DNA from: Pascua guehoae
Taxonomy: Eukaryota; Basidiomycota; Tremellomycetes; Trichosporonales; Trichosporonaceae
Direction of reading: 5' to 3'
Assembly: GCA_001600415.1 (NCBI GenBank)
Contig: BCJX01000019.1
Location: 121,888 to 185,887 of the forward strand
Length of the DNA: 64,000 nucleotides
The notes under the pieces were generated by a model that saw only the letters and a list, made by a program, of their open reading frames with translations, searched no databases and was not told the origin of the DNA. This document shows, in pieces, positions 1 through 64,000 of the stretch. The translations under genes and the position numbers were made by a program. The stretch's first letter is position 1, and every line of letters begins with the position of its first letter.

Positions 1-1003
1 GGGGCTGACGAGGGGGCTGACAAACAAATTCCATTCTACCTGGGTGCAACGACAGTCTGGTCAAAGCTGTTCGGCCTGGCAAATGGTGGGCAGGAAGGCC
101 CATTCACCTTGCCCACTACATATTGGCAGCCTTTCACCAGAGCAGGCATTCCAGCCGAATATCGATGATTAACCTCTTAAGGCTCATGGCACCTCAAAAC
201 ACTGCATAGCGGGTGTATTGCAAGTACATCGAGTGGCTAGGTCCTCATCAAGGCCAAAGTGCAGCTCTAAACCTCTCAGGCCACTTCACACACAACTCGT
301 TAGAGTACTTGGACAGCGCAACCTCCACCACCAGCTTCAGCAGGTAGCGTTTAGCCGACTTTGCGGTACCAAGTGCCATTGACGCCATGCAGCATTTGGG
401 CGGGGAAGACGCTGATCATACTCGTCGAAAGGGGCTGTGACAACAAAGGGTGCCCAGTCTTGAACACTTATGTGGGTACTACAGTAGAACGGCGCTTGCG
501 TGATTTTTATTCCAAGCGGCCCCTTGGTCCATCAAATACCGCATTGCATCAAATCGCGCATCAACATTACTTAACGCCAGCGAGTGGTGCACGTTTATCA
601 GAGACGCGGCCAACAGTGCAGTCCATTTCCTGCGACGCTGCTGTCTGGCGATGGACGTTGAGGAAGTGTCATACATATATTCCATTTGACACAGGTGTTC
701 GGTTAGCACCAGTACCAGTCCCTATCAACGCGTTATTTTCAGAATGCGCTATCTGCGGTGATTGATGCTAACTACAGTACGTCATGATTGGCGCTTTTCA
801 TGGCGTGCGCGACATGTGAAACGTGGTGCTGCCGGAGTGAGATGTTACAGGTTAGTGATGTTCGATTGTTGGTTGGCACTGGGGTTCCGTTGGCGAAATG
901 ATGGTCGAGAAAGGGAGCACTATCAGCTCCGGTCTACGGTGAAGTGCAGACGTGCGAACCGTCTTAAAAGACGCCTGCTACCTCGGTCCACGACCATCCA
1001 CCC
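1..1003. other. intergenic, no supported gene
   Basis: I see no open frame with protein-like composition, no tRNA and no clear repeat. The few open stretches here lack a plausible start context or splice structure. The last few hundred bases presumably hold the promoter of the gene starting at 1004. Confidence 0.4.
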
Positions 1004-2057
1004 ATGATGAGCTCTCCCCACACTCCCCACACTCCCCGTCCTCCCCCGTACGACGAAGAGCGGGCTTATCTCATTCCCAAAGAGCGACACCGTGATCCTC
1101 GAAAGCCTCAGGGGCCTCTGTGGCAGCTCTGGGTCATTGTGGTATTGCTATGCGTTATCGGCGGTTACTGGCTGGTGCTTGAGTTGTGCACACCACTCCC
1201 TCAGCACAATGACACTCCGTTTGGCCAACACCTCGCAGGCGAACCACATGGGTCAGAGGAGATCATGGCCGTTGGGGCTGGTGGCCTTAACGCATCCGAA
1301 CAGCTTAGCCGTGACCTGTTCAGACGGTTTGCCACGGCCAGCTCGGCAGTTAAGGTGAATTCAAGGCTGCGACTTTTGCTGAAACCACAGGTTGCCACGA
1401 TCGCGTCGGAGGTCAGCGAGTTTAAACGGCATGCATCCCCCTGCAACCAACACAACTGGGGGCCATGCATGACTACCCTCGTCTCGGGTTTGCTCTTGAC
1501 GGCCGCCAGTAATTGGTCCCCCGTCCCCGAAATCCGCAGTATCGTTCCCTTCGAGGACCTCACAATCTCGATTGACCAATTCGACGATACGTCTACCCAC
1601 CCTGCACATCTCTTTATAAGCAACTATCGGGAGGTGGTCGAACGGAACCCATCCCTTGGTACCGCGCGCATCGGCTACGTGCACTACGTCAACCTTGGAG
1701 CGAGGCGCCACCGACTCGTCATTCAGCCACGTTCGGCGGGTATCGGGAGACGTCATGACGAGGACGTATCTGTCAGCTACGAGTGGACGTGGGTAGCAAC
1801 CCTCCCTGGCGTCGACACTGACATGAAGCGATTTCGGCGCTTCCAGCACAAGCGGGGATACCAATACAGCCGATTACGACATGCTCGCGGGGGAGGTCGC
1901 CAACTATCTCGACGAACAGAAGTACAACAACATCTGCCTGACCCAATGCATCGGAAACCTCCCGCATGAGGTTGGTCAGCTGCGGACCCAGACGGGGAGA
2001 AATACCCCTTACGACCCCGTATGCGAGACTTCGGGCGAGATGGTGTCGTGCACGTAA
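1004..2057 (+). CDS. orphan single-pass membrane-anchored protein, two exons
   Basis: Exon 1 is 1004-1788 and exon 2 is 1829-2057, separated by a 40-nt intron (GTGGGT donor, CACTGAC branch site, AAG acceptor). The phases close to give 337 aa; a second ATG at 1007 is equally possible. The N-terminus is proline-rich and charged, followed by one strongly hydrophobic helix at about residues 42-61 (core WVIVVLLCVIGG). The remaining ~275 residues carry N-glycosylation sequons (NAS, NWS), so a type II anchor with an extracytoplasmic C-terminus is inferred. Splicing moves the reading into a frame ending in a cysteine-containing tail (NNICLTQCIGN, then PVCETSGEMVSCT). I recognise no family. The middle part (about residues 225-260) looks less protein-like, so another intron could be hidden there. 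Confidence 0.5.
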
Positions 2058-2611
2058 TGTCTGGATGCCCCACCGTTGCCGGCCCCGCCTCACCCCTTGC
2101 ATTGGCAGGTTCGCAGCTTCGCTATCTGCGACTGGCCACACCCATAGCATGCCCCTGGTTGGGTTTGTATACCATTATGTGACGTCTTCTTCCAACAGTA
2201 GCAGGCAACAGGTCATTGGAGATATCTATTGATGACGAACACAAAGGTCGTGGTTTGTACTGTAGGAGAGAGTAGCACAAAATGCCACTTCCACAAAGTT
2301 TTGGGCTCCATCTGGCACGTCAGCAAAATGTCGCCTCTGCCTTTTCCAAGTTACCTAGTTCTCTGTCACGAGTGACAAGGTCTTTCAACCCCAAACGTTG
2401 ATCATAATAAGACTACTGTTGCTCTCGTTGAATATCCTTCCGACTTCATTCTCGCATATGATACTCAAGCCTTACCACTTACACCGGCCCAGTCCGTGCT
2501 TCACTAGAGTAGCGCCCACGTCTCCCTTCCCATCCCAACTAGGACCGTCCCCTTACCAAACGTCCCCTGCGCGTGTCTGCTGTACTACTCTCTCTCTCTC
2601 TGTACGTGCCC
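2058..2611. other. intergenic, convergent 3' ends
   Basis: This lies between the 3' ends of the anchored protein (+) and the esterase (-). No gene or structured element is apparent. It presumably carries both transcription termination regions. Confidence 0.4.
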
Positions 2612-3822
2612 CTAGTTGAGCCAGTCGAGGTACGGCACGTCGACCTCCTTGGCCTTGTCAACGCTCGTCGTTCGAGCAAAAGTTGCCCATGCTTTACGCA
2701 TCGGCCAACCATTCTTGTCGACCTCGTGCCACGTCGTGTGGTTGAGCATGGGTGCGTGTGCCCAGGCATGTTCGGTGCCGAGGATATAGGGCACCTCGGC
2801 AATGTGAACGGCACCAAATGTGCCCGGGTGCAGAGTGAAGACGTAAGTTGCAGTGTCGCACCCAACGGCATTGATTTGCGACTCAAAGTCGGCCGTTGAA
2901 TTGACATACTCGTGGAGCGTGGCGTCTGCTGCGGTCTCGGCTGTGGCTCCAAAGGCGCGCTGGTCGTCCTCGTTCCAGCCGGCGATAAGGGGGCCGTGTG
3001 GAAGTACCGGTCCTTGCGGGAGGGGGAAGAAGGCGACCTTGTATCCCCGCCGTGTTTGGCGATGGTCTGTACTGTGACTTGGCCCTGGGCATTGAGGATG
3101 GCAGACACGTTGGCCGTGTATGGGTCTTCGCCGAGAATGCGGGTGAAATTGGCAGCGATTTCGAGCGTCTCGTCGACAGTCCGGTCCGTGAGCTCGAACG
3201 GGCCGCTCTCCATGATGCCCGCGTGGTACAACCCAGTGGCCGCGGGGGATCGATACATTTCCGCGACCGAAAGCGCACCAGCACTCTGTCCAAAGATGGT
3301 CACCCGTTTGGGGTCACCGCCAAACTGTGCAATGTTCTTCTGCACCCACTGCAACGCGGTGACCTGGTCGCGGTGCCCGTTGAGCGTGTCGCCGCCGGGG
3401 AGAGAAAGGAACCCAAGGGCACCGAGGCGATAGTTGATCGAGACGACCACGACGCCTTGCTCGGCTAGCCGTGTGCCATCGTACCAGTCGTACACACCCC
3501 CACCACCTACAAAGGCGCCGCCGTGGATAAATACCATGACTGGGAGAGCGTGGCGTCCACCACGGCCGCGGTGCGTGCGTGGCGCGTAGACCTTGAGGTG
3601 CAGGCAGTCTTCGTCCATGGCAGGTGCTGGGTCGTCCTGGGGATCCCCCATGATCGTCGCCAGGCGAGACGGCGACTGAGGGCAGACTGTTTTGGCGACC
3701 TCTTGCAGTCCCTGCATGAGTTGAGGCGCCTGGAAGCGGTCCGCGGTTGCGTACCGGTATGGCCCAAAGGATGAAATCGCTGGCGCTTGCATGTTCATGT
3801 TGGCGAGTGCGAGAGGGGCCAT
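2612..3822 (-). pseudogene. type-B carboxylesterase/lipase with a frameshift
   Basis: Alpha/beta hydrolase of the cholinesterase/type-B carboxylesterase family, about 400 residues. Visible motifs in order are the YATADRF segment after a short N-terminus, the EDCLHL motif, the oxyanion motif HGGAF, the nucleophile elbow GQSAGA with the catalytic serine, and in the C-terminal part VHIAEVPYILG carrying the expected catalytic histidine. The reading frame breaks near 3040-3060, after AKHGG. The C-terminal half (starting YKVAFFPLPQGP, running to DWLN at 2612) is in another frame, and one extra base in a run of G restores it. No intron explains the shift. The break is therefore either a sequencing indel or a recent inactivation. 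No signal peptide is seen, and family members often have a longer N-terminus, so an upstream exon could be missing. Confidence 0.7.
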
Positions 3823-4908
3823 GCTGGACTGTAACGATCAGACGTCGAGGAGGCTAGTGCTAGTGCTCGGGGGTGTGACTGGTAATGCCCGCAAGCGTAT
3901 CTCATGCGTACTTTATAGTCGCGCCGTCGTTGTCGATTATCAATCAGTCCCACAATGTCCTCGATAACCAGAGCACCCGGGAATGCCACAACAGCCCTGT
4001 CTCGAAGGAACATCGTGATGTCTATCGAGACGGCGATGCAGGTGCACAGAATGACGGGGATGGCCGAGGAATGACGGCCTCGTCGGCCACTTGCAACCAG
4101 GCACCATCAGAAAGTGAGTATTTATGACCACGATCTTGTCTTGGCACCGCGGTCTTGCCGCGGCCAACGGCGCCTCGGACGCCATGGTTTACGCTGGATG
4201 AACAGTGCCCACCTGGTCTCGTCACGAGCATGTGTTGCCTATGTCTTGACCTTGTGATTCTGACCGGCTGACCCATGAAGCTCTTTCCGAACGCCCGGCT
4301 CACCAAGTTTCACTGATTCCAGCTGGCAACGAACAGTCGTCAGGGCGAACTATAGAGTCCTCACCTCTCCGTGGCTCCACAACGTCGTCTGGGATATGCG
4401 GTACACCGTCACGACCCGTTTGGCCAGGTGTGTCGGCAAACCCAGTTAGTTCTCGACGAACCAAAGGCAACGATGTTCCCAAGCCGCAGTTCACTTACTT
4501 TTTGAGTGGCAGCATTGACATGTGCCGAATATCCATGAATTTCCAGCCACGACGTCGTGCACGTTACAGGCTACAGATCATAAGCCACCACGACTATAGA
4601 GGGGCTCGTTATCTCTCGTTGTAGAACAGGTGCGTAGCCGAATATTTAAAGTTGCGCCGATAGCTTCGATGCCACTCATGGTTGCACCCCTTGCTAGAAG
4701 GCAATAACGGTCTTTCAGTCATATCTGACTGGAGTACGACACTGGTCAGCACGTGGCTTGGCCAATACACGGAGTACCGCTCATTGAACTTCGGTGTTTG
4801 AGGGATGATAACAGCAAGGAGTCGCAGCTCGCTCCTACCCACACCCCAAAGCCAGCCGTCTCCCACACGCAAAACACAAACAGCAGCCTTGTGCTGCAAA
4901 ACGAAAAC
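3823..4908. other. intergenic
   Basis: About 1.1 kb upstream of the esterase and downstream of the tRNA-Gly. I found no convincing exon for an extended esterase N-terminus and no repeat. Confidence 0.35.
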
Positions 4909-4979
4909 TACATCGTAGGAGAGTCGAACTCCTGCCGCTACTATGGCAAAGTAGCATGATACCGTTTCACCAACGATGT
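4909..4979 (-). tRNA. tRNA-Gly(GCC)
   Basis: A complete 71-nt cloverleaf can be folded on the minus strand. The 7-bp acceptor stem ACATCGT/ACGATGT is perfect and begins with A1-T72. The D arm contains GG in its loop. The anticodon stem CTACT/AGTAG encloses loop TTGCCAT with anticodon GCC, and the T arm is AGGAG-TTCGACT-CTCCT. No intron. GCC reads GGC/GGT glycine codons. Confidence 0.9.
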
Positions 4980-5913
4980 CTTGATGATTGAGATGACAGG
5001 CCCAGGCTGTGTGGAGGGTGGGTATCTGGAACGCCGTAACGAGGTGGGGAGAGAAGAGTCAGGAGAGGAGAGGAGGAACAGTACGATGCCAAACATGCGA
5101 GGCGGTGAGGTACGGATGGGACTCGCCGGCTCGAACATTTTGCCCAGAGGGCTCTTGTCAACCAGAGGGGTTGGTGCTTGGGAGGAGGGCGGAACAACAA
5201 TTTGAATGTCAGACTCACTAACAAGAAACCAGGTGGTTCTGCGTCTCTGACATGAACTTCATAGCTACTGTTGCAGCTTCAAGATAACATATCATATGAC
5301 TGCGGATCTTTAGTGTTTGGACCGTTTCACTATCGCCCACCGTGGACGGGTTATGACACCGAACAAGAAAACATAGTGACTGTCGAGACTGGTCATCTTC
5401 ACTGGGACAGTGCAGTATTCCGTCAAGACCGAGGTCGAGTGAGGCACCTGAGGAACACAGTAGTCTCCTCCTAATTAACTAATTAAGAGACCACCTGACA
5501 CGGGTGCCACCTGAATTCAACCGCAGCGGTCTCATGTCCCCGTTGCATGAAGGTCACGGGTTCAGCTCGCTTACATGAGACTGGCGCTGCGCGATTCCCC
5601 CAAGGGTCAAATGCGCAATGATCCTTTGAGAGAACCTACCCCTGTTACATCCGTGACCTTGATTTTGCTCCTCTGAAGCGGTAACGATGTCACCATTCCA
5701 CGATTGAATGGCCATAAGGAGAGGGTATAATAGTGACTGGAAAACGCACACCACGAACCTCTGGACTTTGGCTCAACGGCGACAGCTTGTGTTTCGGTTC
5801 AATGTACCTCACAGGGAGTGGGTATGTAAGCACGTTCTCGGCCTGCGGGGTTGGATCCCTGCCACTCCACTTCGCACCACTTCCCTTGATCCATCCCCGA
5901 GATGCGCCGTTCC
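4980..5913. other. intergenic upstream of the SCP cluster
   Basis: No gene is supported. It contains a 9-bp inverted repeat (5529-5537 with 5573-5581) around a 35-nt spacer. The end of the stretch carries the inferred promoter of SCP1. Confidence 0.4.
5529..5581. repeat. 9-bp perfect inverted repeat
   Basis: GTCTCATGT at 5529-5537 is the reverse complement of ACATGAGAC at 5573-5581. The spacer includes GGGTTCAGC, which recalls a tRNA T-loop, but its flanks do not form a T stem and the element is too short for a tRNA. Confidence 0.5.
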
Positions 5914-5919
5914 ATATAT
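5914..5919 (+). promoter_or_regulatory. TATA-like box of SCP1
   Basis: ATATAT lies about 96 bp before the SCP1 ATG. The other four family members have AT-rich boxes at nearly the same distance. Confidence 0.45.
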
Positions 5920-6014
5920 GGTTGGGGTTTCTGGAGCGACTGGACTTCCCACCCAATATCTTCGTCTCCCCACCAACCTCATTACCGCCACTACAACTGC
6001 AGTGCCTTTTAACC

Positions 6015-6394
6015 ATGCTCGTCAAACCCCTGTTCGCTCTCTTCTTTGCCATCTCGGCCACCGTCGTCATCGCCGAGCCTGTCGAAGGCGAACACGAGGG
6101 GCGCGCACAGATGGGAGAGATTGTCGATCGCGCCGCCTGTGGGGGTAAGTACGCCACCATTGCAGGTTTATGTTCTTTCGTTGACATGAATATTAGTCCC
6201 CTGCCCGAAAGGGTAAGTGAACCGCCCGCCTGCACAGGTACTCGAGGCTTTCGTATCCCACTGACGACAAAAGCTACGATTGCTTCCGATGTCGGCCCAA
6301 GCTTTGGAGGTGTTGCCACCGCCTGGATCGCCGTTGCTACGGTGAGTACTGAGTACTTTCTGTCCTAACAAGAACAGATTGCTTCACGTGGTAG
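6015..6394 (+). CDS. small secreted 8-cysteine protein SCP1
   Basis: Four exons: 6015-6144, 6197-6212, 6274-6341 and 6378-6394, giving 76 aa. Phases are 1, 2, 1. Signal peptide MLVKPLFALFFAISATVVIA, probably cut before E-P. After a short charged pro-like stretch comes the cysteine core: CGGVPC, CPKGYDCFRC, then CCHRLDRRC and YDC, that is C-x4-C-x5-C-x2-C-x6-CC-x6-C-x2-C. Eight cysteines would allow four disulfides, so an extracellular role is inferred; activity is unknown. It is the first of three tandem paralogs on this strand (SCP2 at 7057, SCP3 at 8118), with two more at 53.5-55 kb. The exons are tiny (16, 68 and 17 nt) and are found only by matching the cysteine spacing among paralogs. 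I know of no named family with this pattern. Confidence 0.8.
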
Positions 6395-7056
6395 TTTTTG
6401 ATGCGCCGCCACAAATGACATTGTCTGTGATCTGTTCTCTATGGTAGCTACCCCCCAACAAAAACGAAACAATATGAAGTAGTCGTACGAGTCAAAATGA
6501 ATGTGCATATCGTCACGAGTAACGAACGAGCGAGTCATAATTGCTATGAGGCCACAACACCCAACGCGCGAGGCGAGACCACCGGCGCATCTCTCGGATG
6601 CTCTGGGCCCCGGAAGGTTGCTGTGAGCCCTTTGAACCTGTTGAGAGCTCCTGATTCTAGTCTGCTAGGTTGCAACAGGGCCATGCCGTTAACTCGATTC
6701 CGAAGCCTTGCACGTCTTGTAGCTATTGGACTCGGGATACGGTATTTCACGCTCGGTTGATTTTGGAGTGGATGCACGTGATGTGACAGTGACATCCTCT
6801 GTTGTGCTCTTGGCAGTCCAGATAAACTCCAAGGAACAAGTGTAACAAAGTTATAAACGTCATGTCAGAGGTCTTTCCTGCCCGTCGCGGTCTGTCTTGG
6901 CAGCCGTCCCGTGACCGTCTGTTCCCACCACAGCAAGGTGCACATTCTGGAAATACTACATATGAAGCAGAATCGCGTTGTCTAGATGAACAATCTTCCG
7001 CCCAACCCTCAGCCTACTCCTACCCAACGTACCTCCCGCGATCTTGACTTTGCATC
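6395..7056. other. intergenic within SCP cluster 1
   Basis: 662 bp between SCP1 and SCP2. It holds the inferred SCP2 promoter near its end and nothing else that I can support. Confidence 0.4.
6958..6966 (+). promoter_or_regulatory. TATA-like box of SCP2
   Basis: ACATATGAA lies about 91 bp before the SCP2 start codon, matching the position of the boxes of the paralogs. Confidence 0.35.
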
Positions 7057-7429
7057 ATGCACATCAAATCCATTCTTGCCATCTTCCTCGCCGTCTCGAC
7101 AACCTCTGCACTTGCGGCGCCCGCCGGCGGCGAAAAGGAAGCACGCTGGCCCCCTCCTGGCTGCACGAGTACGTATCATCCGTTCGTCTATGCCGGCTTT
7201 CAGTAGCTTGTTCGCTAACACAAAACTAGAAGATAGTTGCCCGCCGGGGTATGTGCAGGCCTTTCATTCTCACTGTCAGGTCGCTGACGGAACAGTTCTC
7301 GTTGCCTCTGGTGCCAGCAGGGCTTGCTTTTCTATCGGAGGTGCTGTGAACCACCCTTCGATAAGTGCCGTGAGCACTGCGTGCGTGTTGCTGTGGCTGA
7401 CTCTAGGGTGCACTCCATTGGGAATGTGA
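7057..7429 (+). CDS. small secreted 8-cysteine protein SCP2
   Basis: Exons 7057-7168, 7230-7248, 7296-7369 and 7407-7429 give 75 aa with phases 1, 2, 1. Signal peptide MHIKSILAIFLAVSTTSALA, cut before A-P. The core reads CTKDSC, CPPGSRCLWC, then nine residues, CCEPPFDKC and CRC: C-x4-C-x5-C-x2-C-x9-CC-x6-C-x1-C. The last intron is 37 nt (GTGAGC donor, GGCTGAC branch). If it were retained, the last pair would become C-x3-C with a longer tail, so two isoforms are conceivable. It is the middle gene of the tandem trio, 1042 bp start-to-start from SCP1 and 1061 bp from SCP3. Confidence 0.78.
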
Positions 7430-8117
7430 ATAACGACCGAGTCGGCTCAGAAGGACTTTGGAGTAGTTTTGCCATACTTGAGAGATGGATCTGATCTTGC
7501 AACTTGTTGCCTGTGGTGGTCTTTCAGGTTGACAGAAAGGCAGTATCGTATAGGACAGTGTTGGCAGTATTGCTAGACTCACTGTCTACCTATGCCCAAA
7601 CGTTTGTCCTACCATGAGGAGCAGACGGCTCACAGTCGCGCCCCGTAGCCCTGTCCGGGCAGGACGCGTGGACTGTATCCCACCCTCTAGTACGCTGCTT
7701 GGCAGCAGCCCCGAATACAAGCCTTCGGGACCAACTACGACTATAAAACACACGGGGAATCACCACTTGCCGTACACTCTGTAGACTCAGGCTGACTTGG
7801 GAGGAACCCATCCCTTGGTTGACGACTGTGGAGCTAGCCGGTGATATGGTTATGCCGTGCTGTCACCCGTGCCCAGATTGACTCCAACAAGGAACGCACA
7901 CAAGCAGCGTTTCAACGTCACCAGCGGTGTTGGATGCCCGTCAGACTCCCTTGGCACCCATCCTCGTGATCATCCGTGTCCACCAGGATGAGGCTCTCCT
8001 TCCTACTAGACTGACGCGAGGGCGTTTAAAACTCTCCACGGGTGCCGTTCTTCCTGTGGATTCTCACACTGCACTACAAGTACCCGCACCATTGAGGCCC
8101 AACCCAACCCAAACAAT
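7430..8117. other. intergenic within SCP cluster 1
   Basis: 688 bp between SCP2 and SCP3. No further gene or decayed copy could be found. The SCP3 promoter is presumably at the right end. Confidence 0.4.
8025..8030 (+). promoter_or_regulatory. TATA-like box of SCP3
   Basis: TTTAAA lies about 88 bp before the SCP3 ATG in an otherwise GC-rich stretch. Confidence 0.35.
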
Positions 8118-8532
8118 ATGTACCTCCAACCCGTGCTCGCGGCATTCCTCGCCATCTCCACCACTGTGCTTGCGGCGCCCATCGAAAAGGACAACAGGAT
8201 CGACCCACGCGCAGAGCCAGACGGCCGGATCCGCCCGACACCCGTTCTACCGTCCGTCAAGTGTGGCGGTACGTATTCCTCCCCGGTTGTTGTTTGGTCT
8301 CCTTTTCTAATGGGCAACAGACGAAACGTGTAACTGGCCGTTAGTGCCGACCTCCATTCAGACAAGAGATGAACGCTGACGCGACCAGGGGCTGGTGCAA
8401 TACCTGTGTACGCAACGGCGTGACGGTGTACGAATGCTGCTACCTGGACCAGGTTTGCCGTGAGTGCTGTGCGACACTGCGGTGTGCGACGCTGTGGCGC
8501 CTGACTCTACAGGACCATGCCGTTTCGTCTAG
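8118..8532 (+). CDS. small secreted 8-cysteine protein SCP3
   Basis: Exons 8118-8268, 8321-8339, 8389-8459 and 8513-8532 give 86 aa with phases 1, 2, 1. Signal peptide MYLQPVLAAFLAISTTVLA, cut before A-P. A longer charged propeptide-like segment (about residues 22-48, with a PRAEPDGR stretch) precedes the core: CGDETC, CNWPGWCNTC, nine residues, CCYLDQVC and RPC, that is C-x4-C-x5-C-x2-C-x9-CC-x5-C-x2-C. The acidic/basic segment between signal and core could be removed by a Kex2-like protease, but no classical KR site is visible. The tRNA-Leu(AAG) gene lies 400 bp downstream on the opposite strand. Confidence 0.8.
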
Positions 8533-8933
8533 GAGACAAGGCGGGTCAAGGCGGGGTCAAGGGGACGGCGCGGTTGTCATGTAACGTTTCGGCTAAACAT
8601 ATCAAGTACTCTATGTACGACATTGACAGTGAGAGTGGGATACGGCCACTGGTCGTCCTTTCAGCCCACACGCAAACCACGCACGCGTGAAGGCATCCAC
8701 GGTCCCCAAGTGTCGCAGGTGACAATGCCGCTCACTGCCAGATCTCCTTCATGTCCCATTATACCTCACGTGGCACTACGCAGTGTATCCACCCCCTGCT
8801 CAGGACCAACCTCGACCCTGACACCAACGAGGATGTCAGCAGATCCCAACAAACGCTGGCCCCCATCCCGTTATCCTTCAACGCCCGTACACACCCAAAA
8901 AGTTCGGTGTTGGGAGGAACTGAATCCTCTGTT
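8533..8933. other. intergenic between SCP3 and tRNA-Leu
   Basis: Contains the 3' flank of SCP3. The roughly 25 bp next to the tRNA match the flank of the second tRNA-Leu copy near 52.78 kb. Confidence 0.4.
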
Positions 8934-9021
8934 GACGAGAGTGGGATTCGAACCCACGTCCGAAGACTGCGGAGGTGACTAAACCTTAACACAGCGCCTT
9001 AGACCGCTCGGCCATCTCGCC
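8934..9021 (-). tRNA. tRNA-Leu(AAG), intron-containing, copy 1
   Basis: 88 nt on the minus strand, type II tRNA. The acceptor GGCGAGA pairs with TCTCGTC, the D stem is GCC/GGC, and the anticodon stem CTGTG/CGCAG encloses TTAAGG, giving anticodon AAG. An 11-nt intron (TTTAGTCACCT) follows position 37. The T arm is GTGGG-TTCGAAT-CCCAC. A second copy at 52674-52761 differs only in the intron, and the 3' flank is also shared. Confidence 0.9.
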
Positions 9022-9214
9022 GAACACGAATGCTCACTTCTAAGGAGGTCTATGTGGCGTCGTGACGACGACAACATGAATGTGGCACAAGACGCGAATG
9101 GATCAAGATAAAGACGTTGAACGATAGGTCAAGATGGATTAACGTACAAGTCCTCTCTTCCCTCCAACGTTGCGGGCCGCCGGCCCTACGGCGGCGGATA
9201 GAAACACTGTACAG

Positions 9215-9314
9215 GGGCGTGTAGCTCAGTTGGTAGAGCGCGACATTCGCACGATGTGGTTTACATCCTGCGCCTTACTTGTCGAGGTCTTTGGTTCGAT
9301 TCCTAACTCGTCCA
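9215..9314 (+). tRNA. tRNA-Ala(CGC), intron-containing, copy 1
   Basis: 100 nt including a 27-nt intron after position 37. The acceptor GGGCGTG/CTCGTCC carries the G3-T70 wobble pair that marks alanine tRNAs; its T6-T67 mismatch is, to my knowledge, also found in yeast tRNA-Ala. D arm GCTC/GAGC, anticodon stem CGACA/TGTCG with loop TTCGCA, anticodon CGC. The T arm TTTGG-TTCGATT-CCTAA has one mismatch. Confidence 0.88.
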
Positions 9315-9708
9315 TCTCTTTTGCCTTCTGGGGTTGCTCGCAGTCTCGGACATCGACGTATCCAGTCGTACAACAGAGGGGTGTATTGATAACGTGTTGT
9401 TGTTGGCGGGGAGTGGAGTTGACTCGGGTACCATGGACCAGCTCCGTGCCCGCCCCCAGAGCCCCCCCAGCCCAAGTGGCTGCCACTCCGACGACCGCAT
9501 CAGTGCTGGGGAACTTGGAGCCTCACCCCTCACACTGCGCGCTCCAGCAGCAACTCTCACGCTAGTTGCTCAGTCACGCTAGCCACTAGTAGTGACGCCA
9601 CCTGCGAGACCTAGTGTGCCACAACCACCAACGGCCGGCCGCACAGCTTCAGTAGCTAGCAGCCCTGAACGCCACCGGCCGGGGCACTGAATGATCACAC
9701 TCGAGGAC
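9315..9708. other. spacer between tandem tRNA-Ala genes
   Basis: 394 bp with no gene visible. The two tRNAs are dispersed rather than co-transcribed. Confidence 0.4.
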
Positions 9709-9807
9709 GGGCGTGTAGCTCAGTTGGTAGAGCGCGACATTCGCAAGATGTGGTCACATCCTGCGCACTACTTGTCGAGGTCTTTGGTTCGATTCCTAAC
9801 TCGTCCA
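9709..9807 (+). tRNA. tRNA-Ala(CGC), intron-containing, copy 2
   Basis: 99 nt with the same mature sequence as the copy at 9215 and a 26-nt intron that differs at several positions (one base shorter). Same G3-T70 pair, same anticodon CGC. The identical exons and drifting introns indicate a tandem duplication under selection for the mature tRNA only. Confidence 0.88.
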
Positions 9808-10605
9808 GCTCATTGTGCTTTTTGCGTCTGGTGGGTCACGACCCTTGGACGATGGCAGAGTGGGGGTGTTGTTGGGCGCTATCTCGAATGGGGACGGGTT
9901 GATATTGGTGGGCAGTGTTCAATGCCGTAGCTGGCCTATGTTTGTTGCAGGCGTTGACGGGTAGACGATGATGTACACGGTGAACCAGGTGTCTGGCATT
10001 GTCAGTGCCCCGGGGCGGCCAACGATTCTGAGGCGAGCCAGGCGTGCCATCGCTGGCCTGACGATGCCTCTTGGAATCTGGTTGGACACATGCCTGCCGC
10101 CTAACTGGCATCCCTTGTCGCCACCTTCTGGGAACTTTGGAACAGTTGCTACAACCCGCTTTCATCGGAAACAAGGGGTTGGAGGGGGTGGCTGGCGAGT
10201 GGCGACCGGCAATGTCTTGTTTCTAGTGAGAACGAGCGAAATCCCTATCGCTAGCTGTAAAGTGGACCTGGTGAAACCATAAAGCCGAGTCGGCCCGGTC
10301 GGTCTGGTGGCAGAAGGTTGCGTGCTGCAGGGAGCGGACCAAATGATACTCGTTCATGCTGCTCGGAAAAATCAATGCTCTAATCATCTCCTCATGCCGA
10401 CTACAAAATGCTGCTCATGCACATGACAGTGACTGATGGATTAACACTCCGTCCTCTTCTTCTCTGCGTGAATGCGGGGCAATGCGGAAGCGAGGCAAAG
10501 GTTCAGGAGAGTTGATACTCCGCCCTCGCTTTGAGGGTTCTCTCGCCAGAGCGGGCTCCTCAGTCGTGTTCCTTTGCCTCCGGGAAAACCGACGAGTTGC
10601 AGCGC
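9808..10605. other. intergenic
   Basis: About 0.8 kb between tRNA-Ala copy 2 and the 3' end of the striatin-like gene. No feature supported. Confidence 0.35.
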
Positions 10606-13480
10606 CTACCCTGAGCCCCAGAGACGGACGACGCCGTCGGCGCCGGCGCTCGCGATGATGGGTAGCTCGGGATGGCTCGCGACGTGCGTAACACCCTCGT
10701 CTGAGCGCTGTCTGTGGCCGGTGAGATCCTGGAGCGAAGTCTTGCGCTGCAAGTCCCAAAGGCGGACCGAGCAGTCGACGCTGGCGCTCAAAATGCACGT
10801 TGGCGATAGGGGCGATAGCGCGAGCGACGTGATGGGTGCGGGGTGCGCGAGAAGCGACGGCGACGACGCAGATCCTAAGGTGTTAGTGCTGATCAATGGG
10901 GCGGGCGGTGCAGAGGTACGCCCCCATGGCGAGTCTGTCAAGTTTGACAGGAGTTCCGCACAAGCGTGACCTCTAGGTGTACACGTACCCGTTTTAATGT
11001 CGTAGAACCGGAGGTGGCCATCCTCATGACCGGTAACGATGAGTGGAAGGGTTGGGTGGCTAAGCACAGCATTAACCTGCGAACCGATCTCGCCAAAGGG
11101 TTGAACCTCGCGGGCGTCTTCAATCGAGTAGAGCTTGACGAGGCCGTTGGAAAGACCAATGAGGACACGGCTAAAGTCGTGGTTGTCGATTGAGAGGCAG
11201 GTGGGGACTACGCCATTGCCAAAGTCGGAAAAGTTGGCCTGCAACGACCAGTGGCCATTGCGCTCGTCCCACAGCTTGGCCGTGCCGTCGGCCGAGACAG
11301 ACACGAGGCGTCCGTCGGACGGGCGCTTGGGGAAGCCGTTGGCGCCGCCGCCGGTATGGTTTCGGTCTGGCCGGGTAGGCAAGAGGCAAATGTCCCACAC
11401 GACATCCGAGTGACCCTCGAGGGTCTGGATCGCCGTCGAGGGGTCAAATGGCGCATACGGGTCGTGGTCACGCGGGGGCATTTGCCACAAACGGATGGTG
11501 GAATCCATCGAGGCCGAAAAGACAATGCCGAGCGTCGACGAGACGGCGACAGCGGTGACGGGCCCAGTGTGGCCGCGGAATGTGGCGACTGGCTCAAGCT
11601 CGGACGACGCATATGGGCGGTTGGTCGAGGGGATGACGCTGGTTGGGTCCAGGACCCATACCTTGACAGTCAGATCGTCGCCGCCAGTGGCAAGGACGAG
11701 GTCTGGGCCTTGGGCGACCGCCACGGCGCGGACAATGTCAAGATGACCCTTGAGCGCCCGGCGTGTCGACCATATACGGTCCGAAGAGCCTTCAGCTTCC
11801 TCGTTCTTTGTGTCCTCGTCCACCAGTGTCAATCCGGCGAGCTGCTCCTCGTCGCTAGTGCGACGCGGAGGCCAAGGTACAGCGCTCGCGGCCTCATTTG
11901 CCGCTCGCAGCTCCTCTCGCCATGCGGCCTTGCTCTCGGGGCGGTAGATTGCAGTCAAGGGTTGGCGGGGCGGGGACGTGCCGGCTCTAGGCGCCAGCTC
12001 GCCATCACCCTCGGGCAAGGAGGCGTGACGAGGGCCGGGAGACGAGGGGGGAGGGTCTGCAGGTGCCAAAGGGGCTGCAGACGGCGGAGCCGGAGCGGCC
12101 ACTGGTGCCGCAGCTGCCGGTTCCTGTGGAGCTGCCGACAAGGACGAGGAAGGATCATCAGATCCATTTGGGAGTGCAGCACTCCCTGTTGCAGCGGCGC
12201 CGGCGGCACCCACGGCGGTCGCGCCAGCAACACTCGCCGCACTTGAGCTAGCTCCCGAGCTAGTGCTCGAGCTAGCCGCCGCCGCGGGCTCCTCTTTTAC
12301 CTGGTCAGAAGCGAGGGTCGAAGGGAGCGGTTGTTCTGGAAGGGCCTTGCGTGGCCGATCAAGGGCAGTAGGTTCGCCGCTTTTAGGCGCCGCGCCTTCC
12401 TCGAGGGCGACGGGGGGCCGCGGCGGTAGGGGGTTGAGGGCGCCAGGCGAGGTCAGGTAGGTAATCTCTTGGAGACACTGCTTGAGGTACTCGCGGCTCC
12501 GCGCACGGGCCTTTGGGTCGCGCGGTGGGCCGCTGATATTCTTCCACGAGCTCGTGTCTGGGACTGGCCGGTGGGCAGTGTGTGCTGCCTTTGCCATGCC
12601 GGAATGCACGCCGTTGACCTTATGAGCTGGGCGGTCTGGTCGCGTCAGCGAGATGCAAGGAATAAGTTTGCAGTCGTGGGGCTACAATGCCCTCCCGACT
12701 TTGCTTCGCTGCTTCGTGACGAACCAATATCATCGCCACCTTCGCTGCTTCCGCTCCCCTCCTTGTCGTCACGGCTTGTCGTCCTGTCCTCATCCTGCAG
12801 CGCCGCAAGGCGCGCTGGAGGGACTGCAGCGGTTGTCGACGCTGGGCGTCCCGAGGCCGTCGCCTTTGTCCTGCACGCATTAGAACCTGAAACTGCCCTT
12901 CGGGTGTCGCACCTTTCCTGACGGAGAGCAAACTCGAGCATCTTGACGCGGCGCAAGAGGTCCACCTTGAGGTTTTCTGCCGAACGGCGTTGGCCTTCAA
13001 GGAGGGCGATGCGGGCCTGTAAAGCGATGGTCAGAACGTTCTCTGCCCTTTGGAGGCGGTCCTGCCCACACTCACTCGCATCTCTGCGCGCTCAATCTCC
13101 CACTCGTTGCGGTCCCGCTCCCAGCGGCGCCACTCGCTCTGGAGGTAGTGGAGCACGTTGGCGAGGTTCATCTCTGGCGGGGGCGCGACGTTGGACTGGC
13201 CGTCCTGCGTGCCCGGGCCCGACCCGCCACCCTGCTGCATTTGCTGCTGCATGCCTTGCTGCATGCCCTGTTGCATGCCCTGTTGTTGCATCTGCTGTTG
13301 CATTTGCTGCTGCATCTGCTGGGATGGGGGCTGGGGTCCACCACCGACGCCGACGCCGCCGTTTTGGAGCTGGTTTCCGCCGCCTACTGGTGACTGGTTG
13401 CCGCCGCCAGGATACAGTGGGGAAGGCGGGTATCCTGGTGTGTATTGGTCGCGCCGCTGGGAGCGCATCTTGACGCTCAC
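10606..13480 (-). CDS. striatin-family WD40 scaffold (STRIPAK subunit, PRO11/FAR8 type)
   Basis: Four exons on the minus strand: 13076-13480, 12725-13016, 10989-12635 and 10606-10874; the phases close to give 870 aa. Domain order is striatin-like. First comes an N-terminal Gly/Gln/Met-rich region with QQM and QGM repeats (about residues 45-80). Next is the caveolin-binding/coiled-coil segment LHYLQSEWRRWERDRNEW continuing to VKMLEFALRQER, the family's oligomerisation and phosphatase-binding part. A low-complexity Ala/Pro/Ser middle follows, then a C-terminal WD40 propeller beginning at RALKGHLDIVRAVAV and ending GVVRLWGSG. Family knowledge: a regulatory B-subunit scaffold of PP2A in the STRIPAK complex, governing cell fusion, fruiting and polarity. 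The exon 2 donor (GTTCGT) is the least certain boundary; the other junctions are canonical. Confidence 0.85.
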
Positions 13481-13840
13481 GCTAGCACGGAGCGGTGCAG
13501 AGCCGAGGCTGCTATCGCGGCAAGCTGCGAGGGAAGGGAAAGGTGGTTATGACAAGCACGAAGGCCAGCTGGACAGGGTGAGAGATTGACAAGTGTCCAA
13601 CTTTGGGTCCAGGATCACGCTCGAGGGGTAGTGTCGAGCGTTGTGGCCGGCGTTTCGTCGTGGCTCAAGGCTGCGCAACGGATGGGTCGGCGGGTGGTAA
13701 AGTGTGGCTGAGCAAAGTGGGTGGGGGTCCTCGAATTGCCGCGTGGCCGACGAGACGCGTTTGCAAGTGACAAGGTGGACTCTATTGCCCGGGTGACGCG
13801 CGGCAATGATCGTGTGGAGTGAAGTGGATGGTGTTGGTGT

Positions 13841-13860
13841 GGATGGATGGATGGATGGAT
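13841..13860. repeat. (GGAT)5 microsatellite
   Basis: Five perfect GGAT units, non-coding, in the region upstream of the striatin-like gene. Confidence 0.9.
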
Positions 13861-14290
13861 CAAGACGGGTCAATCGTAGCCGAGATGCAGAAGGAACGGT
13901 GTGTGTGTTGGTTGGTACAGGTCGGCAAACGCAACGAGCACCAGGTCACAGGTCGCGCGACCGTCTCCGAGTGTCGGGTCCGTGCGACAGCAGCGGGCGG
14001 GCGAGACGGGGAGGACGGGGGGGCGGGCGGGGTGGGGCGTGTCGCGAGGTCGTTACGAAATGCAATGCACGGAGGAAAGGGGATGTGCCCCCGGGGCGAT
14101 GGGGAGGAAGAGGGGGGAGGGAGGAGGGGATGAGATGGGGGGGAGAGGGTGAGGGGAGGTGACGTTGGGTATTGTTGGTGTAACCGACGACGAGGAAGAA
14201 AAGGAGGTAAGGTTGGAATGCAACTACAGTAATGTGCACCCGTCGACGAGTTGCGGCAACTGCAGCGGTACGGTAGAGGGTGCGCACAAA

Positions 14291-14333
14291 GCCATGCCAT
14301 GCCATGCCATGCCATGCCATGCCAGCTAGGCGT
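14291..14333. repeat. (GCCAT)8 microsatellite
   Basis: Eight perfect 5-bp units GCCAT followed by GCC; non-coding. Confidence 0.9.
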
Positions 14334-15006
14334 CATTCCACCCAGTGAGTCTCCCTCTGCCCTCTTTCGAGCAAACCAGCTGCCACCCAACCTGCCTCCT
14401 GCCTGTCTGCCATGCTTGGCCCTACCAGAGCTGCAGAGCTTGCAGAGGGCCCTAGGGTGCTGGTCTGCTATGACTGGTGTAACTGGGCGGCGGCGGCCCT
14501 TTCCCCTGTCCTTGTTGCATGCTGGCTGCTAGCCTGCTCCCTCCTTCCTCCCAGCATTGCCACGCTGTTACGACCTGGTGCCTTTGCGCCTGTGTGCCAT
14601 GCCACCCGTGCCACCCGTGCCAGCGGGGAGGGCGAGGGTTGAGGGCCAAGCGCGTCGTGGGCGGGGGGCGACACCTGACCTCCACCATGACGCTCACCGG
14701 CTGGCCACCGGCGTTACGGCGTTTTGCCTACAATGACACGGGTCAAACCTTATGTGGCGGGGCACCACACACCCACCCCTTCCACCACCCCACGTGTCAG
14801 CCAAAGCTGTAACAAACAAACGATAACGATGCGATGCCAGATAGCGATTCGGCCAACGCAGAGCACGACACTAATGCTTGAGGCCGTGATGCCCGCATGA
14901 GCCGACAGCTAGAGAGCCAGAGGTAGATACGATCCATCGCAAACCCGTAAAAGCTGCATTCCTTCTATATCAACTAATCCGCGAGTGTCATTGCCCCGAA
15001 CTAGAA

Positions 15007-15875
15007 CTAGACACCATCCTTCCATGCGGCCTTTTCAGCGCGCGCATTGCCCTCCATTTGCTTGCCCTGATCGCCCGTGACCATGCCGGCCACACTCTCG
15101 AGCTTTCCCTTGACTCCCTCGGCAGAGGGGACGGGGATGCCACCCTCTGTCGCCTGTTTGTACTTCCACTGCGCCTCCTCGGCCTGGATGTTGCCCTTGG
15201 TCTGCGTGTCTTGGTCGCCCGTAACGTACCCCCATGCACTGGCGTCAGTATATGGATGTGTCTGGCGGGTGTCTGATAGGCGGGGGGCTTTGGGGCTGGT
15301 GCTAGTGCTAGTGCTAGTGCTGGTGGTAATGGGCATTGGTGCGCGAAGGGAAGGTGACGGTCGCAAGAGGTCTGTGCATTTGTGACAGTGCCTAGCCCCA
15401 GTCTGAAACACCGGCGACCGTCACCCTTCCTCCATCGCCATCGAGCACTTTTGTACTCACGACTTTATCTTTCCCTCTGCACTATCCACCGTCGCGTCCA
15501 CCTTTGCCTTGTCTTTGGCCGCCTGCACCTCCTGCACGCCCTCGCCCTGCAGGACCTTGCCGTCGCGTACCCACTCGTCACCCCCAACAGACGACGGGAG
15601 GACAGACCCGACTGCCTGGTACGCTGCGCCCTGCACGTTCTGTTGTCAGCCGGCGTTGTTCCTGGCGTGTTCGACGTCGACGTGCGCCCGAGTCGCGACC
15701 GAGGGGGAACTGGGCAGAGTTCGGGTATGGGGAGTCGGCCCAAGGCACGTCAAGCTCGATGGAATCCCCACACATCGCCGACAGCGCCGACGCCGATCCG
15801 ACAATGGTGACACACCTTGAGCTGGCCCCCGAGCTGTGTTGGCTCCTGGCTCGTCTTGTCTTCGGCCTCGGGCAT
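15007..15875 (-). CDS. CsbD-like stress-response protein
   Basis: Three exons: 15816-15875, 15461-15639 and 15007-15238, giving 156 aa. The C-terminal half carries two CsbD-type repeats: WGYVTGDQDTQTKGNIQAEE with AQWKYKQ, then GKLESVAGMVTGDQGKQMEG ending in NARAEKAAWK. The middle exon (GAAYQAVGSVLPSSVGGDEW and a lysine/alanine-rich stretch) is strongly hydrophilic. CsbD-like proteins are small, charged, probably disordered stress proteins, known from bacterial general stress regulons and common in fungi with unknown mechanism. No signal peptide or membrane segment, so it is probably cytosolic. Intron 2 contains a short (GCTAGT)n repeat. Confidence 0.8.
15299..15322. repeat. (GCTAGT)4 repeat inside an intron
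   Basis: Four copies of a hexamer in the second intron of the CsbD-like gene. Six-base periodicity in non-coding DNA; no function evident. Confidence 0.8.
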
Positions 15876-16462
15876 GGTTGTGGAAGAGTAAGCGTTGGAT
15901 GCTGGTACGCGTGGAGGGAATGAGAACGAGATCACATGGCCTCGGGGAAACGGCCTTGCTCTTATAAGCATATCGTCGGCTCCCAGCAAGAGTGTGACTA
16001 CCATGACTAGCGCATGACGTCACCTCGCGCGGGGCGCCTCATGCGACTCATGCCGCTGACAAACAAAGGTCCATTGGGTCGACTTGCGTCGCATGTGTCT
16101 CAGTCATCTGCTCGATTCCAAGTGTTAATCTCAGATCTGCACGTCGGCATGCCAGTAATCTCGGCGTGTGAGACGTGTTCCGACGTTCCGAGCATGTGCT
16201 GACGTGGGTACTAATAGGCCAACGCTCGAGCCACGAAACACAGGACACAGGACACTTGTCGCAAACCTCCATCACTCCATCGCCACTGCGCATCGTCCGC
16301 ACGTCCAGAAGCAGCCCCGTCATCCACAGATCGTCTCGTGCCGCCTTGCCACCTTACAGCACACCAGCGCTAGCCACACTGCCTGCAACCACGATATCCC
16401 CAGCTTCAGCCCACGCAGCCCGACTCCGGACAGCACTCCGAGCCACACCGACTCACCGCACC
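15876..16462. other. divergent promoter region
   Basis: 587 bp between the start codons of the CsbD-like gene (-) and the questin-oxidase-like gene (+). No separate gene seen. Confidence 0.45.
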
Positions 16463-19400
16463 ATGTCGTCCAAGACGCGTACGTCACGTCAACCGCCGGC
16501 ATTCGCAGCCACGTTCCCGGCCTCGACGGTGCGCCCGTCGCGGCTCTTCTACTTTTGCGGCGTGACCCCCGAGTCGACGCAGGCGGCACGTAGGATCCTT
16601 ACGGAGAACGACCGCATTAATGATGCGTTGTACGCCAAGCCCGCGAGGTGTGAGTGTCGAGGAAGGGCTTCGGCTGGGTTGAGTTGGGGTTGGGGTGTTT
16701 CAGAGTTGACGGGTGGCGATGACGTCGATGATGAGGAGGATGAGGGGAGGTTGGGGTGTCTTGGTGGTCTGTTGACGTTCTGAAGTGCTCTGCCAAGGGG
16801 TTCATGAGCGCTTGACGTGGCTGCTCTTGAGGCAGCTGCTCTGGACGTTACGTCTCTCGAGATAACTCCTCTAGGAGCTGCAGTCTTGTGGACGTCTCAA
16901 CCTCGGCCTTGGCGATTTGAGTTGATGATCAGCAAGTCAAACGGCCAACTTGAGGCCTGACGGGTCACCTCTCGAGTTGATGCTCCCGACTTGGCGCTCC
17001 CATGGCTCAGTCGACGTCTGATCCTTATCTTATCTCGGGTCTTCTCTACGTCCACATCTGAGTCCATTCGGGCCTGTCTCCACCTCTGCTCTGATATCTA
17101 CATAGAGTCCACCATGGTCTCTGCATTCCGGTCTGTTCTCGAGTCTTCGTGGGTCTACTCGAGTCNNCANCCCCCCCCCCCCCCCTNCACGCGGACCTCT
17201 CCCGGCTACCACCACTAACCCCAGACGCGCACAACCACCTCCCGCACTCCATACTGGCACGATACGCCCTCGGCGCCCCGCCTGCCCTCCTCGAGGCCGA
17301 CTGGGCCGACAACCAGTCGTGGTTCACGGGACTCGACCCGTACGCCAACGCGCGCGAGGATGAGGCACGCGGGTGTCCCCAGCCCGGCGAGGTGACGCGG
17401 GAAAACTGGACGACGCGCGCGTGGCATGAGAAGAAGGGGTGAGTCGACCTTGTGGAGGGTGGTATTGCGGTGGGTCTATCCGTGCTGGGCAGTCTGTGCA
17501 GTCTGGAAAGTCTGGGCAGCGTTTATCCATGAGAGGTGCAAGAGCGCTGTCAATGAGGTCTACTCCGAGTCGCGATTAGGACAGGCTGCTTTGCGCGGTC
17601 GTGGCTAATCGATGGGATGTCGTTGGGGACGTGGCGGGGCTCGCGACTCTGCCACGTTGGGGTGATCGCCGAGCTAAAACTCGCGTGTGCTCCCAACGGG
17701 AGTCATGAAAGACCTGTCTCTCTCTCTCTCGCTATCGCCAACTCCAACCCGCCCACACACCCGGAACCCCTGATAATCCCACCTCCCCTCTCCCCCTTCC
17801 CGTAACGACTAACAACCCAGCTCGTACGCCGCGTTCCTAACCTTCTTCCACGCCGAAGTCGCCCGCCTCGGGCCCGTCGGCGCGATCCGCGAATACCTCC
17901 TCTCGACCGCAGCCAACGGCGTCGACGGCCCGCGCCGCCTTATTGGCCTGTGCAGCGGCGCCGTGCATCCGTTTATTCATATCGGGTATGGGCTCGAGTT
18001 TGGCGATGGGGTCTTGGTTGCTGAGGGGTGAGTCTTGCGTTTTTTCGAGTGTTGTTTGTGGGGCATGAGCGTCCCGAGTGTGGCGAAGGGGTATTGGGCC
18101 TTGGTCGTGTTTGTTTGGACAGCGGCTGTCGAGAGAGAGAGGCCGTGGGATGCGGGGACCGAAGTTGGCAGAGGGACTAGGACGTGCAGGACTGGATGCG
18201 GGCAGAAGGGGTTGCAGTGTAGTGCACTCTGGAAGCGCGACGTGGTGCAGGGATATGGGCGTGAGGAGCTACTCCTACGATTCTTGGGCCTCACGGTGTG
18301 CTCCTAATGTCCCGATGACCCCTGGGCCATGCAGCATGTGCACTCTCCCATGATGTCTTGTCCCTCATCACCCCATCCCGTGTCACCATACCCCCATCCC
18401 TCATCCCACATCAGATGTGTTGCTTCCCATCGCCGAGTCTCCCCGTCCCCTTTCACTTCCCCTCTCTCGACCCCAACCTTATACTCCCGTCTTCGCCCCC
18501 GGCTAACCCCAGCCTCGCAATGGCCTCGCTGCACCCCCTCGAAAGCACCGCCCCTGCCTACCCCAAGGGCTGGCCACACACCCCGCTCCCCACCTCGACT
18601 CTACCCCCGCTCTCCCTGCTCGAACTATACGCCGAGTTCTGCGCCGACCCCGTTCTCGCGCCCGAGGCATACGACCGCGACTCGCTGTTCGGCGACAAGC
18701 TCCGTCTCGCTGCGTCCCCAGAGCGCGCCGACGCGCTCCAGCGTCTCGTGGGCCGTTGGGACATTCGGACCGACAACGAGGGCGTCGAGAGGGCCGTCGA
18801 GGAGGTGGCGTGGTTGACGACCATGCTTGTGGGCGCTGTCACGCGGCCCGGGTACAAGCCCAGGATGGACTTCTTCCTCGTGAGTGGTCTTTTTCTGTGT
18901 ATTTCGGAGTATCTGGCAGGTGTGGAATGGTACTGCTGCGAGTAGAGAGTGGCGGCATGACTCGAGCGCGAGTGTGTCCTGCCCGTTGGAGGGATGGTGC
19001 TGGTAGCAGAGGTTTCTGGGCATGCCGTCGCCTCCCTTCATGTCTGCCACTGTGACCGCTGTCGTTTCCACCTCATCTTGGACTCCCCTCCCTGTCAGTG
19101 GACTCAGGCAGTGGTCATGTGTCATCGCCACGCCTAGCTTCCTTCTCCACGGCGTAGCCTGTGGGTTGGTGACGACCATTCCATACCATCACCCCTCAGT
19201 CTACTCTGTGCCACCGGCCACCCCCCCGACCTATCCCCCACCACCCCAGCCACACACACCACGTCTGTTCGACCCCCACACCCAAGCCACCGCTAACCCC
19301 AGATGCACCTCCTCACATCCGCAATCTTCCTCCCCACCTACCTGTCCCCCCTCACGGGTCCCGAACGCCGCACCCTCCTGCACACCTACCTCATCTGCGC

Positions 19401-20193
19401 GCTGCACCTGGCGCTCTCGCGCGGTCGCCCCCACCTCTTCCTCGACGTCGCCATGGCCTACCCCGTGTCGCCCGCGGGAATCCTGCCCCGTGCGGCGGGC
19501 GGCAAGCTGGACGCGATTGGCGACCCGGCCAATCCGGCCGAGGAGAATAGCTGGCTGGGGCTGGTGGGCACGGCGCTCTGTGCTAATGGTGAGTTTGACT
19601 TGGGGAGATGTGCGGTGCGGTGCGATGGCCTGCGGTCGGGGGGAGGAGTTTGGGCGAGTGGGCTGTTGGGATATCGCATGGAGAGCAAACGTCAACTGCC
19701 CAGTGTGGGATGCAGTGCGGACACATAGCCGCAGGAATAACCACCGATGGTAGCATTGCTCGCCACACACCCTCGAGCTCCCAACCCTCCTCGCGGAGCC
19801 ACCCGCGACGCCCACGCGACACAACGCACACGCTGATACCCAGACTCGCACGTGCCGAAATCCATCCGCTCCCTCCTCCTCTGGTCGCAGCGCTACGGCG
19901 CCACACCCGCCGGCTCCGTCCCTGGCGCCTTCAAGAACGCCGCCAGCCACTCCAAGGGCGCCAACGGCACCAACGGCTCGGCGGCCGTGACGATACCGGG
20001 CCTCGCGCGCGTCGACGGCAGCCTGTTCCTGCGCGTCGCGGGCCAGGTGATCGGCACGACGGGGTGGGTGCGCGACGGCGAGCCCGAGGGGGGCTGGGAC
20101 CGGTCCGCGCTGGGATGGGATGCGGCGTGGCAGGGCGAAGGTAAGGCCGGGGCCGCAGCAGAGGGCCATGGGGCGGCGAGGAACAAGACGTGA
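16463..20193 (+). CDS. questin-oxidase-like protein (AflY/DUF4243 family)
   Basis: Exons 16463 to about 16647, about 17188-17437, 17821-18027, 18513-18879, 19303-19588 and 19844-20193. Conserved features include HNHLPHSILARYALGAP, the SYAAFLTFFHAEVARLGP block, HPFIHIGYGLEFGD with its histidines, and PRMDFFLMHLLTSAIF, all matching questin-oxidase-type Baeyer-Villiger enzymes (AflY/HypC relatives), which act on anthraquinones or other ketones. No secondary-metabolite genes lie nearby, so the substrate is unknown. Introns of 255-540 nt are much longer than elsewhere in the window. Ambiguous bases and a C-run at 17166-17187 sit at the start of exon 2, so the exon 1/exon 2 junction cannot be placed; the later junctions keep phase. 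Confidence 0.72.
17166..17187. other. ambiguous bases / C homopolymer in the assembly
   Basis: N at 17166, 17167, 17170 and 17187 around a long run of C. This is a low-quality spot that hides a splice acceptor of the surrounding gene. Confidence 0.95.
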
Positions 20194-20345
20194 GGCGCGG
20201 GGTGTACTTGTGAGTTGGGCGTGGGCTGACGATAGGGTGAGTCGGCTCTAGGCGTGATGTCGAACGGTCGCCTTTTGTTGGTGTAGTATTCAGTAATGTC
20301 GTCGTGTGGTAGTCAATGTGTCCGAGTTAGTATCTGTGTAGTAAA

Positions 20346-20368
20346 CGACGAAACGAAACGAAACGAAA
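20346..20368. repeat. (CGAAA)4 short repeat
   Basis: Tandem CGAAA units between the convergent 3' ends of the questin-oxidase-like gene and PCF11. Confidence 0.7.
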
Positions 20369-20464
20369 GACTGCCATAAACATTGTACAAATCAATGATG
20401 CATGTGCTGAAGATGATGCTGGAACCATGCGTCTTCTAACTCTACACGACACGAACAATCACAC

Positions 20465-22704
20465 CTAGGCCGCCTCAATCTTGACCGTGGTCGCCTCAGC
20501 GTCCGCTGCCGTCACCTCTGCAGGGGCGGCATCCACGGGCGCTGCTGGCTCTGCGGTCACGACGGCGTCTCCCGCCCCAGACCCATTCTTCATCTCGATT
20601 TCTGCGCCGTGCCCCGCCTCGGGCTTGGCCTCAGCACCTCCAGGCTTGACATCCTCTGCCTCCACCTTGACGCGCTTGACATCCTCGCCCTCGCCCTCTT
20701 CGTCGTCGATCACTTTGCGCTTCGTGCCCGGCGAAAGCTCCGGCGCTGGAGACTTGGACGCGCTTCGCTCGCCCGCGAGCAGGCGGCGCGCGACCAGAGA
20801 CGCCTTCTTCTCCTCGTAGCACGTAGCGTGGTAGATCTGGCGTCTGTCAGCTAATCGCGCGGTCGCCTCGCAGCTGCACCGACTCACAGTGTTCCCGACC
20901 TTGACGGCGTTCATAAACACCCACTCCTCCTCGTCCTCGCTCCACTGGCTCTTAAACTGCTCCTTGCACATGGGGCACGGCACGGCCGCCTTGCTGGGGT
21001 CGGATGGCGCGGGCACCCACTTGCGCGCGAGGGCGGCAGTGCGCTCGGCGGAAACCTTGGCGGGCTCCTCCTTTGGCTTCGATGGTGACGACGGGCCGGC
21101 CTCGACCGCTTCGTTGATCCATTCCTGTAGAGTTAGATGGTACAAACACACGAATAACCCACCTCTGCACTTGGGAGCCAGCGACGGTGCGCACCGCGTC
21201 CCTCCGTCTCACGCTCCTTGCGGTTACGGCGGAAGTGCCAGTCCATGTGCTCCTGGAGCTTCTTGTTCTCGCCCTCGGGGAAGCGCAGTCCGCACTGCTT
21301 GCAGCGCACTGGCATATGAGACACGGGGAGTGAGAGTCTGGGGTTAGTGGAGCTGTACGTCAACGAACTGTCTAGCTCACTTGGTGAGATCCAGCACGTC
21401 GATGGTCATATCGAGCGCGAGGATCATGTCCTCGTACGTGTCGAGGCCCATCTTTGCCGGTGCGGCCGGCGGCTCGGGCGTGCGAGGCTGGCTCAGCACA
21501 CCAGAGTTGTTGAGGTTGCGCAGAATGTCGGCGACATTGAGAGGAATCGCGGGAATGGCGGTCGGGGCGGCTGGTGGGCCGGGAGGAGGGGTGGGGACAT
21601 GAGCGGGCGGTGGAGCGGCAGCGCGGCCATAGCCCGGCTGGGCGAATGGCGAGTTACCGCCGTGGGCTGGTGGGAAGGCTGCAGCTGGAGGTGCAGGCTG
21701 GAAGGCCTGCTGTGGGGGAGGGTACGCATTGCGGGGGTTGAAAGCCGGCTGGCCGAACGGTGCGGCGACAGGGGGGATAACTGGAGGCGCAGGAGGCGGT
21801 GCTACCGGAGCCGGGGCGGCGACCGGTGCAGCCTGACGGCCAATGTTAGCAGACGAGGGATCTAAGCCAGCCTTCATTGCGCGCAGCCGCTCGACAATGT
21901 CGGCGAGGTCCTGCGGCGGTACCTGTGTCGAGGTGAGGAGCTGGTCGATCTGGACGAGCACATTGACGGTCCGCGCGCGGGCAGTGGAAAACTCCTGTGC
22001 CATCTCGTCCTCCTTTTCGCGCAGAAACTCGCGCAGCTGTGTCTGGACGCCGTGCTGGCTGAGCGGGGCGCCTGCCGAGCCAAAGATTTCACGCTCGACC
22101 GCCTCGCGCACGCCGGTTGGGTACAGCTCGCTGCCGTGTCGGCCGCCCGTACGCCACAGCTTGAGCATCTCTTCCATCTTGCTCTTCGTGACGCCGTCGA
22201 CCTCGCGGTACGTCTGGATGTAGACGTCCGGGAGGGTGGCGGCAAACAGCTGGTCCGTGTACGGCGATCCGACATTCTTCGAGATCGAGTCGATGAGGTA
22301 CAGAAGCGGAAGCTTGCCTTGTGGTGGAGCCTGTGTGTTAGTCAGTACAGGAATGGTTAATGAGCGTTGGTGCCAGGGTGGCTAGGACGTCGCACAATGC
22401 ATCACCAGTACCCCGGCCTTGGCCCACTCTGTACAGCCAACGCGCGTATTGTCAATCTCACCCGCAAAACAGCGCCCTCAATCTCTTCGACTACGGCCTG
22501 CATCCCCGGCCAATTGTTCTGGTCACGCTGCTTGGCCGCCTCAATTGACAGCGTGGTGATGATGGGTCGCGAGTTGAAGGTGAGTTCCGCCAGACGATCG
22601 GCATACCATGCGCGGAACGGGTCGGGTGGTGGATAGCCGTAACCATGCGGCTGCTGGTGGGGGTATGGGGGTCGTGGGTAGTGGCCGTACATGGTGGCGA
22701 GCAA
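20465..22704 (-). CDS. PCF11: Pcf11-like mRNA cleavage/termination factor
   Basis: Five exons: 22462-22704, 21381-22330, 21163-21337, 20888-21124 and 20465-20836, giving 658 aa. The N-terminal CTD-interaction domain spans about residues 25-150, with PLLYLIDSISKNVGSPY as its signature; it binds phosphorylated RNA polymerase II CTD. A Pro/Ala-rich linker follows. Then comes a C2H2-like finger (CKQCGLRFPEGENKKLQEH, then MDWHFRRN) and a second Cys pair (PCPMCKEQF) completed by YHATC, the two zinc-binding modules that flank the Clp1-binding region in Pcf11. The tail is acidic with a KRKVIDDEE-type basic patch. Role: subunit of cleavage factor IA in the nucleus, pre-mRNA 3'-end formation and transcription termination. 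The start could also be the ATG 12 nt downstream. Confidence 0.88.
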
Positions 22705-23712
22705 GGGCAGGGAGGTTGTGGGGTGGGAGTGTAGTGTGGGGTGCTTGCTGCGAGAGGGGAGGGAAACGTGTGCGCTGTGAGAGCCGGATAAGTGTGTGGC
22801 GAGTAGTCTGCGATTCTGCGGAGGTTTCTACAGTCGGCTGAGAAGGCAGACACGACAATTAGTGATCAGTCGCAGTTCCAAACTGGGACAGCGACCGCTA
22901 GCGAACGGCTGGCTGGCTGGCGACAAGGAAAAGACACGACAGTTGCTAAAAGACGAACAGACGTGGTAGCGTCTGACGTCGTCGCTTTGTCACGTTTATT
23001 CCCTGGCGGCGGCGGTGGTGGATGGATGGGCTTCTGGTTTCTATCTCTTGTTCACTCTCTCCCGCAGTGCAGTAGAGGGATGGACTGGTGACAGGGGTGT
23101 ACCACAACTGACAGGAGTGAGCTACGACTATGGGATGGACAGAGAGACGAGAAGAGCGACGGGATAAAAAGAGAAGAAGAGATTGGGATGGAGATGGAGG
23201 GTGATGTGATGGATGAAGAAGGAAGGAAGGAAGGAGACAGAGACGCGATGTGACGGAGACAATGTGGTATGGTAGGTGCAATCGATCTGTGCGCAGACTC
23301 TACTCTAGCACTCGGAGCCAAGAAGTTGCCCAGGCCCCTGCGCTGGCTTGGTGACGACTGGATCTTGGGACAAATTCACATAAACGGAAGCAAATATATT
23401 CTCATTCTCCTCCAGCAACGGCTACCTTGTGGCATTTCATCAGACTCGCACAAGCGGATGCCAGCTAGGCTTGGCTTTGGGTGACAGGCCGCAGGCTACA
23501 AGCATGGCTGCAGGCAGTGTGTCAACATGGCACAGCCAGCAGCTAGCAGTAGTAACTAAAAGGCGGGCTGGCAAATGCCCAGATGTCTCCAGGCCCAGTG
23601 CACTGTGAATGCCACCCATCCCGACTAGCAAACGACCCTCGACGCATGAACAATCACTTCGATGCATTGCAGAATTACTTGATCGACATTGCACCATCAG
23701 CAGTCTAGAGTC
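22705..23712. other. intergenic, pyrimidine/purine-skewed
   Basis: 1 kb upstream of PCF11 and downstream of the carboxypeptidase gene. Short GAAGGAAGG-type runs occur near 23215. No gene supported. Confidence 0.4.
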
Positions 23713-25683
23713 CTAGTCCTCCAACACCTCAGTGTTCCGGATGAGCTTGTAGTAGAAGCGCGTGGTCGTCAGGTGTCCGTGGAGGGCCATGCGCTCGTTG
23801 ACCGTGTGCACCGAGACGGTCTCGGCCATGCTGGCGGGCGTGAAGCGGTAAATGTTGTTTGTGAGGTTCCAGCTACGGGCCGTGTCCGTGTTGGCAAACA
23901 TGGCGTCGGGGGCGACGACCGTGCCCGTGCCCCAGATGGCCTTGATCGTGCCCGCGAGGAACTCGAAGGCGGGCGTGTTGGACGGCGTGATGGGGGCGGG
24001 CTCGAGGCCGTCGGGGTGCTCGTTGCCGACGACCGAGATGTTCAGGTGGCGGTCGGTGCGCTTCTCGTCCTGTCCAAAGGCCGAGACGCTAAATCCGAGC
24101 TTGTGTGCGAGCGGGACGAGGAGGTCGACGTAGTGCTGCTTTGTCTCCTTGACGGACGATGTGAATGCGATGCGGTGGTTGACAGTTGCTGCCTTGTTAG
24201 CGTCATTGTGTCGGGTTTCAGCTCGACTCACCCTCAACAACCTCGGGGAGGGCATTGACCTTGACACCGCCGTTGATCAGGTCGACAGCGGTAGTGGTTG
24301 CGAGGTACGCGTTGAGCATGCGGTCCTTTGCGAGCTGCTTGGCGAGCTTGCCCCACTTCTTGGGGTTCTGCACCTTTTTGCGGAGCTTGGAGGGGAACTC
24401 GGGCGCGTGCTCGGCCATGCACATGAGGTACTTGAGGTAGGGCGACTCGGGCTCGAGTGTGGGCTTGAACGGGTGCGCCTCGAGCTCATTGATAAAGCGC
24501 GACATGTAACCAATACCCGTGTGCGGGGGAGGCACGCTCGAGTGGCCACCCAGCGTGTCGACCTGGAGGTGGACGCTGAGGCTGCCCTTTTCGGCCATGC
24601 CCAGCGCAGCGACCCGGGTGCCGTACACGTCCGAGATGCCAGAGAAGCCCTCGTCGACAATGAACGAGATGCCGTCCTTGCCGTAGCGCTCCTCCAGGAG
24701 AATGTCAATCTCCATCGCGCCGCGTGCACCGCCAATCTGGCTGTCAGTAACGGGCACTGCCCCGCAAGCCTGTGGTGCCTCACCTCCTCGTCAAAGCCGT
24801 AGGCGATCAGGATCGTGCGCTCAGGCTCAAAGCCGTCGCTGATGAGCTTTTCGACAGCGTCAAGGATACCCGTGACCGAGTTCTTGCAGTCGCTTGCGCC
24901 GCGGCCCCAGATCCAGACGCCCGGAGTGTCCTCGCTCGCATCCTTGGTGATCTCGCCAGACCAAGGTGGGTACGTCCACTGGCCAACCGTGTCGGGCTAA
25001 TACGTTAGCAACTCGTCGGCTGTCCCGTTCAATCACCCCTCCACGCGACTCACGTTGACGGGCACCGTGTCAATGTGCGCCATGAGGAGCACCGGCTTGA
25101 GGTCGCGGTTCTTGCCCTGCCATGTCCAGAGGTGCGCGTGTGTGTTGACCATCTCATGCTCGAGCGTCTCGTACACGGACACATACTCGCCCTCGAGGAA
25201 CTCTGCAAAGCGGTAGTGCCCATCGAAGCGCGGGTCGGTCGCGTCGTCGGGCATGTGGTCCGTGGACACCGTGTTGATCTGGACGGCACGCGAGAGACGG
25301 CGCGCCGACAGCTCTCCGTACGCCTCGTCACCGACTGGGTCCCAGTTGTCGCCGACATCGAGCGGGCCAGGCTGCTTGGGGCACGACGCGGCCTGCAGGG
25401 CCGAGGCGTAGGCCGACGACCCGTGGGTCCAGGACGACACGCCGTGGGGTCCGTGGCCGTGGCCGTGGCCGTGGACAGGGTGGTGGGATCCGTTGCCGTG
25501 GGCCGCCATGCCCTTATCCTTGGCACAGCCGAAACGCGCCATGTGGCCGGCCAGAACGAAGAGGACGACAAGGGGGATACCAATCTTCCACAGTGCTGGG
25601 CGGGTGCGCTGCGCCGGCGCAGGCGCCGTGGGCGCGACGGGCTCCGAGACCGGGAGCGGGGTATACTGCTGTTTCTCGGACAT
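23713..25683 (-). CDS. CPS1: vacuolar carboxypeptidase S-like M20 metallopeptidase
   Basis: Four exons: 25054-25683, 24784-24996, 24232-24736 and 23713-24188, giving 607 aa, close to yeast Cps1. A cytosolic Pro-rich N-terminus is followed by a single transmembrane helix at about residues 33-50 (IGIPLVVLFVLAGHMARFG), so type II topology with the enzyme in the vacuole lumen. M20 zinc-site motifs are MAHIDTVPV, GRGASDCKNS (bridging Asp) and GFDEE (catalytic/metal Glu pair), plus the dimerisation domain with DTLGGHSSVPPPHTGIG. It releases C-terminal residues from peptides. A histidine-glycine stretch (HGHGHGHG) just after the membrane helix is unusual. It shares its upstream region with the divergent HAD gene. 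Confidence 0.9.
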
Positions 25684-26221
25684 GACGAAAGTGGGAAAGT
25701 GACAACTCGAGAGATTGGCTCGGCAACCTATTTATTCCAACTGGGCCGTACCCGCTTCCGCTAGCCGCTACCCTGCTGCCGCCCGTTGTGGAAGTTGTGT
25801 GTATTGGGTGTTGGCGAGTTGGCCGATGGCGGGTAAACTCGATTGTCGGCAATGTCCGTCGTTGTGTTCGTCATTCGGCGCGCCATGAGCCATGTTGTAC
25901 GGAACACGGCCGGGATGGCGTCAGACGCCGCGCGCCGCTGGGCGCTGAGCACATGGGGCGCATGGGCCCTGTGGCGGGCCTGAATTGCTTCCGTACTCGG
26001 CGTGTGGGCCGCTAGATACCGATCCGATATCGTATCGGTCACTGACCCGACCTGGCTCGAGCTGGACAAATGAACATCGTGTTCACCACTACCCATATCG
26101 CCACAATGAGCGCTCCTCAACGCACAAAGATTGAATACGTGGTTGGTAACATGCTTTGATTGGCCACCCCACGGCGTCGCGGCAATGGTCGACAATCTGT
26201 CCCTGCCGCCATGTCGGCAAG
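25684..26221. other. divergent promoter CPS1 / HAD phosphatase
   Basis: 538 bp between two start codons. No additional gene or obvious operator. Confidence 0.45.
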
Positions 26222-27318
26222 ATGACTGCTCACACACAGATCTTCGATGTCGATGGGCTCCTGGTCGACTCGGAGGTACGAGGCACCACCTACTACGTCC
26301 ACTGACCGTAGCGCATCTACACGCAGGTGACAAATGACATTCTCGGCCGCTATGGCCTCAAGATGACGTGGGACATCAAGGCCGGCCTCATGGGCAAAGG
26401 TACATTGACCAGGACTGCCTCGGTCCCACTGACACCATCGCAGTGTCGAGCGCAGCTGCCGAGTACCTCTTCTCGCACTTCCCAGGCCTCGAGGACAAGA
26501 TCAGCCTCAAAGACTATCTCGAGGAGCGGGGCCACCTCCAGGATGAGCTCTTCCGCAAGGTCCCACCCATGCGCGGCGCCGTGGCGCTCGTGCAGGGCTT
26601 GGTGAGTACCACCACGTGCACACCGTTCTTATCAGCACACTGTGGTCGAAGTCTCTCCTACACGATACTAATACCAGCACGCGGCCGGTATCCCCATCGC
26701 ACTCGCAACTGGCTCGAACAACCACAACTTTATCCTTAAGACGGTACGTGCCCCCGCCACACCCCCGCTCGGGCTCGGCTCCACGGCTGACCCCAGTCCC
26801 ACCTCCCCGAGCTCTTCACCCTCATCCACCCAGACTGCATCCTAACCGCCGACTCGCCTGAAGTCAAGCCGGGCCGGGGAAAGCCACAGCCCGACATCTT
26901 CCTCGCTGCCGCACGCAAGCTGGGCCGGGACGTCGGGACTGCTGAGTCCGCGACCCCCGAGCAGCTGGCGGAGCGCGCAAAGGGCCTCGTGTTCGAGGAC
27001 GCACGGCCCGGTGTGCGCGCCGGTGTCGCTGCGGGTATGAATGGTGAGTTTATTGGGTCGACACAAAGCCTCTCTCCCACCGCTCGGTTCACCGCTCTCT
27101 GGAACGCTGCCAGGATTCCAATCCGCATTGCTAACGAAACAGTCGTCTGGGTTCCCGAAGCCGAGCTCCGCCAGCTCGAGCCCGACAATGACTATGGCGC
27201 AAAGCAGGTGATCGACCACCTCGAGCAGTGGGTTGGGCCAGAGTGGGGCCTCCCGGCGATCCAGTTTGACAAGGTCGCCGATGACTGTGGCGCCGAACAT
27301 GCCCCTGCGAGCGCGTAG
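26222..27318 (+). CDS. HAD-superfamily phosphatase (pseudouridine-5'-phosphatase-like)
   Basis: Six exons: 26222-26275, 26312-26399, 26444-26601, 26678-26743, 26797-27043 and 27143-27318, giving 262 aa. Motif I is FDVDGLLVDSE with the nucleophile Asp and the general acid Asp two residues on. Motif II is ALATGSNNHN. Motif III/IV are the lysine in EVKPGRGKPQPDIF and FEDARPGVRAG. The cap between motifs I and II (IYTQVTNDILGRYGLKMTWD, AGLMGK) resembles the HDHD1/GS1 group and yeast YKL033W-A, so dephosphorylation of a small sugar- or nucleoside-phosphate is inferred; the substrate is not proven. Cytosolic, no signal peptide. Confidence 0.83.
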
Positions 27319-27698
27319 GCGCGAGCAGGTGGCTTGGGCGATCTTGCGCCCGTGTGGTGTAAGACGCATTGGGGTATGGTGGCCCACTGGCCCCAGGGAG
27401 GTGCGGCGAAACGAGCTGCGTAGCATCCCTTTTGTCGCTGGGATGTCACCCGTTGTCATTTTCCGCCGCTTCTGCGCCCATCGCGACCCTCCGTCTGATG
27501 TACTGAGACTATACCGCGTAACACTCCAGCAAACCATGGTCCTACTAATGGACATCACTAAAGGCGCACTCCGCCCCAAGGTTGCACCCCGTACACCAAC
27601 CATACTGAGGTTGTCCGTCCCATGATCAGCTACGATAACCGTTTGGGCCCACCAAACTGCATAGGCGCTAATGATACACGTCCTCGATAACCAGGCCT
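27319..27698. other. intergenic, convergent 3' ends
   Basis: 380 bp between the HAD gene and the arylsulfatase. Nothing else recognised. Confidence 0.45.
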
Positions 27699-30867
<3,169 letters not shown>

Positions 30868-32792
30868 ATGACAAACGACCATCCCCGCGGACGCTGGTCG
30901 CACGCGACGCCCATGCTCATGTATGCGTGCACGTCGTTTGCGTTTGGCGATCTTCTCTTTGGGCTGTAAGTCCTGCACGACTTGGACGGATGGCTGATCA
31001 AAACAGCGACACGGGCTCGTTTGGCTCACTCCAAGCGCTGCCGTCCTTTCTTCGCATGTTTGGCACGCAGAATGCGCAGGGAAAGTGGGTGCTCGAGACG
31101 AGCCGCAAGTCGATGATGAACTCTAGTGAGTGCGCAGTGCGCGCAGGGTATGAGGGGTTGGGTCGAAAGCTGACGGATCCCCTAGTCCCTTGGCTGGGCA
31201 AGATTACCGGCACGCTCCTGTTCGAGCCCCTCGTCGAGCGGATCGGGTACAAGAAGATGATGTACTTTTGCGCATTCTGGCAGTTTCTCGGAATCATCAG
31301 TGAGTTGTCCCTAGAAGCAAGTCGATTTGTCGCAGCAGGCTCACCATGCCCCCCTAGTCGAAATGACGGCCCCCGAGTGGATTGCATTCACGGTCGGCCG
31401 CGTCCTCACCTACCTCGCTGCGGGCATGGTTGAAAACTGCGTCCCGTCGTACCAGACCGAGGTCTCGCCTGCGCCCTTGCGCGGCTTCTTCACCGGCTCG
31501 TTCATGTTCCTCGTCACGCTCGGTAACCTGTGGGGCATGGTCATGGGGCGGGCGTTTGCCACCGAGCCCCGCAGGCGGGGTTACCTCATCCCCGTGGCCA
31601 TGCAGCTCATCCCACCCGCAATCATGATGGTTCTGATCCCCTTCACGCCTGGTGAGTCACAAGGGAGGCTGGACGGCTGTAGCCTTCGGCATGGCAGTTT
31701 GGGCTGACGGGAAACAGAATCACCCCGCTGGCTCATTAGCAAGGATAAGAAGGAACAGGCACTGTACTCGCTCGAACGCCTGCGCCCGAAAAAGGACGTC
31801 GCGGCGGGGGTGACGTACAGCGAGCTCGAGGCCATGTCGCAGGCACTCGCGGAGTCGCGCCAGGTCGAGGAAGGGCGCTGGATTGAGCTCTTCCAGGGCA
31901 CAAATTTGCGCCGCACAATGTTGGCCATGTGGACGTTTTTCTTCATGCAGGCCTCGGGCACGCAGTTTGTGCTATCCTATGGTCCAACGTGGGTTTTTTT
32001 TTAAAAAAAAAAACAATTACCATAGAATATTTGGGGTCTTTCCCCGTTTTCTGGGTCTTGCTGACATATGTCAGATTCTACACAAACATGGGCCTGGGAA
32101 CACTCGCATTCACATATTCGGTCGTGGCCGTGGCCATCTCGCTCGTCGCCATCATGATCACCATGTTGATCCTGGACCGCGTCGGCCGCCGGCCCATCAT
32201 GATTGTCGGCTTTATCATGCAGTTTGTCTTCATGCTCATGACCGCGGGGCTCGCGACAAAGGCCAACCTCACGCAGGCCGACATCAACGGCGTCGTCGCG
32301 GGTATCATCCTGTTTTCGTTTTCTGCCCGCATGTCGATCAACACGATTGCCTTCTTGTTCAACGCCGAAGTCGGGTCGTACCGCCTGCGCAAAAAGTCGA
32401 TGACGGCCGCCTCGTCCTTCGACGTCCTGAGCGCGTTTGTCGTCACCTTTTCCGTGCCCTACCTCCTCGGCACGCCTGGTGCAAACCTCGGACCCAACGT
32501 GGCGTGGATCTTTTCGGGCATTTGCGGGGCCGCCGTCGTCTTCTCCATCGTCCTCTTTCCAGAACTCAAGGGGAGGTCGCTCGAGGAGACGGACGAGCTC
32601 TTCAACAATCGCCTCTGGGCGTGGCAGTTTTCAAAGGCCAAGACGACCGGTATTGGCGCACGCATGGCCGCGCTCGAGAATGGCCAGGTCGAGGGCCTCG
32701 ACGAAAAGGCTGTCGCAGAGTGGAACGACAAGGAGGTTGCAAAGGTCGAGCACGTCGAGGTCGCAGAGGACGACATTAAGGGCAAGGCGTAG
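30868..32792 (+). CDS. MFS sugar-porter family transporter
   Basis: Six exons: 30868-30965, 31007-31125, 31186-31299, 31358-31651, 31718-31988 and 32075-32792, giving 537 aa with about 12 membrane helices. Sugar-porter signatures are FAFGDLLFGLDTGSFG in helix 1, VGRVLTYLAAGMVENCVPSYQTE, the PESPRWL-type motif (TPESPRWLISKDKK) after helix 6, and LILDRVGRRP. The loop between helices 11 and 12 reads LFPELKGRSLEETDELF, as in yeast hexose-type porters. The fifth intron contains a T-run followed by an A-run, and placing it restores YGPTFYTNMGLG. Proton symport of a sugar or a related polyol/quinate is inferred; the substrate is open. A plasma-membrane location is likely. Its shared promoter region with the sulfatase suggests nutrient-linked expression. 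Confidence 0.88.
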
Positions 32793-34227
32793 TGTGTACA
32801 GTCGTACTACTTGGGTCGGGCTCAAGACACCCGCTCGTGTTATGGCGGGGAAAATTGGAACACTGGGGTTAGGGGTGGCATATATGTGTACATCTCAGTG
32901 GTTTGGATGCATTTGTGTGGCTGAGTGCGCAAGAATCAAGCGTCGGAAGATCTTTCTGTCCTGAACACTGATCATGCCCCAGGCTCAACTGGGCTCGGAG
33001 GTTGGAGTACCCAGTCGAGTATTGCCGGACTGTATGTCCAGCAGAACCTACTGTCTAGCAAAACCTACAGTACTGTCCAGCAGAACCTATGGCCCAGTGG
33101 AACTGTCAACCATCCGGTTGTTGTGTCTAACACTTTGAGGGACCAAACGTGCCGCTACAAGCTTGAGGGATATCCACGTTGCTTGTCCGCTCCGCGTCAA
33201 CAGCAGCTCAGGGGATGGCTGCCCCTGTCCAAAATCACTATCGTCTGACGGAGCATGGTCATGGCGGTCGGACGAGGTCGGTCGTGCCTCACGCATGGAT
33301 CTGCAGTCGGGCGTTCACTGTACCTGTACTTGCCCGTGGATCAGCGCCATCCATGCCGTCCGCCTCCTCTCCGGTTCTCGGTCAGAGCCGTTAATGGTGA
33401 TTGTCAGACCACCAGGGCTGCGTCAGTTTCGATGTGCGTCACAGTCAGAGGCCATCAGGAGCTCTGGTCGAGTCAGGTAGGTGACACATGGCGCACAGGA
33501 GCCGGGCGGGGTGGCTTGGTCGGCGCCTCCTTGCCGCCCATTATCCTCTCGCATCCTCGCCGTCTGCCTCTCTACTTTGTCCTCGACACGAGCGCTTTCA
33601 CGCTGCGGATGACATGTGTGGTTTGAATGCATTGACGTTGGATTGGCTCCCGCGTGCAGTGCGAGAGGTGAGACGTGAAAAGTTGGAAGATGTCTCGTGT
33701 CTCAGATTTCTGAGACCGCATGCACAGACAGGGCACGCGACCTGGGCAGGGCATGGGCTTGGCGACGTGCACCAAAATGTGACGCGTATCGACCCGATGC
33801 CGAACGCATGGACACACGGGCCCGAGCACCCGAGTGGACGCATCAAAGGTGAGTCGCACAGTCTGCGCGGCCGTGACGTCTGGTAACACTCACCAACAGA
33901 CGGTGCACATGCAGCTCCGTGCGCGGAGAACATGGTCGTGCTGCAAGCCAGACGCGTGATCCAATTTCGGACACAGACCCGAGGCGTTCGGGTGTTTCAC
34001 GGCGGCGATTGGGCGGGCATCCCTGACGGTCTTGGCGTGTCGGCCGTGACCTACGTCAGCCGTATTCCGCCGGTGGGCGCCATGCTCTCCACTAGTAGTC
34101 TGTCCAATGTCATGGTACGGAAAGCGCAATGTACATTTCCGATTAAGAAAATCAATGTCCGGACGCCCTGGTGCCCTTGTTGTCTACATGTGTTATACGA
34201 TGCGTGAATGTCCTAGTCCCCATCCAA
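32793..34227. other. intergenic, convergent 3' ends
   Basis: 1.4 kb with no supported gene. A degenerate direct repeat of about 20 bp (TCCAGCAGAACCTA, at about 33037 and 33074) is present. Confidence 0.4.
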
Positions 34228-35951
34228 TTACAGAAGCATGGCGAGTGCGGCGGCGACAACGGCCGTGACCGCTGTGGACGCGGCCAAGCCGTTGTAGGAA
34301 AGTGATGCCGAGCCGCCAGACTTGACGTTGTTGTTCGAGGTCGAGAGGTCTACGCTCGGCGAGGGCTCGGGGGTCGGCTCAGGCTCGGGTGGTGCAGGCG
34401 TGTTGTTGCCGACGACACCGGCGCCGAATGCGCGCGTGCTGGCGCCGTTGAGGGTCCATGCAAGACCGCCAAAGACGTGCTGCTGGAACGTCTTGTCGTG
34501 CCATGTCTCGTTCGAGTGACCAAGCGCAGTGTAAAAGGTACGTCCAGACTTGGTCACGTTGACGCGGGGCTCGGAGCACTTGGGGTTCTCAATGTACCAA
34601 GCGATCGGGTGCGGGTTGCCCTGGTTGGGGTTGCCGCCGTTTTCGTCTACCCCGTTAGCTTTTTTTTCCTACGGCAAAATTCCCCAGTGCTAGCTCGTAG
34701 CAAGTCCAAGCGCCGCAATGGTCGCTGATGGTAACGTACCATGGAACGAGCCGTCCTTGACGGTCATCACAACCTTTGCGCCCTGGTCGCGAGGGTTGGC
34801 CGAGAAGAAGTAGACCTCTTCAGACTGGGGCATCAGCACTGTCACATGCTCAAAAGGTAACGCACGTAGCGCCACTCGTCGGGGACGCCATAGTTTGCAG
34901 GGAAGTCCTTGTCGAGCGTCAAGAAGGTCTGGTCAAGTCAGTATGGGTGTTGGTTGCAGACAGGTCCGAGGACTAACCGCTGGCTGGAACTCAGGGTGGT
35001 AGTCGAAGTATGCTGACAGTCAGCGATTTACCAGAACAGGGACACATGTCCACGGAACACCGATCACATCCGCAGCTCCGCAGGCGGCGGATAATCGTTC
35101 CTGTATGCGGCATGCTCTTTCGTACTCACCGCCGATTGCCTGCTGATAGCTCGTGTCGTTGTAGAACGCCGCCGTAGCTGCATGGACGCCCATGAACGAA
35201 CCGCCCTTCTTCATGTAGGTGCTCAACGCCTCCTGTCCCCAGTCGGGAATGGCTGTGGTGGTGTCAGTAGCTGTTCACCGAGCTTTTGCTTTTGACTTGG
35301 TCGCTCGGAGTAGCCTGATGAGGAGTTGGGCGGGTGACCCGAAACCAGGGCCTAAATTTGGCGGGCGGGACGGGCTGCGGATGCCATACCAGGCCATGAC
35401 GCGTCCCGTATAGCCGCATGCCCGTCTGGCTCAGGCACACCGCAACTCCCCGACAACCATCGGTTTCAAAGGCACCCATCTGTTGTATGCTGTGTACTCA
35501 CGTGTACCCGTGACCGAGACGAACAGGATGGCGTCGAAGGCCGAGAGCGCCTGGTCAACAAAGATGCCACTGTCCCTGCTCTGTTAGCTCGTGGTTGAAT
35601 GCTGCCTGGAGCAAGCAGGCAAGGTCATGGGAGGGAAGGTGGTTGGTGTAGGGTGGACGAGACCGAGGAAGAGCGGAAATTGGGCAGTGTCGGCCGAGGT
35701 TTAAACTGATGTCGTACTCACTCTGTGAATAAGAAGTCAATGTGGTACTTGGGACCCTCGGCACGGAGGACGTCGACGGCAGTAGGAATCGAGTCGTGAC
35801 GGAATCCATCGGTCCCAGTGTAGACCAGGACGTGGGGCATGACGCGGGTGTTGACCTTGAGCGCCGCTGGGAGCTCATCGGCGGCGCGGGCCGGCGTAAA
35901 GAGGGACGCGAGGCCCGCGAGGGCTGTGATCGAGAGCGCAGACGAGAACAT
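34228..35951 (-). CDS. secreted/GPI-type ThuA-domain protein
   Basis: Seven exons: 35722-35951, 35502-35575, 35130-35252, 34978-35012, 34866-34928, 34740-34824 and 34228-34646, giving 342 aa. Signal peptide MFSSALSITALAGLASLF ending at ARA. The ThuA-like class-I glutamine-amidotransferase fold follows: VLVYTGTDGFRHDSI, DAILFVSVTG, GGSFMGVHAATAAF, FDYHPEFQPA and GRTFYTALGHSNETW. After a Pro/Glu/Ser-rich stalk (PPEPEPTPEPSPS) the protein ends in a hydrophobic helix at the extreme C-terminus (AVTAVVAAALAMLL), which suggests a GPI anchor. ThuA domains are linked to trehalose/3-keto-sugar metabolism in bacteria; the function of fungal surface forms is not established. The second exon's donor was chosen as GTGAGT. 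Confidence 0.82.
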
Positions 35952-36120
35952 GGCGATTACTCGATGGTTGACAGCGTAGACGAGCGAGGGATGGGCGATG
36001 GAGAAAGAGATGAAGAAAGGAAAAGGAATGGAAAGGAAGTGGGGGGAGGGGTTGGCGTTGGGAGGGGGCTGTGGGGGCAAGATTAAAGGGTGGGCCCGTG
36101 CTGATTTGCTTTTGAGCGAT

Positions 36121-36240
36121 CCAAGGAAGGAAGGAAGGAAGGTAGGGTAGGGTAGGTAGGTAGGTAGGCAGGCAGGCAGGCAGGTAGGTAGGTAGGCGTC
36201 AGAGGGCGCGTATCGGCTCTGCTCTGCTCTGCTCTGCTCT
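36121..36240. repeat. compound microsatellite (GGAA, GGTA, GGCA, TCTGC units)
   Basis: Consecutive runs of GGAA, then GGTA, CAGG, GGTA again, then CTCTG pentamers. It lies about 170-290 bp upstream of the ThuA-domain gene start. Confidence 0.9.
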
Positions 36241-39200
36241 GGTTTACAAGCTAGATGGCTGCAAGCTTAACGCTTCATGTGCTGCAGTGTTCCTGCCCGA
36301 CACGGCCCACCCAAACAGGTCTCGTCTGCATTGCATTGTACACGCACTAGCAGAGGGGCAAGTTGTTCCTTGCAAAGTCTTCTGGTGTGTGTTGTGGTGG
36401 TCAGGCCAACAAGCCAGGAACATGGGGCCGACACGGCAACAAGAGAAAAATAAACACTGGTCCAAACCTGCTTGGCTGCAAGGCGGCTCCTCCAAGGCGC
36501 AACAGGATCAACAGGACGAGCCCTACCGCCCGAAAGCGCCCCTCGCCTGCACTGCCTGGACGGATACCATCATTCCCAAGAATATCCCTCCCCTGGATCA
36601 AAAAAACGATGCATGCATGCCTGTTTGAGCGACGCCCCACCACCAGAGGGCGCGTTTGTGATGCGCGTGAGAAGGTCGAAAGCCGACGGAGGGGGTCCCC
36701 CGGATTGCATACCAAAAATAGCCAAGCAAGGGCCAAGGCTGGGCGTGAGAGGAAATGCAAGGGCTGGTGGGATCCAAACAACAGGCGTGAGACGTGGAAA
36801 AAGAGGACGGCAGAGGCACAGAGGCACAGAGGGCAGGCAGCATGCAGCATGAAATCAATCAATCACCTGGCAAAGCAGGGTGCGGGCACGTCGGCGCGGA
36901 AAGGCTAACTCATTGCCCACGGGTTTTGCGGGTGATTGAGGGCGCCGAGGGGAATGAGATGCTGTAACACTTGCAGACCATGCAGCTGCTGCGCCTCAAG
37001 ATGCATAAAAAGTCCAGGGGCCAGGGGGGGTTACATACACAAGGTCCGAACCTGAAACGAAGAGCAGCCACATAGGCCGGCCACCTACTGTAGCCACCAC
37101 CATGCCATGGCGCATGGCGCAGAATCCCCGTCTTGGCATTGTGGCCGCCTCTCTTGCGCACCCATTGTGTACATGTGCACGCCCTGGGAATGTGTCCTGG
37201 CATTACTGGCGTTCAGGACTTGGATTATTTGTCCACTCCTGAACGCCACCCCACCCATCCGCCCACTCTCCACTCTGCTTGGGTCTATTACTCTACTGGT
37301 GTATTGTATTGTACCGACGTACCGATGTTTTGCCCGCCTTTGCCCTTGCCGTCCGACGTTGCACCGTTGTAGGCACATTGTCCGCATGTCCGGGCTGCCG
37401 GCATCCAGCCTGTGCGTCTTCGGCCGCAGGCCGCACCTGCCGTCCCAGCCGGTGCCTGCGCACGTCGCACCCTGCGTGACTCTCCGTCGTACCGGCTTGG
37501 CCGTGTGGGCGCGCGCAGCATACGACGACGACGTAGCTGCATCCTGGTGCATGCCTCGTGTCCTTTGCCCAATTGCCCGCCTGCATACATACTTTGGAGG
37601 CCCCGCGTATTCGCCCTCGTGACCTTTTCAGCCCAACGGGGCTTGCACCCTGTCTCACGCGCAGTCCTGAGCACCCGCCTCCTCGCTTGCGGCCTGGTGA
37701 CCTGGTGACCGAGTGGTCGTGTGGCACATCACCCCCTTCGCAGCTCATGGCGAGCACGATTGTGCAACCACCTGCGTGGTTGGCTCCTGCGCTGCTGTTT
37801 TTTTCCGACTGTGGGTGCCCGAAAATTGATGCCCCAACCCCTCGTGCGCCGCTTATTCACCACACTGGGAGTAGTGTCAATGGACAGGCCAGCGCGCAGC
37901 ATTCCTCATTCTGGCCATGTGGTCATTCATTACAGTACATTTGCATGGCGTCACTAGCTACAAGGCGAGAAGCAAAGCGGAGGGCCAGTTCATGAATAAT
38001 CACACACTACTGGGCACCAGGTGGGACGACCTGAAACTCTCATGGTCCTCCTCGTACTATTTGCGCTAGCAAACGTTTCGGTCCCACGACTAGGTCTCTT
38101 GTCGGAAGCTACTTTGGTTCCCATCATGTGTTTCGGCCGCGTCCGCACGCGCTGGCTCGCAATTTGGTGCCCGAAGATGCTGTGCTGGGTACCCGAACGT
38201 AATCGAGCGTTTACACTCGGTAACTCACCGACACTTGTACAGCATCGTTTCTCACGCTCGAGGTCCAGACGAGTTATGAAACCTGCCGGTGTCCTGGTCG
38301 TATGAAGAGTCCACCCAAACCGCAAGCATCACGACATGAGTTGTTGGGTGTCCGGCAGCGTGTTGGCGCAATTCTTCCATGTGTAGGACATGGGTGCTGC
38401 GGTGAAGCGGCAACACTACGAGAGCAATTCAGTTCAGTCTCTGGATCGGATCTCTGCACTCCCGTGTGCCGCGACCGTCTCCGAGTAGCAACGATTGATG
38501 GAGAACAGCCGTAGAGTCCGCTTCGTCGTCGGGACGAGCGCTGCCAATAGCATGCTCATTGCTGCGCCTCATGTCGCTGCACACCAAACACAGGTGGACC
38601 ATACAGCCGTCGGGAACAGGCTTGGCCTTATCGGTCGCCGTCTTGGCTTTCAGAGGCCGAGACCCAGCCCGCCGGTTCGCTGGACCGAGATCTTATTTGA
38701 GGTCAAGCACGCCCAACGGATGGCTGATCATACAACCCACGAGCGGCAATGTTGTGCAACGTTGGGCAACCTTTGTTCCTGGCAAAATAAACAATACCTC
38801 GATTGAAGTCAGGGCTGGTACAGTAGCTCTCATGGGCATGGTGACATGCTTAACGACAAGGTTGTCCCCAAGTGTTGCAGAGTACGGACGTGTTGAGCGG
38901 ATTTGTTGCAACTGAGTAATACCTCTCGTACAAGTCGGTGTTTTGGGACGCGGGCAGCAGGCTGCACGGGCGGCAACACGGAAACAGGGCAAAATGCGGA
39001 TGGCTGGCAGATCCACAGATCCATTGTGGAATGGCACATCTGCATACCATGCCTCACACACTTCAGAAGCATTCATTGGACGTGTTCCACATTTGTTAAT
39101 TGTCCACGCGCCGAGGACCGGACGGGCCGAGGAAAAAAGCCAAGCGAGCCAAGCTGGCCAAGTTGCGGGCAACACCGGTCACTGGGAACCAAACAAACTG

Positions 39201-39967
39201 TCGGGTAGGCACCGTCGTCTTGTTACCAGCAGTTGTTGCAGGGCAGGGGACACGGTGCCGCCCCCGCCCGACGGGCAATGCGTGGCGAGTGTGAGTGGTG
39301 CGGCATGCGCTGTGTAGCTAGCACGAGTAACACAATGTATCGAAGAGACAAAGTAGCACACGCCCGCAGCGACACACTTGCATGATTGTAAGTCGACAGG
39401 GGTCCGTCGACCAGCAACCGCAGCCAGCAGCTTCAGCTGTTTCCGCTTCTACCAAACCAACCAGCAGTCGTGGGAACCTGCGAGCTGACAGCCTGAAGTG
39501 ACCGGGGGCTGCTCGTCGTCCCCTCGCGTGTAAAAGACCACACACATGAATATGAACAAGTACGACGTGTGTCGTCTGTGCTGGAGGCAGACAGTCGGTC
39601 GTATGTGCACCACGGCAAGCGCCAGAGGGTGCTGGAAGAAGCTGGACGCTTCCAGTCGCTGGCATTCGCGTTCATGCTCAAGGGAGCGATACACTGTACG
39701 TGGACTGCACACATGGGGTGATCAATGCCTGGTCACGCCTGGCCACTACGGCGCCCGGTGTGTTCATTCAGCCGCAACCATCTATCGTGCGCTTGTCTGC
39801 GTGGGACGGTGGATGGAGCAGAGAAGGGTCGGAAGTCGATTGCGATGATGGGCTGATGAGGTTGCAACTGCAGACGCGCAGAACGAAGATGAAGATGAGC
39901 CACAGGCTACCAGTTCACCTTGCTTGCGTTGCTCTCGTCGATCGCGTCTCCACCTGTGTGGCTCGAC

Positions 39968-40028
39968 GCTGGTATGCTGGTACGCTGGTACGCTGGTACG
40001 CTGGTACGCTGGTACGCTGGTACGCTGG
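39968..40028. repeat. 8-bp tandem array (GCTGGTAC)
   Basis: About 7.5 copies of the palindrome-containing octamer GCTGGTAC (GTAC core), the first copy with T in place of the final C. Non-coding, about 300 bp upstream of RPN3. Confidence 0.9.
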
Positions 40029-40328
40029 AGAGTTGACAGATGGACTGATGCCATGGATCACGTGACGGTAAAACGGGGTCCACGAAAGCGGAGATCCTTC
40101 CAGTGTCCGATGACGTAGGGTTTGCGACTCAAAGTTTATTAGAAATTGATTGGTAATGGGGTTTCAATTCCATTTCAAGTTGATTGAATTAGTTTTCTAA
40201 TTGACCACGTGGCTTGCTTGCGCGTCGACCAGGGTGTGTGCGCGGTCGTCTGTCGTTGCTCATCATCATCAACCGTGTTCCTAAGTTGTAATCATCTCCA
40301 TTCCTCGCGACTCGCAACCACCACCACA

Positions 40329-42150
40329 ATGACCACCCCTCCCCCCAAAGCCAAGGACGCCGCGCCGCCACCCGACGTCAAGGCCGAGGAGGCCAAGCCT
40401 GAGCCGGCACCAGTGCTCACTGTCGAGGATGGTGAGCTAGCGCAAGATGACGATTACGCCGTCGATGGAGCTGACCATGTTTCTACAGAGATCCTGAGCA
40501 ACATTGCCCTCATCGGTCGTGCGGTGGCGACGATCGAGCCGCGCCTCACAACGCGTGTTCTGCGCACGCTGACGACGCTGCGTAAAAAGCTCACTCGCAA
40601 GGCGCTCAAGGACGCCATTGACCGCGCGTTCCCGAAGGGATGTGAGTGAGACCCAGTGGTGTGCTGGCCTGTTGTGGTATGGCCATGTCGAGAATGGTCT
40701 GGGTACAAGAACTAACGCTCCAGCCAAGACGGGCCAGCAGCTCATTGCGTCGCCCTTCTTTGGTCTCCTCCCCGAGGCCGAGGCGATGGAGATTGACGAC
40801 GAGGCGCCAGCAGCAGCGAGCGGTGAGGCGGGTCCGTCTGCGCCGGCCGCATCCGTGGCGAAGAAGTACACTCCCCCAATCGACTCTGCGACCAACGACC
40901 TCATCCCCGAGGCCATCGTTTACCTGCGCTTGCTGCTGCTCCTCGCCGCGCTCGACGCGGGCAAGGTCGCCGAGGCAGGCGCATTTGCGCTGGAGACGAC
41001 AGAGCTCATCCAGGCGTTGAACCGCAGGACAATGGACCAGATTGCCGCAAAGATCTACTTTTACCTCGCGCGCGCGTACGAGCTCCAGGACCGCCTGGCC
41101 GAGCTCCGTCCCACGCTTCTTGCGGTCCGCCAGACGGCCAAGCTCCGCAAGGACGAGACTCTCGAGGTGAGCTAGCTTTGGCAGTGTGGTGCACTCGCAC
41201 AACCCTAACACCCAGATCACCGTCATCAACCTCCTCCTCCGCTCCTACCTCCAGTCCAACCTGTACGACCAGGCCGACAAGCTCGTGTCCAAGATTGAGA
41301 TTCCGACGTCGTCCAACTCGGCACAGACGACCCGCTGGCTCTTTTACACGGCCCGCCTGCGTGCCGTCCAGCTCAACTATGCCGGAGCCGCTGATCTGCT
41401 TCTCACCGCCATCCGCCGTGCGCCAAAGGACGAGGTTGCGCCTGGATTCGTGCAGATTGTGAGCTAGGGAAGTGACACCTAGCTGACGACCAGATCCACA
41501 AATTCTACATTGTCACCGAGATGCTCACTGGCCGTATCCCCGACCGCGCAATGTTCCGCCGGCCAGTGCTCCAGCAGGCGCTCCTGCCATACTTCCAGAT
41601 TGTGCAGGGTGGGTTCGAACCGTATGCGCTATAAGCTAACCCACCAGCGGTCCGCGTGGGCGACGTGTCTGCCTTCCAGCGTGCCTTTACAACCCATGAA
41701 CAGGCCTTCCTCGCCGACTCTACGCACTTTCTCATTCTCCGCCTGCGCCACTTTGTCATCCGCACGGCGTTGCGCACCATCACACTGGCCTACTCTCGCA
41801 TCTCGCTGCGCGACGTGTGCGTCAAGCTCGGCCTCGACTCGGAAGAGGACACGGAATACATTGTCGCAAAGGCCATCAAGGACCGCGTCATTGACGCGAC
41901 CATTGACCACAAGGGCGGCTTTATGCAGTCCAAGGTGAAAAAGGACGTGTACGAGACGGACGAGCCCCAGCAGCAGTTTGCCCAGCGTCTCAAGTACGTG
42001 CTCACCATGCACAATGACGCGCTCCAGGGCATGCGGTTTGCGGCCAACACACACCACAAGGAGCTCGAGACGGCTGCCGACGCCCGCGAGCGTGACCGCG
42101 AGATTGCGCAGCTCATCCAGGAGACCGAGGACGACCTCGACGACCTGTAG
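40329..42150 (+). CDS. RPN3: 26S proteasome regulatory subunit Rpn3 (PSMD3)
   Basis: Six exons: 40329-40431, 40489-40641, 40724-41166, 41216-41458, 41494-41608 and 41648-42150, giving 519 aa, the usual size. The N-terminus is Pro/Ala/Glu-rich, followed by helical repeats (EAIVYLRLLLLLAALDAGKV, AKIYFYLARAYELQD). The PCI domain covers roughly residues 350-470 (ILRLRHFVIRTALRTITLAY, ISLRDVCVKLGLDSEEDTEY, DRVIDATIDHKGGFMQSK). The C-terminal helix enters the lid helical bundle (EIAQLIQETEDDLDDL). Role: non-ATPase lid subunit of the 19S particle. Confidence 0.93.
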
Positions 42151-42411
42151 AAGCAAGCGTAAGAGCGAGCGCAGCGAGCGATGGAGCGACGAGAGGGGTG
42201 AAGAGAGCGGAGAGGGGCGATTGCAGTTAGAGCGGAGACTAGCTCTAGAAGAAGATGCATGACCATGGGGCTCTAGACCATTCCGCCGTGTAGAGTCACA
42301 TGGCTCATGGTTCCATGGCTCATGACTCTCAGATGCGCGCAGCAAGAGCATATGTGCATGCCATGAATATACAAAAGTTTTCCAGACAAAGGAGGCCCAC
42401 GAGCGGCAACC

Positions 42412-44501
42412 TCAGTACGACCGCATACTCGCGGGCGTCGACGTGCCCCCCGTCCGACTCGCGGGCGTCGTTGTGCCGCCCGTCCGACTGGTCGGCGTCG
42501 CCGTGCCCCCCGTCCCCGCAGCCTCGGCAGCCTCGCGCTCGAGCCGCTCCCGCTCCTCGCGCTCCTCCATCTCGACCACCTCAATGTCGAGGGGATACGT
42601 CAGGATGGCCGCAATGCCCGTGAGGAGGTTGAGCTGGATACCCGACTCGTGCATGGACGAGAAAATCACCGCCTCGCCACCGCGCGAACGCACATCCTCG
42701 ACCATCTGGACGTAGCGGTTGCGCGTCACGGGGTCGGCGGCGCGGAAGAGGTCGTCGGAAATCAGCAGCGTGCCCACCGCCCCGCGGTCGACGGCGAGCG
42801 CAACGTGTTCGGGACCGTACCAGGCGCGCAGCTCGTCGTTGGCGAGCATTTTGTGGAATCTGGTGTCAGCTAGTTCGGAGGGTACCAGGCGCATGGTTAC
42901 ACTCACTTGTCGAGCGCCACACCCTCGCGCGCAAACTTTGCGCCCTGGAGCATCTTGGCGACGCCCGGGTCCCGCAGCGCCTCGACGAGGCTGTGCACGT
43001 GGGGGGTGTTGGAGTGGACCTTTACCCATTTGGGACGCGAGGCGAGGAGTGGCTTGTTGCTCGACTCGGTCGCTTGTTGGAAAATGTAGTCGTAAAGCTG
43101 GAGTCAGTAGTGGCAGGTGGGTGAGCGAGACGATTGTTGGGGTGTCTCTGTTGGGTAGGTAAAAGATGGTCGCAGACGGCAGAGCGATCGACAGGGGAGC
43201 GAGGAGCTGCCACTGTGCAGCACCACATGGGCGCCATTGCTCACTACCGCCCCTGCCATCGACGTCCCTTTCCCTTTGGCCGTTTCTTCTGTTCATCTGG
43301 TGTTGTTCTTTCTGAAGCGCACAAAGCCACGGCTCCTACTTTGCCGCCAGACCAACAATCACAACAACCCCAGCCTAGACAGAAAGTACTCACAGTCTCC
43401 TTTGTGAATCCTGGCGAGGCAATGACGACGGCCTTGAGCGTCTCAAATGGTATCAAGCGGAGGATCGCCTGGTACACTGTCTGGAGGAAGTTTGCCATCG
43501 CCTGCGGCGTGAGCGTCTTCCGCGCACAGAGCGAACACCTGCAGTGGGCAGGCCACCAACAGATCCTCCAAGACGAGCGCGACGGCGTCGATTTCCACTC
43601 ACCTTGTCGTGTGTGCTCGTCCCACTCCGCTTCCGCGGCACAGGGCAATCGATACGCTGCCTCACCACCGTCATGTGCTCGGACAAGAGACAGATCGCCG
43701 CCGTCCCCTCGCCACAGACAATGGCGCCGATATCCGCGCCCCGCCCCTCCTTTGTCGCCTCGGCGATGCGTTCGAGCGCGACGCTGTCCCACCCCGTGGC
43801 CTTTTTCAGGCGAAACTTGCGCCCACGCTCGAGCTCGAGTGTGTGGAAGGCGCCCACGCGCACATAGTCGTTGGCCTCGGCGACCTGGCCCGTAATGCTC
43901 ATGACGGCGCGGGCCTCCGACTTGTCCCCGTTGGTCTCGGACGAGGCCGCGGCGGAGAACATTGTCTGTGCTGTGTCAGTGGGCTGGACGTGCACGGTGC
44001 CGGTGTTTGCGTGGTTGATACCGGCGTTGGTGTGCTCAGTCCGCTCCGCTACGCATTGTAGGATCGAAACCTTCACGGTATCGCCTCGTAGAGAAGAGTC
44101 TCGGACATACAACACACCCCACTAGCCGCTCACCTTTTTCACTATAATCGACAGCTGCATCTGGACACGGTAGCTCGTCGTCGTGCCCGTGCTGCTCTGC
44201 GTGTGGACCTTGCGGTCCGTCTTGGCCTGCACCTCGTCGCCGGCCGAGATGAGGTTGTAGACGTGCCACATGTCCTCTTCGTCCTCGGGCAGGAGCACCA
44301 CCGAGCCCTGTATTGTCAGCACAAGCACATTGTATCGCCGGTGGCGAGGTCCCAGGTCGCGGGGATAGGGCGGGGACGCGAGGCACCGAGTCGGCGATGC
44401 GGTGCGCTGGCGTAGAGGACGAGGGTGCGCCCGTCTGCGTCAGGAGTGTAAACCCGACGTACCGAGCCGTCTTTCTCAATGTTCTTGCTGATGAGTCTCA
44501 T
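42412..44501 (-). CDS. DOM34: Dom34/Pelota ribosome-rescue factor
   Basis: Six exons: 44463-44501, 44134-44307, 43603-43965, 43394-43501, 42907-43097 and 42412-42859, giving 440 aa. The N-terminal Sm-like domain starts [13 protein letters not shown] and continues [14 protein letters not shown]. The central domain has [23 protein letters not shown]. The eRF1-like domains 2/3 carry [13 protein letters not shown] and [20 protein letters not shown], where eRF1's GGQ motif is absent as expected. It works with Hbs1 to release stalled ribosomes in no-go and non-stop decay. The third exon start was set at ACA-ATG after a CACTGAC branch site; an alternative acceptor upstream would add about 35 residues. 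After the conserved end the protein has a Glu-rich segment and threefold repeats of an RTGGTxTPxS unit, not typical of the family. Confidence 0.9.
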
Positions 44502-44953
44502 GTTGGTATAGTGGACAAGATACTAGATGGTGTAGATGGATGCAAGCAAAGCCAACTTTTGCCGCACGGGGGTTGGCAAGATGTGGTGAACGGGTGCACA
44601 TCATGACGTACGGTACGGTACAGTGCAGGACACGGAATCAATTCTGCCGGCCTCCTTCCATTTCAGTATTGTTCCTGGCACAAATGGTAGGATGGTGGTG
44701 GCACATTTGTGCCTCTTTGTCGGCGTCTGCACTCCCAAGTGCTCCCCGACTTCCCCTTGTCCCCTGTTGCATCACACTTAAAGCGTGTCGTCGTGTCGAC
44801 ATGGTAACCAAAGGTGCACAAAGTCGACGCTGCTCGACGCGCACACGGTCAGGCACAACGGAACAATGACCTTTGACGATGCACACCAGCTTGCTAGCAT
44901 CTTACCACTGCTTCTTATACCAAAACGACTCCAAAACGACCCACAACGAAGCG
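44502..44953. other. divergent promoter DOM34 / membrane protein
   Basis: 452 bp between start codons. An upstream in-frame ATG at 44873 exists, but the downstream one gives the better signal peptide. Confidence 0.4.
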
Positions 44954-47214
44954 ATGCGCAATCTACGTGCCCAGTTGTTGGCCGTTATCGTCGGCCTTGC
45001 GAGGGCGCCGCTCGTCAATGGCCAGGACTCTTCGAGCTCGCCTACGATGACGAGCGACGCGGCATCAAGTGACGCTGGGACAATGAGCGCGGCGGCTTCG
45101 AGCAATGCCGCTTCCGACGAGGCTGCGTCGGGTGCCTTTTATCTCGACAGCAGCAGCTTGCCGTCTTCCTCCACTATCACCGCCCCCGGTTGGAATCCCA
45201 CCCCACCCGTCTACAACTCGACAACCCCGTTCGTCCCCAGCCTGTTCTTCAACTGGACTTTCGACGCCAACGCTGCCTGGAACCTTTATAGCCCAGAGCA
45301 GATGCCTGCTTCTCACTATCCGGAAGGATATGGTGCCCCGGGCTGGATGACGAACTTTTCCCACGTCGATCAGGTCGGCTCGGCTGACGGCTCACACATA
45401 CGCTACGTACCGACCGCGAATGGCTGGGCAACCGCGACAGGGCAACCCGCTACAGGTCCGGATTACTACTTTAGCACAGACTTCCAGGGTAGAGCTGTGT
45501 ACATGACTGGAACGCACAATCTGAGCGCCAGATATCTTGAAGGGGTGGAGTTTATAACAACCGACATTGCGGTAGCCGTTTCCTACGAGAACCTGGGTCT
45601 CGTGGGACACGGGCGCATCTGGCAACCAGTGACCTACTCGAATACCACATGGGAGGCGAGTGCCGACATGGGGTTTGATATCAAGGCATTCAGCGCTAGA
45701 CTTCAATTTGCAAACGGATCCGAGCGTGGCCAATTCACTGTGGAGAGAATCACTTATACGATGGGCATTAAGAGCGATGCGTGGGTGCTTCATGCTCGGT
45801 GGCGTGGCTAGCTGACCTCTACCAGGTCTACCTTTGACGACGTACCCAGGGTTACCGAGTACGCCATCGACGGCAACAACTCGGCCAACCCCATCTTCTC
45901 TTTTCCTGGCACCACCAACTGGACAAGAGTGGATAATGGTGCGTATATGTCAAGAGTCTTGCTCAGTCCAATACTCATTCCAAAGTACCTCCATCGTACC
46001 CATACATTTTCTTCTCTGGCAACGCCACGATCGACGTGCCGCCAAACTCATCTCTTGTGCTGGTGAATGGTACGGCAGGACCGGGAATGGGCTATTTCAA
46101 TGTCTTCTTTGACCCAACGCCTCCAGCCCCCGACGTGTACGGTGGGTTTGCCCATCCAGCGTATCTCAACACCTACTACTACGCCCCGGCGCCCATGATA
46201 CTTCAGGTCCTCGATCCTACCGCCAAGTACACCGTCAGGGTGCAAACAGGATACAAACCAGGTGTGACCTACCCGTACAACGAAAATGGACTCAATCCTG
46301 ATTTCAACTATGTTGGTCTCCATAGCGCCACATTCTGGTACGTACATGTACGGCCCGTCCAGAAATGACCTGACCACCAGGGGCCCCAGCAACAGCGCAA
46401 GCGAGAGCGGAAGCGACACAGGAGAGAGCGGAAGCGGCACAGGCAAGAGTGGAGATGGCACAGACGAGGCACCTTTGAACGGCGACCGCTCGAAATCGCA
46501 CACACCTGTCGGTGGGATCGCAGGCGGAGTCGTGAGTTGTTGTTTATCGATTTTCCCGAGCTTACGGCCCAGGTTGGTGGAGTCGTCGGCGCCGCTCTCC
46601 TGGGCGGAGCAATATGGTTTTGCGCCCGGCGCAGATCCAAGCGCCGCGTCCGCCCCGTCAGAGTAGCAAACGAACCAAAGGGCTTTGCCATTGACGACGA
46701 CAGCCGCAATCGCGGACGAACAGATACCACGTATACCGGTAAGGACCAGGGCGAAGGGGGAAACGACACCAACACCATGACCGACTTGGATGGGGTCTTT
46801 GTCCCGCCGTGGGCGTTTACCGACAACGGCTCTTCCAGCGCCGACGGACCGACGGCCACAGGCACTTTTTCGACAACAGACATGTCCTCGACAGCGAGCG
46901 AGAGTACCGCCCCCGTCGCTACGATGAGTCGTGGGGAGAAGCGACGCTTCGGCCGACCAAACACAAGGCGCCCGGAGATGCTCCCCGTCCGCATGGGACC
47001 CAGGTTCCAGCAGGAAGAGGACGGCGGCGCCGTGGATACCAATGACGTGGTCGAGCTCATTCCTCCCACCTACAATCCCGCTTGGTATGCTGCCCGCCAA
47101 GCGACGCCTGAGGCCGAGGTGCCACTTTCGCCCCCCGGCCATCGTGACAACAGTGGTGGCGGCTTGGCAGTCGACCATCCGACGGACGTCGCGGGCGGCC
47201 ACAGGTCCAGCTGA
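44954..47214 (+). CDS. orphan type I membrane protein with large ectodomain
   Basis: Exons 44954-45780, 45826-45938, 45986-46337, 46381-46531 and 46573-47214 give 694 aa. Signal peptide at residues 1-23 (core LLAVIVGLARAPLVNG), then a Ser/Ala-rich mucin-like segment. An ectodomain of about 380 residues is rich in aromatic residues and N-glycosylation sequons (NST, NWT, NFS, NLS, NTT, NGS, NAT). A Gly/Ser stalk (SGSDTGESGSGTGKSGD) leads to one helix (GGVVGAALLGGAIWFC) followed by a stop-transfer ARRRSKRR and a 200-residue cytoplasmic tail with many Ser/Thr. The design is that of a wall or surface sensor/adhesin. The ectodomain shows repeated blocks such as YFSTDFQGRAVYMTGTHNLS and YIFFSGNATIDVPPNSSL, suggesting two beta-sandwich modules. 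I cannot name a characterised family. Confidence 0.7.
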
Positions 47215-47391
47215 TAGCGCGAGCATTTGCCGTTTAGCCCTGCGGGCGGGGTTAACGGACGTGAGAGTCGTAAGCCTATCATTTATTATGGAGTGGAGGT
47301 GACCGTGCTGGCATACGTATGTACACCACCATTTACTACGTGTCCGTCTGGCCGTCTAGGCCTACCATGTATGCAATGCATGTCAGTCTAT

Positions 47392-48491
47392 CTATTCCCA
47401 CTCGTCATCAGAGCCCCTGGCCTTCTTCCCCCTCCCATTCTGGCGTGGCGACTTGCGTCCATTCGCATTGGCCGCATTGAGCGCGGCCTCTTCGGCCTCG
47501 AAGCGCGCCACCTCGGCCTCGGCGGCGGCAAGCTCTCCACGGTCAAAGTCGAGCGAGGCGCGGTCCAGGTCCATGGACGCACGGACAACGGCCTCGCGTG
47601 TGGCCGCCGCCGACGAGACGGGGTTGACGTCGCGCGTGAGTGGCAGCATGTGGTATGTCGCGCTCCGGAGGTGGGCTGCGTACGAGTAGAGCACGAGGAT
47701 GAAGTAGATCTGCGCGTGTTAGTAGGAAGGTAGGGAGTGGACTGTACACACCTTTAACAGGAAGCCAAAGAAGACGACACCGAGGGCAAAGTTCTTCTCG
47801 TTGTTCCAGATCTGCGTGGCCAGCACCTCGCGGTTCTCGGCCTCTGTGCGCCCCTCGCCACCCGAGAGGTCTGCAATCTCGCCCCGGGATTTGGCCAGGT
47901 CGTAGATATCCTGCTGTGCGGGCGAGTTGAGAATGGGCCGGCCGTCGTGGTGCTTGTGCCAGTAGTTGTACATGAAGATGTAGTGGAAGATCCACACGAG
48001 GGCATGGTCGAGCACATACAAGTGCGCGACGAGGAGTGTCCTCTGTGCCGTTTCCTGTATGTAAGCGGGTGCGGCCGTCAGAGGAGACGTGGAAGTAGAA
48101 GCACAGCCTACTCACAGACTTGATAACATTCAGTGCCCAGAGGAACGCAAACAAGGTCGCAAACGAGTATGCGTAGAACAGAAACTGGGCAAATGTGCCG
48201 CCGACAAACACGGTAATGAGGCCGTACACACCCGCGACCTTGTTGATGAGCTGCAGTGTGAGCGGGGGTTAGTCTTCGTCGCTGCGCCTCACGCCAAAGA
48301 GGAGGATCAGTTCACATCCTGTGGAAGGTGGTTAGCGATGCCACGGGACAGACACGGGACACGAAACACGTGTGGCACGGGGCGGGTCCTTTCCACGGTG
48401 CCACAACACACGCACCGAGTTTGATGTCGAGGATGCCAAGAAACGAGGCAAACACGGCACCGGGCTGGAACCGGCGCACGCTGATCCTCAT
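47392..48491 (-). CDS. KEI1: Kei1-like subunit of inositol phosphorylceramide synthase
   Basis: Five exons: 48416-48491, 48293-48318, 48116-48250, 47752-48054 and 47392-47709, giving 285 aa. Four membrane segments are visible. The opening FASFLGILDIKLGCELILLF is followed by NKVAGVYGLITVFVGGTFAQ, as in the Kei1/DUF1753 family. Next come the conserved HALVWIFHYIFMYNYWH region and the fourth helix LGVVFFGFLLKIYFILVLYS. The C-terminus is a long cytoplasmic acidic/alanine-rich helix ending DDEWE, longer than in yeast. Family role: Golgi regulatory partner of the IPC synthase catalytic subunit, needed for sphingolipid synthesis. The second exon is only 26 nt. Confidence 0.82.
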
Positions 48492-48961
48492 GGCTAGTGG
48501 TGGTGAGGGAGGGGGGTGAAGGTGGAGAGTTGTGAGCTGCCAACGATGGAGATGTGGGAGACAACGCGTCCGTGGAAGTGGATGGCCTGCATGGTCTCGT
48601 CGGTCGCATCGGCGGCCGACGCGGTCAGTGACGCCATATGCGCCTATTAGAGGACGGGTTTAGGCACGCACTGCTACCTTATTGGCTAGTGGGTGAAAAG
48701 AAACGCTAAATGGGGTACGAGGACGTAAAAGTGCCACATAATTTGGTGAATTTTTCGCGCCAAAATGCCGATTCATCGAAACTGTACGGTGCCGACAACG
48801 TGTGGCTGAGTCGCTCGAGCTCCTGGCTGGGGGGGGGCGGCAGCGAGGGCCAGTCCTGGTGGGAGGAGGTTTGGGACTGGCAACCTGGCACTGGGTGCGT
48901 TGGCTGGCGTTGAAACTCATATTCGTCCCTTCGTCGTCTTTCTTCTCACCCAGCAACAAAA
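48492..48961. other. divergent promoter KEI1 / RPS3
   Basis: 470 bp between start codons; AT-rich around 48700-48780, a G-run near 48829. No other gene. Confidence 0.45.
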
Positions 48962-50342
48962 ATGGCCTCGACCACGCAGATCTCCAAGAAGAGGAAGTTT
49001 GTCGCCGACGGTGTCTTCCAGGCCGAGCTCGGCGAGTTCTTGTGCGTGCTACCGCCCGGCGTCGGCGTCGACAAGCCCCGTGTGGACCGCGAGTTGGAGC
49101 GCAAAGGCGAAACTTGTGGCTCGCGAAACACACTACGCGGGGGTTGTCGAACCGATGGGCTAGGGAGGACGATGACGAGGAGAGACCAGACGCTGACGAC
49201 CGCAGCACTCGTGAGCTCGCCGAGGAGGGCTACTCTGGCTGCGAGGTCCGCGTCACCCACGCGCGCACCGAGATCATCATCCGCGCCACCCACACCCAGG
49301 AGGTCCTCGGCCACCAGGGCCGCCGCATCCGCGAGCTCAAGGCCCTCGTCGAGAAGCGCTTCAAGTTCCCGGCCGGCTCGCTCGAGCTCTACGCCGAGAA
49401 GGTCCAGTACCGCGGTCTCTCGGCCGTCGCCCAGGCCGAGTCGCTCCGTTACAAGCTCCTCGGTGGTCTTGCCATGCGCCGGTGAGTCTCGGATCCGAGG
49501 GGTTCTGAGGGGGGGAGAGGGCAACAGAGGGGCTATGAGAGGTCTGGTGAAGGGTCGTCTGTGATGGGAGAGGTGCTTTGGGCATCCCAACACTCCCGTG
49601 GCACCCATGGTGGCAGCCCACCGTAGCACCAATGTGGCGCCACAAAGGGATCGGCACCGAACCACCTCGAGTCACTTTGACTTTGAGCACTCGTCCCACC
49701 AACCCTCCCTCGTCCTCTTGCATCCCAAACCGGTCCCGAATCGAGTCTGGAATCCCTACAGAGTACATTGCTAACCCACAGTGCTTGCTACGGTGTCCTC
49801 CGCTACGTCATGGAGTCTGGCGCCAAGGGTTGCGAGGTTGTCGTCTCCGGCAAGCTCCGCGCTGCTCGTGCCAAGTCGATGAAGTTCACCGACGGTGTGA
49901 TGCTGCATTCAGGTGACCATCGGCCTTGTTTTTGTCTAGAACGCTCTTCTAACCCGCGCAGGTCAGCCCAAGAACGACTTCGTTGACTACGCCGTTCGCC
50001 ACGTCCTCCTCCGCCAGGGTGTCCTCGGCATCAAGGTCAAGGTAGGTTCAAACACCTTCTACTGCTCTAGAACGTCGCTAACGCTCTCTTAGATTCTCAA
50101 ACCCACCGACGCAAGTCTCCTTTTTTTTTATTGTTTGAGAGCTCCAGAGTGCTTTACTAACCCCCCCACAGCCCCAGGGTCTCCAGGGCCCCTCGAAGCC
50201 ACTCCCCGACCACGTCACCCTCGTCGAGCCCAAGCCCGAGGCCGAGATCGAGATCCGCAGCGAGCACAAGGACCTCCCCCCTGCTGCCGTTGCCCCTGCC
50301 GCTGCCCCCGAGGCCCCGGCGGCCGAGCCGGTCGCTGCTTAG
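48962..50342 (+). CDS. RPS3: 40S ribosomal protein S3 (uS3)
   Basis: Six exons: 48962-49041, 49206-49481, 49782-49912, 49962-50041, 50093-50110 and 50172-50342, giving 251 aa. It starts [20 protein letters not shown] and continues through [20 protein letters not shown] to the KH domain ([20 protein letters not shown]). The conserved [20 protein letters not shown] and [20 protein letters not shown] follow, then the C-terminal [12 protein letters not shown]. It sits at the mRNA entry channel. The fifth intron starts with GCAAGT instead of GT: only this GC-AG intron joins KPTD to PQGLQGP in frame. Introns 1-2 are longer (164 and 300 nt), as often in ribosomal protein genes. Confidence 0.95.
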
Positions 50343-51793
50343 TCCGCCCAACTTGTATGATAGGGGGATGGATTGCTGCACTTCACCAGAATGGAGGAGG
50401 GTGAGCGGAGGGCGAGCGGTGACTGGATAAGGCGTGTGAGGACTGAATGGAGGTATGGGACGTGCTGGAGACGTGCGCGTGTGTGTCTTCTGCGCGTTTG
50501 ATGGGTTGGAAAGCGTCTCGAGCTCGAGAGTGGAAGAGGGGATGATGTGGGATGATGTCGAGGTGGGATGCCACACTCGGCTGGGTGAGAGGAGAGGACA
50601 GTGCCACACAGACTTGGCACTCTGGTGCGTCATCTTCTGGAGATGCTCAGGTTCTGCAGAGCGCATGGCCAATGTCTGTCGTTACGGGTACGAGGTGTGA
50701 TTGCGACTCATCTTGGGAAGACGGCATCGTCAGTGCCACCAAGATCTCCGTACTCTGCTCGCTCTTGTATTTCTGTTCCCTTTGGTTTATTTTGCTGCTT
50801 CCCCATGCCGATGTCTCCAGGAGCTGCACATGGTTCCACAGATCAGATGTCCAGCACGGTGGTGAGCGCTGGATGGTCTTGCGAGCAAAATGTGGCAGTC
50901 GGATTGTCACGTGACTTCGGCCACATGTGCCACAATAGGTGCTGCCACGCAACATGTCAACCATCTACGCAGCAGTCCTCTGTTGTGGTCGGTGTGCCTG
51001 TTCTGGATAACCATGGCTGCAGTATGACAATGTGCTCCGGTTCTACACAAATGCCAAGTTCCATCAACGAGTATAAATGGCACAAGACGGAAATGGCGAT
51101 AAAGGTAAATAAATGGCTGACACCAAGTGGTGCCCGTCTCGGGCATGGTAAACCGTCCACAGAGGTACAGTGCATAGCGAATCTGCACAGCAACGTCTGC
51201 ATAGGATGACTGTCTTTGCTGGAGGTACGGTCCCCCAGCATGGCCCTCACCACTGAGACAGAATAATTCGGGGCAGTCGACATTCCCGAGCACTGCCCAG
51301 TCAAGAATACTATTCTCCCCTAAAACACACTGGGATAATTCGGCCTCTCTCAAGCTTGGGATGAAGTTACAGTATGCGATCGCGGCGAGCCTCTCCCAGC
51401 TGGTCCAGCTGGCCAGCTGTGTAGATTGCGGTCATCGCTGAGATTCTACAGTACTAGGCACAATGTAGGTGATTGACGAGGGGAGCGTGGGGCGCAACAA
51501 CAATACTTGGTTCCGCCTCCGACGATCATGGGAGACCACCTCGTGCGCATGAAAATTCACGCCCGATGCATCTTCCCTCCACTTCCTTCCTTTCCTTTCC
51601 TTCCTTTCATTTCTCTTTCGTCTTCTCTTTCGTCTTCTTTTTCGTCTTCTCTTTCGTCTTCTCTTTCGTCTTCTCTTTCGTCTTCTCTTTCACCCACTAC
51701 CTCTTTGGTACTTCACATTCCATTCACATTCCACCTTGACCCAACCTCCTACTTCGAAACATTGTTCTCGCCCAAGCAATCGTAACCGCAACC
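50343..51793. other. intergenic with pyrimidine-rich promoter
   Basis: 1.45 kb downstream of RPS3. No gene seen. The last 200 bp are a CT-rich tract with 12-bp repeats directly upstream of the next start codon. Confidence 0.5.
51586..51692 (+). promoter_or_regulatory. CT-rich tract with 12-bp tandem repeats
   Basis: CCTTCCTTTCC-type runs pass into about seven copies of a 12-mer TCTCTTTCGTCT on the coding strand. The tract ends about 100 bp before the ATG at 51794. Such pyrimidine tracts precede transcription starts of highly expressed fungal genes; a promoter role is inferred. Confidence 0.55.
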
Positions 51794-52361
51794 ATGCCCG
51801 AGGGGCCGACAAAGGTTTGTTGCCACTATGAGTCTCTGTTTCTTCAGAGGGATTTGATTGACAGCAGGCCGGCAAGACCACCCAGGACGTACGTTTCTGA
51901 AGCCAGGTCGTAGAGGTCGATGCTCTCTCTCTTACAAGCCAGCAGCCCAGCATGGGTCCCTCGGCAGTCTCGGCTACTCTGAAGGAGCGCGTTATGATCG
52001 CTCTGTGCGTGACAGACAACGCCTCTGCCCAGGACCTGACACCCTTCTCCAGGTACCTCACCCTGTATGGTTATCGCCACGTCCGCGAGATTCCCGTTCC
52101 CTTTCCGCTCGACCACTGCGCTGCGATAGGTGACCAGCTTGGTCGTAGCGCCAAAGACATCCAGGCGATCCTCATCTGGCACCACGGCGCCATCCAGGAC
52201 GAGATGGCCCCCGTCGCTCTCACCCTCAGGATCGGGGGTCCCGCCTGCCTGGGTCCGGGTGAGTATCCGTCGCCTTTTTAGACGTCAATCATTGTCTAAT
52301 CCTCTCAGACCTCTCCAAAGAGGCCATCGCGTACCTTCGCAACCTCGGCCTCTTCGGGTAA
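51794..52361 (+). CDS. small protein of unknown function
   Basis: Exons 51794-51814, 51867-51890, 51943-52258 and 52309-52361 give about 137 aa (the second acceptor could shift by one codon). No signal peptide or membrane helix. The core reads LKERVMIALCVTDNASAQDL, then YRHVREIPVPFPLDHC, LGRSAKDIQAILIWHHGAIQ, ending AIAYLRNLGLFG. The LGRSAKDIQ helix slightly resembles the recognition helix of SANT/Myb-like domains, but the tryptophan pattern is absent. I do not recognise the family. Two tiny 5' exons and a strong CT-rich promoter suggest a real, expressed gene. Confidence 0.6.
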
Positions 52362-52673
52362 CGGACGAGTAGGCGGTCACGATACGTCGAGACAAGATGG
52401 GCTGGAATGGACGACGACAAGGACAACGTCGCCGATGGATAATACGGCAATGAAGCATGACGGGACCGGGTATGACACAAGTCAAGACGGAGAAGCATAG
52501 GCTGGGACACAATTGAACATGCGTTGAGGCGAGAAGAGTGTGAACCACAAGGAAGGTCCCGATGATGCTCACAACTCAAGACTGCAGACACAGGAGGGGA
52601 AGAGGAGAAGGGAGGTATCTCAGTGAAACTCCTCGCACTGATTTAAAACACCTGGATTTCTTGTTCCTGTATC
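52362..52673. other. intergenic
   Basis: 312 bp between the small protein and tRNA-Leu copy 2. No feature recognised. Confidence 0.4.
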
Positions 52674-52761
52674 GGCGAGATGGCCGAGCGGTCTAAGGCG
52701 CTGTGTTAAGGTTTATCTACCTCCGCAGTCTTCGGACGTGGGTTCGAATCCCACTCTCGTC
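52674..52761 (+). tRNA. tRNA-Leu(AAG), intron-containing, copy 2
   Basis: 88 nt; anticodon AAG at 52708-52710, 11-nt intron TTTATCTACCT at 52712-52722. Arms are identical to the copy at 8934-9021. The following AACAGAGGATT and CAGTTCCTCCCA-like flank is also nearly the same as in copy 1, so the duplicated unit exceeded the tRNA itself. Confidence 0.9.
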
Positions 52762-53505
52762 AACAGAGGATTTAGTTCCTCCCAAGCCAATATTTTTGAC
52801 CTCTTTGGAATATTGGCGCTTCATGGGGCCACTATGCGGACGACACGGTGAGGAAGAGGCGAGCGCCGCACCCTGTGAGAACAGAGCCTTTGTAGCAGGC
52901 CATATAAGGCCTTACGAGAGTGACAAGCCGCAGGCATGAGAATCGCAGAGGTACGTGCACGAGCTACACGAAGGTCACATGGACGGGATGGTTGCCGCCA
53001 AGGACATACAGAACAATTACTTGGAGACAAGATAGTTATCTTCTGTCTGTCCCCTGGAGTTTCCTCTGTCTCTTCTGTCGCTCATTTTCACATATATTAA
53101 TAGACTTCCATCCAAGGCCTGTCTGGACCAGGGGAGAAGCCAGACCGGGGCCGATAAATGGGTGATGGTGCTGGCTGCTATGACCAAGGCCCAGAGCACA
53201 ACGATAGTATCCACAACTCTAATTGCAATCGCGCTCCCAACTATCATAATGAGCAGAGCTTGCAACGTCCACCTGACACGAACAAGGTCTTCATGTACCT
53301 TGGATCGCGCTTATCGGGGCGGCCAGCGGTTCTGCATGCCCGTCGCATTTGCTTGGCATCGCTCGTGCTGATCATGGCCTGGTCTGACAGCAGGCTACAT
53401 AAAGGCAAGCTGAATGCCATTAATTCAGTCGCATCCCGCTCTGGATTAACCACCGCACCCACTACCCACAGTTCCCAGTACAGTACCACCAAACCAGCCG
53501 CTATC
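52762..53505. other. intergenic between tRNA-Leu and SCP4
   Basis: 744 bp. Holds the tRNA flank and, at its end, the inferred SCP4 promoter. No further gene seen. Confidence 0.4.
53396..53403 (+). promoter_or_regulatory. TATA-like box of SCP4
   Basis: TACATAAA lies about 103 bp before the SCP4 ATG, in register with the boxes of its paralogs. Confidence 0.4.
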
Positions 53506-53856
53506 ATGCTCGTCAAGCCCCTCCTCACCCTCTGCTTCGCCATTTCGACCACGTGTGTGCTCGCCGCCCCCGACGCCCAGAATCCTGGTGGTGGATATAT
53601 CCACCCGTCCGCATTCCATTGCAGAGGTACGTAAACTCTCGGGGCTGGGTATGATGTTCCACACTGACACCGGCAGGCTTCAAGTGCGCTGCCGGTAAAC
53701 AATGCTACCGCTGCCCCAACCCGAGAGGTGGTGGATCAGAGGAAAAGTGCTGCTCCATCATCCAGGGTAGAGACTGCGGTAGGTGCTTCGGTACGTGCCG
53801 CACCTGACTTTACAGAACCGGGATGCCGCCCCAAGATCCGGCTCCCCAGTTTTTAA
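53506..53856 (+). CDS. small secreted 8-cysteine protein SCP4
   Basis: Exons 53506-53626, 53677-53778 and 53816-53856 give 87 aa. Signal peptide MLVKPLLTLCFAISTTCVLA, cut before A-P; its first nine residues differ from SCP1 by only two. Core: CRGFKC, CAAGKQCYRC, eleven residues, CCSIIQGRDC and EPGC, that is C-x4-C-x5-C-x2-C-x11-CC-x7-C-x3-C. The position of intron 2 of the other paralogs (after TGC-NNN-NNN-GG) is here uninterrupted coding sequence, so that intron was lost exactly. The last intron is 37 nt; a nearer GTACGT donor would insert a few residues and one more cysteine. The tail after the last cysteine is basic and longer than in SCP1-3. Confidence 0.78.
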
Positions 53857-54599
53857 TGATGTTGTAGTGGAGAATTCTGTCCGTAGTCGTCAAAAGCAAC
53901 ACATCGTTGTGGTTCAGTTTAGGAATGGCTATGCAGGCGTGGTATACGGTAGCGAGTAGCGTTGACTTGGGGTCAGACAAAACCACATTCGTGGTGATAG
54001 CTGCCTGCCACGATTAACTCACGACAGCCACTAGGCCACCGCACATCACCGGTACGGGTTGCGAGGGGCTAGGCCCGCCGTTTGCGAGACTCTTGGGTGC
54101 CAGGGGTCACGCGAGTCGAACACTTGCTTGGGTAACATGCATAGTTCCACTCTACGTCGCTCTGCGACCAAGAATCGAGGCTCTCTGTGGAATGTCGATC
54201 ACGCGGCCGGTGTGGGGGGAGTGAGGCACATTGAGGGTCGGTGTGTGGGGAGTGAGGTACATTGACGACTAAACACCATGAGGTAATTGGAGCGTGGCCC
54301 ATATGAGACTGCACGGCACGATGACGATGGCTACAGAGGACCTCCCACGGACCCAACTCCAACCCCATGGCACACCCCCGTCCACCTGACATTGCGACGC
54401 GTCCTGAAACAAGCGTATCGAGGAACCAGCGGTGTCAAGTGCCCGCCACTTTGCTTGGCATTCTCTACCCGGTGACCATGGGCCGTCTACCAGAAACGTA
54501 TATGATGCCGTTGCAAGTGGCCCGAGTTGGGCCTCTCAAGAACACACTCTTCAACTCATCCACACCTATCGGAACAGTCCAACACTCTCTCCACCCGTC
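53857..54599. other. intergenic within SCP cluster 2
   Basis: 743 bp between SCP4 and SCP5; no additional copy found. The SCP5 promoter is at the right end. Confidence 0.4.
54499..54503 (+). promoter_or_regulatory. TATA-like box of SCP5
   Basis: TATAT (in CGTATATGA) lies about 97 bp before the SCP5 ATG. Confidence 0.4.
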
Positions 54600-55002
54600 A
54601 TGCTCTTCAAGCCCCTCATCGCCCTCCTCGCCATCTCGGCCACGTCCGTGCTCGCCGTCCCCGCCCCAGCGGCCGAAGCTGCCGCTACAGGAGGCGACAT
54701 CGTGGCCCCCCCACCATGCGGTGGTTCGTACACTTACCGAGCTGGGTTGGTTTTCCTCGCTGACTCAACAGACAAGAGGTGCAAACCGTTTGTGTGAGTG
54801 GCGAGATTTTTCACCTCGCCAGCGGAAGTGTGGCTGTCCCTAACCCACAGCCATCGTTGCGTCTACTGCCCCGGGGAACGAGCTGCATCTCAATACAAGT
54901 GCTGCCGGTTTTCGGACAGGAGCTGCTGTGAGTGCTGCGGCTGTGTCGCGGCTGACTTTAGCACATGGATGCGTACCCAATCAAGGGCCCGTTTCGGAGT
55001 GA
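54600..55002 (+). CDS. small secreted 8-cysteine protein SCP5
   Basis: Exons 54600-54723, 54772-54793, 54851-54927 and 54962-55002 give 87 aa with phases 1, 2, 1. Signal peptide MLFKPLIALLAISATSVLA, cut before V-P, then an Ala-rich segment. Core: CGDKRC, CKPFVHRCVYC, ten residues, CCRFSDRSC and SHGC: C-x4-C-x6-C-x2-C-x10-CC-x6-C-x3-C. The final intron is only 34 nt. If it is retained, a cysteine-rich CCECCGC extension appears, so alternative splicing could change the cysteine count. It starts 1094 bp after SCP4, the same spacing as in cluster 1. Confidence 0.78.
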
Positions 55003-55566
55003 CGTTGGGATTATTTCTCTATAGTAGTTGCCGGAAGAATAACCGACCTGTTGTTGTTGTGGGACGAACAATATATGCAGGCTGCTGTGCGTGAGGCAAG
55101 TCGTCGTGGGCACATCACGGCAGGCGGAGTTATCAACACAAGGGCGAGGACTGTGGGCACAGCTCACCCGGTAGTGTGAGGGTTATTTAGTTATGATCCT
55201 TGAGTGTAGACGGTGAGTTGAAACGATGCAAGGTAGTGTGTTTCTGGTGGCCATCACACCTGTCTGCGATGGGACGTGGGGTGGAGATCCGCCCAACCTG
55301 AGCATCCTCTGCACAGTGTGCCAGGGTTCGAATTGGGCGTAGTCATTGCAACTTCTGGAAAGTAGTTCCATCCTGCACGGCTCTGTAACCCAGAATCACG
55401 CCGGCGGGTCCCTGTTGTGGGTACGTCAACACTGGCAAAATCAAGGTCGGGGACGGGATGTGGTGCTCGTTGTGGTCGGCGATATGCTCGTGCTGCATTA
55501 GTTGGACAGGCTATAAGGCTACGGCACTGGAAAGGAGATCGACATACGCAGGCATGTGCACTCTGC
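55003..55566. other. intergenic, convergent 3' ends
   Basis: 564 bp between SCP5 and the end of ERG24; nothing recognised. Confidence 0.4.
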
Positions 55567-57636
55567 TCAGTACTGTCACGGGTCAGCGTATTCCCTTCAG
55601 ATAGTCATGAAACAGCTCTTCCAACCCAGCCTACACCGCCGGCGCCGATTCTTGTCTCCTGGCCATGCCACCTGGGTCTCCTGCAACTCACAATGTAGCG
55701 AATAATCTTGTATGGTACCAGCTTGCAGTACTTGTCCCAGTCCTTGCCGTACTTGTGGCGGCACGCCTCGTCGTCGCGCATCTGGCGGTGCATGAGGAGG
55801 ACGGCAAAGTAGACGACGTAAAAGTAGGTGATGGGCGTGTTGAACCCGGTTGGGAGGGACCATGCCCAGCTGTGGGAAAGTGAGCAGCTACCCAAGTGTG
55901 AGGACCAGGTCTTGTAACGCACGCCATGACCCAGTCGCCAAAGTAGTTGGGGTGGCGAGACCATCCCCACCAGCCCGAGGTCAAGAGTTTTGTGCCGCGC
56001 TCGGTCTGCATAAACGTGAGGTCTGGCGGTTAGCACTAGCAACTGAGCGATTCCCTCTCACTCTTTGGGTTCTTGCCGTTGCGGAAGTCGGCCTTTTCGT
56101 TATTGCTAATGCGGAAAATGTACTGTCCTGCGAGCTCGAGGGCAGCAATGGCGACAGCGGCGGGGATGCCGAGGTTGACAGGGTTAAACACGAGGAACCG
56201 CGCCTGGAGCGAGTAGGTGAACGGCACCCAGGTGAGGTCACCAAAGGAGAGCATGAAACCAAAGCCGTCGGTCGTAATGTCCATCTGACCCAAGATGGAC
56301 GGCTCGGCAAGCTGGCAGTCGACGCAGTACCATCCCTGGAACGCGACGACGAGCCACATGCTGTCGGTCACGTAGCCGAGGCGCAAGTACTGCTCGCATG
56401 CGGACGAGACGTTGAGGACGAACCAGAGGATAAGGCCTGGGCGGACCTCGTTGAACGTCTTGATGTCCCACGATGGGAAGCCTGGGAGGGTCGGGTTGAG
56501 TGGGCGTCCGAGGAAGAACTGCACGTCAGCACCATAAGCTAGCGACTGCTCACGTCATAGATGAAAATACCCGAGTTGCCGCCGAGCGCGAGCAGCTCGC
56601 CCGAGAAGAAGCTCCACGCGTAGACCCACACGGCCTGTACTGTCGACATTGCGAGCGATGCCGACAGGAGGGGCACCCAGTGGTCGTAAATCCAGGCGAA
56701 GCGCTCGATACCCCCCGGCTGTGCGAGAACACCAACGATGACGCCAAGGGTGAGTAAGAGCGTCCAGAGGCCTGGGCGTCAGTTTAGCCGAAGTATAGGG
56801 AAGAAGGTGGGGCCAAGATGAACGTTATTGTGCGATGGAAGTAACGAAGGATAAATGGGCTTCGCTGTGCCACAGTCTGAAGAGGCAGCGGGCACTAGAG
56901 TGCAGTCGTCCGACCAGCACCCGTGACCTCAGCCAGTAGCGCCCCAAAGACTCGCTCCGTCTTAGTACTCGTGGAGGGGGGGGGGGGGGGGTTCGGAGGC
57001 AGCCGCCCGACCGGCTGGCACGCCGTCCCCAACACACAGTTCTCTGGTCCTAAGCATCCCCTCGGTCCTCGAGGTGGCGGGCATCACAGGCCAACTGCCC
57101 GCTCGGCCCGATGACTACCTCCGCGACGCCGATCGCTGATCCCCAAAGACGCCAAGATCCAGACTCCGTCTCAGTCCTCTGCAACACGCACCATTCATCT
57201 TGTACTTCTTGCGCGTGCCATCGCGGAGCAACGTCCCCTCGATCCACTCCGAGGGCAAGAGGACCCAGCACGCGACGCACCACACGTACCACACGAGGTA
57301 GACGGCGGCCGCGTTCCAGTCCCACAGCTTGCCCGCGACCGAGGGCCAGTCGCCAATCTTGGCAAATGTCGCGCCCCACCCAGCCTCGGGAAACGGCAAG
57401 CACCCCGTCACCTCGTTACATCCAAAGAAGAGGAAGTAGGCAACAATGGGGGTGAAGATTGTCACCGCCGCAGTGCCGAAGGGACCAAAGAACTCGGTCG
57501 GCTTTGAACGCGGGTTGAGCTCGGCGTAGCTCTTGACGCGGGGTAACGTCACGGTTGTCGTGGCCGTGATCGTCGTCGTCACCTCCTGGACCTCGTCGGG
57601 GCCTGCGGCCTCTTGTTCGCGCAATGATTCGGACAT
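55567..57636 (-). CDS. ERG24: delta(14)-sterol reductase
   Basis: Six exons: 57192-57636, 56554-56771, 56062-56518, 55923-56022, 55692-55869 and 55567-55572, giving 467 aa with about eight to nine membrane helices. Signatures: LGRPLNPTLPGFPSWDIKTF, LTTDGFGFM-like ITTDGFGFMLSFGDLTWVPF, LLTSGWWGWSRHPNYFGDWV and HRQMRDDEACRHKYGKDWDK with YCKLVPYKIIRYIY at the end. These fit C-14 sterol reductases (ERG24/TM7SF2) rather than C-24(28) reductases, which have GWYRYARK in place of GWWG. It reduces the C14-15 double bond left by CYP51 in ergosterol synthesis, in the ER, using NADPH. The last exon is only six bases (Tyr-stop). The first intron is unusually long (420 nt) and contains a G-run. Confidence 0.92.
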
Positions 57637-58290
57637 TGTTGGGCGAGCGGTGGCGTGGGGGTTGCGACAAACACGAAAGAGTCGGCGGTTTATTATGGTT
57701 TGCTGGCGGACGACCACCGAGGAATATTGTCACCCGTGCGGAGCAGACGGGGGGTTGTCAGCGACCCTGAGACCCATCGGACCATCGAACGACGTCAATA
57801 ACGGACATTCACGTCATGTCCGTGCCCCACCACTGTTGCTTGGTTCCAATCACCTGTGCCCTTGTGATGCAAGACGGGCATTTCGAGGTCATCATACGAT
57901 CTTGCAATGCACCTAGCGTGCACATTGTATCCACAGGTCTATGGCACGATTCATCTGGTATCCAATGCTTGGTATCGTCCTCCCTCTGGGCCCAGCCTCA
58001 GCTCACGCGTGGCTGACTACATACGCCCTTAGCCTAACTTCGCTCGCCGACGGGCAAGACCTTGGCCTGGTACCTCCTCCAGGTAGTGTACGACCTTGGC
58101 CTGGTCCTCCTCTTCTCCAGACAGTCGCCCGATTGAACTGCCCCCCCGTCGTCACCAGGTGGTCAGGGTTCTCTCAGGTCTGCGCAATCGTTCGATGTTC
58201 GTCTTTACCGCTTCCGCGGGGCTTGACACCGTCGCCGGGTTCGACAGCCCGCCAGGTGAGGCCCGAAGCCACTACCGCTGCCGTCACGCC
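57637..58290. other. intergenic upstream of ERG24
   Basis: 654 bp between the ERG24 start and the 3' end of the PAC4-like gene. No other gene. It should hold the ERG24 promoter, possibly with sterol-response elements that I could not identify with certainty. Confidence 0.4.
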
Positions 58291-59551
58291 TCACTGTCCA
58301 TCTCCCTTCTGAAGAACGTCATCGAGCCATGCACCGAGGCGCTTCTCCATCACAAGCAGTGCTTTGCTGGCGTATGGGTCGAGGTTGGGACCCGACGGCG
58401 CTGTCAGGCTCGAGGGGAGCGAGAGCGAGAGGTGAATCTGGTTGGGCGGGAAGCGCTTTGCTGTGGGTTAGCGAGGAGACCGGAAGAGAGACAGAGATAT
58501 CGGTGCTCAACCACGGAGGACAATGTGGTGATGAGATCTCGAGCGGTGCGGGAAGTCAGGGGATAGTGGGTAGCACGACAGCGAACGCCAGGTGGTCGCC
58601 TGATGCACCTCGAGCTGATGGCGGACGACGTAAGGGAGATCAGGAGCAGCCAAAGACCAGATGGAACGAGGTGTTGTTGCCCCCTCATCCGCCATCTTAA
58701 GAGAGCCTTGGCGTTATTGGCACAGAAAGTGCAATCGTCACTGTTATGGATCTCGTCCCACTTCTTGCCCTGCGACCAGCTTGCCTCAATGCCAGCTCCA
58801 TCTTCTTTGATCATGTCCATTCCCATGAAAAGCGGCCAAGTCACCAGCCGGGCGTGCTCGAAGATCAACCCATCTCCAACATGACACAGACACCTCCCCA
58901 CACCGAGCCACACGCCACCCTACGCCCCTCTCCCAGTCTCCTCCCGTTGAGGGTCGCCCTTCGCTCGCATACCACATCGTTCTTTCCAGTCCAACGTAAC
59001 GGCAGTCCACACTTACCCAATCGCTGTGCCATAGGGAGAGCCGTGTCCGTCGCTCCAGGCCGGAACAGAGCCGTCGCTGTCGCGGGTATGCTCTGTGATG
59101 TCAGCGTGCGTCAGGTGTGATTAGTGCCGTCGGTCAACGAGGTAAGACACGGCGGGAAGGACCATGGTCATGTAATACCACCGGCTTCGTCGTCTGTACC
59201 AGATACAGCGTAGGGCGTTCGAAGCGACGTCTAGCCATACTCGGCCACAGCCAGCTCTCGGAGCTCCGACTCCACTCAGCTGAACGCTCTGCCCAACATC
59301 GTCTACTCCAAACATCCCCTCCCTTGCCCATCCGTCGGCACACGATAACGACTCACCCCACGCGCGGGCATGGCCACCGCCCACTCGGCTGCCAGCTTCT
59401 TGCCCTCATCCTGCGCGCTTCCAGGCACGGCCGCGGTGCCGACCCAGACAAAGAGCGTATCGGCCATCCGGGTGAGGTGGAATGAGAACGCCGGTGCGCC
59501 CGGGTACGGAGCGGGCACAGTCGTGTATGCTGTCTTGGTAGTGACGTCCAT
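58291..59551 (-). CDS. PAC4-like proteasome assembly chaperone
   Basis: Exons 59357-59551, 59017-59092 and 58291-58460 give 146 aa, matching the size of PSMG4/Poc4. The N-terminal half has FSFHLTRMADTLFVWVGTAA; the second exon ends PMAQRL and the third continues AKRFPPNQIHLSLSLPSSL, then SKALLVMEKRLGAWLDDVL. The pattern of a beta strand with FVWVG followed by an AQRLAKRF helix and a final strand/helix is that of PAC4, which pairs with PAC3 and helps build the alpha ring of the 20S core. Intron 2 is long (556 nt). The family is divergent in sequence, so the call rests on motif order and length. Confidence 0.68.
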
Positions 59552-59764
59552 CGTAGTGGGTTCTGGGGGATGCGATCGAGACAGTTGACGAGGGGTAGTG
59601 GGTGTGGACAATGTTTGGAATAAACGTGGACGATGGAGAGAATGGACGAGCATGAGCCGGTGGCCTCGGTTTCCAACCACACACAAATGGGCTGCATCCC
59701 CGGCCTCCACCCTTGACATCACCCACTTCGTCACCACCCCCACCACACCCACGCGCCGACCACC

Positions 59765-60351
59765 ATGTCCCACCTGTCGCCCCCCGCGTCGACCGAGAGC
59801 ACCCCCGTGCGTCCCGCTACCCCCGCATCGACGCAGGTGTCGCCGACGCGTCCCCCCGACATCGACGCTGCAGGCGCTAGCGGTGGAGCTTCGGCTGGTC
59901 CAGCTCCCAACCCCGGCGACGCCCCAGACGCCCCAGCCGCCACGGCCGGCAAGCTCTCCTCGGGATCGACCTCGGGTGCCGGCAGCCGCACCTCCCCGGG
60001 CCCCACTGCCGCCGCGCCGACGCTCGACGACGCGATGGACGTCGATACCGGGTCCGAGACGGAGCCCGAGATGGTCGAGGGTGATGACGTGAGTGCGAAC
60101 ACGAGGGAAGGTTGGCGTGGTGCTCGCATCACGGGCTACCTTGTCCTGCTGGACGACAACCCCAACCCCACTGGCCACTCCGCTGACATCAGAAACCGAC
60201 CAAGTCGAAGCGCAGCAAGCTCAACCGCGACCTGTACGAGTCTGAGATTGTGGAACGCTGGAACACCGGTACGTCCGCTCGTGCTTCCCCTCCTTCGGGC
60301 CAGAGCTGACGATCAGAGTTCGGCGACGTGTTCGCCCAGGTCAAGGCATAG
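59765..60351 (+). CDS. small acidic protein of unknown function
   Basis: Exons 59765-60088, 60193-60268 and 60317-60351 give 144 aa. The first 108 residues are low-complexity Pro/Ala/Ser/Thr turning acidic (DDAMDVDTGSETEPEMVEGD). The last 36 residues are basic then amphipathic (KPTKSKRSKLNRDLYESEIV, ERWNTEFGDVFAQVKA) and look like the conserved, functional part. Such a layout suggests a nuclear complex subunit or histone-binding adaptor; this is only an inference. It lies head-to-head with the PAC4-like gene, 213 bp between start codons. Confidence 0.6.
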
Positions 60352-60533
60352 AGGCTATGTGTGATCGCATAGCCTTTTGAGGTGCTGTGATGCCAGGATA
60401 GAAGCCACGACATGAGGTCCGAGACATGAGGTCCGGAGGCAGCAAGAGAACGAAGTCGAGCGCGGCGTCCGAAGACCCCCATACCAACCCCAACGCGCAC
60501 ACCAGTGGTGCTGTATACCATGCATGTACATAT

Positions 60534-62361
60534 CTATGACTTCTCACCCCACCCGATGCGTGCGGCCCACGACGTCGGTCGTGGTCGCTCTGGTGGCTCG
60601 GCGGCGTCGGCGAGCATCTCCGTGCTCCCATTAGAGGTCTCCGTCCCAGATGATGGAGCCGCGGTCTCACCAGCTCCTCCCAACGCCGAAGCTGCGTCCC
60701 CCTCGCTGGGTGTCGCAGCGGCAACAGCGATGGCAGCGTCGGCCTTTTGCCGCTCCTCCTCGTCTCGTAAAAAGGCCACCTTGTCCTGCGCGATCTGCAG
60801 GAGACTTGTGGTCGCGCCAAGTCCAGTGCCCATGATCATTGCTCGGAGCATGAGTGGGTTAGGGAGGCGCCCTGTTGTCAGCCAATGTACAGGAGAATCA
60901 AAACAAGGGAGCAAGCAAGAAAAATGGTGATCGCACATCGGGGTCGCCCTGGGCTGGTACCTTGCAGCCTGTTCTGCTAATATCATGGGCACAACGAGGC
61001 TTGGGAGTGCGAGCCGACAGAGGCCATGCTCGTCCACAGCAGTAGGCTGACTGTAGAAGAGGGAACTCTATCACAACGCGAGGGTCAAGAGTACGATGAG
61101 ACAGGAGAGGAGGCCAGGTCCAGCTGTCCGGGCTGGCGACTGTGCACCTCTGTGGCCTCTTGACGCCCTTCAACACTCCCTCACACCGAACAACTTCATC
61201 TGTCCGCCGCACCTGCCCTTCATGGGCTCCGCCTCTCAGTGCCTAAGTTCCCCCCTCCCTTGGCAAGACGGGGTCCCTGCTCATTACCAGGCATTGGCGG
61301 TGCTCCCCAGCCGAGTCTCACTCCTCTCTCACCTCGTCCGGTAACACACCGCTCAGTGGCCTTCTCTCTCACACCGCGGTGTGCACCGCTGCTACCTCAC
61401 GCTCCCTTTCCAGAATATCACCCATAATACACTCCTAGCGCGGCACTCACAAACAAGCCCAACAATTGTCGCCAACACAGCACCCGCCACAGCTCCGTCC
61501 TCCCAGTGCACAGGCCCCTTGCGCCACCCGCGCCGGCTGGGGTTTGGCGGTGTGCGCTTGTCGTCACCCGTGAGTGTCGGGTCAAAGATGCGCTCGCGCA
61601 GCCACCCCATCCCTTCGTCGAGCCCGACGTAGAGCGTCATCGCTGTGCCGAGGCCCGCGGCGTACTTGCCACCTGTGCGGAGGGCGCCGAAAATGACGCG
61701 GTAGTTGCGCGTCTTGGTGTAGAAGTACTGCTGGTCAGCGGGGCAAATGACAGAGGGTATTGGGCTGAGCGTAATGTATTGAATTATACAAGCTGAGTCT
61801 TGTGTGCCGGGCCCGGTGAGCCCAGAAGAGTTGTATGTCTCACTACGAGACACCCGAGAGGAACTCAGTTGACCTCGACCTGGGATCGGGAGTCCTTCGT
61901 GTCCCAGCGGTAGAGCCGCGGACGTATGCGACCTCCCACATGACGTGGGATACCATTGCACCATGGCCATTACGCTGGTACCGCGTCCAGCGCATCCCAA
62001 CTACCTTCGTCTTTGTCTGGCACCCTCGAGAGCCCTTCCACCACGTGGGCCTCCGAACCTGCCCAGGACCACATGTCCCAACCATTCGTGCCCGACCACC
62101 CTCCCCCCAGCATTGACTCACCCAACCCTGCACCGTCTTGGGCTGCCTATGCGCATTCTCCGCCAAGAACCGCAACCGCGCCCGTGACCCGCCGCGCGAC
62201 ATGCCAATGAGGAACCCCACAACCGCCGCCGCGGGCGGCAGGATGAGAAAGTTGGTCGGCGCGGAAATGTGGATCTGGCGCTTGGGCTCGGGCGCATAGT
62301 AGTCGTCCGTGGGCGGGGCCGGGTCCGCGGCGGGGCTCGGGCTCGCGGCGGGGACCGACAT
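60534..62361 (-). CDS. Tim17-family mitochondrial membrane protein (TIMMDC1-like)
   Basis: Exons 62122-62361, 61451-61730 and 60534-60871 give 285 aa, or 284 if the alternative acceptor three bases further (CAGCAG) is used. Membrane-spanning segments with glycine-rich Tim17-type features are FLILPPAAAVVGFLIGMSRG, TGGKYAAGLGTAMTLYVGLD, DGAVAGAVLATIVGLVW and MLRAMIMGTGLGATTSLLQI. YFYTKTRNYRVIFGALR precedes the second helix. The C-terminus is Ala/Glu-rich and ends RIGWGEKS. The four-helix plan and lack of a cleaved presequence suggest a Tim17/Tim22/Tim23-type inner-membrane protein; the best match from memory is the complex I assembly factor TIMMDC1. Other members of the superfamily remain possible. 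Intron 2 is 579 nt. Confidence 0.6.
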
Positions 62362-63257
62362 TGCGCCTGCGGTTTGGAGGTGGTGTAGACGGGTTTTTGT
62401 TTTTGGATAAAGAAGTGACAAGATGACGGTCGAGGACCGAGTCTGCAGGGGTTGGCTGTCGGCCGGTGGAGGCGCGAGAATGGAAATTGGGCGTCGGTCG
62501 TTGGCCCGCCAACTTTTGCAACTGTGCCATGGTGGCGACGCGTCGGTCTCTCAGTATCAATGCGCGTACATACATGACTGTCAATGGTGTACACTGTTCT
62601 GTATATTAGGGCTAGCAAGAGGCGAGAAATCAGCTGTATCTGGCACTACAGTATACGGGGGACAGGACGGGAGCATGCTTTGGGTATTCTCAAAACACGC
62701 ACTACAAAGCCTGTGCGAATGCACATGCCGACGTAATGGCTTTTTGATGTGCGAGGAAAAGGCACTATGTACCCGGTGTATGATAACATTGCAAAAGTGG
62801 TGTGTTTTTGAACGATGCAGAAAACGCACCATGGGAGACCAGATTGCCCCGCTGGCACCGTATTATGTTTTTATCCACGCCGAAAAATGGACTAGGCCCC
62901 GAGAAGAAGCCCCCCAAAACGGAAATCCTGACCGCAAGCCCTTTCCTGTTTTGACAGGGACAACTTTTGAGTACGAATCCACCGTCAGCGCGAAAGTTCA
63001 GTATTGTGCCACACCACCACCAGAACTCAAGTAACATTCACTCCACCATGCATCACCACCACCCATTCTACATCTAAAACGAGTGGTTAGGAGGTTAGGG
63101 TGTTAGGTGGTTAGGTGGTTAGGTGGCTAGGGGTTCGGGAGGTTAAGGGGTTCGTGGGGCGGATATGGAGTTACAGTAGGTTTTATCAGGAGGGTTCATT
63201 AGTCGGTTTGTATTCCCCGATTTGGTTCCGTCCGTGGTGTTGTTGCGTCGATTCCAG
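62362..63257. other. intergenic with telomere-like tract
   Basis: About 0.9 kb. Includes a degenerate TTAGG-type tract at 63085-63152. A 203-codon open frame runs through 62423-63034 but looks incidental. Confidence 0.4.
63085..63152 (+). repeat. degenerate TTAGG-type (telomere-like) tract
   Basis: About eight imperfect units such as GGTTAGG, GTTAGGTG and GTTAAGGG in 68 bp. It is similar to, but not identical with, tremellomycete telomere repeats (TTAGGG-type). Confidence 0.6.
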
Positions 63258-63927
63258 AGCCTGTTGATGACGAACAAGCCTCCGCAGCTCCTCACTCGGA
63301 AGACGATGTCGAGCATGAGGAGGTCGCCGATGGGAATGGTGATGTGAGCTCCAACGTCACCCTTCTTCTCCCCCTAACAGCGAAGAGAGTCGGTATGGAT
63401 GACGGGATATACAGTACTGTAATACCTCTATTACGTAATCTTGTTTACCCCGACGCGCTCTTGTAGTCCTCGTCGTCTCGCATCTCTATCATAGTATCGT
63501 ACTATTCCTCTACGCAACTCGTTTCCGTCTATGGGATGTTCTTACCAATGGCGAGCTTGCGCCAAGCTCCAAGTTTGATGACGACCTGGTGAACCTTTAC
63601 TGGGACTTTGCCAGCCCCGAGGCAACGCGGATTGCCGACGAGACGAGCGAGTGGCACATGCATCAGCTGGAGAAGCAGGACGGCTTCACAACGTACTTCT
63701 ACCTCGAGTGAGAGGACCGAATGACGACCAGAGCTGACTGGTACAGTCCACTGCACACCGATCCTCGTCTCTGCCTCAAGGCTCAAGCCACGAGCTATCT
63801 CCAGCCTGCATTCGCCAAGAGGCACATCATATATCTCGAGACAAAGGAGAAGAAGCACGGCTTTACTCTGTTGAACGCCATTGGGTATACCCTCAACCCT
63901 CACTTTGGGCAAGCGGTTGAAGTGTAA
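63258..63927 (+). CDS. 3' part of an unrecognised multi-exon gene
   Basis: Three stretches look like exons in one gene. The first is 63258-63343, acidic (EPVDDEQASAAPHSEDDVEH). The second ends at 63707 (RLWDVLTNGELAPSSKFDDD, YWDFASPEATRIADETSEWH, DGFTTYFYL). The last is 63747-63927 after a 39-nt intron with a CTGAC branch (HTDPRLCLKAQATSYLQPAF, GFTLLNAIGYTLNPHFGQAV, stop). The exon beginning upstream of 63520 and the 5' end of the gene are not resolved, so no full model is given. No family recognised. Confidence 0.4.
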
Positions 63928-64000
63928 GCTCCACTCAGTGTGCAATGGAGGCTCACCTTAGCGCCGCTGCAAAGAATCGTGATGTTTCTCCCGACGCTAT

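What the first reader, a model, noticed from the sequence alone, without database searches (positions are those of the whole stretch)
6015..55002. An apparently undescribed family of five small secreted 8-cysteine proteins
SCP1 (6015-6394), SCP2 (7057-7429), SCP3 (8118-8532), SCP4 (53506-53856) and SCP5 (54600-55002) become visible only after splicing exons as short as 16-23 nt. Each gives a 75-87 aa protein with a hydrophobic signal peptide and the same cysteine frame: C-x4-C-x5/6-C-x2-C-x6-11-CC-x5-7-C-x1-3-C. The residues between cysteines are almost unconserved while spacing, signal peptide and splice phases are, the usual mark of fast-evolving secreted effectors, antimicrobial peptides or wall proteins. 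I know of no named family with this pattern.
Basis: partly seen in the sequence, partly recalled or inferred. Interest (0 to 1): 0.92.

Follow-up and report, generated by a model that had tools for sequence, protein, structure and literature searches.

The report
Fast-changing secreted mini-proteins of a yeast
A basidiomycete yeast carries five neighbouring genes for tiny secreted proteins that share a cysteine skeleton but differ in almost everything else, as might be expected of molecules aimed at changing outside targets; what they do is not known.

Summary
Core + phase-1 donor + upstream signal peptide occurs only at these five places in 350 kb, and in none of 30 resamples. New here: four of the five share a promoter block with only seven matches in the 33.6-Mb genome. 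Apart from the cysteine codons, the core exon shows no residual DNA similarity, while the last intron does. No Pfam, PDB or protein relative was found, in a protein database that does hold other Trichosporonales. Best reading: a lineage-restricted family of secreted disulfide mini-proteins with fast-changing loops, most likely antimicrobial, in the style of the mushroom protein cylindracin. Function, secretion and disulfides are inferred. Positive selection is not shown (p = 0.076 in the closest pair; pN exceeds pS in only 3 of 10 pairs). Orphan small secreted cysteine-rich families are a known kind in fungi; this is a new member.

The parts
6015..6394 (+). SCP1 gene; exons 6015-6144, 6197-6212, 6274-6341, 6378-6394; 76 aa
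7057..7429 (+). SCP2 gene; exons 7057-7168, 7230-7248, 7296-7369, 7407-7429; 75 aa
8118..8532 (+). SCP3 gene; exons 8118-8268, 8321-8339, 8389-8459, 8513-8532; 86 aa
53506..53856 (+). SCP4 gene; exons 53506-53626, 53677-53778, 53816-53856 (no second intron); 87 aa
54600..55002 (+). SCP5 gene; exons 54600-54723, 54772-54793, 54851-54927, 54962-55002; 87 aa
6879..6902 (+). upstream block TGCCCGNC..CTTGGCA of SCP2, 178 bp before ATG (AGCGGT part degenerate)
7923..7956 (+). upstream block AGCGGT-N6-TGCCCGNC..CTTGGCA of SCP3
53325..53358 (+). upstream block of SCP4
54428..54460 (+). upstream block of SCP5
6342..6377 (+). last intron of SCP1 (phase 1, between C7 and C8)
7370..7406 (+). last intron of SCP2
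8460..8512 (+). last intron of SCP3
53779..53815 (+). last intron of SCP4
54928..54961 (+). last intron of SCP5

Best explanation
SCP1-5 are a tandemly duplicated, apparently lineage-restricted family of secreted disulfide mini-proteins. Each precursor has a conserved ~20-residue signal peptide, a short unconserved spacer (15-29 residues), and a 35-49-residue core whose eight cysteines probably form four disulfides that hold exchangeable loops. Four of the five genes share a promoter block and are probably switched on together. The core changes so fast that only its cysteines are kept, as when a protein must track a changing outside partner. The most likely role is antimicrobial: four of five cores are basic, so they may act on the membrane or wall of competing microbes, as the mushroom protein cylindracin does. 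Shown: the gene models by sequence, the shared frame, the shared promoter block, the conservation pattern, the charges. Inferred: use of the predicted splices, secretion, disulfide bonding, co-regulation, selection for change, antimicrobial action.
Against: SCP3 core is slightly acidic. In the SCP4-SCP5 core pN 0.64 against pS 0.45 is not significant (p = 0.076), for the whole mature part p = 0.28, and silent change is also higher in the core than in the signal peptide (p = 0.013), so gene conversion of the 5' exon or misalignment may contribute. Over all 10 pairs pN exceeds pS in the core in 3 only, with silent sites near saturation (mean pS 0.77, pN 0.68). Introns 1 and 2 do not exceed exon 3 once splice ends are trimmed (p = 0.43 and 0.72). 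SCP1 lacks the promoter block. No expression data, no structure of a whole core, no relative.
Confidence: 0.4

Rival explanations
1. Host- or partner-directed effectors: secreted to manipulate an animal, plant or fungal partner, with variation tracking the partner's receptors.
For: Same style of conservation as candidate effectors of barley powdery mildew, with signal peptides under purifying selection and diversifying selection a general trend in 18 families (PMC3582587, passages). Tandem duplication.
Against: The organism looks like Trichosporonales, an order of saprotrophs and opportunists (PMC12820176, start of abstract). Only five copies were found. No partner is known.
Confidence: 0.18
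2. Cell-surface or matrix proteins: small cysteine-rich proteins that coat the wall, with loops drifting under weak constraint rather than selected for change.
For: Small cysteine-rich fungal proteins include surface-active hydrophobins (PMC3922079, start of abstract). Silent sites in the core are diverged too, and excess amino-acid change is not significant.
Against: Hydrophobin order (two CC pairs, from recall) is not met. Cores are polar (GRAVY -0.13 to -0.72). Neutral drift alone does not predict a core less similar than the last intron.
Confidence: 0.17
3. Protease inhibitors or other binders built like WAP or conotoxin framework XII domains, with a variable reactive loop.
For: The order C-C-C-C-CC-C-C is that of conotoxin framework XII (PMC4278219, passage) and of WAP domains (recalled).
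Against: Spacings differ from recalled WAP spacing. No WAP match in Pfam at E up to 10. No PDB match by sequence (best E 0.45, unrelated) or by fold of a 33-residue piece (best E 5.4).
Confidence: 0.1
4. The last intron is sometimes retained, and the retained reading supplies the eighth cysteine: the conserved last intron would then be partly coding.
For: Reading through it supplies a cysteine with at most three residues after C7 in SCP2-5; it is the best conserved intron.
Against: SCP1 ends before any such cysteine. The spliced form gives C8 with 1-3 residues between in 5 of 5.
Confidence: 0.1
5. The cysteine frame is an artefact of choosing splice sites freely in non-coding DNA.
For: No transcripts; very short exons; one weak donor.
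Against: 0 of 30 resamples against 5 real hits; shared signal peptide, promoter block and last intron.
Confidence: 0.03

Closest known systems
Cylindracin / PRI3 proteins of Cyclocybe mushrooms (Basidiomycota)
   Same: 95-aa precursor with 20-aa signal peptide, acidic spacer (pI 4.01) and basic domain with eight conserved Cys (pI 8.07), whose recombinant form is antifungal (PMC11532979, passages).
   Different: The cysteine spacing is not in the text read. From recall of the agrocybin N-terminus, the second cysteine lies further off than C-x3/4-C. Sequence kinship was not tested.
Conotoxin framework XII (I4 / E superfamily)
   Same: Cysteine order C-C-C-C-CC-C-C (PMC4278219, passage). Constant signal part with hypervariable mature part is a general conotoxin trait (recalled; a cited title says so).
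   Different: Animal venom peptides; only the order is shared, and kinship was not tested beyond the searches.
WAP / four-disulfide-core domain
   Same: Eight Cys with one CC pair at positions 5-6 (recalled).
   Different: Spacings differ from those recalled; no Pfam match.
Candidate effector families of Blumeria (CSEPs)
   Same: Signal peptide under purifying selection, diversifying mature part in many families, conserved cysteines (PMC3582587, passages).
   Different: YxC motif in 63% of 491 members; a plant pathogen with hundreds of members.

Membership tests
Fungal small secreted cysteine-rich proteins (descriptive class) | short precursor with N-terminal signal peptide | tested here: met
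   75-87 aa; hydrophobic start ending in A before xP in 5 of 5; hydropathy only, no SignalP
Fungal small secreted cysteine-rich proteins (descriptive class) | high cysteine content at conserved positions | tested here: met
   8 invariant Cys columns in 5 of 5
Fungal small secreted cysteine-rich proteins (descriptive class) | actual secretion | not testable with these tools
   needs secretome data
WAP four-disulfide core | profile match in Pfam | tested here: not met
   no match at E up to 10 for any of 5
WAP four-disulfide core | C4-x5-C5C6-x3-C7-x3-C8 spacing (recalled) | tested here: not met
   here x6..11, x5..7, x1..3
Hydrophobins | eight Cys with two CC pairs (recalled) | tested here: not met
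   one CC pair, at positions 5-6; no Pfam match
Cylindracin / PRI3 | signal peptide, acidic spacer, basic 8-Cys domain | tested here: inconclusive
   core basic in 4 of 5; spacer net negative in 3 of 5, 0 in SCP2, +1 in SCP3
Cylindracin / PRI3 | sequence homology / cysteine spacing | not tested
   sequence not printed in the passages read; no protein search left
Conotoxin framework XII | order C-C-C-C-CC-C-C | tested here: met
   against passage; order only, no claim of kinship
Granulin-like beta-hairpin stack | fold match | tested here: inconclusive
   33-residue SCP4 piece: hairpin in the best of five models (pLDDT 75.6; others 53-67; pTM 0.33); best match 1fwo, E 5.4, prob 0.10

The most novel reading that the evidence does not exclude
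A yeast has evolved a small, lineage-specific set of venom-like secreted peptides: the gene cassette (promoter block, signal peptide, last intron) is held constant while the cysteine-framed mature part is driven to diversify until only the cysteines remain, and each paralogue carries its own set of loops for its own target.
Probability: 0.26. Interest if true: 0.7.

Novelty: new member of a known kind. Interest (0 to 1): 0.44.

Why it matters
Genes with 16-23-nt exons and no relatives are easily missed by automatic annotation (inference), so such families may be under-counted in basidiomycete yeasts. If the loops are selected to change, this is a compact natural set of disulfide mini-proteins in a yeast. 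Killer-type mycocins have been reported from a yeast named Trichosporon pullulans (only a title in a reference list seen), but I met no described protein family like this one in the searches made (listings). The promoter block and the cysteine frame together give a concrete way to look for the family in sister species.

Tried and rejected
Further copies in the genome. A composite signal-peptide query found SCP1, 2, 4, 5 but not SCP3, so sensitivity is limited. Full-length SCP1, 2, 3, 5 and the SCP4 core found themselves plus four weak hits: C17:10292 (E 0.24, one stop), C1:2651595 (E 0.09), C6:636020 (E 0.06), C17:276596 (E 0.22). Three of the four were fetched. Against those 2.2 kb alone, SCP1 scores E 2.6e-6 (37% over 43 aa) at C17:276596 and SCP5 E 0.004 at C6; I rejected both because neither shows a signal peptide or the cysteine frame, and such E-values are for a tiny database. 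C17:10292 was not fetched. 31 of the 31 last-intron-motif sites outside the window (34) and 10 of the 27 first-intron-motif sites outside it (29) were scanned without a further member; 17 were not seen. A 33-bp blastn hit of SCP2 at L032 (E 0.002) is at a site chosen for that very motif and has no frame. Only 352 kb of 33.6 Mb were read.

A tblastn hit at L001 with a suggestive C-x2-C..CC..C-x2-C pattern and one stop lies in a stretch without a signal peptide whose other strand reads to me like the start of a glycerol kinase (own reading, no family search): taken as chance.

The three other genome matches to the promoter block (C7, C15, C16) show no SCP-like gene in the 900 bp read downstream (also scanned). 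The shorter block AGCGGT-N6-TGCCCG is not specific by itself: 10 matches, 3 of them SCP3-5, and 10 in the reversed-pattern control.

'Introns more conserved than exons' as a general claim: whole introns do exceed the exons, but after trimming splice signals only the last intron does. Exons 2 and 4 are too short (16-41 nt) for their low Z to mean much.

First chance control: matched the cysteines greedily and counted 3 of the 5 genes (real 14 cores, 3 with donor, 3 with signal peptide; 15 resamples together 19, 2, 2). Replaced (real 22, 5, 5; 30 resamples mean 1.2, 0, 0).

A DUF2650 match to SCP5 (E 1.8, 8.8 bits against a cut-off of 22.9) is taken as noise.
Full report
What was checked. I rebuilt each from the sequence. 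Phases are 1, 2, 1 in four genes; SCP4 lacks the second intron, so its second exon holds C2 to C7 in one piece. The one correction to the stated frame is C-x3-C at the start of SCP1.

Is it more than chance? The five precursors align with 14 invariant columns, eight of them the cysteines. I scanned the 350,043 bp then held, in 64 pieces: the window, 200 kb of its flanks on the same contig (C19:2000-121999 and 185800-265799), and 43 selected 2-kb sites elsewhere. The scan asks for C-x2-C-x5..13-CC-x4..8-C, a phase-1 donor within one further codon, and an ATG with a hydrophobic stretch 60-450 bp upstream. It gave five hits, SCP1-5; thirty first-order Markov resamples of the same length gave none. 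The core alone occurs 22 times (resample mean 1.2), so it is the combination that is specific. A first version of the control with looser donor placement gave 2 hits in 15 resamples. The scan was designed after seeing the five, which favours them.

A shared promoter block. The upstream regions of SCP2-5 share AGCGGT-N6-TGCCCGNC-N6..9-CTTGGCA (AGCGGT degenerate in SCP2; absent in SCP1), with TGCCCG 160-183 bp before the ATG. TGCCCGNC-N4..10-CTTGGCA occurs seven times in the 33.6-Mb genome; four of the seven are these promoters (reversed-pattern control 1), and the other three have no SCP-like gene in 900 bp downstream. The pattern was written from the four. CTTGGC is the complement of GCCAAG, a PacC/Rim101-type site; that is recalled (a listing for PacC and GCCARG was seen, no paper opened), and a pH link is only a lead.

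Selection is not shown. In the closest pair, SCP4 and SCP5, non-synonymous change rises from 0.15 in the signal peptide to 0.64 in the core (p = 6e-8), but synonymous change rises as well (0.11 to 0.45, p = 0.013), and pN over pS in the core is not significant (p = 0.076; whole mature part 0.28). Over ten pairs pN exceeds pS in the core in three, with silent sites near saturation. Conversion of the 5' exon between copies, or misalignment, could explain part of it.

Relatives. Pfam: none; at E up to 10 one noise match to SCP5. Solved structures by sequence: best E 0.45, unrelated. Protein database of 5.8 billion: 950 candidates shared words, none at E up to 1. As a control for coverage, a striatin-like protein of the window finds Vanrija (60-63% identity), Cutaneotrichosporon (61-62%), Apiotrichum (60%) and, further off, Kwoniella and Cryptococcus (42-48%); an arylsulfatase finds a Cryptococcus at 68%. 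From these two proteins the host looks like a Trichosporonales yeast without a close relative there. Because the genes depend on 16-23-nt exons, annotated proteomes of sister species may miss them; absence there is weak evidence.

More copies. Queries with all five proteins (for SCP4 the core only), two intron motifs and BLAST against held DNA found no sixth member that I accept (doubtful hits are told under tried and rejected). 352 kb of 33.6 Mb were read; 17 of 27 first-intron-motif sites outside the window were not seen. Within what was read the family forms two tandem groups, 45 kb apart, both on the + strand.

What it may do. After a ~20-residue signal peptide come a spacer of 15-29 residues and a core of 35-49 residues. 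Core net charges are +5, +3, -1, +6, +4; spacer net charges -4, 0, +1, -1, -2. This resembles cylindracin of Cyclocybe, with its acidic spacer and basic eight-cysteine antifungal domain (PMC11532979, passages). I take antimicrobial antagonism as the most likely role, at 0.40; effector-like, surface and inhibitor roles are rivals. The order C-C-C-C-CC-C-C also belongs to conotoxin framework XII (PMC4278219, passage) and, from recall, to WAP domains; neither is claimed as kin. A 33-residue piece of SCP4 folds, in the best of five models, as a beta-hairpin with C3 and C4 on one strand and C5 and C6 on the other (pLDDT 75.6, pTM 0.33), with no significant fold match; this cannot settle the fold.

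Novelty. Orphan families of small secreted cysteine-rich proteins are common in fungi (established knowledge); this is a new one as far as searched. I saw no description of it in the listings, most of whose papers I did not open, nor in passages of a Trichosporonales genome paper (PMC12820176), whose main text has no occurrence of 'cysteine', 'effector' or 'small secreted'.

Noticed in passing
4909-4979 (-) and 8933-9021 (-): Two tRNA genes lie on either side of the SCP1-3 group: tRNA-Gly (GCC) and one that ARAGORN could not type.
   Followed up: partly
2542-3837 (-): Carboxylesterase-family gene (PF00135, E 1.1e-56) near the SCP1-3 group.
   Followed up: no
53677-53815: SCP4 lacks the second intron that its four paralogues have, perhaps a precise intron loss, as its nearest paralogue SCP5 keeps it.
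   Followed up: partly
7370-7406, 8460-8512, 53779-53815, 54928-54961: Reading through the last intron of SCP2-5 supplies a cysteine at most three residues after C7, so intron retention would make alternative 8-Cys tails.
   Followed up: partly
54207-54266: Two near-copies of a ~30-bp stretch upstream of SCP5, seen by eye.
   Followed up: no
10609-12681 (-): Striatin-like WD40 protein, useful as a taxonomic marker: closest to Vanrija and other Trichosporonales at 60-63%.
   Followed up: yes
L066 (C17:276400-277100): A stretch that resembles SCP1 residues 6-48 at 37% (E 2.6e-6 against 2.2 kb; genome-wide E 0.22) but without signal peptide or cysteine frame.
   Followed up: partly
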